Positions 1-64,000 of a stretch of DNA of 64,000 nucleotides are shown one piece after another. Each line of letters starts with the position of its first letter. Position 1 is the stretch's first letter. The notes under the pieces are model-generated. The model saw nothing but the letters and a program-made list of their open reading frames with translations, had not been told where the DNA came from and did no database searches. This DNA is from Paraburkholderia sp. IMGN_8 (GTDB lineage Bacteria; Pseudomonadota; Gammaproteobacteria; Burkholderiales; Burkholderiaceae). The stretch lies in contig NZ_CP150900.1 of assembly GCF_038050405.1 (NCBI RefSeq), forward strand, positions 3,100,001-3,164,000. Reading direction: 5' to 3'. Both the position numbers and the translations under genes were made by a program.

Positions 1-168
1 TCGGCGCAATGGCGCGACGAACGGCGGCGCGTGAATGCACTGCCGCGCGCGGCTGGAAAAACGGTAGGTCGGCGGTGCGGGTCCTTCCTGGCCGCACCTG
101 CAACGCGGGCATTGCACACCGCGATTTTCCCGTAGCGACCGAATTACAAAAGTTGTCCGAGGTGGAAA

Positions 169-727
169 ATGTCCGAACGTCTTAGCGCCAGCGAGTTTGC
201 ACGCCGTGAGGGCCGCGACGAAAAACAGGTACGTCGCGCGCTTTTGCGAGGCGCGCTTGTGCGTGGCGACGATGGACTGATCGACGCCGCGCTGATCGGC
301 TCTGCATGGCGCAAACCGAACCGGCGCACGTTGCAGAGAGCCGCGCGCTGCGGTGGCGACCGAGACCCACGCATGCAACGGCGAGACGTCCGGGGAAGCG
401 GCGGCGCAGGCTGACGACCAATCGCCGGATATGATGACTTTGGCGGAAGCAATTCGCGCCAAGGAGACCTGGCTCGCGAGGCTTCGCCAGCTCGAATGCG
501 AACAGCGCGCGCGCAAGTTAATTGAGCTGGCGCTCGCCGAGGGCGTTGTGTTCGAGTTATGCCGCCAGCAGCGTGACGCGTTGCTGGCGTGGCCGGTCAG
601 GATAGCGCCCATAATGGCTGCCGAGCTTGGCGTGGATATTGACCACCTGGCGACGCTGCTGGCCGAGGCCGTCTATCAGCAACTTCTGGAACTGAGTGAG
701 ATGCGTGCAGACTTTACCGGCGAGTGA
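169..727 (+). pseudogene. Phage terminase small subunit (Nu1-like) gene, frame-disrupted
   Basis: Two overlapping frames together make one recognisable protein. The first frame (169-414) gives a helix-turn-helix-type start (SASEFARREG, then VRRALLRGALVRGDDGLID and a WRKPN motif), as in Burkholderia phage DNA-packaging proteins. The second frame (open from 281 to 727) gives a TLAEAIRAKETWLARLRQLE segment and a C-terminus with QRDALLAWPVRIAPIMAAELG, like the C-terminal half of Nu1-type terminase small subunits. Going from frame 1 to frame 2 needs a +1 shift somewhere around 320-350. I see no slippery site, so a one-base indel (real or a sequencing error) is more likely than programmed shifting. 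Start at 169 follows a GAGGTGG ribosome-binding site. Family assignment is from motif memory; the phage link fits the integrase at 4071-5285. Confidence 0.5.
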
Positions 728-809
728 AGAACGGGCACGTTTCTGCATATCTCGACCTGGCAGCCAATAACGGTCCCGCACCACTGTTTGATTTTCTATC
801 AAAGAATCA

Positions 810-853
810 AACGCGCCGCCATGTGCATGGCAATGGGGGCGTGGCGGCGCGTT
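810..853 (-). terminator. Hairpin between convergent genes, probable terminator
   Basis: A 12-bp perfect stem (AACGCGCCGCCA at 810-821 pairing with TGGCGGCGCGTT at 842-853) sits between the convergent ends of the terminase-like gene and the hypothetical gene at 855. Read on the minus strand the stem is followed by TTTGATTCTTT, so it could stop the minus-strand gene; no U-tract follows on the plus strand. Confidence 0.5.
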
Positions 854-854
854 G

Positions 855-1256
855 CTAGTGGAAAACCTTGGATGTTGTGAAAACCAGCGACGACAGATTG
901 TGAGCGTTGTCCCTGCCCGTAGCAGCCGCATGTTTCATTACACTCATCGCATCCAGTGAACCCATGATTGCCAGCAGATAGCGCTGATACGTGTGCGCTT
1001 CATCAAGGCATTCCCTGGTGAACATCTCAATCCTGTATGCGAGAAAAACGTGGTTGCTTGCGCGTCCCTGATTTCTGGTGAGCCCATTCGTCATGTCATG
1101 AATACCCACGAGGTTATCAGCCTGGTTGCGCGCGAATTCCGCCGTGTGATGACAGAGAGACTGAAGCATGGCATGAAGTGCAGCATTTTCTTCTGCAAGC
1201 CGTGCGCTAGATTCAGCCTGATCGACGGTTACACTTGCGGCTTCGTTTTTATTCAT
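855..1256 (-). CDS. Hypothetical island protein, 133 aa
   Basis: I do not recognise a characterised family. The start ATG at 1256 (MNKNEAASVTV) is chosen because AAGGACG lies just upstream on the minus strand; a longer open frame reaching 1577 runs through an RNA-like structured region and is unlikely to be translated. The protein is mostly helical, with an Ala/Glu-rich N-terminus (AESSARLAEENAALHAML) that could form a short coiled coil, and several His and Cys residues but no clear metal motif. No signal peptide or membrane segment is visible. It lies between the phage-type gene and the type VI cassette, so it is probably island cargo or a phage-derived accessory gene. Confidence 0.55.
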   Translation of the reverse strand: MNKNEAASVTVDQAESSARLAEENAALHAMLQSLCHHTAEFARNQADNLVGIHDMTNGLTRNQGRASNHVFLAYRIEMFTRECLDEAHTYQRYLLAIMGSLDAMSVMKHAAATGRDNAHNLSSLVFTTSKVFH

Positions 1257-1602
1257 TCTGCGTCCTTCTTTGGTGTACTGAAGAACGCCCGCCCATGCAA
1301 TGAGAAAGGGTGAGCGGGCACATTGGAGGGTTGGCGAACCGGCGCAACACCAAACCGGCAGGTCCGAAGACCTCCCTACCAAGGCCCGCCCATTGGGAAA
1401 ACAACGGACGAAAAAAGGTAGCCGCACACCCTTGCGGGCGTGCGGGGTGTTGCGTTCCAGGTCGCCAAACCTGGTGCCGGTGTTTCCGGCAGAAGCGGGC
1501 CGTATATTGCAAACGACCGCCGAACACCATACTACAGTCACGCGCGCAAGCCGGTGCGCCTTGAACAATTTTAACATTCACCGCCGCGCTGTCCGTCAAC
1601 TC
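1257..1602 (-). ncRNA. Structured leader or small RNA candidate upstream of the 855-1256 gene
   Basis: This 346-bp non-coding stretch is full of stable hairpins. On the minus strand 1360-1373 reads AGGTC-TTCG-GACCT, an extra-stable C(UUCG)G tetraloop. CCAGGT/ACCTGG pair at 1457-1474, GCCGG/CCGGC at 1476-1490, and two mutually exclusive pairings are possible at 1422-1450 (CCGCAC with GTGCGG, or ACACCC with GGGTGT). The position just upstream of a minus-strand start and the tetraloop orientation favour an RNA read on the minus strand. Phage P4-like islands use structured immunity RNAs in comparable places, but I cannot show homology, so the ncRNA call is inference. Confidence 0.35.
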
Positions 1603-1727
1603 CATGCGGCAACCATGTGCGCCGCCCTGACGCTGAACGGTGACGAAGACCCATTCGCCCGCGCGGCAGACCGGGAATATGGCGTGCCCAGCAGTAGCGC
1701 GACGGGCAACAGGAAAGACGGTACGAA

Positions 1728-1755
1728 AGCCAGCTCGCGGGAGTTGGCTTTTTTT
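1728..1755 (+). terminator. Rho-independent terminator
   Basis: A 9-bp stem (AGCCAGCTC at 1728-1736 with GAGTTGGCT at 1741-1749, one G-U pair, GCGG loop) is followed directly by seven T. No plus-strand gene clearly ends just before it, so it may end an unannotated small transcript or insulate the PAAR operon that begins at 1902. Confidence 0.75.
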
Positions 1756-1901
1756 GTTTTCACGGCGGAAGATGCGTACGCACGTGAAAATTGACGATTA
1801 TTAACAAAAATATCAGACCTGTTCGGTTGATTCTTTTCTCGCGCTCGGTTTTAGTGTGTCGTGCGGCTGTCCGCACCCATTAAACAGGAAAGGGATTCAA
1901 A

Positions 1902-2273
1902 ATGAATAACGAACAAAAAGCACTGACTCATCTTTTCGCCACTATCGGCGCGACCACCGGGCGCGGTGGGCGTGTTACCCGCGTGTCAACCACTGCGACG
2001 ATTCACGACAAGGGCCTTGCCGTGGTCGGCGACATTGTGACCTACGACGATGGCACTGAGGCAACCATTATCGACGGTGCGGGTTTTGCCGCAACCTGGG
2101 CAGACAAGCCGGTCGCATTGGTTGGTTCGCGCCTAAGCAACGGCGACCGAATCACAGCAGCACAACACGACTTTGGTATCACGGTACACGAAGGCGAACA
2201 GATCCCCGGCCTGTTTGATCCAGCATGGACGCCTTTGCGCGATCCGGCGCACGAAGGGGAAGAACATGCGTAA
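1902..2273 (+). CDS. PAAR-domain protein (type VI secretion spike tip)
   Basis: A 123-residue PAAR-like protein. PAAR proteins form the sharp conical tip on VgrG trimers and carry or recruit effectors for the type VI secretion system. The core runs from about residue 18 to 95: GGRVTRVST, then DKGLAVVGDIVTYDDGTEA and KPVALVGSRLSNGDRI, which is the repeated V-G-D turn pattern of PAAR folds. AGGAAAGGG upstream of the ATG is a good ribosome-binding site. The gene overlaps the next PAAR gene by 8 bp, so the two are translationally coupled. No VgrG gene is in the window, so the cassette must use spike components encoded elsewhere. Confidence 0.75.
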   Translation: MNNEQKALTHLFATIGATTGRGGRVTRVSTTATIHDKGLAVVGDIVTYDDGTEATIIDGAGFAATWADKPVALVGSRLSNGDRITAAQHDFGITVHEGEQIPGLFDPAWTPLRDPAHEGEEHA

Positions 2274-2838
2274 GGCAGCGGTGCGACATGGCGACCCAAC
2301 GACGACGCGCGGTGTGGTGCTCGCATTTTCGTCCACAATTCACGACGATGGCAAGAAGGTCGCACTGAGCGGCGATGAGGCGACATGTGGAAACTGCAAG
2401 GGAACGTTCAAGATATTTGGCACAGGCAAGGGCATGTCGGAAAAAGGACGGGACGTTGTTGTTGAGGGCGATCTGGTGCTGTGCCCGTGCAAGAAGAACA
2501 GGGTAATCGTAGGCAGCAATCCGGGGATTTTTCTCAAAACCGATGGCGGCGCGGGTACAGCCATTAGCGCGCAGGCAGTTGCCGCAAGCACTCGCCCGTC
2601 TGCTTCGCCGTCTCCTGACGAACCGCAGTTTGCGCGCCGTATCTTCGTTTGGGACACGACGACGGGTAATCCCATGCCCAATCGTGCCTTTGTAGCTGAG
2701 GTCGGCGGCAAGATGCGGCCCGGAAAAACGGATGGACAAGGCTATGCAACGATCAAGACAGATGGCGAACAGCCGGTCAACATTCACATTCTTTTCTCTT
2801 CACCCAGGCGCGGCCTGAAACCTCAGCAGGAGGCATGA
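2266..2838 (+). CDS. PAAR-domain protein with C-terminal extension
   Basis: 190 residues from the ATG at 2266, inside the end of the previous gene. Residues 1-90 are a PAAR domain: RHGDPTTTRGVVL, a cysteine pair in TCGNCKGTF, and VVEGDLVLCPCKKNRVIVGS. After a Ser/Pro-rich linker (about 105-118) comes a roughly 60-residue beta-rich tail (RRIFVWDTTTGNPMPNRAF, then KTDGQGYATIKTDG) resembling the carboxypeptidase-regulatory or transthyretin-like modules found on some spike proteins. This tail may hold the effector encoded next. It overlaps the amidase gene by ATGA, which argues for a single translated unit of spike tip plus effector. The longer open frame from 2173 is not used, since that stretch codes for the first PAAR protein. 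Confidence 0.75.
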   Translation: MRKAAVRHGDPTTTRGVVLAFSSTIHDDGKKVALSGDEATCGNCKGTFKIFGTGKGMSEKGRDVVVEGDLVLCPCKKNRVIVGSNPGIFLKTDGGAGTAISAQAVAASTRPSASPSPDEPQFARRIFVWDTTTGNPMPNRAFVAEVGGKMRPGKTDGQGYATIKTDGEQPVNIHILFSSPRRGLKPQQEA

Positions 2839-3563
2839 CTTTGGCAGACTACAAAATCGAGCACTGGACTTCGACACAAACCGTGTTGGACGGTGAAAAA
2901 CAGGAGACGGTCTCTATTTCTGTGAATGATCGCGCGGCGACGCGGCAGGCAATTATCAATCGTGCCCGTCAAGGGGGCATGAATTTTGTAGAACGTTCAG
3001 ATTGGGCTGCACACAAAAATCGTTCGGCGCGAATGACTAACGATTGGGACTACAGCAAGATTGCCATTCACCATGCGGGGCGAAGTTTCTCATGCGGTCC
3101 CGCCGCTCTTCAACTGCAAGAGATTCAGGACATGCAGATGGGCAAAAGCGTTGCACCGAGTGACGATATCGGATATCACTACGCCCTCGATTGTTACGGC
3201 AATATTTTTGAGGGCCGAGATATTCGGTTCAAGGGAGAGAATGTACATAACTACAACACTGGCGTGATTGGTATTGTGCTACTGGAAAACCTAACGGACT
3301 CCGAAGAGGGGGGCGATGGCGTCGCCAAGGTTCGAAAATTTCTAGACACAGTAGGTTTGAGCAAGCGTCCCCAAGTCCCCGATAAGCAAAAGCAATCCGT
3401 CAGTAAGTTTATCGACATTCTGCGGGAGTTCTTTTACATAAACACGCTTGGTGGCCATCGCGAATTTCCTGGGCAAATAGGAGAGGGCAAGATTTGTCCA
3501 GGTAACGTCGGCCTATCGCTCGTCAAGGAGCTTCGGAAATCGACAGGACTAAGCGCGCCATGA
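2835..3563 (+). CDS. Peptidoglycan amidase (N-acetylmuramoyl-L-alanine amidase fold), likely type VI effector
   Basis: 242 residues with the T7-lysozyme/PGRP-type zinc amidase domain at about 70-235. Visible signatures are KIAIHHAG (His79/His80), IGYHYALDCYGNIFEGR at 112-128, GGHREFPG (His208) and KICPG (Cys221), which gives the expected zinc ligands and makes activity plausible. The family cleaves the bond between N-acetylmuramic acid and L-alanine of cell-wall peptidoglycan. There is no signal peptide, as expected for a substrate delivered by type VI secretion and not by Sec. Residues 1-65 are an extra N-terminal region of unknown role. The gene is coupled by ATGA overlaps on both sides, and its base composition is visibly more AT-rich than its neighbours, consistent with transfer. 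Confidence 0.8.
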   Translation: MTLADYKIEHWTSTQTVLDGEKQETVSISVNDRAATRQAIINRARQGGMNFVERSDWAAHKNRSARMTNDWDYSKIAIHHAGRSFSCGPAALQLQEIQDMQMGKSVAPSDDIGYHYALDCYGNIFEGRDIRFKGENVHNYNTGVIGIVLLENLTDSEEGGDGVAKVRKFLDTVGLSKRPQVPDKQKQSVSKFIDILREFFYINTLGGHREFPGQIGEGKICPGNVGLSLVKELRKSTGLSAP

Positions 3564-3874
3564 AAGGAGCGAGAAAGTGGCTAGGGGTAATCTTGGGTGC
3601 CTGCGTCGCCATGACAGCGGTCATGTATACGGGCTATGTTAAGTCCTATCTTGACGAGGATGTGCAGACGACTTTCTTTGTCAAGCGGTATCCAACGTTG
3701 CAAATGGAGTTTCACGACCCGTTTGCTAACGAGGGTGATGACGTGCCAATCGACCAATTGCGCCTTGCTGATCGGGCCGGTTTTGCCGACTATTGCAAGT
3801 ATCGGTTCGGCATTACGGGGAACAGCACCCAAGCGCTGGAGAAATGTAAAAAAGGAATCCCTAGCTATTTGTAG
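3560..3874 (+). CDS. Small membrane-anchored protein, putative immunity protein of the amidase
   Basis: 104 residues starting with an ATGA overlap with the amidase. One hydrophobic segment (about residues 7-26, WLGVILGACVAMTAVMYTGY) looks like a signal anchor or signal peptide, followed by a soluble domain with two late cysteines (Cys79 and Cys95 region) that would face the periplasm. The place right behind a peptidoglycan amidase effector and the predicted periplasmic location are typical of immunity proteins, which bind the effector in the periplasm. I recognise no known family, so the role rests on context only. Confidence 0.6.
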   Translation: MKGARKWLGVILGACVAMTAVMYTGYVKSYLDEDVQTTFFVKRYPTLQMEFHDPFANEGDDVPIDQLRLADRAGFADYCKYRFGITGNSTQALEKCKKGIPSYL

Positions 3875-4070
3875 AACCGCACGATCTTGGCCTTAGGCGG
3901 CGTAATCTCTGCCCCACAGGATTCAATTCCGTATGCGTATGCGTGAATTCTTGACCCTCTATCGAGTAGCCACGCCAAGCGGCGCGGCTACTGTCCAATC
4001 AGTTGTACCAACACATGCGCCGCCCATGCCTCCATCATCGGGCGGCGCTGTTCCAACTGTGGCCCATTCC

Positions 4071-5285
4071 CTACCGTCCCGCCGTGATCGGAATGACATC
4101 GGCCCCAGCCTTGATCCGGTCAAGGTAATCGGCCCACTCCTGCATCATCTCGCGGCGCTCGCGGATGAACTTTGTCCGGTTGTACGCCGAGCCGAGGTTA
4201 TCCGGTACAGCGTGCGCGAGTTGATGCTCGATCACTTCCGGTTTGTGTTCCAGTTCCTCATGCAGGATCGTGCGCGCCATCGCACGGAAACCGTGGCCGG
4301 TTATCTCGGTGCGGGTATCGTAGCCAAGCCGCCGAAGCGCAGCATTGATGGCCGCTTCGCTCATCGGACGCTTGATATCGCGCGCGCCGGGAAACACGTA
4401 GCGTCCGTTACCCGTGAGCGCTTTCAGTTCGCGCAGAATTACAACGGCCTGGGTAGCGAGCGGCACGAGATGATCTGTGTTGGTCTTTGTGACGCGGTAG
4501 CGCCATTCCCCCTTGTCCAGATCGATCTGTGTCCATTCAGCCTGTCTCAGTTCGCCGGGGCGCACAAACAGCATGGGCGCGAGCCTGAGCGCACACAAAA
4601 CCGGGAACGTGCCGGAAAAGGCATCGAACGCCCGCAACATCTCTCCGACCTTGGCGGGCTCCGTGATCGAGGCGAAATGCGTTGTCTGCGCGGGCGGGAT
4701 TGCGCCGACGAGATCGCGCGCCGGATCGGTCTTGCAATAGCCTTCCTTGATTGCGTAGCGGAACACGCGACTAATTTCGCTGCGCAGACGGTGAGCGGTA
4801 AAGCGTGCGCCCCGGCTATCGACGCGCTTGAGGACCGCCAAAATCTCCGGCGCGTCAATCTCGGTAATGGGCCGCCTGCCGAGCCAGGGGAACGCATCGT
4901 TCTTGAAGCGCGCCAGCGTCTTTTCGTAATGACCGACGTCTACGGATTGGCCGCGTTCCTCCATCCACGCGAGCGCGACGGCTTCGAATGAATTGGCGGC
5001 AGCAAGACGGGCGGCGCGTTTTTCGGCTTTTTTCGCCTCACCCGGATCAACGTTCGCCGCCAGTTTTTCGCGGACGTCGTCGCGTCGCTTGCGAGCATCG
5101 GCAAGCGGCACGTCCGGATAGACGCCAAGCGCAAGGCTCTTTTCCTTTCCGGCGAAACGGTACTTGAGAATCCATCGCTTGCTGCCCGCTGGCGTGACGA
5201 GCAGCAGCAGCCCGCCGCCGTCATATAGCTTCTGCTGTTTGTTGCCCGGCTTTGCGTTACCGATCGTGACATCGGACAGTGCCAT
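4071..5285 (-). CDS. P4-type tyrosine integrase of the island
   Basis: 404 residues. The N-terminus (LSDVTIGNAKPGNKQQKLYDGGGLLL) is the DUF4102 arm-type DNA-binding domain of P4-family integrases, followed by a SAM-like core-binding region and a C-terminal catalytic domain. Catalytic residues are in place: Arg in RPGELR near residue 240, HGFRAMART near 330, the HQLAHAV motif, and Tyr in SAYNRT near 366. It catalyses site-specific insertion and excision of the island. The gene reads away from the adjacent tRNA-Leu(UAA), the usual layout for elements that use a tRNA 3' end as attachment site. Just beyond its stop an inverted repeat (GCGCCGCCC/GGGCGGCGC, 4018-4050) may act as a terminator although it lacks a U-tract. 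Confidence 0.93.
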   Translation of the reverse strand: MALSDVTIGNAKPGNKQQKLYDGGGLLLLVTPAGSKRWILKYRFAGKEKSLALGVYPDVPLADARKRRDDVREKLAANVDPGEAKKAEKRAARLAAANSFEAVALAWMEERGQSVDVGHYEKTLARFKNDAFPWLGRRPITEIDAPEILAVLKRVDSRGARFTAHRLRSEISRVFRYAIKEGYCKTDPARDLVGAIPPAQTTHFASITEPAKVGEMLRAFDAFSGTFPVLCALRLAPMLFVRPGELRQAEWTQIDLDKGEWRYRVTKTNTDHLVPLATQAVVILRELKALTGNGRYVFPGARDIKRPMSEAAINAALRRLGYDTRTEITGHGFRAMARTILHEELEHKPEVIEHQLAHAVPDNLGSAYNRTKFIRERREMMQEWADYLDRIKAGADVIPITAGR

Positions 5286-5412
5286 GTTTGCTCCCAGGGT
5301 CTCGCGCTACCGTGGGGGTTATGTACTTCCCGCCGGGCGCTGGATTCGTGAGAACCCCCGGAACAACCCCCGAATGGGGGTTGCTATCGGTGGTGAACCT
5401 TTGGAGACAATA

Positions 5413-5450
5413 GCAAACAAAATCCCCGTCCAGCTTTAGCTGGTGGGGCT
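5413..5450 (-). terminator. Rho-independent terminator downstream of tRNA-Leu
   Basis: Read on the minus strand, AGCCCC-A-CCAGC-TAAA-GCTGG-AC-GGGG forms a bulged stem followed by ATTTTGTTT. It lies 36 bp past the tRNA 3' end on the same strand, and so could end the tRNA transcript and shield the integrase promoter that follows. Confidence 0.65.
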
Positions 5451-5485
5451 TCGTGGTGGACCGTTGAAATTGGTTGGAGGGTATA

Positions 5486-5570
5486 TGGTGCCTGGGACCG
5501 GACTCGAACCGGCAAGCCGTGAAGCGGCGGATTTTAAGTCCGCTATGTTTACCAATTTCATCACCCAGGC
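5486..5570 (-). tRNA. tRNA-Leu (anticodon UAA)
   Basis: The minus strand from 5570 reads a full class II tRNA: acceptor GCCTGGG pairing with CCCAGGC, anticodon stem-loop GCGGA-CTTAAAA-TCCGC with TAA anticodon, variable arm, T-loop GGTTCGAGTCC, discriminator A and an encoded CCA at 5486-5488. It is intact despite serving as the presumed integration site of the island to its left; the 3' part (about 5486-5510) is the likely attachment core. No second copy of that core is visible between 1 and 4070, so the other island end is outside the window. Confidence 0.95.
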
Positions 5571-5583
5571 AAGGGCGGACGCG

Positions 5584-5612
5584 ATTCTACCATTGTGCCG
5601 CGGGCGCACCAA
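5584..5612 (-). promoter_or_regulatory. Sigma-70 promoter of tRNA-Leu
   Basis: On the minus strand TTGGTG (5612-5607) and TAGAAT (5589-5584) are separated by 17 bp, and the -10 box ends 13 bp before the tRNA 5' end, a good fit for a housekeeping promoter. Confidence 0.6.
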
Positions 5613-5711
5613 ACCGGACGAAGCCGCGCCGAACAACCGGCGGCCCAGGCGGCACGCCGCAATTTTAGCGTCATCCGGAGGTCACAGACCCTGCCGATAA
5701 TCCCCCGACGA

Positions 5712-5719
5712 AAACGTTT
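5712..5719. promoter_or_regulatory. LacI-type operator candidate before the regulator gene
   Basis: The palindrome AAACGTTT with a central CG, typical of LacI-family half-site pairs, is centred about 22 bp before the start codon of the LacI gene at 5738. This suggests autoregulation and control of the transporter operon read from the same side. Confidence 0.45.
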
Positions 5720-5737
5720 ACATCTCGGGCGGAAACA

Positions 5738-6808
5738 ATGATCCCAACGATCAAGGATGTCGCTGCACACGCGGGTTTTTCCATCGCCACGGTCTCGCGC
5801 GCGATCAACGCGCCGCATACCGTCAACCCGGTCACGCTCGACAAAGTACGTCAGTCGATCGACGCGCTCAACTTCCGTCCCAGCCCGCTAGGCCGCCAGC
5901 TGCGCAGCGAGCGCACGCGCCTCATCGGCGTGGTGCTGCCGACGCTCGCCAACCCGGTGTTCGCCGAATGCCTGCAAGGCATCGACGATCTCGCGTCGGC
6001 ACAAGGCTACCGCCTGATGCTGATGACCACCCAGTACGACGCCGATCGCGAACGCCACGCCATCGAGACGCTGCGCGAACACCGCGTCGAAGGCCTGATC
6101 CTGACGGTCGCCGATGCGGACACGCATCCGCTGCTCGACGACCTTGACCGCGCCGGCCTGCTGTACGTGCTGATGCATAACGACACGGTGCGGCGTCCAT
6201 CGGTCTCAGTCGACAATCGCCTCGCCGCCTTCGACGGCGTGCGCATGCTGATCGCGCACGGCCATCGCCGCATCCTGATGCTGGCAGGCACGCTGGCCGC
6301 CTCCGACCGCGCCCGCCAGCGGCATCTCGGCTACGCGCAGGCCATGCAGCAGGCCGGCCTCACCCCCGCGCCGGCGCTCGAGGTCGATTTCAACGCCGAC
6401 GAACTGGCGCCGTCCGTGCTCGCTCATCTGACGAGCGGCCCGAACCGGCCGACCGCCCTCTTCTGCAGCAACGATCTGCTGGCGATGGTCGTGATGCGCG
6501 GCCTGCGCCGCGCACGTCTGCAGATTCCACACGACATGTCGATTCTCGGCTTCGACGGTCTCGCGATGGGCGAACTGCTGTCGCCGCCATTGGCGAGCGT
6601 CTGCGCGCCGAATCGCGAGATCGGCTGCGCGGCGTGGCAGCGGTTGCTGGCCCGCGTTACCGGCACATACGACGCATTCGGTGAAACCTCGCTCGCGCTG
6701 ACCTTGCCGCACACCTTGCGCGAAGGCGCCACCATCGCGGCGATTTCGAACCTGAGCGCAGCCTCGCCGAAGCGCGCCACAGAGCCGGCCGTGAGGCCAT
6801 TTGCATAA
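5738..6808 (+). CDS. LacI-family transcriptional regulator
   Basis: 356 residues. An N-terminal helix-turn-helix (IKDVAAHAGFSIATVSRAIN, about residues 4-23) with hinge helix is followed by a periplasmic-binding-protein-like effector domain (RTRLIGVVLPTLANPVF through VCAPNREIGCAAWQRL). It should bind a palindromic operator, probably AAACGTTT at 5712, and respond to the ligand imported by the transporter encoded directly downstream. GGA lies 5 bases before the ATG. Only 77 bp separate it from the solute-binding protein gene on the same strand, so it is either the first gene of the operon or a local regulator. Confidence 0.9.
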   Translation: MIPTIKDVAAHAGFSIATVSRAINAPHTVNPVTLDKVRQSIDALNFRPSPLGRQLRSERTRLIGVVLPTLANPVFAECLQGIDDLASAQGYRLMLMTTQYDADRERHAIETLREHRVEGLILTVADADTHPLLDDLDRAGLLYVLMHNDTVRRPSVSVDNRLAAFDGVRMLIAHGHRRILMLAGTLAASDRARQRHLGYAQAMQQAGLTPAPALEVDFNADELAPSVLAHLTSGPNRPTALFCSNDLLAMVVMRGLRRARLQIPHDMSILGFDGLAMGELLSPPLASVCAPNREIGCAAWQRLLARVTGTYDAFGETSLALTLPHTLREGATIAAISNLSAASPKRATEPAVRPFA

Positions 6809-6885
6809 CCCCGTTTGCATCACTCCGCTTGTATAACGCCCTTAAACCTCGAACCACTCGCTCGCTTCTTCCCTGGAGACCCGCT

Positions 6886-7965
6886 GTGATCCGCCCTTCA
6901 GTACGCTTAGCTTCGCCGGTCAAACCCCTCTTGCACCGTCTCAATCGCACCGTGGCCACCGCGCTGTCGGCTTGCGCCATCGTCAGCACCGCGCTTGCGA
7001 TCTTCTCGCCGCAACTCGCCCACGCCGACGAAACCGCGATCTGCTACAACTGCCCGCCTGAATGGGCAGACTGGGCAAGCCAGATCCAGGCGATCCAGCA
7101 AAAGACCGGCATCCGCGTGCCGTTCGATAACAAGAATTCCGGTCAGTCGATTGCGCAATTGATGGCCGAGCAGAAGAGCCCGGTCGCGGACGTGGTGTAT
7201 CTCGGCGTGTCGTCGGCCTTCCAGGCGAAAGACAAGGGTGTGATCCAGCCGTACAAGCCGGCGCACTGGGACGACATTCCCGCGAACCTGAAGGATCCGC
7301 AAGGCTACTGGTTCACGATTCACTCGGGCACGCTGGGCTTTTTCGTCAACAAGGACGCACTCGAAGGCAAGCCGGTGCCGCGTTCGTGGGCCGATCTTCT
7401 GAAGCCTGAGTACAAAGGCATGATCGGCTACCTCGATCCGTCGAGCGCGTTCGTCGGCTATGCGGGCGCGGTCGCGGTGAATCAGGCGCTCGGCGGCACG
7501 CTCGACAACTTCGAACCGGGCCTCGACTGGTTTCGCAAGCTGAAGGCCAACGCGCCGATCGTGCCGAAGCAGACCGCCTATGCACGCGTGATGTCCGGTG
7601 AAATTCCGATCCTGCTCGACTACGACTTCGACGCCTACCGCGCGAAGTACAAGGATCACGCGAACGTCGAGTTCGTGATTCCGAAGGAAGGCACGATCTC
7701 GGTGCCGTATGTGATGAGTCTCGTGAAGGGCGCGCCGCACGATGCCAACGGCAAGAAGGTGCTCGATTTCGTACTCTCCGACGAAGGCCAGAAACTGTGG
7801 GCGGATGCGTATCTGCGTCCGGTGCGCGCCAACGCGATGAGCCCTGAAACCGCCGCGAAATTCCTGCCGGCCAGCGACTACGCACGCGTCAAGCCGGTCG
7901 ATTTCGGCAAGATGGCCGAGAAGCAGTCGAGCTTCGGCGAGCGTTATCTACAGGTGATGCATTGA
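6886..7965 (+). CDS. ABC transporter periplasmic solute-binding protein
   Basis: 359 residues from a GTG at 6886, chosen because CTGGAG lies 8 bases upstream; an upstream start at 6829 has no ribosome-binding site. Residues 1-48 are a long signal peptide ending in AHA-DE. The mature protein resembles family 1/PotD-AfuA-type extracellular binding proteins (TGIRVPFDNKNSGQSIAQLM, VVYLGVSSAFQAKDKGVIQP, PEYKGMIGYLDPSSAFVGYA). A pair of cysteines sits near the mature N-terminus (CYNC), possibly a disulfide. Members bind iron, polyamines, phosphonates or organic phosphates, and the sequence alone does not say which. The downstream GpdQ-like phosphodiesterase hints at a phosphate-containing ligand. 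Confidence 0.85.
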   Translation: MIRPSVRLASPVKPLLHRLNRTVATALSACAIVSTALAIFSPQLAHADETAICYNCPPEWADWASQIQAIQQKTGIRVPFDNKNSGQSIAQLMAEQKSPVADVVYLGVSSAFQAKDKGVIQPYKPAHWDDIPANLKDPQGYWFTIHSGTLGFFVNKDALEGKPVPRSWADLLKPEYKGMIGYLDPSSAFVGYAGAVAVNQALGGTLDNFEPGLDWFRKLKANAPIVPKQTAYARVMSGEIPILLDYDFDAYRAKYKDHANVEFVIPKEGTISVPYVMSLVKGAPHDANGKKVLDFVLSDEGQKLWADAYLRPVRANAMSPETAAKFLPASDYARVKPVDFGKMAEKQSSFGERYLQVMH

Positions 7966-8786
7966 ACGACATCACGTTCCCGCTGCGCTGGCGCATCGCG
8001 TTGATCGCACCGGCGCTGGCGGTTTTCATCGCGTTCTGGCTGCTGCCGATGGGCGCGCTCGCGCAGATCAGCGGCGACGGCCACGCATTCGCGACCTATC
8101 GCGCGATGCTGACCAATCCGCGCTACATGTCGAGCCTCGGTGCGACCATCGTGTTGTCCGCGGCGGTGACGGCGACGACGCTGGTGCTCTCGGTGATCGC
8201 CGGCTTGCTGCTGGCGCGCCGCGAGTTTCCGTTAAAGCGCACGCTGCTCGCGTTGCTGACTTTTCCGCTGGCCTTCCCCGGTGTGGTGGTCGGCTTCATG
8301 GTCATCATGCTGGCGGGGCGCCAAGGCTTGATCGGCGCACTGTCGTTGAAGCTGACCGGCGACCGCTTGGTGTTCGCGTATTCGATGAGCGGCCTCTTTC
8401 TCGGCTACCTGTACTTCTCGATTCCGCGCGTGATCGTCACGGTGATGGCGTCGGCGACCAAGCTCGACGCCTCGCTCGAAGAAGCCGCGCGCTCGCTCGG
8501 CGCGTCACCGTGGCGGATCACGCGCGACATCGTGCTGCCCGCGCTGTTGCCGGGTCTGATCGCGGCGGGCGCCGTGTGCTTCGCCACTGCGATGGGCGCA
8601 TTCGGCACTGCCTTCACGCTCGCCACCGACATCGACGTGTTGCCGATGACCATCTACACCGAGTTCACGCTGAACGCGAACATGATGACCGCCGCGGGCC
8701 TGTCTATCGTGCTCGGCATCGTCACGTGGCTCGTGCTGGCATTCGCGCGCAGCGTGACCGGCTCGGCCGTCGCGGCCAGCGCGTGA
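7962..8786 (+). CDS. ABC transporter permease, subunit 1
   Basis: 274 residues starting at a TTG that overlaps the stop of the binding-protein gene (TTGA). Six membrane segments are predictable, beginning at IALIAPALAVFIAFWLLPMG. The cytoplasmic EAA loop is clear: LEEAARSLGASPWRITRDIVLPALLPG (split here as LEEAARSLGASPWRI and LPALLPG), the site that docks on the ATPase. It forms the membrane channel with the second permease. The start by TTG overlap indicates coupled translation. Confidence 0.88.
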   Translation: MNDITFPLRWRIALIAPALAVFIAFWLLPMGALAQISGDGHAFATYRAMLTNPRYMSSLGATIVLSAAVTATTLVLSVIAGLLLARREFPLKRTLLALLTFPLAFPGVVVGFMVIMLAGRQGLIGALSLKLTGDRLVFAYSMSGLFLGYLYFSIPRVIVTVMASATKLDASLEEAARSLGASPWRITRDIVLPALLPGLIAAGAVCFATAMGAFGTAFTLATDIDVLPMTIYTEFTLNANMMTAAGLSIVLGIVTWLVLAFARSVTGSAVAASA

Positions 8787-9730
8787 GCGGTGTTTCCAAA
8801 CCGGATGACAAGACCTCGATGAATTCGATCACTGCCCCAATTCAGCCGGCTGCGAAGCCACGCTCGCGGTTCAGGTTGCCGAGCTCGCGCACCTTGCTCG
8901 CGGCCGGCCAATGGCTCGTCACGCTGCTGCTGTGCGCGTTTCTGATCGTGCCGGTCGTGATGTCGATCGTGGCCGGACTCACGGTCAACTACTTCAAAGG
9001 CGTATCGAGCGGACTCACGCTGCGCTGGCTGATCGAAGTGTGGACGCAGTATCACGGCTCGGTGTTCCTGTCGCTCGAAGTGGCGGCCATGACCCTGCTC
9101 ATTACGCTCGTGACCGGCGTGCCTGCCGGCTATGTGCTGGCGCGCAGCAAAACGCGGCTGTCGCGCATCATCGAAGAGTTTCTGGTGCTGCCGATCGCGC
9201 TGCCCGGGCTCGCTTCGGCGCTCGCCTTGCTGGTGGTCTACGGCGGTTTTACGATGTTCCGCATGAGCGTCGCGTTCATCGTCGTAGGGCATGTGGTGTT
9301 CACGCTGCCGTTCATGGTCCGCGCCGTCGCGGCGGTTTGCGCGAGCAGCGATCTGCGCACCCTCGAAGAAGGCGCGGCCAGTCTCGGCGCGAGCTTCCTG
9401 CAGCGCTTCGTGACGATCGTGTTGCCGAATGCGCGGCCGGGCATCGTGGCTGGCGCGCTGGCGGTGCTGACGCTGTCGATCGGCGAATTCAACCTGACAT
9501 GGATGCTGCACACGCCCGATACCAAGACGCTGCCGGTCGGTCTCGCCGACACCTACGCGTCGCTGCGCATCGAAATCGGCAGCGCATACACGATTCTTTT
9601 TTTCATCATGACGATGCCTTTGCTCGTCGCGATGCAATGGCTCGGCGTCGATGCGACCGGCCAGCGCAGCGTGGCGAAAAAACGCGTCGCTGTCTCCCGT
9701 TCGAAGCCTATACCGACGCCCACGCCATGA
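8783..9730 (+). CDS. ABC transporter permease, subunit 2
   Basis: About 315 residues if translation starts at the GTG overlapping the previous stop (GTGA at 8783); an ATG at 8819 is the alternative and would remove 12 residues. Six membrane helices follow a basic N-terminal tail; the EAA loop reads LEEGAASLGASFLQRF then LPNARPG. A basic C-terminal tail (KKRVAVSRSKPIPTPTP) remains in the cytoplasm. It pairs with the 7962-8786 permease. The ATPase gene overlaps its end by ATGA. Confidence 0.88.
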   Translation: MSGVSKPDDKTSMNSITAPIQPAAKPRSRFRLPSSRTLLAAGQWLVTLLLCAFLIVPVVMSIVAGLTVNYFKGVSSGLTLRWLIEVWTQYHGSVFLSLEVAAMTLLITLVTGVPAGYVLARSKTRLSRIIEEFLVLPIALPGLASALALLVVYGGFTMFRMSVAFIVVGHVVFTLPFMVRAVAAVCASSDLRTLEEGAASLGASFLQRFVTIVLPNARPGIVAGALAVLTLSIGEFNLTWMLHTPDTKTLPVGLADTYASLRIEIGSAYTILFFIMTMPLLVAMQWLGVDATGQRSVAKKRVAVSRSKPIPTPTP

Positions 9731-10782
9731 AACTCGCCTCCGTTCCCATCACGCTCACACAGTGCGCGAAAACGTTTCGCGGCACCCGCGTGCTCGAACC
9801 GCTCGATCTGCACATCGGCGCCGGTGAAACGCTGGTGCTGCTCGGGCCGTCCGGTTGCGGCAAGACCACCACGCTGCGCATGATCGCGGGTCTCGAAACA
9901 CCCGACGCCGGAGGCCAGATCGCGTTCGGCGACGAAAACGTCACCGCGCTGCCGATCGAAAAACGCCAGGTCGGCATGGTGTTCCAGAGCTATGCACTGT
10001 TTCCGAACCTGACTGTGCGCGGCAACGTCGGCTATGGACTGAAGATCAAACACGTGCCGGCTGAGACCGCACGGCAACGGGTCGACGAATTGCTCGCGAT
10101 GATGCGTCTCACGGCACACGCGGACAAACCGATCGACCAGCTCTCCGGCGGCCAGCGTCAGCGTGTTGCACTGGCGCGCGCGCTGGCCGTGCAGCCGCGC
10201 GTGCTGCTGCTCGACGAACCGCTGACGGCACTCGACGCCCGCCTGCGCGACACCTTGCGCAGCGAGATGAATACGCTGCTGCGCGAACTCGGCATCACGA
10301 CCGTCTACGTGACGCACGATCAGGCCGAAGCGATGGAACTCGGCGACCGGATCGTCGTGATGAGCGCCGGGCGCATCGAGCAGATCGGCTCGCCGCGCGA
10401 GATCTACTATCGTCCCGCGAACCGGACGGTTGCGCAGTTCGTCGGCACGATCAACCGGCTGGCGGGCGAGCGCCGTGCCGGTCTGTTGACGACGACCGGC
10501 GGCGCCGTGCCGCTTCCGTCTGACCGTGTCCACGCGAGCAGCGATAGCGATACGCAGGAATTTTTCTTCCGTCCCGAGGATGCCTATCTCGCCGACCCGG
10601 CGAGCGCCCACTTGCGCGGCAGCATAGAAAGCACGGCGTTTCTCGGCGAGCGCACCCGGCTGACGATCGGCGGCGCCGCGCCTGACGCGTTGCTGATCGA
10701 TGTCGCGGGCCGCATCGAGCTGGCGCGCGGTACGCCGGTCGGCATCTCGATCGCGCAGGACGCGCTGATTGCGCTATCGTGA
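9727..10782 (+). CDS. ABC transporter ATP-binding protein (MalK/PotA/FbpC type)
   Basis: 351 residues. Walker A is GPSGCGKTT at 40-48, the Q-loop VFQSYALFPNLTV near 90, the signature LSGGQRQRVALARALA near 140, Walker B VLLLDEPL near 160 and the H-loop VTHDQAEAMELGDR near 195. The C-terminal 110 residues form an OB/TOBE-like regulatory domain, as in MalK, PotA and FbpC. The enzyme hydrolyses ATP to drive import through the two permeases. ATGA overlap with the permease gene; 45 bp to the phosphodiesterase gene. Confidence 0.92.
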   Translation: MKLASVPITLTQCAKTFRGTRVLEPLDLHIGAGETLVLLGPSGCGKTTTLRMIAGLETPDAGGQIAFGDENVTALPIEKRQVGMVFQSYALFPNLTVRGNVGYGLKIKHVPAETARQRVDELLAMMRLTAHADKPIDQLSGGQRQRVALARALAVQPRVLLLDEPLTALDARLRDTLRSEMNTLLRELGITTVYVTHDQAEAMELGDRIVVMSAGRIEQIGSPREIYYRPANRTVAQFVGTINRLAGERRAGLLTTTGGAVPLPSDRVHASSDSDTQEFFFRPEDAYLADPASAHLRGSIESTAFLGERTRLTIGGAAPDALLIDVAGRIELARGTPVGISIAQDALIALS

Positions 10783-10827
10783 CAAACCCGCATCGCATTT
10801 TTGCGCGCTATAAACAAGGACATCCCC

Positions 10828-11655
10828 ATGCTGCTGGCTCAAATTAGCGACTTGCACATCAAACGGCCCGGCGCGCTGGCCTATCGGCGCGTCGACACCG
10901 GCGCCTACCTCGCAGGTTGTATCGCCGCGCTCAATGCGCTGGATCCGCCTCCCGATGCGGTGATCATGACCGGCGATCTGGTCGACCAGGGCGATCCGGA
11001 GCAGTACGAACATCTGAAGACGCTGCTCGCGCCGCTCGACATCCCCTACTACCTGCTGGTCGGCAATCACGACGAGCGCGTCGCGTTGCGCGCGGCGTTC
11101 CCCGATCGGGCGGAGCTGCAAGGCGGCGGTGAGTTCGTGCAATACGCGGTCGATGTCGGTCCGCTGCGCGTGATCGCGCTCGATTCGACGGTGCCGGGCC
11201 AAAGCGCCGGCAATCTGTGCGACGCGCGGCTCGCCTGGCTCGCGACGCAACTCGATGCAGCGCAAGGCAAGCCCACGGTGGTCGCGTTGCACCATCCGCC
11301 GTTCGTGTGCGGGATCGCGCATATGGATGAACTGCGGCTCGATCCGGCTGCGGCGGACAAACTCGCCGCGTTGATCGCGCGTTATCCGAACGTCGAGCGG
11401 GTGATTTGCGGACACGTGCATCGGCCGATGTTCGTGCGATTTGGCGGCACGATTGCGTCGGCGGTGCCGGCGCCTGCGCATCAGGTCATGCTCGACTTGC
11501 GCGACGACGGGCCCTCCGCGTTCGTGATGGAGCCGCCTGCGTTCGCGCTGCATCGCTACGACCCGGCGACCGGCATCGTCACGCATCACGCGTATGTGGA
11601 TGCCGCCGACGGGCCGTATCCGTTTTACGAGCCTGAAGGCGAGTTGATCGAATGA
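10828..11655 (+). CDS. Binuclear metallophosphoesterase, GpdQ/CpdA-like
   Basis: 275 residues from the ATG at 10828 (AAGGA upstream), close to the 274 of E. coli GpdQ. All class III phosphodiesterase metal motifs are present: ISDLHI (D-x-H) at 5-10, TGDLVDQGD near 48-56, GNHDE near 79-83, LHHPPF near 155 and CGHVHRP near 195. GpdQ-type enzymes hydrolyse glycerophosphodiesters and other phosphodiesters, while CpdA acts on cAMP; the overall pattern, including KPTVVALHHPP and the following Met-Asp segment, looks more like GpdQ. Its place as last gene of the importer operon suggests it degrades the imported compound in the cytoplasm. The ligand is not proven. Confidence 0.8.
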   Translation: MLLAQISDLHIKRPGALAYRRVDTGAYLAGCIAALNALDPPPDAVIMTGDLVDQGDPEQYEHLKTLLAPLDIPYYLLVGNHDERVALRAAFPDRAELQGGGEFVQYAVDVGPLRVIALDSTVPGQSAGNLCDARLAWLATQLDAAQGKPTVVALHHPPFVCGIAHMDELRLDPAAADKLAALIARYPNVERVICGHVHRPMFVRFGGTIASAVPAPAHQVMLDLRDDGPSAFVMEPPAFALHRYDPATGIVTHHAYVDAADGPYPFYEPEGELIE

Positions 11656-11668
11656 CGGCGTTGCCGGT

Positions 11669-12154
11669 TCAATTAACGACGAAGGTAGCCCGCACGCGCC
11701 GGGACAGCCTGAAGTACGGTATCCCGAGTGCGGCGGCGACAACGGCCTGGATGAAACCGTCGGACGGCATCGCGATGTCGATACTGATCGCGTGGCTCAT
11801 ATAGTCGCCGAGCAGGTAGGCGACGGTCCGCATGACGACGATCGCGAACAGCCAGGCTTGAACCTGAAGCGGAAATCGCGCCGATTTGCGCCGCGCGAGC
11901 AACGCCAGCCAGCCTGCACCGGCTACGATAAGCGCGCCGATGATCACGTCGAAACCGACTGCCGTGATCACGGTGCGATACCAACCGTGCGTTTCGGGCC
12001 GCACGAACACCGCGAGCAGCTCCCATTCGAGCATCAGTTTGAGCGGATAGCGCAGGGCGATCGCGGTCGAGAGCGCCCATGCTGCGAGGCAGAGCAAGGC
12101 CACCAGCAGCCAGCCGCCGAAGGCCTTCGGTTCGAGTTTTGTTGTTGCCGTCAT
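11669..12154 (-). CDS. DUF2569-type integral membrane protein
   Basis: 161 residues from the ATG at 12154 (a GTG at 12166 is possible). Four hydrophobic segments are visible: FGGWLLVALLCLAAWALS, the TAVGFDVIIGALIVAGAGWL stretch, VQAWLFAIVVMRTVAYLLG, and a last one near VVAAALGIPYF. The opening GGWLLV is typical of DUF2569 proteins, whose function is unknown. It converges with the phosphodiesterase gene with 13 bp between them and diverges from the MFS gene at 12369. Confidence 0.65.
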   Translation of the reverse strand: MTATTKLEPKAFGGWLLVALLCLAAWALSTAIALRYPLKLMLEWELLAVFVRPETHGWYRTVITAVGFDVIIGALIVAGAGWLALLARRKSARFPLQVQAWLFAIVVMRTVAYLLGDYMSHAISIDIAMPSDGFIQAVVAAALGIPYFRLSRRVRATFVVN

Positions 12155-12368
12155 GCAGTCCGTCACGTGATGAGTCGTTTAGCGCGTGACGATTCTACGA
12201 ATGGAAAGCGAACGACCATCTCATTTTTGCGTGGACGGGTCAGCGTCACCGGCGCGTTGCTTGCGGCTCGTAAGCGCAGACCGTGACCGTCAGCACGATC
12301 CGCCCTGCTCCGGTATGATCGGCACGCTTGAGGACCGCGCATGGGCCGGTCCATCGCCGGCTCTTCTC

Positions 12369-13574
12369 ATGTCCACTTCCGACACCTCTTCTTCCGTATC
12401 CGCCGATCGGTCATTGCGCGGCCTGTTGCTGCTGCTAGCGACGATTGCAGGCGTGGCTGTCGCGAACATTTACTACAACCAGCCGCTGCTCGACAACTTC
12501 CGGCAGTCGTTTCCGGACAGCGCGTCGTGGGTCGGCGCGGTGCCGGCCGTGACACAGCTCGGCTACGCGGCCGGGATGCTGCTGCTGGCACCGCTCGGCG
12601 ACCGGTTCGATCGACGCCTGTTGATCCTGTTGCAGATCGCGGGCATGTGCGTCGCGCTGGTGGTGGCGGCTGCGGCGCCGACGCTGCCGGTACTGATCTT
12701 CGCGGGCCTCGCGATCGGCGTGCTCGCCACCATTGCGCAGCAGGCCGTGCCGTTCGCGGCGGAACTGGCGCCGCCGTCGCAACGCGGCCATGCGGTCGGC
12801 ATGGTGATGAGCGGCTTGTTGCTCGGAATTTTGCTGGCCCGGACCGCGGCGGGTTTCGTCGCCGAGTATTTCGGCTGGCGCGCGGTCTTCGGCGCTTCCG
12901 TTGTCGCGCTGCTCGTGCTGGCGGTGGTGATCATCCTGCGTCTGCCGAAGAGCAAACCCACTTCGACTCTGGCGTACGGCAAGCTGCTGGTCTCGATGTG
13001 GCATCTGGTGGTCGAGCATCGGGCGTTGCGCGAGGCGTCGCTGACGGGCGCGGCGATGTTCGCGGCGTTCAGTATTTTCTGGTCGGTGCTGGCGTTGTTG
13101 CTGGCGGGCGCACCGTTTCGTCTTGGACCGCAGGCCGCCGGGCTATTCGGGATTGTTGGCGCTGCGGGGGCGCTGGCAGCACCGCTGGCCGGCAAGTTTT
13201 CCGACCGGCGCGGACCGCGGACGATTATCACGATGTCGATTGTGCTGGTGGCGATTTCGTTTTTTGTGTTTGCCTTATCGGCGAAGAGCATTGCTGGGTT
13301 GGTGATCGGCGTGATTATTCTTGATGTCGGTGTGCAGGCGGCGCAGATTTCCAATCAATCCAGGATTTATGCGCTGAAGCCTGACGCGCGGAGCCGGGTG
13401 AATACGGTTTATATGGTCGCTTATTTTATTGGCGGAGCCATAGGGTCGGGAGTCGGCGCTTTTGTTTGGCCGACTTTTGGATGGGTTGGGGTTAGTGTTG
13501 CTGGGTTGGTTTTTGCCGGGCTGGCAGCATGGAATCATTTGCGGCTTGCAGCCGGAGATAGAGTTTTGAGTTGA
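12369..13574 (+). CDS. MFS transporter (DHA1-type drug/metabolite efflux)
   Basis: 401 residues with twelve hydrophobic helices. The ATG at 12369 (MSTSDTSSSV) is preferred to a longer open frame from 12186 that runs through the intergenic region. The N-terminal IYYNQPLL in helix 1 and the loop 2-3 motif LAPLGDRFDRR (G-x-x-x-D-R-x-x-R type) mark the major facilitator superfamily; the proton-driven DHA1 subgroup exports small molecules and drugs. A second loop motif, GKFSDRRGPR, precedes the C-terminal half. Substrate cannot be told from sequence. Codon bias drifts toward T-rich codons in the last 60 residues, near the repeat element that follows. Confidence 0.88.
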   Translation: MSTSDTSSSVSADRSLRGLLLLLATIAGVAVANIYYNQPLLDNFRQSFPDSASWVGAVPAVTQLGYAAGMLLLAPLGDRFDRRLLILLQIAGMCVALVVAAAAPTLPVLIFAGLAIGVLATIAQQAVPFAAELAPPSQRGHAVGMVMSGLLLGILLARTAAGFVAEYFGWRAVFGASVVALLVLAVVIILRLPKSKPTSTLAYGKLLVSMWHLVVEHRALREASLTGAAMFAAFSIFWSVLALLLAGAPFRLGPQAAGLFGIVGAAGALAAPLAGKFSDRRGPRTIITMSIVLVAISFFVFALSAKSIAGLVIGVIILDVGVQAAQISNQSRIYALKPDARSRVNTVYMVAYFIGGAIGSGVGAFVWPTFGWVGVSVAGLVFAGLAAWNHLRLAAGDRVLS

Positions 13575-13619
13575 TGATTTTGCCTTGCGGGGCGATTGTT
13601 GTTTGTAGGCCTGCGGTGT

Positions 13620-14530
13620 TGGACTTTGCTTTTGTTTTTTTGCCTTTGCGGCGCTTTTGGTTGTTTGCCTACGGCGTTGGCCTTTCCTTGATTTGATATT
13701 GGTTTATTAGCGTTCCCCCTGTGCGGGGGGGCACCTACTTTTCTTTGCCGGCCGCAAAGAAAAGTAGGCAAAAGAAAGCGGCTCAAACCGCCAGCTCTTA
13801 AGCGGGTCCCCTGGCTTGGAGGAGGTAGTGGAGCATCTGGAATCTGTGCCCTCGCACATTCGGCGTAAGTGACAAGGCAGTCATACTTCCGGCGGCGCTG
13901 CGCGCGCCGTAGCGGTACTTCACAACACCGATGGGGCGTATGCGTTTCCGGCATCATCCCTCCCGCTCCGCACTGCGTGCGTCGCGGACGGGTCTGTCTG
14001 GGAAACCAGAGGCTTCGTTTGCGCGGTGAGGGCCGTCGGCTTCGCCTCGGCGAAGCGCTGAATTGTGGAAATGCGGGCCACTTCGCTGAACAAAACGCTG
14101 GCGCGAATTACAAACCACTTCGCCGAACGAAACGCAGCCACGAGTTACGCTAGCGCAGCAACGGCAAGCCGTTACGCTTGAACGACCGTGGGCGCCGAAA
14201 GCGCCCGACGGTTTTGTGAAGTACCGCATCGGCGCGCGCAGCGCCGCCGGAAGTATGACTGCCTTGTCACCAGCGCGGAGTGTGCGAGAACACCGATTCC
14301 AGATGCTCCACTACCTCCTCCAAGCCAGGGGACCCGCTTAAGAATTAGCGGTGTGAAGCTTTCTTTGCTTACTTTCTTTGCGGCGGCGCCCCGAAGGAAG
14401 TCCACTTGGTGGGCAAAGAAAGTAAGTGCCTGCCCCGCACAGGGGCGACGCTAATAAACCACTAACAAATCAAGGAAAGGCCACCGCCGCAGGCACACAA
14501 CCAAAAGCGACGCGCAGGCAAAAAACAAAA
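13620..14530. repeat. Large inverted-repeat element built from dispersed palindromic modules
   Basis: No gene is present in these 910 bp. The left arm (about 13625-13930) and right arm (about 14209-14530) are inverted copies of one repeat. Shared blocks include a TTTATTAGCG edge, a CTGTGCGGGG block, the AGTAGG/CCTACT hairpin, a block beginning TTAAGCGGGTCCCCTGGC (13800 region and, inverted, 14320-14340) and GACAAGGCAGTCATACTTCC (13869 region and, inverted, 14253-14272). The roughly 280-bp centre is unrelated to either arm and codes for nothing recognisable. Single copies of the same repeat occur at 49488 and 61790. Open frames here are repeat artefacts. Confidence 0.85.
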
Positions 14531-14550
14531 ACAAAAAACCAACACCCCAA

Positions 14551-16860
14551 TCAAGCGCTACGCGCAAAAACCCCCTGCGCCTCACTCAACACGCGAGCAT
14601 AAGCGCTCGCACTAACCGGCCGGCTATACAAATACCCCTGCTGCTTATCGCAGCAAATCGCCCTCAGGAACGCCGCCTGCTCCGCGGTCTCCACGCCTTC
14701 GGCGGTCACGTTCATGCCGAGCGAATGCGCCATCGCCACCACAGCCTGCGTGATCGCAATCGAATCGCGATGATCCGGCAAGCCGGCAACAAACGATCGG
14801 TCGATCTTCAGGTTATGCAGCGGAAAACGCTTCAAATACGACAGCGATGAATAGCCCGTGCCGAAGTCGTCGACGGAAATACGCACGCCCATGTCGCTCA
14901 GCGCAATCAGCATCGGCAGCACGGTGTCGCTGTCGCTCATCAGCAAGCGCTCTGTGATCTCCAGCTCCAGCGCGGCCGGTTCGAGTCCGGACTGTACGAG
15001 ACAGCGCTCGATCCGCTCCACCAGCCCGTCGTTGAACTGACGCGGCGACAGATTCACCGCGACGATCAAGTCCGGCGCCAGCGTACGGCGCCACTGCGCG
15101 ACCTGCTCGCAAGCCCGCCTCAACACCCAGGCGCCGATCTCGACGATCAGGCCGGCGTCTTCAGCCACCGGAATGAACTCGACCGGCGAGATGTTGCCGA
15201 GTTCATTGTTGTACCAGCGCAGCAGCGCTTCAGCGCCGATGGTCCGGCCGTACTGGCTATCGACGATCGGCTGGTAGACGAGGCTCAATTCGTCGGCGGC
15301 GAGCGCGCGGCGCAACGATTGCTCGATCGTGAAGCGGCGTTGCAGGTGCTGATTCAGTTCGGCAGTGAAGAACTGGAAGTTGTTGCGGCCGCGCTGCTTC
15401 GCGAAGTACATCGCCGAGTCGGCATTGCGCAACAGCGTCGGCACGTCCTGACCGTCTTCGGGAAAAAGGCTGATGCCGATCGAAGCGCCCAGGTAGTACT
15501 CGTAGTCCGCCACCGCGAACGGCACCGCGATCATGTCGAGGATGCGGCGCGCGAGCGCAATCAGATAAGCAGTGTCTTCGTCAGCGTTGACGACGATCAC
15601 GAACTCGTCGCCGCCCACGCGCGCGAGCGTATCGTCCGGCGCGACGCAAAGCGACAACCGCTCCGCCACACTGCACAGCAGTGCATCGCCGGCCTCGTGA
15701 CCGGCAGTGTCGTTGACCTTCTTGAACCCGTCCAGATCGACGAACAATACGGCGACGTGCGCCAGTTCTCCGATACCGGCCGCGCCGTCCGGGGCGAACA
15801 GATCGCGCATCCGCTCGGTCAAATACGCGCGGTTGTAGAGACCCGTGAGCGAATCGCGGGTCGCGAGAAATTTGAGCTGCCGCTGTGCCTCGCGCACCGG
15901 TCCGATATCGGTAAAGGAGATCAGCACCGAGCTGGGTTCGCTGTCGCCCGGCTTGATGATCGGCACGACGTTCTCGGTGATCCAGATGATTTCGCCGCTA
16001 ATCAGTTCCATACCGATCGTGACGCCAAGCAACGGTTTGCCGCTCTCCAGCACCTGAGCGGTCGGGCGGTCCGCATCGGTGACCAGCGAGCCGTCCTCGT
16101 GATATGCACGCACCATTACGCTGAGAATATCGTGGCCGACGAGTTCGGCGCTCGCGCGCAGAATGCGTTGCGCACTCGGATTGCAGGCCAGCACGACGCC
16201 CGCACGCGATTGCACGAGGATGCCTTCGTTCAGATGGTCGACAACCAGCCGGTGATGTTCCTCGCTGCGTGCAAGGCGTTGCGCCATGGCGTCCTGGTGG
16301 ACGGCCAAACCGACACTGCGGCTAATGTCGCGCAGCATCGTTTCCTCTTCGACGCTGGGACGGCGCGGCGCACGGTAATAAACCGCGAACGCGCCGAGCA
16401 CCACGCCGGCATCGTTCTCGAACGGCACCGACCAGCACGCGCGCAAGCCGAGTGGCAACGCGAGCTGCCTGAAGTCGGCCCACAGCGGATCGGTTTCGAT
16501 ATCTTCGACAGCGACCATGCGCCGCTCGTACATCGCTGTACCGCACGAACCTGCTCTCGGACCGATCGCGACGCCGCCGATCGCGGCGCTGAAATGCGCC
16601 GGCAGCGACGGCGCGACGCCCATTCTCGTGTGCACGCCGTCCGCATCCAGCAGCAGGATCGTACAGGTCGCCCCCTCGCCGAGCAGCGCTTCCGCGCGGC
16701 GGCATACTTCATCGAGCAATTCCGGCAGCGGCGTGTTGCGGGTAAGCAGCCGCAACACGGTGCGCTCCGACGCCAGCACCTCCTCGGCCAGATTCGGCCC
16801 GTAGCGGGTGCCCTCAGGCGTTGCTCCCATCGTCTTATCTGATGTCGCTTCGCAAGTCAT
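14551..16860 (-). CDS. GAF-PAS-GGDEF-EAL cyclic-di-GMP signalling protein
   Basis: 769 residues, cytoplasmic, with no membrane segment. Domain order is GAF (about 30-185), PAS (about 205-325), GGDEF (about 335-505, active motif RVGGDEF near 411) and EAL (about 515-760, motif IGAEALLRW near 546, with DDFGTGYSSL further on). Both catalytic motifs are intact, so it could make c-di-GMP from two GTP and hydrolyse it to pGpG, with GAF and PAS sensing an unknown signal. Bifunctional proteins often favour one activity; which one cannot be told here. The gene stands alone, its stop lying next to the inverted-repeat element. Confidence 0.93.
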   Translation of the reverse strand: MTCEATSDKTMGATPEGTRYGPNLAEEVLASERTVLRLLTRNTPLPELLDEVCRRAEALLGEGATCTILLLDADGVHTRMGVAPSLPAHFSAAIGGVAIGPRAGSCGTAMYERRMVAVEDIETDPLWADFRQLALPLGLRACWSVPFENDAGVVLGAFAVYYRAPRRPSVEEETMLRDISRSVGLAVHQDAMAQRLARSEEHHRLVVDHLNEGILVQSRAGVVLACNPSAQRILRASAELVGHDILSVMVRAYHEDGSLVTDADRPTAQVLESGKPLLGVTIGMELISGEIIWITENVVPIIKPGDSEPSSVLISFTDIGPVREAQRQLKFLATRDSLTGLYNRAYLTERMRDLFAPDGAAGIGELAHVAVLFVDLDGFKKVNDTAGHEAGDALLCSVAERLSLCVAPDDTLARVGGDEFVIVVNADEDTAYLIALARRILDMIAVPFAVADYEYYLGASIGISLFPEDGQDVPTLLRNADSAMYFAKQRGRNNFQFFTAELNQHLQRRFTIEQSLRRALAADELSLVYQPIVDSQYGRTIGAEALLRWYNNELGNISPVEFIPVAEDAGLIVEIGAWVLRRACEQVAQWRRTLAPDLIVAVNLSPRQFNDGLVERIERCLVQSGLEPAALELEITERLLMSDSDTVLPMLIALSDMGVRISVDDFGTGYSSLSYLKRFPLHNLKIDRSFVAGLPDHRDSIAITQAVVAMAHSLGMNVTAEGVETAEQAAFLRAICCDKQQGYLYSRPVSASAYARVLSEAQGVFARSA

Positions 16861-17271
16861 ATGTGCGCCCCCTAACCCGACATCGGCAAGCTAGTGTACG
16901 CGGCACACGGGGGTTTACGCCAAGCAAACGCACTTTAATCGCGCTGCATAACATGCATTCTGCACGGCGCCGGGTCGTGAGTTGGCAGCGAGTGGCGTCC
17001 AGTGGCATCAAGTGGCCTTGGGTGGCCGCCGTCGGCTGGCTAGCCAGTTAGTTAGCGCATCGAAAGCATCGTCAGCACGGCTAGTCCGACGATTACGCCC
17101 ACTACCCGCGCCGGCCCCGCCAGACGGGCGGCTAAGCCGTGCAGGCGCCGCGTGGCGCTGGCACTCGCGTAAGCGCAGGCTCAGACGCTGGCGCTCGCGC
17201 ACTGAATTGGACGGCACACCTTGTCGTTAAGCTGGTTTGGCCGGCCATGCCGCTACGCGCACCTCGTGGGC
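16861..17271. other. Intergenic region, no supported gene
   Basis: About 410 bp between the c-di-GMP gene (starting at 16860 on the minus strand) and the end of the DUF4865 gene. Open frames here are short and lack ribosome-binding sites. A minus-strand frame of about 40 codons ending at 17055 has a hydrophobic C-terminus and might be a gene remnant, but I cannot name it. Confidence 0.5.
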
Positions 17272-17838
17272 TCACGCCAGGCTCGCGATGCCCGGCCGCG
17301 CCAGGTGCAGCACCTCGTAGACCGTGCGACCGGCCGTTCCGGCCGGCGTTGCCGACGACAGCGTCAGCCGGATCAGACGCCAGTTGGCGATATCGAGCGC
17401 GGAGACCACCGCGACCGTATCGTCCTGTTCGGCGATGCGGCGGTTCTGCGCGGCATACGCAGCGCGCAACTCGACACGGTCGTCGTGCTCGCCGATCGGC
17501 TGCTCTTCGCGATACAACGTTTGCGCCTGCTGCGCCGGCCCCTTGCGCGCATCGAGCGGCAGCCAGGTTTCGACCTCGGGACGGCCGAAGTCGTCGATCA
17601 CGTTCTGAAAGCGCGAGCCCATGAAGAAGTCGGCGGTCCGCGCGGCGTCGAGCCACAGATACACCGCGGAATACACATTCGCGCTCGCGCCGTAACGGCC
17701 TCGCTCACGAACCACAAAAGCCTTGAAACCCAGGCCCTCGGTCGCGTCCCACAGCGGACCGCGCTGCGCCGCGCGCTGGCGGATGATCTCCATGTCGTAG
17801 CTGGAAGGCAGACGGTGTGAATACTGCTTGGCGAACAT
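17272..17838 (-). CDS. DUF4865 family protein
   Basis: 188 residues. The ATG at 17838 (MFAKQYSHRLPSSYDMEIIR) is chosen because AAGGAG lies 8 bases upstream; an upstream start at 17886 lacks one. The pattern QYSHRLPSSYDMEIIRQR, then GPLWDATEGLGFKAF and VYSAVYLWLD matches the DUF4865 family, which has a ferredoxin-like/dimeric alpha-beta-barrel appearance but no established function. It is divergent from a LysR regulator with a palindrome between them, so it is the probable target of that regulator. Confidence 0.8.
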   Translation of the reverse strand: MFAKQYSHRLPSSYDMEIIRQRAAQRGPLWDATEGLGFKAFVVRERGRYGASANVYSAVYLWLDAARTADFFMGSRFQNVIDDFGRPEVETWLPLDARKGPAQQAQTLYREEQPIGEHDDRVELRAAYAAQNRRIAEQDDTVAVVSALDIANWRLIRLTLSSATPAGTAGRTVYEVLHLARPGIASLA

Positions 17839-17898
17839 CACGGACTCCTTGCGTTTTGGGTTGGTGATGAGCTTGCGCCCACTCATTCATTACAGCAA

Positions 17899-17916
17899 GA
17901 TATGACGCTTTATATC
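17899..17916. promoter_or_regulatory. LysR-type operator candidate
   Basis: GATAT (17899-17903) and ATATC (17912-17916) form an inverted repeat separated by 8 bp, with the T-N11-A spacing expected of LysR sites, in the short gap between the divergent DUF4865 and LysR genes. Confidence 0.5.
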
Positions 17917-17933
17917 TGCGATAAAGATTCGAT

Positions 17934-18797
17934 ATGGCCGCTCTTTCTCGTCCTCTCGATCTGGATGCTATCCGGGCATTCGTGCTGGTCGCTGATCTCG
18001 GCAGCTTCACGCGCGCCGCGGAAATCATGGACACCTCGCAGGCCGCGATGAGTCTCAAGCTAAAGCGACTCGAAGAGCGTTTGGGTTACCGCTTGCTGGA
18101 GCGCACGCCGCGGGTGGTGAGGCTCTCGCCGCGCGGCGACACGTTCATCGGCGCCGCGCGTCAATTGCTGCTCGCCCATGAGCGGGCGCTGGCAGGCTCC
18201 GCCGAGGCGCCGGAGCGCCGGCTCAAGCTCGGCATCAGCGACCACGTTGCAGGGCCGAATTTGCCGGCGCTGCTGGGACGGTTGGCGGCTTACGATCCCC
18301 TGCTCGTGATCGAGGTGCGGATTGCCGCGTCGCGCGATGTGCTGGCGTGGTTCGAGCGCGGTGAAGTCGACGCGGCGATCGGCCGGCGCGAGGGTGATCG
18401 CCACGACGGTCAACTGCTGGCCGAAGAACGGCTCGGCTGGTTCGCAGCGCCAGGCTGGCAGCATCGCGAAGGTCAGCCGCTGCGCCTGGCGACCCTCGCC
18501 GCGCCGTGCGGAATCCGCGCGATTGCCACCGATGCGCTCGACTCAGCCGGGATTGCATGGACCGAGGTGTTTGTGGGCGGAGGCGTGATGGCGGTCGGCG
18601 CGGCGGTCAGCGCCGGCTTGGCGGTGGCAGCGCTGGCGCAGCGGGTGGCGCCGCCGGGCGCAGTCGACGTCGGCGAGCAACTCGGCTTGCCGCCGCTACC
18701 GACCTCGAGAGTGGTGCTGCATACGCGGCTTCGCGACCCGCGTTCGCAGGAGACCTTGCGGGCGGTCAGTTCGGCGTTTTTGAACGCGGCGTATTGA
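17934..18797 (+). CDS. LysR-family transcriptional regulator
   Basis: 287 residues. The winged helix-turn-helix is at about 8-67 (LDAIRAFVLVADLGSFTRAA, then SQAAMSLKLKRLEERLGYRL), and the C-terminal part is a two-lobed inducer-binding domain (RRLKLGISDHVAGPNLPALL onward). It is transcribed divergently from the DUF4865 gene, and the palindrome at 17899-17916 is the likely binding site for both its own and the neighbour's control. The inducer is unknown. The final region is rich in Ala/Gly (GGVMAVGAAVSAGLAVAALA), as in aryl/efflux-type LysR proteins, but this is not diagnostic. Confidence 0.9.
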   Translation: MAALSRPLDLDAIRAFVLVADLGSFTRAAEIMDTSQAAMSLKLKRLEERLGYRLLERTPRVVRLSPRGDTFIGAARQLLLAHERALAGSAEAPERRLKLGISDHVAGPNLPALLGRLAAYDPLLVIEVRIAASRDVLAWFERGEVDAAIGRREGDRHDGQLLAEERLGWFAAPGWQHREGQPLRLATLAAPCGIRAIATDALDSAGIAWTEVFVGGGVMAVGAAVSAGLAVAALAQRVAPPGAVDVGEQLGLPPLPTSRVVLHTRLRDPRSQETLRAVSSAFLNAAY

Positions 18798-18936
18798 AGG
18801 AGGTCGGGTCTTGCGCCCAAGCGAAGCAAGATTTTGTAATCACCCACCTGAAGTCACGCTGTTTTCCGGCGTCTGTGTACTGGCGACTGCACCGATCATT
18901 CATTGCATGAAAAACCCTTGCACCGCCGGGACCGCA

Positions 18937-19473
18937 ATGAAAATCATCCGCCCAATTCTCACTGCTGCTTTGATGTTGACGTATCTGCCTGCGCACGCCA
19001 CCAGCTTCGATTGCAACAAGGGGCGCTCGTTTACCGAAAAGATGATCTGCTCCGATCCCGCACTATCGAAACTCGACGACGCACTGGGTCAGTTGTACTG
19101 GAAAGCGCGCCGGCGAGTCGTGAACCGGCGAGCCTTTCTTAACGATAGCGACAGCAAGTGGGCCTGGCGGGAAGCGAATTGCCGCGATGCGGCGTGTCTG
19201 GGGGCGTGGTATGCCACGCGGATCGACGAACTGCGACGGTTGATCGAAAGCATGCAAAGCGGGACGACGGGTGTTCCGGCTGAACCGCTTCCGCCGCAGC
19301 AAGCCGAGACCGTGGTGCTTCAATGCACGGCTGCGAATCCAGGTATCGTGGTGAATGAGCAGTGCTCCACTGTGATCAAGCAGAATGCCCACTGGCGATA
19401 TGAGCCGCACGGCGGCGACTGGTTTTGTGGACTCGCTATGGTGGGGCCGGCGGATGCGGCCCTGACACAATGA
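18937..19473 (+). CDS. Secreted LprI/DUF1311-like protein
   Basis: 178 residues from the ATG at 18937; a start at 18907 is possible but would put extra residues before the signal peptide. Residues 1-21 form a signal peptide (PILTAALMLTYLPAHA, cut before TSFDC). The mature N-terminus has the DUF1311/LprI pattern: FDCNKG, then EKMICSDPALSKLDDALGQL and WRxxNC RDAACLGAWYATRIDELRR-type cysteine spacing. LprI of mycobacteria inhibits lysozyme; most proteins with this domain have no proven role. A second cysteine-containing region (about 110-170, QCTAANPGIVVNEQCS) may form its own small domain. Confidence 0.75.
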   Translation: MKIIRPILTAALMLTYLPAHATSFDCNKGRSFTEKMICSDPALSKLDDALGQLYWKARRRVVNRRAFLNDSDSKWAWREANCRDAACLGAWYATRIDELRRLIESMQSGTTGVPAEPLPPQQAETVVLQCTAANPGIVVNEQCSTVIKQNAHWRYEPHGGDWFCGLAMVGPADAALTQ

Positions 19474-19601
19474 GATTGCGGTTTTTTGCCTTTTTTGCAG
19501 CGGCATTTTCCTGACCGAAGCGCCCGCGAAAGCGGCCAACCAGCCGGCGGGTTGAATGTTACGTTCAGCGCCGCGGCCGCACGGGCTCGGCTTGCGCGCC
19601 G

Positions 19602-22600
19602 TCACCGGCCATTCGTCAAGCGGCCGGTGTCGCTCGCCGTGCGGCGCTCACGCCGCTCGCCGCGCCTGCGATTGAGCTCCGCAAGCCGCCGCCTGCCATG
19701 CGTGAGCGACGCGACCGCATGGAACGCGAGGGGTGCGAACACGAGCCCGAACAGCGTTGCAGCCAGCACCCCGCCGAACACGCCGGTGCCGATCGAGCGG
19801 CGACTTTCAGCGCCCGCGCCGCTCGACACCACCAGCGGCACGACGCCCAGCAAAAACGCCGCCGAGGTCATCACGATCGGCCGGAAGCGCGCGGCGGCGG
19901 CCTCGGTCACCGCGCGCGTCAACGGCAAGCCGCGCTGATGCAGATCGCGGGCGAACTGCACGATCAGAATCGCGTTCTTCGCCGCGAGACCAATCACGGT
20001 AATCATGCCGACCTTGAAATAGACGTCGTTCGGCATGCCGCGCAGCAGCACCGCGGCCACCGCGCCGACCACGCCGAGCGGCACCACCATCAGTACCGAA
20101 AGTGGAATTGTCCAGCTTTCGTAGAGCGCGGCGAGCGCCATGAACACCGCCAGCAGCGACAAACCGATCAGCAATGGCGTGAGCCGCGCCGCCGCGGTTT
20201 CTTCGCGCGCCGCGTCGACCCAGTCATAGCCGATGCCCTCCGGCAGCGTCGCCGCGAGCCGTTCCATCTCGGCCATCGCCGCACCGGAACTATGACCCGG
20301 CGCCGCGCGGCCGCTGACGTCGAGCGACGGATAACCGTTGTAGCGGCTCAGCATCACCGGACCGATGGTCCAGTGGCGCGTCGCGATCGCCGAGAGCGGC
20401 ACCATCCCGCCCGTTGCGTTGGGCACCGCGAGCGCCATCAGATCGTCGTCGGTCATGCGTGCGGCGGCGTCGGCGGCGATCATCACGCGGCGCATGCGGC
20501 CGCCGGCCGGAAAATCGTCGATGTAGGTCGAGCCGAACGTGCTGCCCAGCACCTCGGCAATGCGCTCGAACGGCACGCCGAGCGCGTACGCCTTGGCACG
20601 GTCGATATCGAGCTCGACGCGCGGCGCGTCCGGCAAATCTTCGGAGTGTATCGAGGTCAGCACCGGACTCGCCTTGGCCTGCGCGAACAGCTGCTCGCGC
20701 GCCGCCTTCAGCGCGTCCACGCCGATCCCGCCGCGATCTTCGAGCCGGAACACGAAACCGTCTGAATGCCCAAGACCCGGCACCGAAGGCGGCAATTGCG
20801 CTTGCACATCGCCGTCGATAATCTTGTCGAACTGCTCGTTGAGCTTATCGCGCAACGCCAGCGCGCCAGTGTCGCGCTTGTCCCAGTCCTTCAGTTCGAC
20901 GAAGGCCATCGCCACATTCTGACCGCTGCCGGTAAAGGTCCAGCCGATCACGCTGGTGATATTCGAAATCGCCGGCTCGGCATGCAGAATTTTTTCCATG
21001 CGCTCGACCACCGCCAGCGTGCGCGCCTGGGTCGCGCCAGCAGGCAACTGGACCGTCACCTGCAACTGGCCTTCGTCTTCGCTCGGTAGAAAGCCGCCGG
21101 GCATTTGCCAGTACAGCACGCCGCACACGCCGACCAGCACCGCATAGATCGCCAGCATCGGTCCGACGCGGCGCAGGGTGCGTGCTGTGAGTCCGCGATA
21201 ACCGCTCGCGGCGCGATCGAAACCGGATGTGAAACGGCTCGCCGCTCGCGCCGCAAAACCGCGCAGGCCGCGGCGCGCGTCGCGCTGATGAACCGTCTGC
21301 TTGTGCGCCTTCAGCAGATTCGCGCACAACGCGGGCGTCAACGACAGCGCCATGAACGACGACACCAGCATCGACGCGATCATCGCTACCGCGAACTGCC
21401 GATAAATACCGCCGACGCCGCCAGGAAAGAACGCCATCGGCACGAACACCGCCGTCAACACCGCGGTCACGCCGATGATCGCGCCGCCGATCTGCGACAT
21501 GGCGCGGCGCGTGGCCTCGCGCGGCGGCAAGCCCTCGTCTTCCATCACGCGATGCACGCTCTCGACCACCACGATCGCATCGTCGACGAGAATGCCAATC
21601 GCCAGCACTAGGCCGAACATCGTGAACACGTTGATCGACAGACCGCACACATACATCGCGAGAAATGCGCCCATCAGCGTGACCGGAATCACCACGGTCG
21701 GCACCAGCGTGTAGCGCAGATCGCGCAGGAACAGCCACATCACGAAGAACACCAGCACTACGGCTTCGAACAGCGTCACGAGCACTTCGTGAATCGCGAT
21801 CTGCACGAAATGCGCGTTGTCGAAGGGGATTTCGATAGCGACGCCAGGCGGCAAACGTTTCGACAGTTCGGCGAGCCGCGCGCGGATCGCAGTGGACGTT
21901 TCAAGCGCATTGCCGCGCGGGCCGAGCTGAATGCCGACGGTAGCCGCCGCTTTGCCGTTCAGGCGCGACCAGTACGAATAATTGTCGCGGCCGAGCTCGA
22001 CACGCGCGACGTCGCGCAAGCGCACCGCCGAGCCGTCGGGCCGCGCCTTCAGCACGATCTGGCCGAACTCGGCGGGCGAGATCAGTTGACCCTTCACGCT
22101 CACCGAGGCGTTCAATTGCTGCCCCGCGACGAACGGCGCGTCGCCCAGCGTGCCCGCCGTCACCGTGGCGTTTTGCGCGGCGATCGCGGCGTTCACTTCG
22201 GCGGCGCCCAGGCCGTACTCGCGCAACTTCATCGGGTCGAGCCAGATGCGCAGTGCTTCGTCGGCGTCCCACAACTGGGCGGAGCCCACGCCGGGCGCGC
22301 GCTTCAGTTCGCGCATCACGTAGCGGCTCAGATAGTCGCTCAATTGCACGGAATCGCGCGTACCGTCGGTGGACGTAAGCGCGACCAGCATCAGGAATGT
22401 GTTGGCCGCCTTGAACACGCTGATGCCCTGCTGCACGACCTGCTGCGGCAGGCGCGACTCGATCTGCTTCAGGCGGTTCTGAACGTCGACCATCGCGAGA
22501 TCGGGATTGGTGCCGGGCGCGAACGTCACGTCGATCTCGAGTTCGCCGAGGTTATCGCTGGTGGTTTCGTAGTACAGCATGTTGTCGGCACCATCGAGAC

Positions 22601-22802
22601 TCTCCTCGATGATGCTGCCGACGTTCGCGTCCACTACTTCAGTCGACGCGCCTGGATAGGTGGCGCTGATGACCACGCGCGGCGGCGCGAGGCGCGGATA
22701 CTGCGCAACCGGCAGTTGCGGAATAGCAAGCGCGCCCGCCACGACAATGGCGAGCGCGACGATCCATGCGAAGACTGGGCGGTCGATGAAAAAAAATGGC
22801 AC
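19602..22802 (-). CDS. RND efflux permease (HAE1/AcrB-type)
   Basis: 1066 residues with the internal duplication of RND pumps: one membrane helix, a periplasmic porter domain and five helices, repeated. Helix 4 carries GILVDDAIVVVE with the two proton-relay aspartates, and the second half carries GLAAKNAILIVQFARD with the partner lysine, so transport should be proton-driven. The N-terminus FFIDRPVFAWIVALAIVVAG is typical of HAE1 proteins. It would expel amphiphilic compounds from the periplasm and inner membrane. No adaptor (membrane-fusion) or outer-membrane channel gene is next to it. The start is 12 bp after an acetyltransferase gene, placing it last in a nine-gene minus-strand unit. Confidence 0.92.
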   Translation of the reverse strand: MPFFFIDRPVFAWIVALAIVVAGALAIPQLPVAQYPRLAPPRVVISATYPGASTEVVDANVGSIIEESLDGADNMLYYETTSDNLGELEIDVTFAPGTNPDLAMVDVQNRLKQIESRLPQQVVQQGISVFKAANTFLMLVALTSTDGTRDSVQLSDYLSRYVMRELKRAPGVGSAQLWDADEALRIWLDPMKLREYGLGAAEVNAAIAAQNATVTAGTLGDAPFVAGQQLNASVSVKGQLISPAEFGQIVLKARPDGSAVRLRDVARVELGRDNYSYWSRLNGKAAATVGIQLGPRGNALETSTAIRARLAELSKRLPPGVAIEIPFDNAHFVQIAIHEVLVTLFEAVVLVFFVMWLFLRDLRYTLVPTVVIPVTLMGAFLAMYVCGLSINVFTMFGLVLAIGILVDDAIVVVESVHRVMEDEGLPPREATRRAMSQIGGAIIGVTAVLTAVFVPMAFFPGGVGGIYRQFAVAMIASMLVSSFMALSLTPALCANLLKAHKQTVHQRDARRGLRGFAARAASRFTSGFDRAASGYRGLTARTLRRVGPMLAIYAVLVGVCGVLYWQMPGGFLPSEDEGQLQVTVQLPAGATQARTLAVVERMEKILHAEPAISNITSVIGWTFTGSGQNVAMAFVELKDWDKRDTGALALRDKLNEQFDKIIDGDVQAQLPPSVPGLGHSDGFVFRLEDRGGIGVDALKAAREQLFAQAKASPVLTSIHSEDLPDAPRVELDIDRAKAYALGVPFERIAEVLGSTFGSTYIDDFPAGGRMRRVMIAADAAARMTDDDLMALAVPNATGGMVPLSAIATRHWTIGPVMLSRYNGYPSLDVSGRAAPGHSSGAAMAEMERLAATLPEGIGYDWVDAAREETAAARLTPLLIGLSLLAVFMALAALYESWTIPLSVLMVVPLGVVGAVAAVLLRGMPNDVYFKVGMITVIGLAAKNAILIVQFARDLHQRGLPLTRAVTEAAAARFRPIVMTSAAFLLGVVPLVVSSGAGAESRRSIGTGVFGGVLAATLFGLVFAPLAFHAVASLTHGRRRLAELNRRRGERRERRTASDTGRLTNGR

Positions 22803-22814
22803 GCAAAAATCCGT

Positions 22815-23363
22815 TCAGATGGCGAGGAAGCTCGGTGCGTCGGCGAGACGGGCCATATGCAGCGCATCGGCCAGTATGCCGTCGCGCATCGCGTAGCCGC
22901 GCGACACGCCTTCTTCGACGAAGCCGAACTTGCGGTATAGCGCGATCGCCGGTGTGTTGTCCGTGAACACCTGCAGTTCGAGGCGGCGCAAACCGAGCGA
23001 CGCATCCGCGGTTTCGGTCAACGCGCGCAGGAGCGCCGTGCCGACACCGCGCCCATGATACGCGTCGTGCACGGCCAATCCTAACTCGGCGCTATGCGCA
23101 CGGCACGGCCGAAATACCGTAAGCCCGGCGTGCCCCACCATGCGACCTTCCAGCCATGCGCACACGCTTACACTGCCTTTGAGGTGCCGTTCGTGCCACG
23201 CGGCGATTTTTTCGGCGTTGCGATAACCGACTGACAGCGTGCCGCGCCGCACGCCGGGCAGGCTCATGATCTCGGCGAACGACGCCATATCGGACTGTTC
23301 AAGCGCCTTGATCGTGATGCGGCTCTCCACTGCCGGGTCGCTGTGCAAGGTTTGATCGTTCAT
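22815..23363 (-). CDS. GNAT N-acetyltransferase, YhhY-like (second copy)
   Basis: 182 residues from ATG at 23363 (an in-frame ATG at 23381 would overlap the previous gene). The acetyl-CoA binding motif A is clear: LGLAVHDAYHGRGVGTALL, with motif B VFTDNTPAIALYRKFGF. The pattern around SLGLRRLELQVF and YAMRDGILADALHMARL matches E. coli YhhY, which acetylates free amino acids such as Phe and Met. Its substrate here is unknown. It is a paralogue of the gene just upstream, and both lie between the TldE-like protease and the RND pump, with gaps of 4 and 12 bp. Confidence 0.82.
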   Translation of the reverse strand: MNDQTLHSDPAVESRITIKALEQSDMASFAEIMSLPGVRRGTLSVGYRNAEKIAAWHERHLKGSVSVCAWLEGRMVGHAGLTVFRPCRAHSAELGLAVHDAYHGRGVGTALLRALTETADASLGLRRLELQVFTDNTPAIALYRKFGFVEEGVSRGYAMRDGILADALHMARLADAPSFLAI

Positions 23364-23367
23364 GGTC

Positions 23368-23973
23368 TTATTCCGCGGCAATGTTCGGTGTCGACAGTGA
23401 TAACTGCGCTGCAGTTGACGGCGTCGACATGAACGGCGCCGCCTCGCGCAGCCGCGCCATGAAGAAGCAATCGATCAGCACGCCGCCGCGCAACACCGCG
23501 CCGCGTTGCCGCGCTTCGACCTCGAAGCCGAACTTGCGGTACAACGCGAGCGCCGTGTGGTTATCGGCGAACACGTGCAACTCGACACGGCGCAGGCCGA
23601 GCCAGTTGTCGGCCACATCGAGCAGTTCGGTCATCAGCGCATTGCCGATGCCGCGCCGATGCCATGCGTCGTGCACGCAGATGCCGAGCGAGCCGGCATG
23701 CGAGCGGCGCCCCTTCGAAGGCGTCAGTTCCGCTTCACCGACCAGCGTGTCGCCGATCGTCGCCGCGATCACGATCTCGCTGGGTTCGAGCTTTTCGATG
23801 TATTCGCGCGTGCTGGCAAACGACTGAAACGGCGGGTGCGGATTGCCATTCACCACGACCGGCAGTTGCTGCATCGCGTGGAATGGCTCGGCGTCGGCCG
23901 CGCGCAATGCGCGCAGCGTCAGACCCTCGGGCAAGCTCTCAGGTTTGGATTTTGTTTTTATGTGTTGATCCAT
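23368..23973 (-). CDS. GNAT N-acetyltransferase, YhhY-like (first copy)
   Basis: 201 residues, a single GNAT domain at about 18-175. SLGICVHDAWHRRGIGNALM is the acetyl-CoA loop (R-x-x-G-x-G type), and VADNWLGLRRVELHVFADNH plus ALYRKFGFEVEA follow the YhhY pattern closely. GEAELTPSKGRRSHAGS gives the beta4 strand and its turn. The C-terminal 25 residues (MSTPSTAAQLSLSTPNIAAE) are an extra low-complexity tail. The gene begins 4 bp after the TldE-like gene and ends 4 bp before its paralogue, so it is part of the same transcript. Acetylation of an amino acid or peptide product released by the upstream proteases is a reasonable but unproven idea. Confidence 0.82.
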   Translation of the reverse strand: MDQHIKTKSKPESLPEGLTLRALRAADAEPFHAMQQLPVVVNGNPHPPFQSFASTREYIEKLEPSEIVIAATIGDTLVGEAELTPSKGRRSHAGSLGICVHDAWHRRGIGNALMTELLDVADNWLGLRRVELHVFADNHTALALYRKFGFEVEARQRGAVLRGGVLIDCFFMARLREAAPFMSTPSTAAQLSLSTPNIAAE

Positions 23974-23977
23974 AGGC

Positions 23978-25339
23978 TCATAACGTCAATTCAAAAGATC
24001 TCGCCAGAATGCCGGGTAATTGCATACCGCCGGTTGCGCGCTCTCCCCACGTGGAGTCGCTCAGCAGCAACTCGGGTTGCGCGCCGAGCTGTTCGAGCTC
24101 GCCACCGAGCAAGCGGTACAAGCTGTCGTCGAAACGCATCGCCTCGAGCGGCGCGACGATCTGCCCCTGCTCGACCCAAAAAGTCGCGAAGCGCGTCATG
24201 CCGGTCAGGCGGCAATTCATCCGGTCCGAGAAATTCACGTACCAGAGATTGCCGATGTAGAGGCCGGTATCGAGCTTCGCCAGCACGTCCTCTTCCGCCA
24301 GATCGCCGCCTTCCATCGAAAGCGTCGCCGGCGACTCGTTCGCCAGCGCGCCGTTGGGCGTCAAACCGTACTCGCGTGCGCTGCGGGCATTGGTCAAGCG
24401 CTCGGCGCTTCGCCCCGCCTGGATCAGCGGCACGCTTTCGCGCAGATAGCCGTCGTCGTTGAAGCCCGGCGTGATGCCGAGGTTCAGGTCTTCGCTCAAG
24501 CTCACACGCGGATCGAGCGCGACTTCGCCGGTGTGCAGTTTGTACAACTCGCTGCGCGAGCTCGCTTGCGCCCGCGCGGAGAATCCGCTCCATGCGGTCA
24601 CGCCGAGCAATTCAGCAAGCGCCGCGGGCGCCAGATACGAGCGATAACGCCCCGGCGCCAACGCGCGCGGCATACGCGCGAGCACGGCGAGGCGTGCCGC
24701 CGCCTGCTCGACTTTGCGCGCGAAGGTGGCATCGCTCCAGTCGTCGCCGGCATAGGTCGTTTTGATCGCCCGGCCGCTCGGGTCGTACAGCGACCAGCTG
24801 AAATTGAAGTTGTCGACTTCGTACCAGCCGCGGCTGCCGCTGGTGGACGCGAAGCCGCGCACGATCGTGCCGCCCGCGTAAAAGCCGACGAAATCCAGCC
24901 CCTGCGCGCATTCGGCGACAGTGCGCAACAAGCCCTGCGGGTCCGGCAGCTTGCCGGAACGCTGCGTGGCCCGCTGCCATTGCGACGTATCGAACAACAG
25001 ATGTGGATCGTCCGCCGCATCGCGCAAGCCATCGCGCAAGGTGGCGAGCGCCGCGCTCACTTCGCCGAGATCCTGTTGCAGGTCGCCGCATACGGTCAGC
25101 GTCGAATAGGCCTGACGTGCGCCGTCGATCAACCGCAAGGTCAGCTTGCCTTGCGACACGCTGCCGATCTGCCGCACCTTGCCCGCGTTGAAGCGAATAA
25201 AGTCGGACTGCTCGCCCGCAAACGAACTCAGCGTGGCTTCGCCACCTTGTTGCAAGCGCTCGATCGCATCGGCCAACGACGTGAAATGCTGCTGCCAGTC
25301 GAGCGATGCACCGGCCCGCGAGGACATGAATTGGCTCAT
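23978..25339 (-). CDS. TldE/PmbA-like protein
   Basis: 453 residues. The start ATG at 25339 shares a base with the stop of the TldD-like gene (TGATG). The fold pattern of the TldD/TldE (PmbA/U62) family is visible: RFNAGKVRQIGSVSQGKLTL near the N-terminus, PAALAELLGVTAWSGFSARA in the middle, and LYIGNLWYVNFSDRMNCRLT with ATFWVEQGQIVAPLEAMRFD near the end. TldE lacks the metal-binding HExxxH and forms a heterodimer with TldD; both degrade unfolded peptides and mature some microcins and other modified peptides. This copy is coupled to its TldD-like partner and sits behind yejABEF, unlike the usual stand-alone housekeeping tldD and pmbA. Confidence 0.85.
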   Translation of the reverse strand: MSQFMSSRAGASLDWQQHFTSLADAIERLQQGGEATLSSFAGEQSDFIRFNAGKVRQIGSVSQGKLTLRLIDGARQAYSTLTVCGDLQQDLGEVSAALATLRDGLRDAADDPHLLFDTSQWQRATQRSGKLPDPQGLLRTVAECAQGLDFVGFYAGGTIVRGFASTSGSRGWYEVDNFNFSWSLYDPSGRAIKTTYAGDDWSDATFARKVEQAAARLAVLARMPRALAPGRYRSYLAPAALAELLGVTAWSGFSARAQASSRSELYKLHTGEVALDPRVSLSEDLNLGITPGFNDDGYLRESVPLIQAGRSAERLTNARSAREYGLTPNGALANESPATLSMEGGDLAEEDVLAKLDTGLYIGNLWYVNFSDRMNCRLTGMTRFATFWVEQGQIVAPLEAMRFDDSLYRLLGGELEQLGAQPELLLSDSTWGERATGGMQLPGILARSFELTL

Positions 25340-26775
25340 CAGGCGCCTCCGAACACGTCGACGTTGCTGAACACGCATGCAGGCGATGCATGACCGACGC
25401 GAATGATCTGCGCCGGTTCGCCCTTGCCGCACATCGAGGTGCCGTACACCTCGCGCGTGCCCGCATTGCCCACCGCGCTCAGACTGCGCCAGAAATTCGC
25501 CGAGATGCCGCGATAATTCGGCTGCTTCACCACCTGCGTGAGCTTGCCGTTTTCGATCAGCTGGCCGAACTCGCAGCCGAACTGGAATTTGTTGCGATGG
25601 TCGTCGATCGACCACGAGGTGTTGGTGCGCATCAGAATGCCGTGTTCGATGTTGCCGATCATCTCGTCCAGCGAGCTATGGCCGGGCTCGATGTTCAGAT
25701 TCGCCATCCGGTCGATCGGCGGCCGGTTCCAGTTCGACGCACGCGAATTGGCGACGCCGGGCATGTGCGCGCGCTGCTGTGAAAGCGCGCCGCCCAGCGG
25801 CCGTTCGAGCACGCCGTCGCGAATCAGATACTGTTTGTGCGCTTCTGTGCCGTCGTCGTCGAACGCGTAAGCGGCGGCTTCCTCGCGCAGCTCCGGGTCG
25901 AAGGTGACGTTCAGCAGTTCGGAACCGTAGCGGTATGAGCCGAACATCTCCTGCTTCACGAAGCTCCAGCCCGCGAAGTTGCGCTCGTCGCCGAGAATAC
26001 GGTCAAGCTCGAGCGGATGGCCGATCGATTCGTGAATCTGCAGCATCATCTGATCGGGCATCAGCAACAGATCGCGCCTGCCTGAAGGGCAATTCGGCGC
26101 GGCCAGCAGCTGCAATGCTTCGTTGGCGACCCGCACACCCGCGCCTTCGAAGCCGAAGCGCGCCAGGATTTCAATGCCGCCCTGCCCGAGCGTGCCGTAG
26201 TTGCCGCCGAGCGTGCGCACCTGGGTGTCGCCGTTCGCGTGCGCGGCCACGCTCAATTGCGGCATCACAAAGCGGAACTGCTGGTCGATCCGTACGCGGT
26301 CGCCGGTGATGTAGAGCTGATCGGCATGCGTGATCTGCACGCCCGCCACACGTTCGACAATACGTGTATCGAGATTCGCGCTCGCGCATTCCGCGCCCAA
26401 TCGGTCAAGCCATTCGGCCCGGCTCGGCAACGCGTGCTGCGCATTCGGTGACACATAACAACCGCTGACAGCCGGACGCACCACCTCGCGATGGTCGATC
26501 AAAGACAGCACTGCGCTCGCTTCCGCGCGCGCCGTCGCTATATCGAGCGCCGCCTGCAAGCCGGCGGCGGACAGATTCGCCGTGGCCGCATAGCCCGCTC
26601 CCGCGCCCACCCATGCGATCAGCATCGCGCCGCGATCGCGCACCGTGCGCAGCGGCTGCGCGATGTCATTGCGGATTTCGTGGTCGTCGATCTGTTCATC
26701 GACGATGCGCAGCGACCAGAACGCCGCGCGGCTCGTAAGCGTGCGGGCGGCTTGCGCCCAACGTTCGTCAATCAT
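25339..26775 (-). CDS. TldD-like metalloprotease
   Basis: 478 residues from ATG at 26775 (MIDERWAQAARTL). The zinc motif HExxxH is intact as QIHESIGHPLELDRI near residue 246, and the C-terminal region carries the conserved GVANSRASNWNRPPIDRMAN and GHSSLDEMIGNIEHGIL, with cysteine in MCGKGEPAQIIRVGHASPAC near the end. TldD is the catalytic half of the TldD/TldE protease, whose narrow active-site tunnel takes extended peptides. The gene begins 25 bp after yejF and is coupled to the TldE-like gene. The context points to cleavage of peptides brought in by YejABEF. Confidence 0.87.
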   Translation of the reverse strand: MIDERWAQAARTLTSRAAFWSLRIVDEQIDDHEIRNDIAQPLRTVRDRGAMLIAWVGAGAGYAATANLSAAGLQAALDIATARAEASAVLSLIDHREVVRPAVSGCYVSPNAQHALPSRAEWLDRLGAECASANLDTRIVERVAGVQITHADQLYITGDRVRIDQQFRFVMPQLSVAAHANGDTQVRTLGGNYGTLGQGGIEILARFGFEGAGVRVANEALQLLAAPNCPSGRRDLLLMPDQMMLQIHESIGHPLELDRILGDERNFAGWSFVKQEMFGSYRYGSELLNVTFDPELREEAAAYAFDDDGTEAHKQYLIRDGVLERPLGGALSQQRAHMPGVANSRASNWNRPPIDRMANLNIEPGHSSLDEMIGNIEHGILMRTNTSWSIDDHRNKFQFGCEFGQLIENGKLTQVVKQPNYRGISANFWRSLSAVGNAGTREVYGTSMCGKGEPAQIIRVGHASPACVFSNVDVFGGA

Positions 26776-26800
26776 TCGAGGTTCCCGTATGAATCTCTGT

Positions 26801-28426
26801 TCAGCCCGGCGGCAGGACCAGCGACGACGCCAGCAGCGCCCGGGTATAAGGATGCGACGGCGCATGCAACACGTCGAGTGTGTCGCCGGCTTCCACGATG
26901 CGTCCCGACTTCATCACGATCACGCGATGCGCCATGGCTCGCATCACCGCCAGATCGTGCGTGATGAACAAAAAGCTAAGCTTGTACTTTTTCTGCAGAT
27001 TTGTCAGCAGATTCAGCACCTGCTTCTGGATCGACACGTCGAGTGCGCTGGTCGGCTCGTCGAGCACCAGCAACTCAGGCTCGACCGCCAGCGCGCGCGC
27101 AATCGCAATGCGCTGGCGCTGTCCGCCGGAAAACTCGTGCGGATAGCGCAGCATCGCATCGGCGGGCATGCCGACCTCTTCGAGCAGGCCGCCCACCCGC
27201 GCGCGCCGCGCCTTCGCATCCACTTCCGGCCGATGCATGGCGAGGCCCTCGCCGATGATCTGCTCCACCGTCATCCGCTGCGACAGCGAACCGAACGGGT
27301 CCTGGAACACGACCTGCATCCGCGCATACAGCGCACGGCGCGAGGTGGCGGTCTTCAGCGTCGACAACGGCAAGCCGTCGATGTGAATATGGCCCGCGGC
27401 CGGTTGCTGCAAACCTAGCACGGTGGCCGCCAGCGTCGATTTGCCCGAACCCGATTCGCCGACGATCCCGAGCGTCTCGCCGCGCCGCAAGCTCAAATCG
27501 ACCTCCTGTACCGCGCGAAACGTGGCGCGCCTGAACATCGAACGCCAGCCCTTCGCGGACGTGCGGTAATCGACCGCGAGGCCTTGCACTTCGAGCAGCC
27601 GCCGCGCGCCGGCTTCGATCGGCTCGACCGCGCGTTGCGGCTCGCTGTCGAGCAGGCGCTTCGTATACGGATGCTGCGGATCGGCGAACAAGGCTTCGGT
27701 CGTATTGGTTTCGACCAGCACACCCTTCTCCATCACCGCGACGCGCTGCGCGAAGCGCTTGACCAGATTCAGGTCGTGCGTGATCAGCAGCACGGCCATC
27801 CCGCGTTCGGCCGCTTCCTGCTCCTGCAACGCGATCAGCAGATCGACGATTTGCTGACGCACGGTGACGTCGAGCGCGGTAGTGGGTTCGTCGGCGAGCA
27901 GCAAACGAGGGCGGCACGCGAGCGCCATCGCGATCATCGCGCGCTGCCGCTGGCCGCCGGACAGTTGATGCGGAAAGCTGTCGATGCGCCACTCCGGCTC
28001 GGGAATGCCGGTGCGCCTAAGCAATTCGATGCCGCGCTCGCGTGCCGCGTTCGGCCGCAAGCCTTCATGCAGGCGCAAACTCTCGGCGATCTGCTTGCCG
28101 ATCGTGAAGAGCGGATTGAGAGCGGTCATCGGCTCCTGAAACACCATCGCGACATCCGCGCCGCGAATTCCGCGCATCTGCTGTTCTGTTTTTTGCAGCA
28201 GGTCTTCGCCGTCGAGCAGGATGCGCCCGCTCAGCTCCGCATGCTCGACCAGCTGCAAGATCGACAACGCGGTGACGCTCTTGCCCGAGCCCGATTCGCC
28301 GACCAGCGCGACCCGTTCGCCGCGCGCGATCGAGAGGTTGAGTTCATGCACCGCGGTCTTGTCGCCGAAACGCACGGAAAAGCGGTCGATTTCCAGTAAG
28401 GGTTGGTTCAGCCTGGCGTCGCTCAT
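26801..28426 (-). CDS. yejF: Peptide ABC transporter, double ATP-binding protein YejF
   Basis: 541 residues with two ABC domains in one chain, as in E. coli YejF. First domain: Walker A GESGSGKS near 43, LSGGQRQRAMIAMALA near 165 and LLADEPTTALD. Second: GESGSGKSTLAATVLG near 330, FSGGQRQRIAIARALA near 445 and VLDEPTSALD. It powers the YejBE channel, which imports peptides and the peptide-nucleotide antibiotic microcin C in enterobacteria. Start at 28426 gives a 4-bp overlap with yejE; the open frame upstream of it has no ribosome-binding site. Confidence 0.93.
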   Translation of the reverse strand: MSDARLNQPLLEIDRFSVRFGDKTAVHELNLSIARGERVALVGESGSGKSVTALSILQLVEHAELSGRILLDGEDLLQKTEQQMRGIRGADVAMVFQEPMTALNPLFTIGKQIAESLRLHEGLRPNAARERGIELLRRTGIPEPEWRIDSFPHQLSGGQRQRAMIAMALACRPRLLLADEPTTALDVTVRQQIVDLLIALQEQEAAERGMAVLLITHDLNLVKRFAQRVAVMEKGVLVETNTTEALFADPQHPYTKRLLDSEPQRAVEPIEAGARRLLEVQGLAVDYRTSAKGWRSMFRRATFRAVQEVDLSLRRGETLGIVGESGSGKSTLAATVLGLQQPAAGHIHIDGLPLSTLKTATSRRALYARMQVVFQDPFGSLSQRMTVEQIIGEGLAMHRPEVDAKARRARVGGLLEEVGMPADAMLRYPHEFSGGQRQRIAIARALAVEPELLVLDEPTSALDVSIQKQVLNLLTNLQKKYKLSFLFITHDLAVMRAMAHRVIVMKSGRIVEAGDTLDVLHAPSHPYTRALLASSLVLPPG

Positions 28427-29538
28427 CGCGGACCTCCGCCGAAAGCCGAACCGCGCGAGCGTGTATCGAGCGCATTGCGCAGCGCATCGCCCATGAAGGT
28501 CAACAGCAGCAGCGTGATCACCAGCGCGGCAAACGCAGAAATCGAAATCCACCAGGCGTCGAGGTTGTTCTTGCCTTGCTGAAGCAATTCGCCGAGGCTC
28601 GGCGTCGGTGGCGGCACGCCCAGGCCGAGAAAGTCGAGACTCGTCAGCGACAGAATCGCCGCGCTCATGCGAAACGGCAGGAACGTAATCACCGGCGTCA
28701 GGCTATTGGGCAGCACGTGGCGCCACATGATCTGCCAGTTCGACAGGCCCATCGTGCGCGCAGCCTTGACGTAATCGAGCGAACGGTTACGCAGGAATTC
28801 GGCGCGCACGTAGTCGGACAGCACGAGCCAGCCGAACATCGACAGCAGGATAAACAGCAGCCACAAGGTCGGCTCGAAAATCGACGCGAAGATGATCAGC
28901 AGATACAGGTCCGGCATCGAACTCCATATTTCGATGAGCCGTTGCCCGATCAGATCGGTGCGTCCGCCATAAAAGCCCTGCACCGCGCCTGTCAACACGC
29001 CGACCAACACGCCGGACACGGTCAGCGCGAGCGCCATCAGCACCGAAAGCCGGGAACCGTACAGGAGCCGTGCGAGCACGTCGCGGCCGTATTGATCGGT
29101 GCCGAGCCAGTTGGCCGTCGTCGGCGGTGCCGGATACGGATGCGCGGCGAAGTAGTCGATCGTGTCGTAGTGGAAATGATTCGGCGGATAGATCGCGAAG
29201 TTGCCGTTCGATTCGAGCCGCGAGCGGATATACGGGTCCAGGTAGTTCGCGCGGGCCGGAAAATCACCGCCGAACAAGGTCTCCGAGTAGTCCTTCACGA
29301 TCGGGAAGTAATAGTGGCCTTCGTATCGGACCACCAACGGGCGATCGTTGGACAGCACCTCGCCGAGCAGGCTGATGACGAACAGCGATACGAAGATCAC
29401 GAGGCTCCAGTAACCGAGACGCTGCTGTTTGAAGCGCAACCATGTGCGCCGCCATGGCGACGGCGACGCCGCGTACGCCACGCCCGCCGCGTCAGCGGTC
29501 CAGGCGGTTGAATTGGATGCGGGGGTCGACAAGGACAT
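28423..29538 (-). CDS. yejE: Peptide ABC transporter permease YejE
   Basis: 371 residues. After a first helix (YWSLVIFVSLFVISLLGEVL) comes a long periplasmic insert with YYFPIVKDYSETLFGGDFP, a hallmark of YejE, followed by NWLGTDQYGRDVLARLLYGS and the BPD-type permease core. The EAA loop reads YVKAARTMGLSNWQIMWRHV then LPNS. The annotated start overlaps yejB by 47 bp; a GTG at 29481 is an alternative that removes the overlap. Either way the gene is translated in the same unit as yejB and yejF. Confidence 0.92.
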   Translation of the reverse strand: MSLSTPASNSTAWTADAAGVAYAASPSPWRRTWLRFKQQRLGYWSLVIFVSLFVISLLGEVLSNDRPLVVRYEGHYYFPIVKDYSETLFGGDFPARANYLDPYIRSRLESNGNFAIYPPNHFHYDTIDYFAAHPYPAPPTTANWLGTDQYGRDVLARLLYGSRLSVLMALALTVSGVLVGVLTGAVQGFYGGRTDLIGQRLIEIWSSMPDLYLLIIFASIFEPTLWLLFILLSMFGWLVLSDYVRAEFLRNRSLDYVKAARTMGLSNWQIMWRHVLPNSLTPVITFLPFRMSAAILSLTSLDFLGLGVPPPTPSLGELLQQGKNNLDAWWISISAFAALVITLLLLTFMGDALRNALDTRSRGSAFGGGPR

Positions 29539-30544
29539 AGCAGACGTCAGCGATGAGTTTGGTTACGAGGCCGATCAGCGTGAACAGAAAGAGCGAACCG
29601 AGCACGACCGGATAATCCCGGCGAATCACCGAGTCGTACGAAAGTTGTCCCATGCCGTCGAGCGAGAACAGCGTTTCGATTAGCAGGTTGCCGTTCAGGA
29701 ACGCGCCGACAAACGCGGCGGGCAGACCCGTCAACAATGGAATTGCGGCATTGCGCAGCACGTGCTTCCACAGCACGTCGCGCTCCGGCGCGCCCTTGGC
29801 GCGCGCGGTCAACACATATTGACGGCCGATCTCTTCGAGGAACGTGTTCTTGGTGAGAATCGTGACGATCGCGAAGTTGCCGACCACCGAGGCCGTCACC
29901 GGCAGCACGATGTGCCACAGATAATCGAGTAACTTGCCGAAGGTGCTCAGCTCGCCGAAGTTATCCGACGTGAGACCGCGCATTGGAAACACCTGCCAGA
30001 AGGTGCCGCCGCCGAACAGCATCAGCAGCAGCACGCCGAGCACGAAGCCGGGAATCGCGTAGCCGGCCAGCACCAGCACGCTCGTCACCGTATCGAAGCG
30101 CGAGCCGTTGCGCACCGCTTTCGCAATGCCCAACGGTACCGATATCAGATACGTGAGCAGCACCGTCCATATGCCGAGCGTGATCGACACCGGCAGCTTC
30201 GAGCGGATCACCTCCCACACGCTTTCATGCTGGAAGTACGACTGTCCGAGATCGAACGTCGCATAGTGCTTGAGCATCAGCAGATAGCGTTCGAGCGGTG
30301 GCTTGTCGAAGCCGAACTGCTTCTTGATCTGTTCGATCTGCAGAGGATCGACGCCCTGGCTGCCGTGATAGCCGCCCGCGCCCGCCCCCGCCTCTCCGCC
30401 ACGGCCAGTGCCGTGGCGGAGTTGCGTCATCACCTGTTCGACCGGCCCACCCGGCACGAACTGCGTGACGACAAAGGTCAGCGTGACCACGCCGAGCAGC
30501 GTCGGCACCATTAACAGCAAACGTCTGAGAATGTAGGCAAGCAT
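29492..30544 (-). CDS. yejB: Peptide ABC transporter permease YejB
   Basis: 350 residues with an OppB/DppB-type permease fold: MLAYILRRLLLMVPTLLGVV first helix, QFVPGGPVEQ, then LPVSITLGIWTVLLTYLISV, and the EAA loop YVLTARAKGAPERDVLWKHV. The YejB-typical insertion with GVDPLQIEQIKKQFGFDKPP is present; a Gly/Ala-rich stretch (GTGRGGEAGAGAGGYHG) just before it is not in E. coli YejB as I remember it. Starts 8 bp after yejA. Confidence 0.92.
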   Translation of the reverse strand: MLAYILRRLLLMVPTLLGVVTLTFVVTQFVPGGPVEQVMTQLRHGTGRGGEAGAGAGGYHGSQGVDPLQIEQIKKQFGFDKPPLERYLLMLKHYATFDLGQSYFQHESVWEVIRSKLPVSITLGIWTVLLTYLISVPLGIAKAVRNGSRFDTVTSVLVLAGYAIPGFVLGVLLLMLFGGGTFWQVFPMRGLTSDNFGELSTFGKLLDYLWHIVLPVTASVVGNFAIVTILTKNTFLEEIGRQYVLTARAKGAPERDVLWKHVLRNAAIPLLTGLPAAFVGAFLNGNLLIETLFSLDGMGQLSYDSVIRRDYPVVLGSLFLFTLIGLVTKLIADVCYVLVDPRIQFNRLDR

Positions 30545-30552
30545 GCTGGTCC

Positions 30553-32457
30553 TCAGTGGGCCGTAGCCGTGGTTGAGACAACGGACTGCGCCGCCTGGGT
30601 GGCTTGAGTCGCTTGTGTGCGCGGCGCTTTTGCGTACCAGTAATCGATGACCCAGTCTTCGTACAGGTAGGACGCGGGCACGATCTTCGGAAACGCCAGC
30701 GTCGTCTTATAGCCGATGCGCGCGCCCGGCGCGTAGTACTCCGGCACCAGATAGAACGAGTAGATCAGGACGCGGTCGAGCGCACGGGTCGCCGCCTCCA
30801 GATCGTCGAGATTGGTGGCCAGGAGCGCGGAGCGAATCAGCGAGTCGACCGCCTTCGATCGAATACCCGGATAGTTCTCGGAGCCGACTTCGGACGCGGC
30901 AGCACTGCCGAAGCGGCGCGTCAGTTCGGCGCCCGGAATCGTCACCGGCGGATAGATAAAAGTTGTCATGTCGTACTCGAAATTGTTCAGGCGCTTCTCG
31001 TACAACGCACTGTCGATTTCGCGCATATGAGCCTGGATGCCGAGCATGCCGAGCGCCTGCATATACGGCAGGATCAGACGATCCATGCCTGGCTGATCGT
31101 CCATGATCTCGATCGTCATCGGCGTGCCGTTCGCGTCGCGCAATGCGCCGTCGCGATAGCGCCATCCAGCCTGCGCCAGCAGATCGCGGGCGACGCGCAG
31201 ATTGCCGCGCAGAGAATCCGGTGCAATCGTAGTGGGTTGCTTGAGCATCGGACCGAATACTTCGGGCGGCACACTGGCGCGCAACGGTTCGAGCAACGCC
31301 AGTTCCCTGGGGCCGGGCATGCCGGTTGCGCCGAACGGACTCGCCTCGAAATAACTGCTGGTGCGCCGGTATTGGCCATAGAACATCATCCGGTTCATCC
31401 AGTCGTAGTCGAATGCCAGCGTGAGCGCGTGGCGCACGCGCGGGTCCTGGAACATCGGCTTGCGCAGATTCATCAACATGCCCTGCATCTGCGCGGGACC
31501 GTCGGCGAACTCACCCTTCTTCAGCAGTCCGTTGTCGAAATTCTTGCCTACATACTTGCGCGCCCACTGCGTCGCGCTGTATTCCACCATGACGTCCCCA
31601 TCGCCCGCCTTGAAGGCTTCGAGTTGCGTGTAGTGGTCACGGTACAGCTTGAAGGTGATGCGCTGGAAGCGGAACATGCCGCGTCGCGACGGCAGATTCG
31701 ACGCCCAGTAGTCAGGGTTGCGGCGATAGGAAATCTGCTTGTCGTTCTTGCGTTCATCGATCAGATACGGGCCGCTGCTGATCGGCGGCACGGCGGCAAT
31801 CTGATCGAACGGCGGGCGCTTGCCGTCAGGCTGCCGGCCCCACTTCGGCGAGAAGACCGGCAAGTCGCCGACGATCAGCGGCGCGGCGCGTTCGGGCCGC
31901 TTGAAGTCGAAACGAACGGTACCTTGATCGATCACCGTCGCGCTTTTGATCACGGCGAATTGCGCGTTGAAGAGCGGCGAAGCCTGCGGGCTCGTCAGCG
32001 TATCGAACGAATATTTGACGTCGGCGGCGGTAATCGGATCGCCGTTCGAAAAGCGTGCGGCGGGATTGATATGGAACGTCGCTGAACTCAGGTCGGGGGC
32101 AACCTCGACATCCTCCGCAATCAGCGGGTATTCGGACGCCAGTTCGTCCCAGCTGCGCTGCATCAGCGTGTCGAACATCAGATTCTGAATGTCCGGCGCG
32201 GGCGCGCCGCGCACCAGAAACGGATTCAGCGAATCGTAAGTCTGCAGTTCGTTGTAGTTTTCGAAGTTCAGCGTACCGTTAGCCGGCGCGTCGGGATTCG
32301 CGTAGTCGAAATGCGTGAAATTGGCGGGATATTTCGGCTGGTCGTACTGTGAGATCGACGGCTTCGCCTGCGCGGACATCGAGACAGCGCCAAATGCGCA
32401 CAACGCCGTCGCCACGACCGGTAGGACGCGCGATAACCGGAACTTCACATGTCTCAT
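30553..32457 (-). CDS. yejA: Periplasmic peptide-binding protein YejA
   Basis: 634 residues, the length of cluster C peptide-binding proteins. A signal peptide covers about residues 1-31 (ending MSAQA-KP). The mature protein shows the SBP family 5 pattern: FDYANPDAPANGTLNFENYN, YDSLNPFLVRG, MQRSWDELASEYPLIAEDVE, DDPITAADVKYSFDTL-type segment and later KPMFQDPRVRHALTLAFDYD. In E. coli YejA delivers microcin C and peptides to YejBEF. It is the first gene of the nine-gene unit and follows a terminator behind the TonB-dependent receptor, so it probably has its own promoter in the 150 bp before it. Confidence 0.92.
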   Translation of the reverse strand: MRHVKFRLSRVLPVVATALCAFGAVSMSAQAKPSISQYDQPKYPANFTHFDYANPDAPANGTLNFENYNELQTYDSLNPFLVRGAPAPDIQNLMFDTLMQRSWDELASEYPLIAEDVEVAPDLSSATFHINPAARFSNGDPITAADVKYSFDTLTSPQASPLFNAQFAVIKSATVIDQGTVRFDFKRPERAAPLIVGDLPVFSPKWGRQPDGKRPPFDQIAAVPPISSGPYLIDERKNDKQISYRRNPDYWASNLPSRRGMFRFQRITFKLYRDHYTQLEAFKAGDGDVMVEYSATQWARKYVGKNFDNGLLKKGEFADGPAQMQGMLMNLRKPMFQDPRVRHALTLAFDYDWMNRMMFYGQYRRTSSYFEASPFGATGMPGPRELALLEPLRASVPPEVFGPMLKQPTTIAPDSLRGNLRVARDLLAQAGWRYRDGALRDANGTPMTIEIMDDQPGMDRLILPYMQALGMLGIQAHMREIDSALYEKRLNNFEYDMTTFIYPPVTIPGAELTRRFGSAAASEVGSENYPGIRSKAVDSLIRSALLATNLDDLEAATRALDRVLIYSFYLVPEYYAPGARIGYKTTLAFPKIVPASYLYEDWVIDYWYAKAPRTQATQATQAAQSVVSTTATAH

Positions 32458-32615
32458 CTTCAGTTATGCGTGAGGACGTGCACCCGCTCGTGACCGGCGC
32501 ACGATTCGTCGAATCGACGGGATGACGGCGCGTAAGCCTCGCGCGGTCACATCAACATATTGAACCGCGCCTGTTGCCAGCGGTAGCCGGCGACGCTCGA
32601 TGCCGCGCGCCACCG

Positions 32616-32658
32616 GTAAAAAAGATCGCTCCGGCAATCCATCCGAAAAGCCGGAGCG
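32616..32658 (-). terminator. Rho-independent terminator of the TonB-dependent receptor gene
   Basis: On the minus strand CGCTCCGGC (32658-32650) pairs with GCCGGAGCG (32635-32627) across a 14-base loop and is followed by ATCTTTTTTA. It lies 30 bp past the receptor stop codon and separates the receptor transcript from yejA. Confidence 0.8.
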
Positions 32659-32687
32659 ACTCACGTACCACGCTCAGTAACTGGACA

Positions 32688-35426
32688 TCAGAACTTGTAC
32701 GTTGCGCCGATCTGGGCGAAGCGGCCAATGTACGTATACAGCGATTGGTCGTAGCCGTTCTGATCCAACGTACCATTCGCAAAGATCGGATCGTACGGCG
32801 GCGTCCGGTTGAAGATGTTGTCGATGCCGCCGAAGATCGTCCAGTTCTTGAAGCCCGTGTACGTCATCATCAGGTTGAACTGGCTGTACGATCCCACTCT
32901 GGTCGGCGCCGGCACCAGATTCTGCGCGTACGGCCCCGTGAACTGCCACGTCAACGCTGCGTCGAACTTGTGGTACGTCCAGTCCAGGGTAGTGTTGCCT
33001 CTCCAGCGCGGGAAGCTGCCGCCGAACGGCTGCGTGATGGTGAAGTTGTTACCTGCACCGTTCACCGGCGATCTACCCGGGAAGCCGATCTTGAAGCTGT
33101 CCACGTAAGCCCAGTCACCCGACAGGGTAAACGTACCGACCTTCGTCGGTAGCGCCTGGCGGAACGTGCCTTCGAAACCGTTCGTGTCGAGGTAGCCGAG
33201 GTTCTGGTACGGAATGACCTTGTACAGGAGGGCGCCCGTTGCCGGGTCGGTGACCACCTGCGAAGGCGAGCCCTGGCCGATCACGTTATCGACGCGAATC
33301 TTGTACCAGTCGAAGCCGACATCGGTCGTACGGGTCGGCGACAGCTGGAAGCCGATGTTGAAGTTACGCGTGCGCTCCGCCGCCAGTTTCGGATTACCCT
33401 CCGTGATCGAGGTGTAGTTCTGGCCGGTGTTCGGGTCCACCTGGATACCCATCGTTTGCGACTTGCTGTCTTCAACGAACGTCGGCGCACGGAAGCCGCG
33501 ATTGTACGAGGTGTACATCGTGAGCGCCTGAACCGGCTGATAGCGCAGCGCGAAGCGCGGCGAGAACGCACCGCCGACATCGCTGTAGTGGTCGTAACGA
33601 CCCGACTGGCTGAACGTCAGGTTACGCACAATCGGAATGTCAATCTGGTAATACACGGCCGCCACGTTGCGCTGGCCGTTCACCGTCTGGAGATTCGGAT
33701 TGGTGACCAGGCCTTGCTGGAATTCCGCACCCGGCGTGAGTACTTCGCTCTGGTGCGTGAACTGCGCACCGAAGCCGAGACCCACGTCGCCCGCCGGCAG
33801 ATGGAAGAGTTCCGGCGTCGACAGCGTCGCGTCAACGGTATCGAGCTTCGAGATACCCAGGTTGTTCGCGTCCATGTACAGCCCGTTGAACGCGTTCGGT
33901 GTCGCCGACGGATTCGCGAAATTCAGCGTGCCGTTCTGGTAAATGTCGGTCAGTACGGTGGGGTTCAGCTGGTTCGTGTAGGTGTTAGCGACCGTGCTTT
34001 GCGAGTGGCTGATCGACGTCGCCCAATCCCATTCGCCGTTCGGCAGGTCGAACGAGCCCTTGATGCCCGTGGACGCGCGCCAGTACGTGGCATACGTCTT
34101 TTCCGCTACCGTGTTCGGGAACGCATACGTGAGCGGCGTGGCAACGCCGAACGGGTTGTACGGGTTGCTCGCCGGCACCACCGTGTTGAACGGGGAAAGC
34201 AGCTTCGTCTGCGGATTCCACACAAGTGCGGGGACCTGCGGATTGCCGACAACGTTGTTCCACAGACCGTCGTTGGTGGTGGTCGTGTTGCTGCTGATCA
34301 GGAAGTCCCCGAACGCGGTCGTCTTATCGTTGATCTTGAAGTCGGCGTGAAGCTTCGCGTTCAGACGCTCGGTCATCGGCGCGATGGACATGCCTTCCGC
34401 GGTGTTGAAGCCGCAAACCGTGCCCGCCGATCCCGCAGTCAGCGAATTGGTGGCTGCAGGACGCACCGAACCGCCGAACGGACAGTTGCTCAACGCCTGC
34501 ACGCCGCCGCCGGGCATGCTCCAGTACGACGGCGCGAGCAACGAGAGACCGCCCGGCTGGTTGGTGAAATCCTGATTGCGCGTCGAGTCGCGGTCCGCGA
34601 GCGTGAAGCCATTTGACTTGTAGTAGCTCGCGGCGGCCGTAACGTTGAAGCGATCGGAGTTGAGATCGCCGAAGCCGCCGAGCACGCCGAATTTGGTCGT
34701 GCCGGCGCCACCGCCACCGTTGATGGCGCTGCCGTAGCTGCCATCGAGTTGCAACCCCTGGAAGTTGTGCTTCGTAATGATGTTGACCACACCCGCAATG
34801 GCGTCCGAACCGTACTGCGACACGGCGCCGGTCTTCACGATTTCGATGCGGTCGATGGAGTTCAACGGCAGCGTGTTCAGGTCGAAGAAGGAGTCGACGC
34901 TGTTCGAGAAGAACGCGAACGGCGCAACGCGCTGTCCATCCACCAACACAAGCGTGTATTTTTCGCTGAGGCCGCGCAGGGCGATACCCGCGGCGCCCGC
35001 GGCAAAGTTGCCGGACTGACCTTCGCTCCAGCTATTCGCCGAGTTGGCCGAGGTCGTGCGCAGAAAATCGGCGACGGTCGTGGCGCCGCTATTCACAATG
35101 TCTTTCTGCGTAACCGTCTGCACCTGATTGAAGCCGACCTTGTCGGAGCTGCGAATCAGTGAACCGGTCACTTCGAACTTCTTCAGTTGCTGGACGCCTT
35201 TGCCAGACGGCGTCGCGGTGTTGTTGTCCGCGGACGGCGTTGCAGCGGCGCCCGATGCGGGAGCCGCTGCCGCTGCCGGCGTGCTTTCCGTTGTCGTCGC
35301 GCCCGCCGCGGTTCCTGTCGTGGCCGGCTGGCTTTGCGCAAACGCCGGTACGGCGATTGCGGCCGACAACGCCAGTTCAGCCCAGATTATTCTTTTGATG
35401 GCCAGCGCCAATGCCCTTTGTTTCAT
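32688..35426 (-). CDS. TonB-dependent outer-membrane receptor
   Basis: 912 residues. A signal peptide (about 1-30, ending AFAQS) is followed by an Ala/Thr-rich low-complexity stretch (about 32-75) and KKFEVTGSLIRS, which begins the plug. The plug (about 82-215) has NSGATTVADFLRTTSANSAN, GIALRGLSEKYTLVLVDGQR and IVKTGAVSQYGSDAIAGVVN. The remainder is the 22-strand barrel, ending with the typical aromatic terminus (ATYKF). It takes up a ligand across the outer membrane using TonB energy. No iron-type partner gene is near, and its position between a TonB-ExbBD set and yejA suggests a peptide or peptide-like ligand. The ligand itself is not visible in the sequence. Confidence 0.92.
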   Translation of the reverse strand: MKQRALALAIKRIIWAELALSAAIAVPAFAQSQPATTGTAAGATTTESTPAAAAAPASGAAATPSADNNTATPSGKGVQQLKKFEVTGSLIRSSDKVGFNQVQTVTQKDIVNSGATTVADFLRTTSANSANSWSEGQSGNFAAGAAGIALRGLSEKYTLVLVDGQRVAPFAFFSNSVDSFFDLNTLPLNSIDRIEIVKTGAVSQYGSDAIAGVVNIITKHNFQGLQLDGSYGSAINGGGGAGTTKFGVLGGFGDLNSDRFNVTAAASYYKSNGFTLADRDSTRNQDFTNQPGGLSLLAPSYWSMPGGGVQALSNCPFGGSVRPAATNSLTAGSAGTVCGFNTAEGMSIAPMTERLNAKLHADFKINDKTTAFGDFLISSNTTTTNDGLWNNVVGNPQVPALVWNPQTKLLSPFNTVVPASNPYNPFGVATPLTYAFPNTVAEKTYATYWRASTGIKGSFDLPNGEWDWATSISHSQSTVANTYTNQLNPTVLTDIYQNGTLNFANPSATPNAFNGLYMDANNLGISKLDTVDATLSTPELFHLPAGDVGLGFGAQFTHQSEVLTPGAEFQQGLVTNPNLQTVNGQRNVAAVYYQIDIPIVRNLTFSQSGRYDHYSDVGGAFSPRFALRYQPVQALTMYTSYNRGFRAPTFVEDSKSQTMGIQVDPNTGQNYTSITEGNPKLAAERTRNFNIGFQLSPTRTTDVGFDWYKIRVDNVIGQGSPSQVVTDPATGALLYKVIPYQNLGYLDTNGFEGTFRQALPTKVGTFTLSGDWAYVDSFKIGFPGRSPVNGAGNNFTITQPFGGSFPRWRGNTTLDWTYHKFDAALTWQFTGPYAQNLVPAPTRVGSYSQFNLMMTYTGFKNWTIFGGIDNIFNRTPPYDPIFANGTLDQNGYDQSLYTYIGRFAQIGATYKF

Positions 35427-35801
35427 TTTTCCCCTTCTCGCTCGTCAGTAAGGCCACAGCTGTGTGTGAAGAGAGGTCTTGTGAACCTCTCCACTCGATA
35501 TACGGCGATCTTGCGCCGCGCTCCGTTAAAGTCGCCCCGCACCTTTCTGCCTCACAACCCGGCCACGCAATGCCGGAATTGCAAATGCATCCACACAGAC
35601 AGGACACTTCAAATAACTCAATATCGGACTACTTATTTATTACAAACGAAATGCGCAGCGCTTTCTAATTGTTTTCACTTCCAATACCACGAGTGATGGA
35701 GCGAACAACGTCCTCTCACCCGATCAACCCGCAATCGAACCTTAAGCAATGCTTACAAACACCGAGAGACTGCTTTCAACGAAAGCACGGAGCAAAGACA
35801 C
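35427..35801. other. AT-rich promoter region of the receptor gene
   Basis: 375 bp without a gene, clearly more AT-rich than its surroundings. It should contain the promoter and leader of the TonB-dependent receptor (read leftward). I see no Fur box. The TCAAA-N5-TTTGA motif found near the XRE gene and tonB is not present here. Confidence 0.5.
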
Positions 35802-36377
35802 CTAAAACAATCTTGGCGTGCCCACCCACACGACCACCGCTTCTTCGCGGGCCGTATTGGCCCAGGCGTGAGGCACGGTGGACTCGTAATGCGCAGTGTC
35901 ACCTGCCTGCAATACGAACGTTGTACCTTCTAACGTGAGCGATATCTGGCCGCTCATCACATACAAAAACTCTTCCCCTGCATGCGTCGTGACTTCCGAC
36001 GGATTTTGCCCCACCGGCATCCTGACGAGAATGACTTCCAGCTTGCTGCCGACCGACAGATTCGTCAGCCGTCCAAAAAGATTCGCGGTCCCGTCAAATC
36101 CGAAATACTTCAGCTCATTCCCTCTACGCACCGACTTGTCTTCGGTCGGCGTGTCGACGAAGTACTGCACCGTGACACCTAAAGCTCGAGCAATGCCGAC
36201 TAGCGATGTAATCGAAGGCGTTGCGTGCCCCCGTTCTACCTGCGACAAAAAGGGCTTGGAAATTCCCGCAGTTGTTGCCACCTCGTCCAGCGTGCGCTTG
36301 AGCCGTTGGCGAAGCGCGCGGATTTTGCTTCCTATAGAAACTGCGACCTGTGCCTTGTTATCGAGTGGCAAAACCAT
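35802..36377 (-). CDS. XRE-family regulator with C-terminal cupin sensor domain
   Basis: 191 residues if the ATG at 36377 is used. An N-terminal HTH_3 domain (IGSKIRALRQRLKRTLDEVA, then ISKPFLSQVERGHATPSITS) is joined to a cupin domain (about 115-190) with HAGEEFLYVMSGQISLTLEG and GDTAHYESTVPHAWAN. Such regulators (PuuR/SutR-like) sense small molecules and often repress uptake or catabolic genes beside them. A start further upstream (TTG at 36401) is possible, but TTGACT-N17-TATGGT there looks like a promoter that would overlap the reading frame start, so the true start could also be downstream of 36377. It lies between the TonB operon and the receptor, making it the likely regulator of both. 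Confidence 0.88.
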   Translation of the reverse strand: MVLPLDNKAQVAVSIGSKIRALRQRLKRTLDEVATTAGISKPFLSQVERGHATPSITSLVGIARALGVTVQYFVDTPTEDKSVRRGNELKYFGFDGTANLFGRLTNLSVGSKLEVILVRMPVGQNPSEVTTHAGEEFLYVMSGQISLTLEGTTFVLQAGDTAHYESTVPHAWANTAREEAVVVWVGTPRLF

Positions 36378-36397
36378 AGCAAGACAGAATCCCGTAG

Positions 36398-36425
36398 TCA
36401 AAATTAGTTTGATAAAACCAAACTA
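36398..36425. promoter_or_regulatory. Overlapping palindromes upstream of the XRE-cupin gene
   Basis: TAGTTTG-N7-CAAACTA (36405-36425) is a perfect 7-bp inverted repeat, and TCAAA-N5-TTTGA (36398-36412) overlaps it. They sit about 20-45 bp before the regulator gene and beside its probable -35 box, as expected of an autoregulatory operator. Confidence 0.55.
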
Positions 36426-36680
36426 TGTTTCATTGAGTGCAACGTCCTCCCTAAAACTCGCTCGATATGCCTGGTTGGTTATCGCCATGAGTGACTCAAT
36501 CAATGCGATGTCCGGGAGGCTTTCACACTTGCCGCAAACCGGCCGATGGTTGCGCACGCAACCAGGCCCGGTCATTGGCGACGGCCGCCGCTCCATACGG
36601 CGAACATGCGCCTCCCGGTTCAATGTCCGGATACCCTGGATGCACTTCGCCGGATGCGACATATCAGGAACAGGCTGCCG

Positions 36681-37886
36681 TTACTTCGACGCAACCAGCA
36701 CCCACAAACGGGCGAGGTCGGCCGAACCGTCGGTGCCCTTCACCGCGCGGAAGGTTTGCACTGCACGCGCTTTTTCGCCTGCGATGTAGTACGCCTCGCC
36801 GAGATGCAGTTGCGCCTGGTCCGGGTGATCGACTCCACCCTTCGCGATCGCTGCGTCCATTGCCATGAGACCTTGCTTGGTCTGACCGGCGAAGACCTGG
36901 TTGAAGCCGACGTCGACAGGTGCGACGGGGTTCGCGGGATCGACAGGTGCGTGCGCCCGTTTCGCGGCGAGCGCCTGCAACCGCTTCTCGCGATCCGACT
37001 GCGCATCGTGACCCAGAACGCCTGACGTAAAGCCCTGATCGATGACCTGTTTGCCTTCAGCCGTGGTACCCGCCACGATCGCGAGCTGGGTCATCTCCAT
37101 GTAGTCGTCGGCGGTGGTGAGCGAGCCGATCGCACGGCGCAGCCGATACGTGTCGATATCGAGCGCCGACGAATAGCCGGGCTTGCTGCGGATCGCAGTG
37201 AACAGATCGTCCCAGTAAGACTGCTTCGGATGATAGGCGACCAGCTTTTCGAGCGTGCTGCGGTAGGTCGCGTCATCTTTCACGCGTTGCGCGCAAGTGC
37301 CGAGCAATTGCAGCTGCGATTCGTCGGGTGCGTGACCGGCACGCACTTGCGCATCGACGCTCGGCTTAAGCAGGCTCACGACATTGCCGCAATCATTTGC
37401 CAGGTAGTAGGACTGCACAAGCAAAGTCCGCATGTCGGGATCGCTGCCGCCCGATTTCAGATAGCGCTGCGCGACCTTCGCTGCCTGTGCGTAGTTTTTC
37501 TGCTGGAAGTAGATGCCTGCGAGCGCCGCGGTGGTGCGCTGCTCGTCAGCGCCGCTCAAGCGTCCGGAACCCAGCAAGGTTTCGTAGGCTTGAGCAGCTA
37601 CGCCGGATTCGCCGGCTGCCGCAGCAGCAGCGCCGCGCATCTCCTGGACCATGTAGCTTTCATAGGGCGTTTTGCCCGCCACGGCATCCGCCTGATCGAT
37701 CTTCGTCAACGCATCCTTGTACTTGTGCGCGCGATACAAATCCTGCGCGGCGTTCAGCGGCTTCGCCACATCCGGCCGCAAGGTGTCCGCGGCATGAGAC
37801 GCGACCGGCAGCACGACGAGCGCAGACAGCCCTCCGACAGCGGCCGCAATGACGGCGCGCTTGAACCGTTGATGGATCGTTAGCAT
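36681..37886 (-). CDS. Secreted/periplasmic tetratricopeptide-repeat protein of the TonB operon
   Basis: 401 residues. A signal peptide (about 1-33, ending SHAAD) precedes repeated TPR-like helices: AAQDLYRAHKYKDALTKIDQ, ALAGIYFQQKNYAQAAKVAQ, and near the end HLGEAYYIAGEKARAVQTFR. It begins 9 bp after the second exbD gene, so it belongs to the same transcript. TPR proteins of this kind accompany some TonB-ExbBD sets and may link the energy complex to the receptor, but no activity is established for this one. Confidence 0.8.
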   Translation of the reverse strand: MLTIHQRFKRAVIAAAVGGLSALVVLPVASHAADTLRPDVAKPLNAAQDLYRAHKYKDALTKIDQADAVAGKTPYESYMVQEMRGAAAAAAGESGVAAQAYETLLGSGRLSGADEQRTTAALAGIYFQQKNYAQAAKVAQRYLKSGGSDPDMRTLLVQSYYLANDCGNVVSLLKPSVDAQVRAGHAPDESQLQLLGTCAQRVKDDATYRSTLEKLVAYHPKQSYWDDLFTAIRSKPGYSSALDIDTYRLRRAIGSLTTADDYMEMTQLAIVAGTTAEGKQVIDQGFTSGVLGHDAQSDREKRLQALAAKRAHAPVDPANPVAPVDVGFNQVFAGQTKQGLMAMDAAIAKGGVDHPDQAQLHLGEAYYIAGEKARAVQTFRAVKGTDGSADLARLWVLVASK

Positions 37887-37895
37887 TCCACTTCC

Positions 37896-38327
37896 CTATT
37901 GCATGTACTGCTCGTTGCCGATCAGGCCGATTTTCGTCGCGCCCAGTCGTTGCGCGGACGCCATCACCTCCGCGACGTCTTTGTACGGCACCAGCTTGTT
38001 AGGCCGCAGATGGATTTCCGCCTGGACCGGTTCGGCCGCCACCTGGGCCAGCCTGGATTCGAGCGCCGCCCGATTCGGCACAGGCTGGCCATTCCAGGTC
38101 GTGGTGCCGTCGAAATCGATATCGATTTGCACCACTTCCGGCTGCGTGATCGGCGGCGGCGGATTGCCGACCGGCAAGTTCATCTTGATGGCATGCGTCT
38201 GGATCGGAATCGTGATGATCAACATGATCAGCAACACCAGCATTACGTCGATCAGCGGCGTGGTGTTGATATCGACCATCACATCCGGTTCAGCACTGCC
38301 ACCGCCCGAAGATACGTTCATCCCCAT
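37896..38327 (-). CDS. exbD: ExbD/TolR-like biopolymer transport protein (second copy)
   Basis: 143 residues: short cytoplasmic N-terminus (DINTTPLIDVMLVLLIMLII, with the proton-carrying Asp in the membrane helix) and a periplasmic domain ending in ASAQRLGATKIGLIGNEQYM. ExbD works with ExbB to convert proton-motive force into TonB movement. It is the second of two exbD genes; a 107-bp gap filled by a dispersed repeat separates them, unlike the tight spacing elsewhere in the operon. Confidence 0.88.
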   Translation of the reverse strand: MGMNVSSGGGSAEPDVMVDINTTPLIDVMLVLLIMLIITIPIQTHAIKMNLPVGNPPPPITQPEVVQIDIDFDGTTTWNGQPVPNRAALESRLAQVAAEPVQAEIHLRPNKLVPYKDVAEVMASAQRLGATKIGLIGNEQYMQ

Positions 38328-38337
38328 AATCGTCTCC

Positions 38338-38437
38338 TGTCGACCAGAGTTAGCGCTTTAGCTGTCGGCCAGAGTTGGCGCTTTAGCGCTTACTCTGGTC
38401 CCATGCAAAGCACTTACTCTGGTCCCATGCAAAGCTA
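38338..38437. repeat. Dispersed short palindromic repeat between two exbD genes
   Basis: Partial, tandem copies of a unit with GAGTTAGCGCTTTAGC, then GCGCTTACTCTGGTCCCATG and CAAAGC. The fullest copy forms a hairpin (AGAGTTGGCGC/GCGCTTACTCT), and the last part is duplicated. The same unit occurs twice at 50483-50577. It touches the stop codon of the first exbD gene and fills most of the gap before the next. Confidence 0.8.
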
Positions 38438-38857
38438 GCCGCCGCGCGCGGGCGGCTCAGTGATAAATGAAACCTTGGCGATACCGGCGCGCTCGCACGC
38501 GGTAATGACCCGGCCGATGAATTCATAACGGGCGCTCTGGTCACCGCGAACGTGCACCTCCGGTTGCGGCGTCATGACCGACGCGGTTTTCAGGCGTGCC
38601 AGCAGCGTAGGCGCATCGACCTGCTTCTCGTTCCAGAAGAAATCGCCGTCGCGATTGACCGCAATGACGATACTTTTGGGCGTCGTTTGCAGCGGCTGGA
38701 TCGTCTCCTTCGGCAGTTGCACCGGCACCGTATGCGTCACCACCGGAATCGTGATCAGAAAGATGATCAACAGGACCAGCATCACATCGACGAGCGGCGT
38801 GGTATTGATACTGGAGATGACCTCGTCGTTATCTTCCTGCCCAACGCTCATAGCCAT
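38435..38857 (-). CDS. exbD: ExbD-like biopolymer transport protein (first copy)
   Basis: 140 residues with the same layout as the other copy: EVISSINTTPLVDVMLVLLI with the membrane Asp, a hydrophobic helix and a periplasmic domain (VHVRGDQSARYEFIGRVITA). Two different ExbD proteins beside one ExbB is a known arrangement in Xanthomonas-type and some Burkholderia-type TonB systems. It begins 12 bp after exbB. Confidence 0.88.
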   Translation of the reverse strand: MAMSVGQEDNDEVISSINTTPLVDVMLVLLIIFLITIPVVTHTVPVQLPKETIQPLQTTPKSIVIAVNRDGDFFWNEKQVDAPTLLARLKTASVMTPQPEVHVRGDQSARYEFIGRVITACERAGIAKVSFITEPPARGG

Positions 38858-38869
38858 GACGGACTCCGC

Positions 38870-39775
38870 TTATTGGGCCAGCGATGCTTCGCGAGCGGCG
38901 GCGCGTGCCGGGCGCCGGCTGCCTGCGAGCAATACGGTGTGCAGTTGCGCGCCGAAGGCCCGAACACGCTCCATCACCGACTTGTTGCGGCGAACCAGGA
39001 AGTTATAGCCGAGCACGGCCGGCACTGCCACGGCAAGACCGATCGCGGTCATGATCAGCGCCTCGCCCACCGGACCCGCGACCTTGTCGATCGAGGCCTG
39101 GCCGGCGATACCGATTGCCGTCAGCGCGTGATAAATCCCCCAGACCGTACCGAACAGACCAACGAACGGAGCTGTCGAGCCGACCGTGCCGAGGAAAGCC
39201 AGACCGTCTTGCAGACGATTCGACACGTTGGTGATCGCGCGCTCGACCGAGGTATCGATCCACGTATTGCGGTCGACGGCTTCGAGCAACGCTTCGTCAT
39301 GATGTTCGCCTGCTTCGATGGCCGTTTCCGCGATGAAGCGGAACGGCGACGATTCGTCGAGCCGCTTCGCGCCTTCGCTCAGCGACGGCGCGGTCCACAA
39401 TTGCTCGTCGGCGCTCTTCGCACGGCGGTTCGCGCGGAACTGCTCGAAGAACTTGGTGATCATGATGTACCAGCTGCCCATCGACATGAGCACCAGCAGA
39501 ATCAGCACGAAGCGTGCAACGAAGTCACCGTTCTTCCAGAGTGCGCCGAGCCCGTACGGGTTATTGACGGTTTCGGACGTGGCCGGCGCCGGCGGCGGCA
39601 CCGCTTCGTCCGCGGCCGAGCCGGCCGTTTGCGGCGCAGCGGCGGCCGGGGCAACTGCCGACGCGGTAGCGTCGCTAGCTTGCGCATGGGCCATTTGCGG
39701 TGCAACAAAGGTATCCACCGTGGTTACGGCGATCAACATGCTTGCCGCCAATGCGGCGAGAGTACGCTTCTTCAT
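38870..39775 (-). CDS. exbB: ExbB/TolQ-type proton channel protein
   Basis: 301 residues. A signal-peptide-like N-terminus (about 1-32) and an Ala/Pro-rich periplasmic stretch (about 33-70) precede the three-helix core of MotA/TolQ/ExbB proteins: FVARFVLILLVLMSMGSWYI, then LAFLGTVGSTAPFVGLFGTV and GEALIMTAIGLAVAVPAVLG. The extra N-terminal portion is longer than in E. coli ExbB but occurs in other ExbB proteins. It energises TonB with the two ExbD proteins. Confidence 0.92.
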   Translation of the reverse strand: MKKRTLAALAASMLIAVTTVDTFVAPQMAHAQASDATASAVAPAAAAPQTAGSAADEAVPPPAPATSETVNNPYGLGALWKNGDFVARFVLILLVLMSMGSWYIMITKFFEQFRANRRAKSADEQLWTAPSLSEGAKRLDESSPFRFIAETAIEAGEHHDEALLEAVDRNTWIDTSVERAITNVSNRLQDGLAFLGTVGSTAPFVGLFGTVWGIYHALTAIGIAGQASIDKVAGPVGEALIMTAIGLAVAVPAVLGYNFLVRRNKSVMERVRAFGAQLHTVLLAGSRRPARAAAREASLAQ

Positions 39776-39851
39776 GCCTGCTCCAAGTTCATTAGTACAA
39801 CTTCTAAACTAAGACTGATAAATCGCTACCGGTACCGAACAGCCTGTGGAT

Positions 39852-40562
39852 TCAGTTCAAGTTGAACGAGAACGGAACTTGCACACGGACAGCCTGGCCT
39901 TGGGAAACGCACGTGAACTGCTTGACCGCGTTGAACGCTGCGCGATCGAGTGAGGAATCGTCCGCAGACCTGGCAACGCGTTCATTCGTAATATGGCCCT
40001 GCGCGTCGACTACGAATTCAATCAGCACATCACCCGTCACGTTGTTTTCCTGCGCTTCCTTCGGGTAACGGATCGACGAACGGATCTGATCCGAGTTCGG
40101 GCACACAACCCCTACTTCGGCGCTCACGGGCTTGGCCGGCGCGGGAGGTGCCGGCGGTGCGGGCGGCGCCACGGCAGGTGCCGACACGACCGGTGCGGCC
40201 TGGTGTGTGATGGTCGGCTGCGGCGGCGTCTGCACCTGCACTTCCGGCGGCGGCACGAACGGCGGCGGCGGCGGTGCGAACTTCGGCGGCGGCAATTGCA
40301 CGGTCGGCAATGGCGGCGGCGGAGGCGGCTTTACCGGCTCGATGATTTTCGTTTCGATGGGATGCTGGATGACCTGCACGACCTTGGTGGCGAGGCCATT
40401 GATGAGCGCGTAGATCAACACGATGTGCAGGAGCAGAACGACTGCGATACCGCCGAAGCGGCGTACGGGGTTTTGCTGCTTACGCCCAAACTCGCGCGGG
40501 CGTCCTGGCCTCTCCATCCTGGCCACTGCTGCCGGAAATTGCCCTTCAACTTTCGTACCCAC
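39852..40562 (-). CDS. tonB: TonB energy-transducing protein
   Basis: 236 residues from a GTG at 40562, chosen because GGAGGAG lies 5 bases upstream; the longer frame to 40622 lacks such a site. One membrane helix (about 37-55, GGIAVVLLLHIVLIYALING) is followed by a Pro-rich periplasmic spacer (KPPPPPPLPTVQLPPP and more) and a C-terminal TonB domain (IRYPKEAQENNVTGDVLIEF, VDAQGHITNERVARS, FNAVKQFTC). It carries energy from ExbBD to outer-membrane receptors, presumably the one at 32688-35426. First gene of the tonB-exbB-exbD-exbD-TPR operon. Confidence 0.92.
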   Translation of the reverse strand: MGTKVEGQFPAAVARMERPGRPREFGRKQQNPVRRFGGIAVVLLLHIVLIYALINGLATKVVQVIQHPIETKIIEPVKPPPPPPLPTVQLPPPKFAPPPPPFVPPPEVQVQTPPQPTITHQAAPVVSAPAVAPPAPPAPPAPAKPVSAEVGVVCPNSDQIRSSIRYPKEAQENNVTGDVLIEFVVDAQGHITNERVARSADDSSLDRAAFNAVKQFTCVSQGQAVRVQVPFSFNLN

Positions 40563-41525
40563 CTTTACTCCTCCGGCGTGAACCGTCCATTTCTGTACCT
40601 GCAGCGCGCTTACATACCGCAAACAACGTTCGCTTCAGTCAATCACGGCCATCGATTGCAGTTTTAATTTGCAGTCCAAAATTTATGCTGCACTGCCCAA
40701 CTGAGATTCGATGACACATACAAAACCTGAAGCAGCGCATCGGCTCTTCGCAGGCCACGGAATATCTATCTAAGTAGAAGTACTAATAGATCTAATTCGA
40801 TTCCGTCATTTCCGCTTTCATGTGTGCAGCAGATAGTCTGATCGAGGTGCGCTGCGGCTTGCGAGCCGTTCTGCGTCAAAGTCAGCTGCGTTTCATGGGA
40901 GGCAAAGATAGCAGGACAAAAAATCCACGGTCAAACTTTTTTTGATGAGAGCATACTAAGTTTAGAGTGATAACTCTAATTAGCGCCTCATTTACGTCGC
41001 TTTAGAAGAGTAGGCGCGTATGGAACAGACGTAAGCGCGTCTTTCTTGAAGGCGATAGCGTGGGACAAAGCCAATATTCCGGCGTTGCCGGCACACCCGG
41101 AACCATCCACGGAGAGCGGGGAATCGCAGACGGAAGACCCGTCGGACGGGCTTCCTGCGATGGTTGCAAGGCAACGGGGCGGATCGCAAACAGTATCCTG
41201 AGTTGATGATCGACCGTGACGAATGAACCCGGGGCCGGAGGCGAGAACATAGCAGAAGGAAAACCGCGTTCGAAAATTTTTTTTAGCGGTATTTACGACA
41301 CTCTAAATCGGCATTTCACCTACTTCTTTCGTTTAATTACAAAGTTATTGATAAAAATTACATATTGCCGACGCACGAGATAATGCCCGGCAAACTGGTG
41401 GCGATAGCCGCGTCACAGCTTTGACAGCTCCTGGAACGGCCGTGGCGCAAGCGAATCTTTCGCCTCACGTCTCGTGCACTTAGGCGAACAGGAGCGGAGC
41501 AATATCCACTGCCCCGCTCCGCCGT
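40563..41525. other. Long intergenic region upstream of tonB, with palindromes and a GC-rich block
   Basis: About 960 bp without a convincing gene. The part nearest tonB is AT-rich and should hold its promoter. Two dyads stand out: TCAAA-N5-TTTGA at 40931-40945, the same spacing as near the XRE gene, and TTAGAGT-GATA-ACTCTAA at 40962-40979. From about 40985 to 41270 the DNA turns GC-rich; the only open frames there have no ribosome-binding site or family resemblance. After 41275 it is AT-rich again until the end of uvrA, where GGAGCGG/CCGCTCC (41493-41519) could be a weak terminator. Confidence 0.5.
40931..40945. promoter_or_regulatory. Operator-like palindrome in the tonB upstream region
   Basis: TCAAA-N5-TTTGA, identical in arms and spacing to the motif beside the XRE-cupin gene (36398-36412). 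It lies about 370 bp before tonB, far for a classical operator, so its relevance is uncertain. Confidence 0.3.
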
Positions 41526-44500
41526 TCAACCGTTCGTTCCCTCGCCCGCCACCATTGCAACACCGCTATGCGTTCGCGCCAGGACAGGCCGTAGCGCTGC
41601 GCCGGTGTGGCTTTCGGCTACGCGAGAAAGTCCTTCGGGATCCGTAGCAGCGACGATTGTCCCGCCGCCAACACCACCTTCCGGCCCCAGGTCGATGATC
41701 CAGTCCGCCTCTGCAATCACGTCGAGATCGTGCTCGATCACCACAACGCTATGGCCACCGTCCGCGAGACGGTGCAGCACGCGAATCAGCTTCGCGACAT
41801 CCGCCATATGCAAACCGACGGTCGGTTCATCCAGCACGTACAGCGTATGAGGCGGCTTCTGGCCACGTCGCGTGATGTCGTCGCGCACTTTGCTCAATTC
41901 GGTGACCAACTTGATGCGCTGTGCTTCGCCGCCCGACAACGTAGGCGACGGCTGACCGAGCGTCAGATAACCGAGCCCGACATCCTTCATCAATTGCAAT
42001 GGATGTGCGATGTTGGAGATCGGTGCGAAGAACTCGACGGCCTCGTCGATTTCCATTGTCAGCACGTCGCCGATGTTCTTGCCACGCCACGTGACCGCAA
42101 GCGTCTCCGGATTGAAGCGTTGACCGTGGCAAACGTCGCACGGCACTTTCACGTCGGGAAGGAAGCTCATGCCGATGGTGCGCACGCCTTGTCCTTCGCA
42201 AACGGGACAGCGGCCTTCACCGGTGTTGAACGAGAAACGCGACGCCGTATAGCCACGCGCGCGCGCTTCGAGCGTGCCGGCGAACAGCTTGCGGATCGCA
42301 TCCCACACGCCGATGTAGGTCGCCGGACACGAGCGCGGTGTTTTGCCGATCGGGGTCTGGTCGACTTCGAGCACACGGTCGATGGTTTCCCAGCCGGTGA
42401 CCGCATCACATCCCTGCCATGCGTGCGTGACATTGAGCGGTGCACGCGGTGCGGTACGCGCCAATACGCTAGAGCGCCGGTTCGTCACCGGTTGCTCCTG
42501 AGCAGCCGCAGCGCGCGCACGCCGCGTAGCCGGCGACGACAGCACCGAGCGCCCGACCGCATCCAGCAGATTGGCCATCAACACATCGCGCGCGAGCGTC
42601 GACTTGCCCGAACCGCTCACACCCGTCACCGCGACCAGCCGCGATAGCGGAATGCCGACCGTCACGTTGCGCAGGTTGTGCAGCTTGCCGCCATGCACCG
42701 TCAGCCAGTTCTCCGGCACGGCTGCTGCGCGTTTGGTCGGCGCGACCACCTTGCGACGCGGTTGCAACGGATGCACGATCGGCTGCGCGAGAAACTGTCC
42801 GGTCAGCGAATCGGGCTGCGCCGACAGATCGGCAACACTGCCTTGCGCGACGAGCGTGCCGCCGCGCTTGCCCGCACCCGGCCCGATATCGATGATGTGA
42901 TCGGCACGCCGAATGGTGTCTTCGTCGTGTTCGACCACCACCAACGTATTGCCCTTCTCGCCCAGCTTGCGCAACGCGTTCAGCAGAATCTGGTTGTCGC
43001 GCGGATGCAAACCGATGGTGGGTTCGTCCAGCACATAACACACGCCTTGCAGATTGCTGCCCAGCTGCGCGGCGAGCCGGATGCGCTGCGCTTCGCCACC
43101 CGACAAACTCGGCGCCGCGCGATCGAGACTCAGATAGCCGAGCCCGACTTCTTCGAGGAATTGCAGGCGGCTGCCGATTTCGCTGACCACGTCGCGTGCG
43201 ATCTCCGCATCGCGGCCGGTCATCTCCAACGCGTCGATCCAGGCGCGCGTATCGGACACCGTCCATTGCGCGACATCGACGATCGCGTGCGCGTCGAACG
43301 TGACCGCTCGCGCGGTCGGATTCAGACGCGTGCCGGCGCAATCGGGACACGGTTCGTCGACGAGACCTTCCGGCTCCTGCTCCTCCGACGGCAAGCTTTG
43401 CTCGCGGCCGCGATTGTCGTCGACGATCACGGTGTCGTCGTACGCCGCGCGTTGTTCGCGCGTCAGCGTGAGGCCCGTGCCGACGCAGGTAGTACACCAG
43501 CCATGCTTGCTGTTGTACGAGAACATGCGCGGGTCGAGCTCGGGATAACTGGTGCCGCATACCGGACACGCGCGTTTGGTGGACAGCACCTTCACGGCAC
43601 CGAGCGTAGCGGTAGGATGGCCGCCGCTGATCGCGTCGTGCAAGCCGTCGAGCGGCGCGAGCAGATGCATCACCCCCTTGCCGATTTCGAGCGTTTCGTC
43701 GAGCGCGCGGCGCAGTTCGGTTTCGTTATCCGGCGAGACGACAATGTCGGCCACCGGCAGCTCGATCGTGTGCTCGCGAAAGCGATCGAGCTTCGGCCAC
43801 GGGTCAACCGGCACGAACTCGCCGTCCACGCGCAGATGCGTATTGCCACGTGCTTTCGCCCACTTCGCGAGGTCGGTATAGACGCCCTTGCGGTTCACGA
43901 CCAGCGGCGCGAGGAAGCCGACGTGCTCGCCTTTGTGATCCCGCAACAATTGCGCGGCAATCGATTCGACGCTCTGGGACGTGACCGGCGTGCCGTCGTG
44001 AATGCAATGCTGCAGACCGAGCTTCACATACAGCAGGCGCAGGAAGTGCCACACTTCCGACGTGGTCGCCACCGTACTCTTGCGGCCACCGCGCGACAGA
44101 CGCTGCTCGATCGCGACGGTGGGCGGAATGCCGTACACCGCGTCCACTTCGGGGCGCCCGGCCGGCTGCACGATCGACCTTGCGTAGGCGTTCAGCGATT
44201 CGAGGTAACGGCGCTGCCCTTCGTGGAACAGAATGTCGAAGGCCAGCGTGGACTTGCCCGAACCGGACACGCCGGTGATCACGTTGAACTTGCCGTGCGG
44301 AATATCGACGTCGAGCGCCTTCAGATTGTGCTCGCGCGCATTGACGATGCGCACTACGTCCTCGCCTTCGATCGCCCGGCGCGCACGCGCCGCGCTCAGC
44401 GCCTTCTGCAGCGGAATGCCTTGCGACGAGGGCTCGGCCGCGGCGCTCATCGCGCGATCGTATTGCAGCAGTGCCTCGCCGGTGTGCGACTCGGCGCAAC

Positions 44501-47456
44501 GTTTGACGTCTTCCGGCGTACCCGCGCACAGCACCCGGCCGCCGCCGTCCCCGCCTTCAGGGCCGAGATCGATCAGCCAGTCGGCCGCGCGGATCACGTC
44601 GAGATTGTGTTCGATCACGATCAGCGAATGGCCGCTCGCGAGCAGCTTGCCGAACGCCTGCATCAGCTTGGCGATATCGTCGAAATGCAGACCGGTGGTC
44701 GGCTCGTCGAACATGAAAAGACGTTTCGGGGTTGCCTGTTTTGCGCTGCGTGCGGTAGGTGTCTGCGCCGATTCCGCAAGGAAACCGGCGAGTTTGAGCC
44801 GTTGCGCTTCGCCACCGGATAGTGTGGGCACCGGCTGGCCGAGCTTCACGTATTCAAGACCCACGTCGATGATCGGCTGCAGCACGCGCAATACTTCGGC
44901 ATCTTTCGCGAAGTATGCGGTGGCTTCGCTCACCGTCAATTCCAGCACGTCGGCAATGCTCAATGCGCGCGCCGGCCCGCCGCGCTCGATTTTCACTTCG
45001 AGCAGTTCGGCTCGATAACGGCGGCCATCGCAATCCGGACAGCGCAAATACACGTCGCTCAGGAACTGCATTTCGATGTGCTCGAAACCCGAGCCGCCGC
45101 AGGTCGGGCAGCGTCCGTCACCCGAGTTGAAGCTGAACATGCCGGGGCCGTAACCGCGTTGTTTCGCGAGCGGCGCCTTGGCGAACAGCTTACGGATTTC
45201 GTCGAATGCGCCGACGTAACTGGCCGGATTCGAGCGCGCGGTTTTGCCGATCGGCGACTGGTCGACGAATACGACGTCTGTGACCTGGTCTGCGCCCGTC
45301 AGGCTCCTGAATGCGCCGGGCGACTCGGTGGCGAGGCCGAAGTACCGCGCCATGGCCGGATACAAAACGTCTTGCAGCAAGGTGGATTTGCCCGAACCCG
45401 ACACGCCTGTTACGCAGACGAGGCGTTGCAACGGGATCTCGGCCGTGACGTCGCGCAGATTGTGTTGGGTCGCGCCTTCGAGCACGATGCGCGGCGTGCT
45501 TGCATCCACCGGACGCTGCGACCAGTGTGCCGCGTCCGCCACATGCCGGCGCCCGCCGAGGTACTCGCCGGTCAGCGTGCCGGATGAACGGATTGCCTCG
45601 GGCGCACCGTCGTAAATGATCGAGCCGCCGCGTTCGCCCGGCCCGGGGCCCATGTCGATCAGGCGGTCAGCCGCGAGCATCACCGACGGATCGTGTTCGA
45701 CCACCACCAGCGTATTGCCCGCGTCACGCAGCCGATGCATCGCCTCGACGATCCGGTTCAGATCGCGCGGATGCAGGCCGATGCTCGGCTCGTCGAGCAC
45801 GAACAGCGTTTTGGTCAGCGACGTGCCGAGCGCAGTGGTGAGGTTGATCCGCTGCACCTCGCCGCCCGACAGCGTGCGGCTTTGCCGGTCGAGCGTCAGA
45901 TAACCCAGGCCGACGTCGCACAGATATTTGAGGCGTGTACGCACTTCGGCGAGCAGCAGCTTGAGCGCGTCGTCGAGCAACGCGCTCGGCAGGCTGATCC
46001 CGTCGAAGAAACGCCGGATGCGCTCGATCGGCAGCAACATCAGATCGTGCACGGTCAGACCCGGCAACGCCTCGAGTTGCGCGCGCCGCCAGTCGACGCC
46101 GCGTGGCATGAAGCGCCGCTCGGGCGCGAGCACCTCGTCGGCATTCGCTTTGCTGCCGAGGCGCCACAACAGCGATTCCGATTTCAGACGCGCGCCGCCG
46201 CAGGTTTCGCACGGTGTATAGCTGCGGTACTTCGACAGCAGCACGCGAATGTGCATCTTGTACGCTTTCGATTCGAGATATTCGAAGAAGCGTTTGACGC
46301 CGTACCAATGGCTTTGCCACTTGCCGTTCCAGTCGGGCGACCCGTTGATGACCCAGTCGCGCTCGGCGTCCGTCAGTTCGCCCCACGGCGTGCCGCGCCG
46401 GATATCGGCTTTCGCGGCGTAGCGCATCAGATCGTCCTGACATTCCTTCCAGGCCGGTGTTTGCATCGGCTTGATCGCGCCTTCGCTCAGCGTCTTGCGC
46501 GCGTCAGGGATCACGAGACCCAGATCGACGCCGATCACCCGGCCGAAACCGCGGCAGACTTCGCACGCGCCGTACGCCGAGTTGAACGAGAACAGCGCCG
46601 GCTGCGGGTCGGCGTAACGCAGATCGCTTTCGGGGTTGTGCAGACCGGTGGAAAACCGCCAGATTTGCGGCTCGACCGCATTCGTTTCAGGCGTCGCTTG
46701 CGGCGCGTCCGACGTGGGAGGCAGCACGTAGATGTTGACGCGGCCGCCGCCGCGTTTGAGCGACGCCTCGATCGCTTCGACCACCCGCTGCTTGTCGACC
46801 TGGCGCAAGCGGAAGCGGTCGGCCACCACGTCGAGCAGCTTGCGCCTGCCGGTGGGCGAATCGACTTCGCGCTGCGCCTGCACGCGCGTGTAGCCGCTCG
46901 CGGACAACCATTGCTCGACTTCCTGCTCGGACGCGGACTCCGGCAACTCGACCGGGAACGTGACGACCAGCCGCGGATCGTGCTCCGCGACGCGCGCCTG
47001 CAGATCGGCGTAAATCGTCTCCGGCGTGTCGTGGCGCACCTGCTGGGCGGTCTTGCGATCGAACAGCTCGGCCGCCCGCGCGTAGAGCAACTTGAGGTGG
47101 TCATTGAGCTCGGTCATCGTACCGACTGTGGAGCGCGAGCTGCGCACCGGATTGGTCTGGTCGATCGCGATGGCGGGCGGTACGCCATCGACACGGTCGA
47201 CTTGCGGCCGATCCATGCGGTCGAGAAACTGCCGGGCGTAAGCGCTGAAGGTTTCGACGTAGCGCCGCTGCCCTTCCGCGTACAGCGTGTCGAACACGAG
47301 GCTCGACTTGCCGGAACCGGAGGGGCCGGTGACGACCGTCATTTCGCCGGTTCGCACGTCGAGATCGACGTTCTTCAGGTTGTGCTGACGCGCGCCGCGA
47401 ATCTTGATAATGCCGTTAGATGCCAATTTATCCGACCGTCTGAATGAGTGGGCCAC
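41526..47456 (-). CDS. uvrA: Double-length UvrA (tandem excinuclease A subunits in one chain)
   Basis: 1976 residues, about twice the usual 940-1000 of UvrA. The two halves (about 1-1000 and 1025-1976) are each a full UvrA with two ABC domains and zinc modules. Walker A motifs appear four times: VTGPSGSGKSSLVFDTL near 48 and VTGVSGSGKST-type motifs near 685, 1060 and 1615. Zinc CxxC clusters include CEVCRGFG, CPTCGGSG, CPVCGTSY and CPVCEGQG. LSGGEAQRI/LKL signatures recur. UvrA recognises bulky DNA damage and loads UvrB. A normal UvrA works as a dimer, so this chain may form its own dimer-like unit. The GTG start at 47456 is the most upstream one; its ribosome-binding site is weak. A LexA box lies 90 bp upstream. 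Confidence 0.93.
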   Translation of the reverse strand: MAHSFRRSDKLASNGIIKIRGARQHNLKNVDLDVRTGEMTVVTGPSGSGKSSLVFDTLYAEGQRRYVETFSAYARQFLDRMDRPQVDRVDGVPPAIAIDQTNPVRSSRSTVGTMTELNDHLKLLYARAAELFDRKTAQQVRHDTPETIYADLQARVAEHDPRLVVTFPVELPESASEQEVEQWLSASGYTRVQAQREVDSPTGRRKLLDVVADRFRLRQVDKQRVVEAIEASLKRGGGRVNIYVLPPTSDAPQATPETNAVEPQIWRFSTGLHNPESDLRYADPQPALFSFNSAYGACEVCRGFGRVIGVDLGLVIPDARKTLSEGAIKPMQTPAWKECQDDLMRYAAKADIRRGTPWGELTDAERDWVINGSPDWNGKWQSHWYGVKRFFEYLESKAYKMHIRVLLSKYRSYTPCETCGGARLKSESLLWRLGSKANADEVLAPERRFMPRGVDWRRAQLEALPGLTVHDLMLLPIERIRRFFDGISLPSALLDDALKLLLAEVRTRLKYLCDVGLGYLTLDRQSRTLSGGEVQRINLTTALGTSLTKTLFVLDEPSIGLHPRDLNRIVEAMHRLRDAGNTLVVVEHDPSVMLAADRLIDMGPGPGERGGSIIYDGAPEAIRSSGTLTGEYLGGRRHVADAAHWSQRPVDASTPRIVLEGATQHNLRDVTAEIPLQRLVCVTGVSGSGKSTLLQDVLYPAMARYFGLATESPGAFRSLTGADQVTDVVFVDQSPIGKTARSNPASYVGAFDEIRKLFAKAPLAKQRGYGPGMFSFNSGDGRCPTCGGSGFEHIEMQFLSDVYLRCPDCDGRRYRAELLEVKIERGGPARALSIADVLELTVSEATAYFAKDAEVLRVLQPIIDVGLEYVKLGQPVPTLSGGEAQRLKLAGFLAESAQTPTARSAKQATPKRLFMFDEPTTGLHFDDIAKLMQAFGKLLASGHSLIVIEHNLDVIRAADWLIDLGPEGGDGGGRVLCAGTPEDVKRCAESHTGEALLQYDRAMSAAAEPSSQGIPLQKALSAARARRAIEGEDVVRIVNAREHNLKALDVDIPHGKFNVITGVSGSGKSTLAFDILFHEGQRRYLESLNAYARSIVQPAGRPEVDAVYGIPPTVAIEQRLSRGGRKSTVATTSEVWHFLRLLYVKLGLQHCIHDGTPVTSQSVESIAAQLLRDHKGEHVGFLAPLVVNRKGVYTDLAKWAKARGNTHLRVDGEFVPVDPWPKLDRFREHTIELPVADIVVSPDNETELRRALDETLEIGKGVMHLLAPLDGLHDAISGGHPTATLGAVKVLSTKRACPVCGTSYPELDPRMFSYNSKHGWCTTCVGTGLTLTREQRAAYDDTVIVDDNRGREQSLPSEEQEPEGLVDEPCPDCAGTRLNPTARAVTFDAHAIVDVAQWTVSDTRAWIDALEMTGRDAEIARDVVSEIGSRLQFLEEVGLGYLSLDRAAPSLSGGEAQRIRLAAQLGSNLQGVCYVLDEPTIGLHPRDNQILLNALRKLGEKGNTLVVVEHDEDTIRRADHIIDIGPGAGKRGGTLVAQGSVADLSAQPDSLTGQFLAQPIVHPLQPRRKVVAPTKRAAAVPENWLTVHGGKLHNLRNVTVGIPLSRLVAVTGVSGSGKSTLARDVLMANLLDAVGRSVLSSPATRRARAAAAQEQPVTNRRSSVLARTAPRAPLNVTHAWQGCDAVTGWETIDRVLEVDQTPIGKTPRSCPATYIGVWDAIRKLFAGTLEARARGYTASRFSFNTGEGRCPVCEGQGVRTIGMSFLPDVKVPCDVCHGQRFNPETLAVTWRGKNIGDVLTMEIDEAVEFFAPISNIAHPLQLMKDVGLGYLTLGQPSPTLSGGEAQRIKLVTELSKVRDDITRRGQKPPHTLYVLDEPTVGLHMADVAKLIRVLHRLADGGHSVVVIEHDLDVIAEADWIIDLGPEGGVGGGTIVAATDPEGLSRVAESHTGAALRPVLARTHSGVAMVAGEGTNG

Positions 47457-47546
47457 CTCTCACGGACGCCTCGCGACCGCGCAAGTTCGGGGCACCCCGG
47501 CTGGCGGGATGACACGCCGAAGGCCAGGTTGCAGCGGGATACTATA

Positions 47547-47562
47547 CTGTATATTTATACAG
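47547..47562. promoter_or_regulatory. LexA (SOS) box of uvrA
   Basis: CTGTATATTTATACAG is a perfect CTGT-N8-ACAG palindrome, nearly identical to the strongest E. coli LexA sites. It is about 90 bp upstream of the uvrA start, and the only gene reading away from it is uvrA, so SOS induction is very likely. The rest of 47457-47760 contains no gene I can support. Confidence 0.9.
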
Positions 47563-47760
47563 TTTTCCATGACACGACGCGGTTGCGCTGCCGTACCGGT
47601 TCCGGCAATGACGGGCGACGCTGGACGCACGCCGGTCAGTCGCTCGGCAAGGGATGTGCCGGTTCGAAAAGTTGGCGTAGAGCCATGGAAAGTGGCTGTT
47701 TGCGCAGGGGATCAAGGGACGCCATCGCCCGCCCAGCGTTGAACGCGGCGCAAGTCTGAT

Positions 47761-49284
47761 CTAGCCGTAAACGCTCGCCACGCTGAGCCGGTCCATCGCC
47801 GAAACTGCCGAATCGGCCGGAGCATCGGCCGAATCATCTGCCGCTCTGCTCCCGCCCAGCGCACAAGCCACGCAGCGTCTCGCCAGCACGTCGGTCGGAT
47901 CGACCAGCCGCACCACCAGTCCGCCGGGCCGCGCCAGCGTCGAGCCGCGCAGCAGCAGCGGCAGTTCGGTGCAGCCCAGTACGATCACTTGCACGCCTTG
48001 GGCGACCAGATCGTCGACCGCCGCGGCGACGTCGTCGCTGCACTCGCCCGACATATAGCCGGCCTTGGCGCCATTGCGCCCGTAGATAGCGTTCATCAGC
48101 CGCGCCTGTGCCGCCGCGGTCGGCGCGACCTGCACGAGGCCGCGCGCTTCGAGCGCTCTCTCGTAGACGCGGCTTGCGAGTGTGCCCGAAGTCGCCAGCA
48201 TGCCGACTTCGCGCAGGCTCGGGAACGCTTCGCGCAGATAATCGACGGTACAGGTCAGCATATTGACGATCGGAATGTTCAGCGAAGGCTGGATCCGTTC
48301 GACAAACGCATGCGCGGTATTGCACGGAATCGCGATGATGTCGGCGCCACCTTCTTCCAGCGTCCTGCAGGCCGCATAAAGGGCGAGCGTCGGATCGCCG
48401 CCGTTGCCGAGCAGGGATTCGGTGCGATCCGGAATCTGCGGATTCTGCTCGACCATGACCTTGATGTGATCCTGATCGCGCTCGGCTGGCGTGTTGCGCA
48501 CCAGCTTCGCCATGAAATCGACAGTCGCCGCCGGTCCGACGCCGCCCAGCACGCCCACCTTGAAGCGCCGCTGCGGCTGCGGGAATTGCGCCGCCGCAAC
48601 ATAGCGCGCGTAGACCAGATTGGCGTCGACCAGCGGCACGTCCAGCGTTCCGAGCGCGCGCGCGACCATGGCGATTTCGGCGAGCCCCGGCAGAATGATT
48701 TGCGCGCCTTGCGCCGCGAGATCCGCGCAGGCGGCACGCAGCAACTCCACTGGCCGGCCGTAGAGACAGCCGCTTTTGATACCGTCGTTGCCAGACACTG
48801 CGCTTGTGACGCAATCCACGCCATGCTCGTTGCGCGGATGCAGCACGTCGAACTGCTCCGCGTCGAAGTAGCGCTCGAAGAGACCGTTGCAGCGTATGTA
48901 ATCGGAGGTCAGTACACCGATGTGCCGGACTGAGGGGAAGGTTTGCCGCACGTGGATCGAAAGCGCCGTCATGATGTCGGCAATCGGGAGGGACACGTTC
49001 GCTGTCAGTTCGTCGATGAAGGTATGACTGAGAAAGCACGGCAATACGATTGCATCGACTCCGCGTTTTTCGAATGCGCGGATAGTGTCGAATACGTGGA
49101 TTTTGAATGCGGCGTTCACCGCGGTGACTGAAGCCTGGCCATGCCAGGCGTGCTGCTCGGGCACGAGGTCGAATCGCTCCGCGGTGTGAGATCTTCGCCA
49201 GATGGCGGTCATCTTGCTCAATACGTCGGCGCTCGCTAGCGGCGCCGCACCGGTCACTATGCCCAGCGAACGATAGCGTTGCAT
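47761..49284 (-). CDS. Fused two-domain aspartate/glutamate racemase-family protein
   Basis: 507 residues made of two Asp/Glu racemase domains. Domain 2 (about 241-470) is complete: KVGVLGGVGPAATVDFMAKL, the first cysteine in IPCNTAHAF (Cys321) and the second in VLGCTELPLLL (Cys438). Domain 1 (about 5-235) keeps LPCFLSH (Cys83) but has LPGLAEI where the second cysteine should be (Gly200), so it cannot use the usual two-base mechanism. The family interconverts L- and D-Asp or Glu without cofactor, or includes related hydantoin racemases. A 30-residue Ala/Ser-rich tail follows domain 2. Stands alone; substrate unknown. Confidence 0.85.
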   Translation of the reverse strand: MQRYRSLGIVTGAAPLASADVLSKMTAIWRRSHTAERFDLVPEQHAWHGQASVTAVNAAFKIHVFDTIRAFEKRGVDAIVLPCFLSHTFIDELTANVSLPIADIMTALSIHVRQTFPSVRHIGVLTSDYIRCNGLFERYFDAEQFDVLHPRNEHGVDCVTSAVSGNDGIKSGCLYGRPVELLRAACADLAAQGAQIILPGLAEIAMVARALGTLDVPLVDANLVYARYVAAAQFPQPQRRFKVGVLGGVGPAATVDFMAKLVRNTPAERDQDHIKVMVEQNPQIPDRTESLLGNGGDPTLALYAACRTLEEGGADIIAIPCNTAHAFVERIQPSLNIPIVNMLTCTVDYLREAFPSLREVGMLATSGTLASRVYERALEARGLVQVAPTAAAQARLMNAIYGRNGAKAGYMSGECSDDVAAAVDDLVAQGVQVIVLGCTELPLLLRGSTLARPGGLVVRLVDPTDVLARRCVACALGGSRAADDSADAPADSAVSAMDRLSVASVYG

Positions 49285-49487
49285 AGATGACTCCCGTCGG
49301 TTCAGTTGGCTTTGATATTAGGTCGCTTTTGCGCGGTTGAGGATGACATTATGGGTGTGTTGTATTACATGGGGTTAACGTTGATTTTTGCCTCCGCGGC
49401 GCTCATGTTCTGTGTGCCCGCGACGGTGGTTTTTTCCTGTTCTTTTTGCCTTTGGCGGCGGCATCGTCTGTCTGCCTACGGCGTTGG

Positions 49488-49606
49488 CCTTTCCTTGAAT
49501 TGATATTGGTTTATTAGCTTTCCCCCTGTGCGGGGAGGCACCTACTTTTCTTTGTCCACCAAGTGGACTTCCTTCGGGGCGCCTGCCGCAAAGAAAAGCA
49601 ACCGTA
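49488..49606. repeat. Single copy of the TTTATTAGC/CCTACTTTTCTTTG repeat
   Basis: Same modules as the arms of the 13.6-14.5 kb element: a GCCTACGGCG module just before it (49476-49486), the TTTATTAGC edge, CTGTGCGGGG block, CCTACTTTTCTTTG with its inverted partner, and a TCCAC-CAA-GTGGA core. The right stem is degraded (AAAGAAAAGCAACCG in place of the expected AGTAGG). Short open frames across it, including one from 49306, are repeat-derived. Confidence 0.75.
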
Positions 49607-49782
49607 TTGGAAGTCAAGCGGCGAGCTGTCCCTCAAGGTGCGAATTGTCGGTCGTGGAGAGCATTTTGTGGGCGCGCGTAATCCTCGCGACCCGCACGAT
49701 TGAGCAACCTGCAGAAGGTGGGCATGGGCGGCGTGAATGCTTGCGTTAAAAGCGCAACAGCCAGACGCAACCCTGCCGGAAG

Positions 49783-49887
49783 TCAGTCAGCCGATGGTCT
49801 CCAGGGTGTCGAGTTGTGGACCATGGCGTTGAGCGTGACGATGAGTTTGCGGACGCAGGCCGTTATGGCAACCTTGAATGCACCTTG
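49783..49887 (-). pseudogene. IS110-family transposase remnant (C-terminus)
   Basis: The minus strand encodes a 34-residue end, GAFKVAITACVRKLIVTLNA followed by MVHNSTPWRPSAD and a stop. This is the conserved C-terminal tail of IS110-family (DEDD) transposases. No more of the transposase is present on either side, so it is a fragment. It is fused directly to the truncated mandelate racemase-family gene at about 49880; the roughly 170 bp to its left may be the old IS end and has no gene. Confidence 0.75.
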
Positions 49888-50462
49888 CGGCAGAAGGTTT
49901 CGCAGCGGTCGAGCACTTCCATCGACAGTTGATGCCCCGAGTACGCCGTGTACGGCCCGGCCGGATCGAACTTGACCGCCGTGAAGCCACGCTTCACGTT
50001 CTCGGCCGCGCATTCGGCGGCGAGGTCGGGATCGTCGTAGTCGTATTCGCCGCGGCTGTTCTTCGGATAGAGATAGGTGTACGAACGCAGACGCTGGTTC
50101 ACCATCCCGCCGAGCAGTTCATAGACCGGCTTGTTCGCGGCCTTGCCGACGATGTCCCAGCACGCCATTTCCAGCCCGCTCACCACACCCATCATCGTCA
50201 GATCGGGGCGTTGCGTGAAGCCGCTCGAATACGCTTCGCGCCAGAGCCGCTCGATATGGTGCGGATCCTTATCGAGCAGATAGCGGCCGAATACATCGTC
50301 GATGATGTGGGTCATCGCGTTCGGATGGAATGTCGCCGAATAGATTTCGCCGACTCCTTCAATACCGCAGTCGGTCTTCAGTTTGACGAAAATCCAGTAC
50401 ATGCCGCCGAGATGCGGCGGCGGTACGGCAACGACATGCGTTTCAAGCGAGACAACTTTCAT
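49863..50462 (-). pseudogene. Mandelate racemase/muconate lactonizing enzyme-family gene, truncated
   Basis: 199 residues, about half the normal length near 400. The N-terminal capping domain (KVVSLETHVVAVPPPHLGGM, GVGEIYSATFHPNAM) and the start of the barrel (GLEMACWDIVGKAANKPVYE, GFTAVKFDPAGPYTAYSG) are intact, ending at CETFCRKV where an IS110 remnant takes over. The metal ligands and the second catalytic base, which lie in the missing half, are gone, so the product cannot be an active enzyme. Relatives act on sugar acids. It is 40 bp from an MFS transporter gene on the same strand, with which it probably once formed a sugar-acid uptake and breakdown unit. Confidence 0.8.
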
Positions 50463-50480
50463 TTACGCACCCTCCTTTCC

Positions 50481-50577
50481 TGTGTCGATCGGAGTTAGCG
50501 CTTTAGCGCTTACTCCGGTCCCATGCAAAGCTGTCGATCGGAGTTAGCGCTTTAGCGCTTACTCCGATCCCATGCAT
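50481..50577. repeat. Two tandem copies of the GGAGTTAGCGC palindromic repeat
   Basis: Two direct copies of about 48 bp, each starting GTCGATCGGAGTTAGCGC and continuing TTTAGCGCTTACTCC with CCATGCA. Each forms a hairpin (GGAGTTAGCGC/GCGCTTACTCC). The MFS gene ends inside the array (stop at 50503-50505). The same family lies between the exbD genes at 38338. Confidence 0.85.
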
Positions 50578-51888
50578 GTTTCTCAGCGCAAGGCCGGCGA
50601 AGCCGCCGAGCGCCGCCATTCCGGCCACATAGCCGAAATAAAGCTGGTAACCGAAGACGCCCGGGAAGTTCTGCGTCAGATAGCCGTTGATCAGCGGCAG
50701 GAACACGTCCGGCGAATAACCGAGCACGGAGATCAGGCCGATCGCGAGCCCCATCGTTTCGACGGGGATGTTGCAGCGATCCAGCAGCGACCAGGACAGG
50801 CCACTAATTGCGTACGTCAGAATACCGATGAACAGCACGAGGAACACCAGCAGCACGTGGCTGGAAATGCGCGGCGCCGCCATCAGACCAAGCAGCGACA
50901 ACGCCGCGAGAAAGAGCGCAATCACCAGCACCGACACCTTCGAATAACGGTCGCAGAGAAAGCCACCGCCGATGCCGCCGATCGGCCGCATCCACAGCAT
51001 GAGTGTGGTGATCGTGCCGGCCATCACCACCGTCAAACCGATCTCGCCTTCATGCAGATACGCGGAGAAACTGTAGGTCGCCCAGAACACCTGATAGCCG
51101 CAGAACACGATTGCAGCGACGAGCCATAACTCGGGAATCGTCGCGAGCGTTTTCAGATCGACCAGCACGTTGCTGCGTTTGCGCGCAGCGCGATTGATCA
51201 CGGCGGCGCCTTGCGGGTCTTTGATCAGCGCGAGTACCACACCGAGCGCGATGCAAAGAAACGCGTACATATAGACGACCAGCTTGAAACCGGCCGCAAC
51301 CGGCTCGCCCCTGGTTTGCGTGAACCATGCGAACAGCGTGATCGCGACGGTCGCGAGCATCGCTTCGATCAGGCCTCGCCCGCCGTCGAGCAAGCCGAAG
51401 AAGCGGCCCTGCTCATGCGTGCCGGCGATCATCGTCACGCGCTTGATGACGGCGGCCCAGAACGTCAATCCGGTCGACAAACCCCAGCCGCCGAAGATCA
51501 CCATCAGCACCTGGAACGACGGCGCGGTCGAATACCACAAGCCCAGCACGCCGGTTGCGATCAGCGAAAAGCAGATCAACAGGCGCGGCGCGATGCGATC
51601 GGCGAGCCAACCGCTCGGCAGATAACTCAACAGAAAAATCGTGCCCAGCGACGAATACAGATAGCCAAGCTGACTATCGGTGATGTGAAACACGTCGAGC
51701 ATCGTCGACTGATAGACCTGCCGCAGATACAGAATCGGGTAAATTGCACCGGCTGCCAGCACCAGCAACATGAGCTGCAGGTAGCGTTGCGCCTTGCTGT
51801 TTTGCAGTGCGGCTTTGTGCTCGCTTAAAGCGAGCGACGCGGTAGTTCGAACGGGCTGAGACGACACTTGAGCGCTCCTGAGAGACAC
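50503..51888 (-). CDS. MFS transporter with repeat-encoded C-terminus
   Basis: 461 residues, twelve predicted helices. The start is at 51888 and the loop 2-3 motif is LPSGWLADRIAPRLLICFSL. GGRGLIEAMLATVAITLFAW and CDRYSKVSVLVIALFLAALS mark helices 5 and 8-9. It belongs to the sugar-acid/organic-acid MFS type by its pairing with the truncated mandelate racemase-family gene. The last 24 residues (MHGIGVSAKALTPIDSFAWD then RSKR) are translated from the short palindromic repeat at 50503-50577 and so are not part of the original protein; the original stop was lost or lay where the repeat inserted. Confidence 0.85.
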   Translation of the reverse strand: MSLRSAQVSSQPVRTTASLALSEHKAALQNSKAQRYLQLMLLVLAAGAIYPILYLRQVYQSTMLDVFHITDSQLGYLYSSLGTIFLLSYLPSGWLADRIAPRLLICFSLIATGVLGLWYSTAPSFQVLMVIFGGWGLSTGLTFWAAVIKRVTMIAGTHEQGRFFGLLDGGRGLIEAMLATVAITLFAWFTQTRGEPVAAGFKLVVYMYAFLCIALGVVLALIKDPQGAAVINRAARKRSNVLVDLKTLATIPELWLVAAIVFCGYQVFWATYSFSAYLHEGEIGLTVVMAGTITTLMLWMRPIGGIGGGFLCDRYSKVSVLVIALFLAALSLLGLMAAPRISSHVLLVFLVLFIGILTYAISGLSWSLLDRCNIPVETMGLAIGLISVLGYSPDVFLPLINGYLTQNFPGVFGYQLYFGYVAGMAALGGFAGLALRNMHGIGVSAKALTPIDSFAWDRSKR

Positions 51889-52003
51889 AGCGCCGGTCTA
51901 CCGGTTTGCCGGGTCTCCAATATGGTTTGGTTATGGGTTTTGCTGCGGGTTTCAGGAAAGACGCGTGCCGTTGATTGCTGTCCCGGCACGCGACAGTTCA
52001 CCA

Positions 52004-52828
52004 GGGTCTGTTTACATTTGCTGAAATGTGTTTACATCCTGCTCTTTGTGCAAGCGAGGCAGGATGATCCGAACACTACTGGGCGACGAGGTATGGAAAA
52101 AGTCGAACCCATTCTGCCCGGCAAGGAAGGCGACCGCGGTCGAACGGCTGCCGACAATCGCTGGTTTCTCGAAGCGGTGCTATGGATCGGTCGCACGGGC
52201 AGCCCATGGCGCGATCTGCCAGCAGAGTTCGGCCGGTGGCACACGACGTACATGCGTTTCTCACGCTGGCGACGCAAAGGCGTCTGGCAGCGGGTCGCGC
52301 ACGCAGTCGCAGGCAAAACGGAAATCGAACACATCCTGATCGATTCGACCATCGTAAGGGCGCACCAGCATTCGGCCGGGGCATCAAAAAAAGTGGTCCG
52401 CAAGCGCTCGGTCGATCGCGCGGTGGGTTGAGTACGAAACTGCATCTGGCCGTTGATGCAGCCGGCCGCCCGTTGCGACTGATCGTCACCGAAGAACAGG
52501 TTGCCGACATCTCGTGTGCAAACGAACTGATCGAGCACCTGCGCGCAAAAGCGGTTATCGCGGACAAGGGTTACGACGCCGACGCCTTCGTGCAGACTAT
52601 TCGTGCTACCCGGGCGAAGGTCGTTATCCCGCCGCGCTCGAATCGCAAGACGAAGCGTCGCTACAGCCGCACGCTGTACCGCACGCGCAACCTTGTGGAA
52701 CGCTTCTTTAACCGCATCGAGCATTTTCGCCGTGTCTCCACTCGATATGACAAGCTCGCCGACAGCTACCTCGTGTTTGCATCGCTTGCCTGTGCGTTTG
52801 GACCGCTGGTGAAAATGTGAACAGACCC
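52004..52828 (+). mobile_element. IS5-family insertion sequence (IS427-like), about 825 bp
   Basis: Terminal inverted repeats begin GGGTCTGTTTACATTT on the left (52004) and the right end reads AAATGTGAACAGACCC (to 52828), a 15 of 16 match. Inside is a two-frame transposase. Flanks are CCAG/CTAG, so no exact target duplication is visible; IS5/IS427 elements often duplicate CTAG-like targets, and one flank may have changed or a deletion occurred. The element lies against the 5' fragment of an acyl-CoA dehydrogenase gene and has no remainder of that gene on its other side. Confidence 0.85.
52093..52820 (+). CDS. IS5-family transposase, two frames joined by a frameshift signal
   Basis: Frame A (52093-52431) encodes WFLEAVLWIGRTGSPWRDLP and the first catalytic Asp in LIDSTIVRAHQH. 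Frame B (in use from about 52390 to 52820) encodes IADKGYDADAF (second Asp) and NLVERFFNRIEHFRRVSTRY (Glu), completing the DDE triad. The frames meet at seven A (52386-52392), a classical -1 slippery heptamer, so the full enzyme is probably made by ribosomal frameshifting. The expected N-terminus seems to begin about 30 bp upstream (ATG at 52063, LLGDEVW) in another frame, with a base apparently missing at about 52096, so this copy may be damaged or start internally at 52093. Confidence 0.8.
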
Positions 52829-53173
52829 TAGTGTCATGACTCATCGACGCCAAACCCAATTCCGCGTAGGCGACACGCTCCAGCGCGACGTAATCGGGAT
52901 GTTTGTCGATGCTTTGCAGCGCTTCGCCGCGCCGCGTGCGATGCCGCACAATTGCGGCGGATTCTTGTCGGCGGAGAGCGCCCAGACGTCGAGTTCGTCC
53001 GACACCCGCTGGCCCAGCGCGATGAGTTGGCATTCGAGTTCCTGATACAGCTCGTCGCCGAGATGCAGTTCGAGCAGACGGGCAAAGTCCGGGTCGCTGG
53101 TAAAGAAGTTGATGCCCCGGCTGTCGGGAATATTGGACGAGCCGGGTGCCGGCTGCGATGTGATTTCGCTCAT
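52829..53173 (-). pseudogene. AidB-like acyl-CoA dehydrogenase gene, 5' fragment
   Basis: The start at 53173 gives SRGINFFTSDPDFARLLELH and ALSADKNPPQL, the N-terminus of AidB-type acyl-CoA dehydrogenases. At about 52947-52951 a two-base insertion (TTGTGCGG where TTGCGG is expected) shifts the frame; in the shifted frame the family sequence resumes as RHRTRRGEALQSIDKHPDYV and ends ELGLASMSHD right at the IS5 element. The rest of the roughly 550-residue protein is missing. The gene is therefore doubly inactivated. The flanking LysR gene at 53262 is divergent and may once have controlled it. Confidence 0.75.
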
Positions 53174-53261
53174 GCGTGCCTCCTTTGTGGAAGGAGCATA
53201 GAAGCGACTTCGATAATCGTCTAATACAACTTATATCCAGTACGATAGATGTTACTTATCG

Positions 53262-54176
53262 ATGGAAGAACCGGAGACAATTGTGGACCTGAAGCAATTG
53301 CGCTATTTCGTGGCGGTCGCCGAGGAGTTGCACTTCGGCCGCGCGGCCAAGCGGCTATTCATATCGCAGCCGGCGTTGAGTTTCGACATCCGCAAGTTCG
53401 AGGAGCAGCTCGGCGTGCAATTGCTGGCGCGCACCAACAAGACGGTCGCGTTGACGAACGCCGGGCAGGCGTTGCTTGGCGAAGCGCGCCGGCTGTTATT
53501 GCAGGCTGGCGAAGCGGAACGCATCACAGTGCGCTCGGCGCATGGGCTCGCTGGGCGTCTGCGGATCGGCTTTGTGAATTCGATGTTGTATCGCGGTATG
53601 CCGCAGGCGGTGAGCCGGTTCGAGGCTGACTACCCGAGTGTCGAGATCGTGTTGAAGGAGATGAACACCAGCGAGCAGGTGCATGCGATTCAGCGGATGC
53701 AGATCGATATGGGATGCGCGCATTGGGGCAATTTTCCTTCTGACGTGATTTCGGCGCCGATTTTTTCTGAGCCTTTTTTGTGTTGCCTGCCGGTGGATCA
53801 TCCGCTGGCGCGGCAGCGCAAGATCGATTTGCGCGGATTGGCGCAGGAGCCGTTTATTCTGTTTCCGCGCACGGTGTCACCGCATTATCACGATTTGATC
53901 ATCGCGCAGTGCGTGGGGGTCGGGTTTAGTCCGTTGATTCGCCATGAGGCGCGGTTATGGCAGACCGTTGTCACGATGGTCGGGTTTGGGATGGGCGTGG
54001 CGTTGGTGCCTTTTACCTTACGGCAGGTGCAGGACCCACGGGTCTGTTTTTTGCCCCTGCGGGGGGAGACGCTGCTTTCGCAGGTTTTGCTCCTGCGGAG
54101 GGCTGGCGAGTCGGAGCCTGTGGCGGATCGGTTTGTCGAGTATCTTGAGGGCGCTACTGTGAAGTTTAATAAGTGA
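53262..54176 (+). CDS. LysR-family transcriptional regulator
   Basis: 304 residues (a GTG at 53283 would give 297 and match the usual LysR opening VDLKQLRYF). Helix-turn-helix: AEELHFGRAAKRLFISQPAL; the inducer domain includes GRLRIGFVNSMLYRGMPQAV, FPRTVSPHYHDLIIAQCVGV and GFGMGVALVPFTLRQV. It is divergent from the broken acyl-CoA dehydrogenase gene across 88 bp. LysR proteins of this look (CynR/BenM-like pattern) respond to small organic acids, but the inducer is unknown. Its last codons and the DNA behind it are unusually T-rich as they enter a repeat region. Confidence 0.88.
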   Translation: MEEPETIVDLKQLRYFVAVAEELHFGRAAKRLFISQPALSFDIRKFEEQLGVQLLARTNKTVALTNAGQALLGEARRLLLQAGEAERITVRSAHGLAGRLRIGFVNSMLYRGMPQAVSRFEADYPSVEIVLKEMNTSEQVHAIQRMQIDMGCAHWGNFPSDVISAPIFSEPFLCCLPVDHPLARQRKIDLRGLAQEPFILFPRTVSPHYHDLIIAQCVGVGFSPLIRHEARLWQTVVTMVGFGMGVALVPFTLRQVQDPRVCFLPLRGETLLSQVLLLRRAGESEPVADRFVEYLEGATVKFNK

Positions 54177-54305
54177 TTTTTTTGCCTGCGCGGTGCTTTT
54201 GGTTGTATGCCTACGGCGTTTTGCCTAGGTGGCGCTTTTGGTTGTACGCCTACGGCGTAGGCAAACAACCAACAACCAACACCAAAGCCAAAAACAACAC
54301 CAACC
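54177..54305. repeat. Tandem GCCTACGGCG repeat module
   Basis: Two near-identical 40-45 bp units, each with GCTTTTGGTTGT and GCCTACGGCG, occupy 54183-54262; the same module is found at 13640-13680, inverted near 14485-14525, and at 49436-49486. It is followed by an AAC-rich stretch. There is no gene here. Confidence 0.7.
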
Positions 54306-54614
54306 CTAATCGTCCTGCAAACCATGAACCGCCAGCACCTTGTGTGCAACCATATCCATTGCCGGCTTGACCAAGCCATTCTTGTCAGTCCAAACCTTGG
54401 GCGTCAACGCCCCGCTCAGGGCGACACTATCGGCATCCCCAAGCGCCAGCAGTCCACTTTGCACATCATCATCAAACGCAATCACATTAACAAAAATCGT
54501 ATCCCCATCGTTGGTGGTAGCCCGCACCTTGCAGGTCACAAACCGTTTGCCATTCTGCCCTGTGCGAATCTGCGCCTCGCCGTACAACCGCCCGCCCACC
54601 AGTCCATCGATCAT
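54306..54614 (-). CDS. Short single-stranded-DNA-binding (SSB-like OB-fold) protein
   Basis: 102 residues from ATG at 54614 (GAGGAG upstream); an in-frame start at 54710 would add a hydrophobic stretch that is not expected. The pattern MIDGLVGGRLYGEAQ, then GKRFVTCKVRATTNDGDTIF and VNVIAFDDDVQSGLLALGDA, SVALSGALTPKVWTDKNG matches the OB-fold of SSB proteins. It lacks the acidic C-terminal tip that normal SSB uses to bind partners, ending in VLAVHGLQDD, and is much shorter than chromosomal SSB (about 180), so it resembles plasmid/phage-type SSB relatives. It stands alone between repeats and gene remnants. Confidence 0.8.
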   Translation of the reverse strand: MIDGLVGGRLYGEAQIRTGQNGKRFVTCKVRATTNDGDTIFVNVIAFDDDVQSGLLALGDADSVALSGALTPKVWTDKNGLVKPAMDMVAHKVLAVHGLQDD

Positions 54615-54725
54615 CGCCCTGCTCCTCTTTTCCGCTGACCGTGCAAAAAGCAAAATCGCCAGCACGACGCATATGATCCCACGAGAAACGACACCGCCCG
54701 CACGAAACAAAGAATCAACCGCGCG

Positions 54726-54905
54726 TCACGCGCCAATGACCATATCGACACCCGTCACAAGGCGCTTAGCCAACCGCGGCTGCCGCAACTGCTCCAGCCA
54801 CCACTGCAACGCGCGCCCCTCATGATCGCCGCGCCACGCGACATACAGCACATTCGGCTCGCGCGGATCGGCCACCGCCACGCTCACGCAGCACGGCGTG
54901 GAATT
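54726..54905 (-). pseudogene. LysR-family C-terminal remnant
   Basis: The frame ends with VADPREPNVLYVAWRGDHEG and RALQWWLEQLRQPRLAKRLV, the tail typical of many Burkholderia LysR proteins (NVLYxAWRxDHEGxALxWW). The N-terminal domains are absent: at about 54880 the sequence runs into the end of an unrelated gene on the other strand. It is a deletion scar, not a gene. Confidence 0.6.
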
Positions 54906-55011
54906 CATGTGGGCCAATCAGCCGCTGAACGCAGAGCGCAGCTCGACCATGCTGCGCGACCCGGAAGGCAATCTGATCAACATCTTCGGACCACGTAGCG
55001 CGTTTGTCTGA
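54880..55011 (+). pseudogene. VOC/glyoxalase-family C-terminal remnant
   Basis: The plus frame ending at the TGA at 55009-55011 reads QHGVEFMWANQPLNAERSST and MLRDPEGNLINIFGPRS, the metal-binding end of VOC (glyoxalase/bleomycin-resistance) proteins, with the expected Asp-Pro-Glu-Gly-Asn motif. The N-terminal part is missing at the junction with the LysR remnant. It abuts the LysR pseudogene at 55020 on the other strand. Confidence 0.65.
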
Positions 55012-55019
55012 ACCCGCGT

Positions 55020-55928
55020 TCACGGCGAACCGGTTGCCGCGCCGGCGGACTCGAAGATATCGCGCAGCCACTGCGCAAACACGCGCACGCGCGACGACAA
55101 CTGGCGGTTCTGTGGATAGAGCACCGACACCGGCATCGGCGGCGGCGGAAAGTCCGGCAGGATGATCTTCAGCCGCCCCGCCGCCAGTTCTGCCGCCACC
55201 CGGTATTGCGGCACCTGCACGATACCGAGGCCAGCCACCGCCGAGCCGGTGTAGAGATCGGCGCCGGTCACCGACACCACCGCTTGCAGATACACCGCAC
55301 TCGCGCGGCCGTCCACGGTGAATTCGAGCGGCACCGGCTTGCCGGTCGCGCTCGACAGCTAGTTGACAGCCCGGTGCGTGGACAGCGCCACCGGATCTTC
55401 AGGCTCGCCGTAGCCCGCCAGATAGGCCGGGCTTGCTACCGTCACTTGCGGCAGTTGCGCTACGCGCCGCCCCACCATCGACGAATCCTGCAGGTTCCCC
55501 GCCCGCAGCACGCAATCGATCCCTTCGCGCACCAGATCGACCAGCCGGTCATCCTCGCCAATCGTCAACTCGATCTCGGGAAACTGCGCGAGAAACGCCG
55601 GCAGCGCCGGCACGACGAAGTGCTGGGCCAGCGTGCCCTGCAAATTCACCCGCAATAAGCCCTTTGGCGCGATGTTCGTGAACGAGCCTTCCGCCTCCTC
55701 CATATCGGCGATCAGCCGCACGCAACGCCGGTAATACGCCTCGCCGTCGTGCGTGAGGCGCACCGAGCGCGTGGTGCGCTCCAGGAGCCGCGCGCCGAGC
55801 CGCTGTTCCATGCGCTTCATCAGGTTGGTGACGGTGGCGCGCGGAATCTGCAAATCATCTGACGCTCGCGTGAAACTCTGCCGCTCGGCGATCCGCACGA
55901 ACACCCGCATTTCCTCGAAACGATCCAT
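55020..55928 (-). pseudogene. LysR-family regulator gene with one internal amber codon
   Basis: Translation from 55928 gives a normal LysR protein (RFEEMRVFVRIAERQSFTRA helix-turn-helix, IPRATVTNLMKRMEQRLGAR) up to ...HRAVN, then a TAG at 55361-55359, after which the same frame continues LSSATGKPVPLEFTVDGRAS to a normal end ESAGAATGSP at 55020. The expected residue is Tyr (HRAVNY-type sequence before LSSATGKP). The 302-codon frame is otherwise intact, so this is a recent point mutation, a sequencing error, or a suppressed gene. It is divergent from the SDR genes at 56067, the probable former target. Confidence 0.8.
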
Positions 55929-56066
55929 GTTTGACGCCTAGGGGGTGATCTAGCGGTTAATTATTAAAGCAAATGGAATGATGATACCAATTTTTGCCAG
56001 ATTATCTCAGCGACGAAAGCATCCATGATTCAGCTAACCAACCCACCACACAGAAGGAAACGAATC

Positions 56067-56810
56067 ATGAACACGATCAAAAACGCTCAAGTCGCCATCG
56101 TTACCGGCGCATCCCGCGGCATCGGCGCAGCGGTTGCGCAACGCCTCGCCAAGGACGGTTTCGCGGTTGCCGTCAACTACGCCTCGAGTTCGACGGAAGC
56201 CGACGCCCTGGTCGCCGAACTCAAGGCTGCCGGCGCCAAGGCGATCGCGGTGAAGGCCGACGTCTCGAAGGCCGACGAAGTGCGCCGCATGTTCGAGACC
56301 ACCGAACAGCAACTCGGCAAAGTGGACGTGCTGGTCAACAACGCCGGCGTGCTCAAGACCGTGCCGCTCGCCGATACCAGTGACGCGGTGTACAACCAGA
56401 CCTTCGACATCAACGTGCGCGGCACCTTCAACACCTTGCGTGAAGCCGCAGCCCGGGTGAACGACGGCGGGCGCATCGTCAACTTCTCGAGCACCACGCT
56501 CGCGCTGAACATGCCCGGCTATGCGATCTACAACGGCACGAAGGCAGCAGTCGAAGCATTCACCCACGTGTTCGCCAAGGAACTGCGCGGCCGCAATATC
56601 ACCGTCAACGCAGTCGCGCCGGGCCCGATCGCCACGTCGCTGTTCCTCGACGGCAAGACCGAAGAACAGATCCAGACCTTCGCGAAGATGCCGCCGCTGC
56701 AACGCCTCGGCCAGCCGGACGATATCGCTTCGGTGGTGTCGTTCCTCGCCGGTCCGGACGCCGGCTGGGTCAACGGCCAGATCCTGCGCGCCAACGGCGG
56801 CGTGGCTTAA
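56067..56810 (+). CDS. Short-chain dehydrogenase/reductase (3-oxoacyl-ACP reductase-like)
   Basis: 247 residues from ATG at 56067 (AAGGAAA upstream; a longer frame from 56025 lacks one). NAD(P) motif TGASRGIGAA at 13-22, NNAG near 90, catalytic Ser in VNFSSTTLAL, and YNGTK (Tyr-x-x-x-Lys) near 157, followed by VAPGPIATSL. It is a classical SDR that reduces a ketone or oxidises an alcohol; the basic residue after the first strand-helix unit suggests NADP(H). It is read with a second SDR 59 bp downstream and divergent from the broken LysR gene, which likely regulated the pair. Confidence 0.88.
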   Translation: MNTIKNAQVAIVTGASRGIGAAVAQRLAKDGFAVAVNYASSSTEADALVAELKAAGAKAIAVKADVSKADEVRRMFETTEQQLGKVDVLVNNAGVLKTVPLADTSDAVYNQTFDINVRGTFNTLREAAARVNDGGRIVNFSSTTLALNMPGYAIYNGTKAAVEAFTHVFAKELRGRNITVNAVAPGPIATSLFLDGKTEEQIQTFAKMPPLQRLGQPDDIASVVSFLAGPDAGWVNGQILRANGGVA

Positions 56811-56869
56811 ATCCCTTCTTTCAAAGCACTTTTGAACGTCGTATCACCTTCATCGAATCGGAGAACGAA

Positions 56870-57766
56870 ATGAAGAAGAACGTCATCCTGGTGACGGGCG
56901 CGGGTACCGGCATCGGCAAGCTCACCGCGCAGTCATTGGCCGAAGCCGGTCATATCGTGTACGCGACGATGCGCGACGTCGAGGGCCGCAACAAGCCCCG
57001 CGCAGACGAATTGCGTGCGCTCGCCAAAGCGAAAGATATCCCGTTGCATCCGCTCGAACTCGACGTGTTGTCGCAAGACTCCGCCGATACTGCCGCGGCG
57101 ACGATCATCCGCGAGCAAGGACGTCTGGACGTGGTGATGCAGAACGCCGGGCATCTGGTGGTCGGACCGAGCGAAGCGTTCACGCTCGAAGAGATGGTGA
57201 AGGTGTTCGACACCAACCTGTTCGGCGCGCAGCGCGTGAACCGTGCGGTGCTGCCGTATCTGCGCCAGCAGGAAGCCGGCTTGATGCTGTGGATCAGCAG
57301 CACGACGACCAAGGGCGGCTTCCCGCCGTTCCTCGGCCCCTACGGCGCCGCGAAGGCCGCGATGGATTCGTTGGCGGTGACCCTCGCCTACGAGATCGCG
57401 CGCTTCGGCATCGAAACCGCGATCGTCGTGCCGGGGGCGTTCACCAAAGGCACCGCGCACTTTCCGAGCGCCGGCAAGCCGGCCGACGCGGAACGGGCCG
57501 CTGCGTACGCACGCTATGACGGCGTGATGGATCAGATCGGCAAGCGTCTCTCCGAGCTCACGCCGGACGATGCCGATCCGCAAGCAGTCGCCGATGAAAT
57601 CGTGCGGATCGTCGCGCTGCCTTCAGGCGAGCGGCCGATGCGCTCGGTGATCGACTTCGTCGGCGACGGCGCGCGCGAAGTGCTCGAAGTGTCGGAGCGC
57701 GTGCGCATCGACTTTGCGAAGCGGATCGGCATGGCTGATTTGCTGGAAGCGAAGATCAAGCGTTAA
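56870..57766 (+). CDS. Short-chain dehydrogenase/reductase
   Basis: 298 residues, longer than a classical SDR. TGAGTGIGKL is the cofactor loop at 9-18, QNAGH replaces NNAG near 92, the catalytic Ser is in LWISSTTTKGG, and the Tyr-x-x-x-Lys motif is YGAAK near 164. The last 60 residues (SGERPMRSVIDFVGDGAREV and onward) resemble SDR proteins that act on large lipophilic alcohols or ketones. AATCGGAG before the ATG is a good ribosome-binding site. Substrate unknown. Confidence 0.85.
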   Translation: MKKNVILVTGAGTGIGKLTAQSLAEAGHIVYATMRDVEGRNKPRADELRALAKAKDIPLHPLELDVLSQDSADTAAATIIREQGRLDVVMQNAGHLVVGPSEAFTLEEMVKVFDTNLFGAQRVNRAVLPYLRQQEAGLMLWISSTTTKGGFPPFLGPYGAAKAAMDSLAVTLAYEIARFGIETAIVVPGAFTKGTAHFPSAGKPADAERAAAYARYDGVMDQIGKRLSELTPDDADPQAVADEIVRIVALPSGERPMRSVIDFVGDGAREVLEVSERVRIDFAKRIGMADLLEAKIKR

Positions 57767-57905
57767 GCACGATGACCGGGGAGCGCGTAGCTGGGGGCGC
57801 TAAAGGTAATGCACGAGCCGTGGCGTCCCCTTGCTTTTTTGCCACTCCGGCCGAATTCACTAAATGACGTCGGGCCGGAGCACGTTGGAGCTGACTGCGA
57901 AGTGC

Positions 57906-58931
57906 TTAAACCACCTTCGGATTGCGTTCGCCAAATCCTTCCTGATGCCAGTACGGATAAGCCGGACGTACCGCGCTGGCGGCGTCGAGCCTGGCCACCT
58001 GTTCAGGCGTCAGATTCCAGCCGACCGCGCCGAGATTCTGCCGCAGCTGTTCTTCGTTGCGCGCGCCGATCAGCACGGTGGACACAGTCGGACGTTGCAG
58101 CAGCCAGTTCAGTGCAATCTGCGGCACCGTCTTGCCGGTTTCGGCGGCGACCTCGTCGATCGCGTCGAGCACGCGGAACAGATACTCGTCCGGCACCGGC
58201 GGCCCCATGTCGGCGGTTTTATGCAGACGGCTCGTATCCGGCAGCGGCTGGCCGCGCTTGAGCTTGCCGGTGAGCCGGCCCCAGCCGAGCGGACTCCACA
58301 CCACCGCGCCCACGCCTTGATCGACACCGAGCGGCATCAACTCCCACTCGTAATCGCGGCCGACGAGCGAGTAGTAGGTCTGATTCGCGACGTAGCGCGG
58401 ATAGCCGTAGCGATCCGCGGTGTCCTGCGATTTCATCAGGTGCCAGCCGGAGAAGTTCGACACGCCGGTGTAGCGGATCTTGCCGGCGCGCACGAGATCG
58501 TCGAGCGTGGACATGACTTCGGCGATCGGCGTTTTTGCGTCGAAACCGTGCAACTGGAACAGGTCGATGTAGTCGGTTTGCAGGCGCTTGAGCGACGCGT
58601 CGACTGCCTGAATCAGATGAAAACGCGACGAGCCGACATTGTTCGGACCATCGTCGAAGCGGAACGTCGCCTTGGTCGAGATGATCGCCTTGTCGCGCTT
58701 GCCCTTGAGCGCTTCGCCGAGCACCGACTCGGACGCGCCGTTCGAATAGATGTCGGCACTGTCGAACATGGTGACGCCCGCGTCGAAGCAGATATCGATC
58801 AAACGACGTGCTTCGGCGACATCAGTCGCCCCCCAGGCTTCGAAAAACTCGCCCTTGCCACCGAATGTACCTGTGCCGAAACTCAGCGCCGGCACCTTGA
58901 AACCGGACGCACCCAAATGTCTGTATTCCAT
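57906..58931 (-). CDS. Aldo/keto reductase
   Basis: 341 residues from ATG at 58931 (MEYRHLGASGFKVPALSFGT), a TIM-barrel oxidoreductase using NADPH. Catalytic Asp and Tyr are in FDSADIYSNGASESVLGEAL, Lys in ISTKATFRFD and His in DLFQLHGFDAKT. NADPH-binding residues near the end are LIGARNEEQLRQNL. It belongs to the YakC/Tas-like group of general aldo/keto reductases; a longer upstream frame to 59051 lacks a ribosome-binding site. Converges with the SDR gene, no obvious partner. Confidence 0.9.
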   Translation of the reverse strand: MEYRHLGASGFKVPALSFGTGTFGGKGEFFEAWGATDVAEARRLIDICFDAGVTMFDSADIYSNGASESVLGEALKGKRDKAIISTKATFRFDDGPNNVGSSRFHLIQAVDASLKRLQTDYIDLFQLHGFDAKTPIAEVMSTLDDLVRAGKIRYTGVSNFSGWHLMKSQDTADRYGYPRYVANQTYYSLVGRDYEWELMPLGVDQGVGAVVWSPLGWGRLTGKLKRGQPLPDTSRLHKTADMGPPVPDEYLFRVLDAIDEVAAETGKTVPQIALNWLLQRPTVSTVLIGARNEEQLRQNLGAVGWNLTPEQVARLDAASAVRPAYPYWHQEGFGERNPKVV

Positions 58932-59031
58932 TGCTGAATCTCCATGGCATAGCCGCCGTAAACGGACGTTCAGTCTACTCGCGTCTGCATAAACGCGTCG
59001 GACACGTCGCGGCCTCGCGCCGCGCGTCGAT

Positions 59032-60750
59032 TCATGAACTGGCCGGCGCACCTAACGCGGCCAGCGCGTCACGCGCGCCTTGAATCACGCTGTCCCAATC
59101 GCCCAATGCCGGCTGCCGGAACAGGGTCGCGCGCGGATACCACGGCGTATCCGTGCGCTCGAGCATCCAGCGCCAGCAGGTGTCGAAGCGATTCAGAATC
59201 CATACGGGCTTGTCCATCGCCCCGGCCAGATGCGCGGTGGACGTGTCCACCGAAATCACCAGGTCGAGGTTCGCCACCAGCGCAGCGGTGTCGGCGAAAT
59301 CATTGAGTTCTTCGGTGTAGTCGGCGATGGGGTGATTCGATTCGTTGCGGAGCAGTTGCTGTGCTGCCGGCCCTTTTTGCAGGCTGAAGAACTGCACGTT
59401 CGGCACGTCGAGAATCGGCGCGAGCCGCTCGAATGTGATCGAACGGCGCGCATCGTTCTTGCGGAGTTCTGCGACGTGCGGCCGATTTCCACCGGCCCAA
59501 ACCAGTCCGACTTTCAAGCGGCCGTCCGCTTGTACGTCGATACGGTCGCGCCAGTGCCGGGCGGCCTGGGCGTCGGCGAACAGATAGGGGGTCTTCGACG
59601 GAATGCTCGCGATGTCCGTCTTGAACGCGAGCGGCAGACTCAGCAGCGGACAGTGACAATCGAACGGCGGCAGCGCCTGTCCAGATTCGACCCATTGATC
59701 CACGCCGTCGAGCGTGGACATTAGCCGCATCAACTCCGGCGGTACTTCGAGCACGACCTTCGCGCCGAGCTTCGACACCAACGCGGCATAGCGGCAAAAC
59801 TGCAGCGTGTCGCCCAAACCCTGCTCCGCGTGCAAGAGAATCGTTTTACCGTCGAGCGGAAAATCGCCCAACCAGAGAGGTTCGGCAAAACGGCGCTTGC
59901 TTTCCCGGATCCGGCGGCGCTCCCAACGCCATTCGTACTTTTGCCACCCGGCTTCGAGCCGCCCCATTTGCAGCAGACACAGCGCTTCGTTCCAATGCGT
60001 CTCGGCAGACGCAGGATTCACCGCCAGCGCGCGCTCGTAGCTGATCAACGCTTGCGCATGCTCGTTGAGATCGATCTGGGTCAGGCCGAGATTGTTCCAG
60101 GCATCGGCAAACACGGGCGCAAGTTCAAGCGCGCGCTGATAGCTGAGTTGTGCCTCTTGCGGCTGGTTCAGATCGCTAAGTGCATTGCCGCGATTGCTCC
60201 AGGCGTCGGGATAATTCGGCTGCAGGGCGAGTGCGCGATCGCAGCTTGCCAATGCATCGGCGGGACGGCCCAGATCGCGCAGCACGCAGGCGCGATTATT
60301 CCAGGCTTGCGCGAAACCCGGCATCAAGGCGATTGCACGATCAAAACTGCCAAGCGCCTCGGCCGGTAAATTGAGCCCAGCCTGCGCGTTGCCGCGATTG
60401 TTCAATGCGTCGGGAAATTGTGCTTGAAGCGCCAGCGCGCGATTGGCGCTCGCGAGGCCTTCATCGAAACGCTGCAGCGCATTGAGCGCATAAGCGAGAT
60501 TCGAATGGATCGGCGCCTGTTTCGCATTGATGGCGACGGCTTTCCTGAGCAGGTCGATGCCCTCTGGCAACCGGCCCGCTTGCAGCGCAAGAGCGCCCAG
60601 CAGTTGCAGCGCGTCGAAATGGCGTGGTTTGAGTTCGAGAATCTCGCGATAGAGTTCTTCGGCCTCGGCGAATGCGCCGTTCTGCTGAAGCGCGACGGCT
60701 TGCCGAAGCATGTTGTCCAACTGTTGCGGGAGATTGGCAGGCTTGCTCAT
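59032..60750 (-). CDS. TPR protein with glycosyltransferase-like C-terminal domain
   Basis: 572 residues. Residues 1-265 are seven or so TPRs (AEAEELYREILELKPRHFDA, LPEGIDLLRKAVAINAKQAP, DALNNRGNAQAGLNLPAEAL and repeats of AWNNRA). Residues 300-560 resemble a GT-B lobe of the family 9/41-like kind, with ILLHAEQGLGDTLQFCRYA, VGLVWAGGNRPHVAE, VQFFSLQKGP and ISVDTSTAHLAGAMDKPVWI. Proteins like this are common in Burkholderia; some act in glycan assembly, most are uncharacterised. No glycan genes adjoin it. Confidence 0.8.
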   Translation of the reverse strand: MSKPANLPQQLDNMLRQAVALQQNGAFAEAEELYREILELKPRHFDALQLLGALALQAGRLPEGIDLLRKAVAINAKQAPIHSNLAYALNALQRFDEGLASANRALALQAQFPDALNNRGNAQAGLNLPAEALGSFDRAIALMPGFAQAWNNRACVLRDLGRPADALASCDRALALQPNYPDAWSNRGNALSDLNQPQEAQLSYQRALELAPVFADAWNNLGLTQIDLNEHAQALISYERALAVNPASAETHWNEALCLLQMGRLEAGWQKYEWRWERRRIRESKRRFAEPLWLGDFPLDGKTILLHAEQGLGDTLQFCRYAALVSKLGAKVVLEVPPELMRLMSTLDGVDQWVESGQALPPFDCHCPLLSLPLAFKTDIASIPSKTPYLFADAQAARHWRDRIDVQADGRLKVGLVWAGGNRPHVAELRKNDARRSITFERLAPILDVPNVQFFSLQKGPAAQQLLRNESNHPIADYTEELNDFADTAALVANLDLVISVDTSTAHLAGAMDKPVWILNRFDTCWRWMLERTDTPWYPRATLFRQPALGDWDSVIQGARDALAALGAPASS

Positions 60751-60984
60751 GGGGCGAGCTTTTATTGAATGCGCGTGGAATCGGAAGACAGCTTTCGACT
60801 CGCCTGAACCGCGCTAAACGCCGCGCAAGCCAGGCTCGAAAGAATGAAGCCGATTATCGCCGAAAAGAACGCATTCGAACTGCCGCAACCATGCGATATG
60901 AATAACCGCGTGCGGAACGGGGATTGCTAGTGTTGAAACTGTGTGGTGGCGCGCGTCACGCCGCGACGTGACGCGCCCCGAGCC

Positions 60985-61542
60985 TTACTGTGCTGCTGAC
61001 AGGTGTTTACGCTTGGCGAGTTCCTGAGCCATTTCGTAGTGTTCCTGGATGGTCGGCAGCGCTTTCTTCGCCGCATCCTTCAATTGCTCGTCGCGACCCG
61101 AAGCGATTTCCGCCTGGAATACCGACAGCGCTTTTTGCTCGCCGGCAAGCGCGACCTGTTCGATATAGGCCTTGTCGAAGTCGGCGCCGCGCAGGTTGTT
61201 GATGCTCGCGAGCACCGCCGTGTCCGGATCGTTCTTCGGCACGTCGACGCCGCGCGGGCTGGCCGCGCGCAGTGCGTTCGACAATTTGGCGTTGTCGTTC
61301 GACACGCGTTCGGCGAAGGCCTTGACTTCCCTATCGGTGGAGCGCGAGGCGGCGATGCGTGCTGCATCGCGTTGCGTCGAGACGGCCTTGGTTGCGTCGG
61401 TGATGAATGCCTGATCGGCGCCATGCAGACGGCCAGCTTCTGGCGTTGCTGCTGACGGCGAAGTTTGAGCGCTGGCTGCAGTTGCGACGACCAGAAGGCT
61501 GGCCATGCAGGCACTGGTGATGGCGAGAGGCAAGCGGATCAT
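60985..61542 (-). CDS. DUF4142 secreted protein
   Basis: 185 residues. Signal peptide about 1-25 (ITSACMASLLVVATAASAQT). The mature part shows the ferritin-like four-helix DUF4142 pattern: DQAFITDATKAVSTQRDAAR, STDREVKAFAERVSNDNAKL, KAYIEQVALAGEQKALSVFQ, and LPTIQEHYEMAQELAKR. These are predicted periplasmic or outer-membrane proteins of unknown function. The start at 61542 has GGAGAAC upstream. Confidence 0.88.
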   Translation of the reverse strand: MIRLPLAITSACMASLLVVATAASAQTSPSAATPEAGRLHGADQAFITDATKAVSTQRDAARIAASRSTDREVKAFAERVSNDNAKLSNALRAASPRGVDVPKNDPDTAVLASINNLRGADFDKAYIEQVALAGEQKALSVFQAEIASGRDEQLKDAAKKALPTIQEHYEMAQELAKRKHLSAAQ

Positions 61543-62125
61543 ATGTTCTCCTTGGGGTGGAAGCTTTCAAAACACCGATACGGGTGCGGGTTGGCCACTA
61601 TGCGCGTGGCACTGACCACGGTGCGATCGATCGATGTGCATTCTAGGAGCCGCTTTAGGCGGTGTGTGAAACGGTGCTGTCGATTCTGTAACCGTAGGTA
61701 ACGGTTTATTTTTTGGATTTTTTTGTCTTGCTTGGTGGGTTTTTTTCTGGGTTTTTTCTGGGTTTTTTTGCGTGGTGGGCTTTCGTTTGTTATTGGTTTA
61801 TTAGCGTTGCCCCTGTGCGGGGCGGCACCTACTTTTCTTTGTCCACCAAGTGGACTTCCTTCGGGGCGCCTGCCGCAAAGAAAAGTAGGCAAAAGAAAGC
61901 GGGGCGGATTCAACCGGTCGTTGCAACACCTCTGTTCCAATACGGAAATGGAGAGTGGAACATCTGGAATCTGTGTTCTCGCACATTTTGCGTGAGTGAC
62001 AACGCAGTCATCCTTCCCTCCTTCCCGCCTCGCACTGCGTGCTCGCCGAAACGGTCTGCAAGGGATACCAGGCGCTTCGTTTGTGTGCTGTGGGTCATTA
62101 AAGAAAACCTCAGCGACTCCTCGCC
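61543..62125. other. Intergenic region between the DUF4142 gene and a LysR gene
   Basis: About 580 bp without a supported gene. The first 250 bp are promoter region and a T-rich stretch (61705-61780). The rest, about 61790-62090, is a copy of the dispersed repeat described separately. Confidence 0.55.
61790..62090. repeat. Longest single copy of the dispersed repeat family
   Basis: Contains all the arm modules of the 13.6-kb element in order: TTTATTAGCGTTG edge, CTGTGCGGGG, CCTACTTTTCTTTG and its inverted partner, a TCCAC-CAA-GTGGA core, then GAACATCTGGAATCTGTG, TCGCACATTTTGCGTGAGTG and AACGCAGTCAT. Up to about 62060 it tracks the left arm at 13681-13930 with roughly one mismatch per ten bases. 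Confidence 0.8.
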
Positions 62126-63037
62126 CTATCGCAAATGCGTCGACGGTTCGCTTTCCAATCTTTGCAATAGCACGGCAACAAAGGCGTCCGTCGCCGGTGA
62201 CAGCGTTCGTCCGCGCTTCTTGACTAACGCGATCGGACGCACGAAGGCCGGATCGTCGATCGGTCGGACCACCAGTTTCGGCTCCGCCAGCACTTCGCGC
62301 GCCGAACCGGGCAGAATCGTCACGCCAAGGCCGCCGCGTACCATCGCTACCGCCGTCATCATGTAAGTGGGTTCGCAACTCACCTCAGGCGTGCACTGCG
62401 CATTCGCCAATGCAGCGTCGACAACCGCGCGCACGCTCGTGCCGCGCGCCGTCAGCACCAGCGGCTCGCTGACCAGATCCTTCAGCGTGATGCGGCGTTT
62501 GCGTGCCAGTGGATGATCTTTTGGACAAACCACGACCAAACGGTCTTCCCCGATGTGCAGCACCTCGAGCGCCGAATCGGATAGTTCGCCACCGGTCAAT
62601 CCAACGTCGACCTCTTCGTTGCGCACCAGCGTGTTCACCATGCCCGCCACCACGTCGCGAATATGGAAACCGACTCGCGGGAAATCGTGTTTGAACGCGC
62701 GTATCAGATCGGGTAGCAGGCTCGCCGCAAACGACGGCAAACACGCAACGCGCACCGTCCCCGTTGAACCGTCGCCGAGTGCGCGGGCATCGAGCAAAAC
62801 GTGCTCCATGTCGTAGAGCGATTTTTGCAGCACCGGCAGCAGTTCACGTCCCGTCGGCGTCAACGCCACGTTGCGGCTATTGCGATCGAACAGCCGCGCG
62901 CCGACCGTCTCCTCGAGGCGGCGGATTTGCACCGTCAAAGCAGGCTGCGACAGATGCAACTGCGCCGCCGCGCGCGTGAAGTTGCCTGCCTGCGCCACGG
63001 CGATGAACGCCCGGATATCGCGAAGATTCAGATCCAT
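62126..63037 (-). CDS. LysR-family transcriptional regulator
   Basis: 303 residues. Helix-turn-helix: NLRDIRAFIAVAQAGNFTRA and LSQPALTVQIRRLEETVGAR; inducer domain from GTVRVACLPSFAASLLPDLI to the end, including MVRGGLGVTILPGSA. It is divergent from the CitMHS-type transporter gene across about 100 bp, so it most likely controls the uptake of an organic acid. This pattern is seen for many citrate/tricarballylate transporters, but the inducer is not identified. Confidence 0.9.
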   Translation of the reverse strand: MDLNLRDIRAFIAVAQAGNFTRAAAQLHLSQPALTVQIRRLEETVGARLFDRNSRNVALTPTGRELLPVLQKSLYDMEHVLLDARALGDGSTGTVRVACLPSFAASLLPDLIRAFKHDFPRVGFHIRDVVAGMVNTLVRNEEVDVGLTGGELSDSALEVLHIGEDRLVVVCPKDHPLARKRRITLKDLVSEPLVLTARGTSVRAVVDAALANAQCTPEVSCEPTYMMTAVAMVRGGLGVTILPGSAREVLAEPKLVVRPIDDPAFVRPIALVKKRGRTLSPATDAFVAVLLQRLESEPSTHLR

Positions 63038-63136
63038 TACATTCCGTGATTGCTGCGATCAAATCATTTCAATTGCTTTATCGTCGTCACAAAACTACGC
63101 TGGTATGCATTAAAAAACAAGTTCGGAGACACGCAG

Positions 63137-64000
63137 ATGCTGCCATTGCTGGGGCTCGCCACCATCGTCGTCCTGCTAGGGGCGATCCTTTCAAAACGCA
63201 TGTCGCCGCTGGTCGCGCTGATCATCGTGCCGATCGCCGCGTCGCTGATCGGCGGCTTCGGGTTGCAGACGAGCAAATTCGTCATCGACGGACTGAAGAG
63301 CCTCGCGCCAGTGGTCGGCATGTTCGTGTTCGCGATCCTCTATTTCGGCACGATCACCGATGCCGGCACACTCGATCCGATCATCGACCGTATCCTTCGC
63401 GCAGTCGGCACGAAACCGACGCGGATTGTGATGGGCACCACGCTGCTCGCACTGCTGATTCATCTGGATGGCTCGGGCGCGGTGTGCTTTCTGGTGACGA
63501 TTCCCGCAATGCTGCCGCTCTATGACCGCCTGAAAATGGATCGGCGGGTGCTCGCTGCTGCAGTATCGATGGCGGCAGGCATCAACTTTCTGCCGTGGAC
63601 AGGACCGATGATCCGCGCGTCGGCGTCGCTTCATCTACCCATTGCCGCGCTTTTCAATCCACTGATTCCTGTGCAGATCGCAGGCCTCGCGTTCGTCTTC
63701 GGCGTCGCGTACTGGCTCGGCCGGCGCGAAGAAAAGCGTCTCGGCTTCTCCACCGCCGACGGCGCCGTCCCGATGCCGAAACGTGAACTCACGCCGGACG
63801 AACAGGCGCTGCGCCGCCCGCAAAACTTCTGGTTCAACATTGTGCTGACGCTGATCGTGCTGGGCACGATGGTCGTGATGGGCGAGAAAATCCCGCCCGC
63901 AATCATGTTCATGGTCGGTTTGTGCATCGCGTTGATGGTGAACTATCCGAACGTCGACATGCAGCGCAAGCGGATCGATGCGCATGCGCGCGCCGCGCTG
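63137..64000 (+). CDS. CitMHS-type citrate/organic-acid transporter, 3' end outside window
   Basis: The open frame runs from ATG at 63137 (CGGAGAC upstream) to the window edge with no stop: 288 codons, about two thirds of the usual 430-450. The N-terminus MLPLLGLATIVVLLGAILSK, then SPLVALIIVPIAASLIGGFG and GMFVFAILYFGTITDAGTLD, followed by LLIHLDGSGAVCFLVTIPAM and INFLPWTGPMIRASASLHLP match the CitMHS family, which moves metal-citrate or other di/tricarboxylates with protons or ions. Six membrane segments are visible before the edge. Divergent from the LysR gene at 62126. Confidence 0.85.
   Translation, partial: MLPLLGLATIVVLLGAILSKRMSPLVALIIVPIAASLIGGFGLQTSKFVIDGLKSLAPVVGMFVFAILYFGTITDAGTLDPIIDRILRAVGTKPTRIVMGTTLLALLIHLDGSGAVCFLVTIPAMLPLYDRLKMDRRVLAAAVSMAAGINFLPWTGPMIRASASLHLPIAALFNPLIPVQIAGLAFVFGVAYWLGRREEKRLGFSTADGAVPMPKRELTPDEQALRRPQNFWFNIVLTLIVLGTMVVMGEKIPPAIMFMVGLCIALMVNYPNVDMQRKRIDAHARAAL

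Follow-up and report, generated by a model that had tools for sequence, protein, structure and literature searches.

A receptor and Yej-type importer island with a variable TldD/TldE, acetyltransferase and efflux cassette in Paraburkholderia

Do the 16 minus-strand genes that run from tonB to an RND efflux permease in Paraburkholderia sp. IMGN_8 belong to one system, and what would such a system handle? By open frames and Pfam domains, these genes span 19602-40622 of the window, the 64,000-nucleotide stretch of DNA analysed here (Table 1). The preliminary description had placed all of them on the minus strand, which was borne out, and every gene that it named was matched by an open frame and a Pfam domain. 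The start of tonB is uncertain and may be GTG 40562, as chosen there, or ATG 40517.

Table 1. Features of the locus (window coordinates)
Feature	Position	Strand	Evidence
TonB	39852..40622	-	Pfam TonB_C 3.7e-16; longest frame
ExbB	38870..39775	-	Pfam MotA_ExbB 1e-32
ExbD copy 1	38435..38857	-	Pfam ExbD 2e-28
ExbD copy 2	37896..38327	-	Pfam ExbD 1.4e-25; 36% identity to copy 1
TPR protein adjoining TonB-ExbBD set	36681..37886	-	Pfam TPR_16 1.1e-10; putative export signal, judged by eye
Candidate operator	36405..36425	.	palindrome TAGTTTG-N7-CAAACTA just upstream of XRE frame
XRE-cupin transcriptional regulator	35802..36401	-	Pfam HTH_3 3.4e-13, Cupin_2 4.9e-17; start uncertain
TonB-dependent receptor	32688..35426	-	Pfam Plug 3.4e-19, barrel (TonB_dep_Rec) 1.4e-37
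Intrinsic terminator, receptor-yejA gap	32618..32658	-	perfect 10-bp GC-rich hairpin, then TCTTTTTT (T run)
YejA-type solute-binding protein	30553..32457	-	Pfam SBP_bac_5
YejB-type permease	29492..30544	-	Pfam BPD_transp_1 2.5e-34
YejE-type permease	28423..29538	-	Pfam BPD_transp_1 2.8e-32, OppC_N
YejF-type double ATPase	26801..28426	-	Pfam ABC_tran in 2 stretches, oligo_HPY
TldD paralogue with HExxxH (HESIGH)	25339..26775	-	Pfam PmbA_TldD_1st and 3rd
TldE paralogue	23978..25339	-	Pfam PmbA_TldD_3rd 5.4e-24
GNAT acetyltransferase 1	23368..23973	-	Pfam Acetyltransf_1 9.8e-18; best PDB match PA1377 2vi7
GNAT acetyltransferase 2	22815..23381	-	Pfam Acetyltransf_1 4.5e-21; 38% identity to GNAT 1
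HAE1-type RND efflux permease	19602..22802	-	ACR_tran; NCBIfam RND_permease_1 above cutoff

Domain content establishes the protein classes and fold families and their predicted membrane places. With plug and barrel domains, and with TonB, ExbB and ExbD encoded at the same locus, the receptor classifies as a TonB-dependent receptor with its own energizer; in the PDB its plug best matches receptors for siderophores, colicin I and B12. An SBP_bac_5 protein, two permeases and one oligo_HPY double ATPase make up a Yej-type peptide importer in the wider sense. YejF scored 609.6 bits against the cutoff of 834 for the NCBIfam YejF equivalog and is, judged by this profile, a Yej-like paralogue outside the microcin C transporter equivalog. 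The best PDB matches of YejA were 7z8e, 4ony, E. coli YejA (8fsr) and MbnE (5icq, E 2.8e-95). YejA relatives are known binders of peptides or peptide conjugates, MbnE being the binder of Cu-methanobactin, and Yej systems transport microcin C and phazolicin (PMC5209427, PMC10128002).

The TldD/TldE pair has the sequence marks of the metalloprotease family: the HExxxH motif (HESIGH) and two late cysteines (C440 and C458 in the first row of our 14-sequence alignment) are invariant in 14/14 aligned TldDs, and tldE is adjacent. TldD matched the PDB TldD 5nj5 at 5.3e-22. We predict a heterodimeric metalloprotease, which would have a cleavage role. The scores against the NCBIfam TldD equivalogs stayed below their cutoffs (89.6 vs 635 and 72.5 vs 513 bits). 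The PmbA_TldD_1st domain occurs at three places in the genome, of which two score better than the module copy and are taken to be canonical TldD and PmbA, and YejA has two matches in the genome at E up to 1e-60. Because of these further copies the module looks like an extra set, and we rejected the idea that its Yej and TldDE proteins are the housekeeping ones. One further TldDE pair of the same subfamily belongs to a cluster for peptide use that also encodes an ABC importer and the peptidases M3 and S9. The RND permease scored 1338.6 against the RND_permease_1 cutoff of 1250, which places it in the HAE1 class, and its relatives are of the AcrB/MexB class; none of the 20 window proteins scanned (17272-47456) is a membrane-fusion or outer-membrane partner.

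Nine tightly packed genes from yejA to RND had been described, and the distances at each junction, measured from start codons picked by eye, agree: gaps of 8 bp (yejA-yejB), 25 (yejF-tldD), 4 (tldE-GNAT1) and 12 (GNAT2-RND), and overlaps of 47 (yejB-yejE), 4 bp (yejE-yejF, counting from ATG 28426) and TGATG (tldD-tldE), with GNAT1-GNAT2 either overlapping by 14 or separated by 4 if GNAT2 begins at ATG 23363. The terminator between the receptor and yejA implies that the 21 kb are not one simple transcript. Under a loose rule applied to 58 entries (the window and 57 stretches, two plasmid loci being counted twice under two ids), 26 had a hairpin followed by a T-rich tail in the same gap and 32 had none; many of the 26 tails were weak. 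A sigma-70 scan of 19300-36900 found one promoter-like site, located where the XRE frame begins (36401-36373), against 3.6 expected by chance. No promoter-like site appeared at the yejF-tldD or tldE-GNAT1 junction, so that the strong promoter within 26776-26800 or 23974-23977 that would have spoken against a unit was not seen, although this is a weak test. At up to three mismatches, the pattern related to the candidate operator has a single site, read on both strands, in the 64 kb (0.03 expected); of the 101 loci fetched, only 6 have its strict form. Rfam gave no match at gathering scores in 17000-42500. Among 44 small ORFs screened in the module gaps, five are seen again in 12 to 29 of 67 loci. 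All five lie between XRE and the receptor or between TPR and XRE, where their recurrence may simply reflect conserved DNA.

We then took a census of 144 genomes of the genus, ignoring kinship. Judged by distance (mostly 3.76-3.86 kb between yejA and tldD, otherwise 5.1 and 5.7 kb), 71 of the 90 module-type yejA sites had tldD behind yejABEF, a figure from unpicked sites that excludes two tandem second yejA copies (G031, G094). Both genes were present in 76 genomes, yejA only in 6, tldD only in 13 and neither in 49. Among the 19 yejA sites without tldD, at least one (G102:C120) is at a contig end, four (L107, L110, L111, L112) are without module-type yejF, and two (G116:C13, G102:C101) are known by position only. 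Likewise, 19 of 90 tldD sites were not beside a module-type yejA; the 15 that were fetched were all lone pairs, and the remaining four, outside the fetched set, include some at contig ends.

The fetched loci were picked: for tldD (L034-L073), for yejA sites without tldD or for second copies (L103-L118), as 15 of the sites in other genera (L246-L260) and as 20 of the 48 remaining genus sites (L261-L280). Genes were tagged by tblastn matches at E up to 1e-5 covering 25% or more of the query, a criterion that may pass over diverged genes. All 72 loci with module-type yejF had a receptor adjoining yejABEF, 62 of them on the same strand and 10 on the opposite one, and TonB-ExbB-ExbD genes lay in 43 of these stretches. 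Across the 72 loci TldDE, the GNAT pair and RND are present or absent independently of one another, and nothing of them follows yejF in 10/57 genus loci and 3/15 loci of other genera. The core is thus a TonB-dependent receptor beside yejABEF, and TldD/E, the GNAT pair and RND are a mix-and-match cassette behind yejF. One fixed 16-gene operon was rejected, since the cassette varies and the terminator splits it. In 40 module loci chosen for yejA or tldD, each of 11 module gene families occurred in 28-40, and no non-module family of at least 60 aa occurred in more than 9, with the flanks partly covered. By this count no conserved biosynthesis gene or precursor stood beside the module in the stretches covered, and a link to self-made peptides was rejected for want of a widely shared neighbour family. 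In B. stagnalis, a radical-SAM cluster lies ~5 kb from the module.

Similar parts lists occur in other lineages. On a P. aeruginosa plasmid the order is tldD-tldE-ABC exporter-tonB-exbB-exbD-receptor-yejABEF-MFP-RND-GNAT, a version that includes an MFP gene; its TldD falls in a Pseudomonas clade (SH-aLRT 100), which indicates that this toolkit joined separately. A genome of another Burkholderiales family (G459) has exbB, two exbD, tonB, a receptor, GNAT-tldD-tldE and a Yej/Opp-like ABC system. Compared among these three assemblies, the GNATs are not closely related (25-40% across partial lengths). Recurrence of like parts in other gene orders suggests that they work as one system. When the plasmid YejA was used as query over the class, matches at E up to 1e-120 were obtained in 36 of 369 genomes, and none of 20 such yej sites that were fetched, some in short or contig-cut stretches, had an adjoining receptor match; we rejected a class-wide distribution of the full module. 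No Opp/Yej-like permease match was found in 20 of 23 fetched order-level TldDE loci, nor a receptor match in any of the 80 loci kept from a Pseudomonas-centred TldDE scan, and five Pseudomonas genomes have receptor-yejABEF with no TldDE in the stretch.

Comparative genomics strongly supports that the parts belong together. That independent import, protease and efflux genes without a common task were merely stacked in one region is very improbable: TldDE and RND do occur without each other, and TldDE is often alone, but the 71/90 adjacency, the lack of a widely shared non-module neighbour and the toolkits in Pseudomonas and G459 all argue against it. The unit proposed in the preliminary description mostly stands in that its genes keep together without widely shared neighbours in the flanks covered, yej and tldD/E being usually joined rather than apart in relatives; the peptide antibiotic or peptide-bound metal carrier suggested there is a putative ligand. 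Its single fixed path and 16-gene order do not hold, given the independently varying TldDE, GNAT and RND pieces, the 19/90 tldD sites apart and the terminator that parts the receptor from yejA.

The receptor and the GNATs are the fastest-changing of ten genes (median pairwise identity 59-60%, vs 71-91% for the other seven). Nucleotide BLAST gave single long matches that did not resolve receptor breakpoints, and protein windows were used instead. By these, receptor identity between loci is two-peaked: pairs of loci that share at least 90% identity in YejB and TldD often have receptors that are 55-65% identical. Receptor alleles thus look swapped between loci.

We consider it somewhat probable that the locus is a locally regulated island that scavenges peptide-type compounds made by other organisms and cleaves them within the cell, acetylation and efflux being optional. 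The dedicated TonB-ExbB-ExbD set would power uptake through a ligand-specific receptor, and the YejA-type protein would pass the compound to YejBEF for entry into the cytoplasm. TldD/E would then cut the peptide part, freeing amino acids and/or a bound group; if the freed part were harmful, the two GNATs could acetylate it and the RND pump could expel it. We infer the succession of these reactions, the kind of ligand, regulation by the XRE-cupin protein and the role of GNATs and RND as a safety valve.

Recovery of a metallophore is possible, if rather unlikely. Here the receptor would take up an own or foreign metal-loaded peptide carrier, YejABEF would import it, TldD/E or acetylation would free the metal and RND would recycle the carrier. 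Receptor exchange is known for siderophore receptors, and siderophore and B12 receptors, with colicin I receptors, are among the plug matches. The resemblance of YejA to MbnE also fits, as does the title of a report on P. aeruginosa SppR-SppABCD, a putative xenosiderophore transporter (cited in the reference list of PMC12728205). Against it, the best match to a Fur-like box upstream of the receptor and tonB had 8/19 mismatches, like shuffled sequence, and the window held none at three mismatches; iron control therefore left no sign, in a test that is weak since this consensus has only two distinct sites in the whole genome. No conserved biosynthesis gene turned up next door in the stretches covered either, although a foreign carrier would need none.

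That resistance comes first, with a competitor's peptide antibiotic drawn in, destroyed by TldD/E and acetylated and the rest expelled, seems quite unlikely. GNAT and RND proteins are usual routes of protection, and the GNATs and receptor change fastest. Transport of microcin C and phazolicin by Yej systems points the same way (PMC5209427, PMC10128002). However, a cell would be protected more simply by losing the importer, a dedicated importer driven by TonB is expensive if defence is its sole purpose, and the core exists without TldDE, GNAT and RND, as counted above. A separate, speculative reading that we hold to be unlikely is a general "take in and disarm" device: competitors' peptide antibiotics or peptide-linked weapons would be drawn in via swappable receptors, TldD/E would cut the carrier, and acetylation and efflux would neutralise the payload, so that a Trojan horse becomes food or metal, with the cassette assembled anew in different lineages to fit the payload.

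Several known systems come close to the module. SppR-SppABCD joins a TonB-dependent receptor to a peptide-type ABC importer, as the module does; set beside it by description only, it has to our knowledge no TldD/E, GNAT pair or RND. Methanobactin uptake likewise includes a TonB-dependent receptor (MbnT), and its YejA-like MbnE matches the window YejA, but the module has a whole YejABEF plus protease, GNATs and pump, and no sign of copper or methanobactin. The microcin C system has degradation of the peptide inside the cell and protection by acetylation (through the acetyltransferase MccE) and export, as proposed for the module; there, the host components lie scattered and the toxin uses a porin to enter, whereas in the module a dedicated receptor and energizer are grouped with TldD/E, GNATs and RND. 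We know of no dedicated outer-membrane receptor or processing cassette for the importers NppA1A2BCD of P. aeruginosa and YejABEF of S. meliloti. These two are Yej-type importers of peptide antibiotics, microcin C too is taken in by Yej, and Tn-seq in S. meliloti found no outer-membrane route for phazolicin (PMC5209427, PMC10128002). E. coli TldD/E, of the same heterodimeric HExxxH metalloprotease family, trims unfolded and modified peptides (PMC5810440); by its scores, which fall well short of the NCBIfam TldD cutoffs, the module pair is a distinct subfamily. Among the open-access titles and abstract openings that were searched, none describes this gene combination.

A route from receptor to cytoplasm together with a protease, acetyltransferases and a pump, with like toolkits in several lineages, would be a concrete system in which to test how bacteria use one another's peptide-type natural products. 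The little-understood TldD/E paralogues would gain an import partner, and the apparently swapped receptor alleles may provide a way towards the ligand.

The 16 minus-strand genes from tonB to the RND permease that the preliminary description had listed (the module) agreed in order, strand and family with our analysis, and the run from yejA to the RND permease is as tight as it had claimed, its nine genes being joined by 4–25 bp gaps or overlaps. The sequence shows genes standing together for an outer-membrane receptor with its energiser, an importer of Yej type, a protease of TldD/E type, two GNATs and an RND permease. The genome carrying the window (9.1 Mb, two contigs) matches the TldD/PmbA family with higher scores at two places outside the module and matches YejA a second time; the module therefore looks like a set additional to these other copies. 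The top match in the plasmid collection was Burkholderia stagnalis, with a TldD about 77% identical to that of the window.

Features in and next to the module (window coordinates)
Feature	Position	Remark
Module	19602-40622	16 genes, minus strand
Hairpin and T run	32618-32658	ends the receptor gene ahead of yejA
Receptor gene	32688-35426	
XRE-receptor intergenic region	35427-35801	up to 29 of the 67 loci searched gave a match; may be regulatory or hold a small gene
21-bp palindrome		at 36405-36425, just upstream of the XRE-cupin frame
ExbD-ExbD gap	38328-38434	repeats of short units like GCTTTGCATGGGACCAGAGTAAG and TAAAGCGCYAACTCTGGYCGACAG; a possible repeat element
UvrA-like gene	41526-47456	product 1976 aa long; contains two UvrA interaction stretches

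The module TldD keeps HESIGH (HExxxH motif), and the motif and two late cysteines were invariant in 14 of 14 aligned sequences of its subfamily, which NCBIfam cutoffs set well apart from canonical TldD. Passages of PMC5810440 give two histidines and a late cysteine as the metal ligands of E. coli TldD. The best PDB matches of module YejA were 7z8e, 4ony, E. coli YejA and MbnE; a section of PMC10128002 treats S. meliloti YejA and MbnE together. GNAT1 and GNAT2 are paralogues (38% identity), and the closest solved structure match of GNAT1 is PA1377. The RND permease belongs to the AcrB/MexB class, and no membrane-fusion-protein gene for it was found among the 20 window proteins scanned. The strict form of the palindrome occurred in 6 of 101 fetched loci, including a site ahead of tonB in B. 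stagnalis (one record entered twice, as L123:2586 and L127); that the XRE-cupin regulator controls the module is our guess. On plas2 of B. stagnalis, genes for an insulinase, three radical-SAM proteins, a 55-residue protein and AzlCD (L127:35128-42973) lie about 5 kb from the module and form a possible RiPP cluster.

We compared 144 genomes of the genus, the window's included, and found a TldD paralogue in 89 (E up to 1e-30). YejA split into two clear classes, with at least 67% (module type) or about 52% identity to the window protein, and the module type occupied 90 sites in 82 genomes. At 71 of these sites tldD lay downstream on the same strand, mostly at 3.76–3.86 kb, which is the length of yejBEF, and otherwise at 5.1 or 5.7 kb. 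Both genes were present in 76 genomes, only yejA in 6, only tldD in 13 and neither in 49 (Fisher p about 1e-19, kinship ignored). When 40 loci picked for tldD or yejA (L053-L072 and L261-L280; 20-kb stretches that partly cover the flanks) were compared gene by gene, 11 module families recurred in 28–40 loci and the top non-module family in 9, which, within that selection and coverage, fits the conserved order without conserved flanks that had been proposed as support for a unit. In seven loci (L057, L060-L064, L071) a uvrA-like gene adjoins the XRE-receptor part with no tonB-set match between them, which argues that the energy set (the TonB-ExbB-ExbD genes) can move in its own right. Over the wider family, 61 of 299 genomes and 6 of 25 genera had yejA of the module type.

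Module-type yejF was found in 72 of 91 fetched loci (window excluded), a set partly chosen for tldD so that shares are not frequencies; the other 19 were 15 lone tldDE pairs and 4 lone yejA-like genes. A receptor match preceded yejF in all 72 loci (same strand in 62, opposite in 10), and 43 of the 72 stretches had ExbB or ExbD matches. What stood behind yejF varied: the 57 genus loci had tldDE-GNAT-GNAT-RND (38), tldDE-GNAT-GNAT (2), tldDE-GNAT2-RND (1), tldDE-RND (2), tldDE (2), RND alone (2) or none of these (10), and the 15 loci of other genera had tldDE-RND (5), RND alone (4), tldDE (2), GNAT-GNAT-RND (1) or none (3). Four genomes (G021, G053, G097 and G108) carried the receptor-yejABEF set and tldDE separately, and 19 of 90 genus tldD sites lay away from module-type yejA (15 fetched, all lone pairs; 4 outside the fetched set). 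The single dedicated module first proposed stands insofar as tldD keeps to yejABEF, at 71 of 90 sites, but its make-up is not fixed, as the pieces of the cassette behind yejF differ among loci. We consider a mere chance stacking of genes very improbable.

In the 348 locus pairs that reached 94% identity or more for YejB and 90% or more for TldD, the receptors were split in identity: 50–55% in 1, 55–65% in 184, 65–75% in 16, 75–80% in none and at least 80% in 147. Divergent receptor alleles (L272, L275 and L280) were 88–92% identical to the window's over the first 100 residues, 63–66% over the next 200 and 37–63% in later windows, up to the last residues. On the simplest reading, receptor alleles would have been swapped by recombination behind the N-terminal extension, with the change beginning after about residue 100; either selection for the ligand taken up or evasion of phages or bacteriocins would agree with such exchange. 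Both GNATs are fast-changing (median identity 59–60%); in the same pairs GNAT1 identity was continuous from 65% up, and GNAT2 had humps at 65–70% and 80–85% with no empty gap between.

In a TldD tree of 112 sequences, built by a quick method, rooted at the midpoint and with 40 of its 109 inner branches open, the module TldDs of Burkholderiaceae and the genus's lone TldDs formed one clade (support 100). The lone TldDs fell into groups of 12 and 3, the smaller nested among module rows (support 100). That these three left the module would be the simpler story, and this likely holds for the group of 12 too.

The P. aeruginosa plasmid CP124675 has the order tldD-tldE-ABC exporter-tonB-exbB-exbD-receptor-yejABEF-MFP-RND-GNAT, and CP109684 and CP109756 carry the same YejA (100% identity). 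Its TldD clustered, among the matches listed, with 19 lone rows of a Pseudomonas-centred scan of genome_contigs (support 100). In that scan no receptor match lay beside tldDE in the 80 loci kept out of at least 578 relatives. Receptor-yej relatives occurred in 5 of 50 other Pseudomonas genomes searched (50 of the 80 kept loci), and the stretches fetched around them contained no tldDE. From the place of the plasmid TldD and these receptor-yej sets without tldDE it follows that a TldDE and a receptor-yej set, both of Pseudomonas, came together in a separate event. The P. aeruginosa version (L126 and relatives) sits on large plasmids, near a mercury-resistance transposon. Many Pseudomonas loci (L141:9875-14316; others in L128-L207) have, after a TldD/TldE pair of the module's subfamily, a gene that resembles an MdtD-type MFS transporter and often adjoins bet-like genes; these names were given by eye from the sequence of three loci.

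Across the order, module-subfamily TldD was present in 37 of 399 genomes. Of the 23 loci fetched, only L083 had the toolkit, L085 and L092 had Opp/Yej-like permeases and L122 had ExbB/ExbD-like genes; none of these was found in the remaining fetched loci. L083, from a genome of another Burkholderiales family (G459), carries exbB-exbD-exbD-tonB, a receptor, GNAT-tldD-tldE and a Yej/Opp-like ABC set in differing directions. Its ExbB/ExbD are 59–70% alike to those of the window. Because the ABC proteins are only 26–45% alike, the GNAT is of a different kind and the Pseudomonas joining was separate, the Burkholderiaceae, P. aeruginosa plasmid and G459 arrangements are similar toolkits and not one inherited block. 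L085:1-13760 combines TldDE with an Opp-like ABC importer, M3 and S9 peptidases and an MFS transporter, and looks like a peptide-use operon.

The pairing of a receptor with a peptide-type ABC importer is already known from SppR-SppABCD, which the module resembles in this respect, and from methanobactin uptake, whose MbnE resembles module YejA by sequence. Open-access titles and abstracts yielded no description of a joined TldD/E, GNAT and RND cassette. In Burkholderia terrae BS001, four genes described as peptidases for peptide-antibiotic maturation (with TldD/TldE work cited) rose when the strain was confronted with a fungus, according to a passage of PMC5209427; they may be counterparts of module tldDE.

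Published passages establish for the two families that Yej systems transport compounds of peptide type, among them microcin C and, as found in S. meliloti, phazolicin; TldD/E trims modified or unfolded peptides. We infer that a single compound would run the whole path from the receptor through the Yej importer to processing, where TldD/E would cleave the imported peptide and the optional GNATs and pump would handle harmful products. Pure detoxification, with the GNATs and pump in view but receptor-yej sets also found without them, seems improbable to us. That the path serves a metal carrier, for which the MbnE likeness speaks, is a possibility we hold with considerable doubt. No biosynthesis gene was shared among the neighbours of the modules compared, which hints that the compounds come from elsewhere, and we lean, with modest confidence, towards scavenging, in which the module would import and cleave peptide-type compounds that other organisms make.
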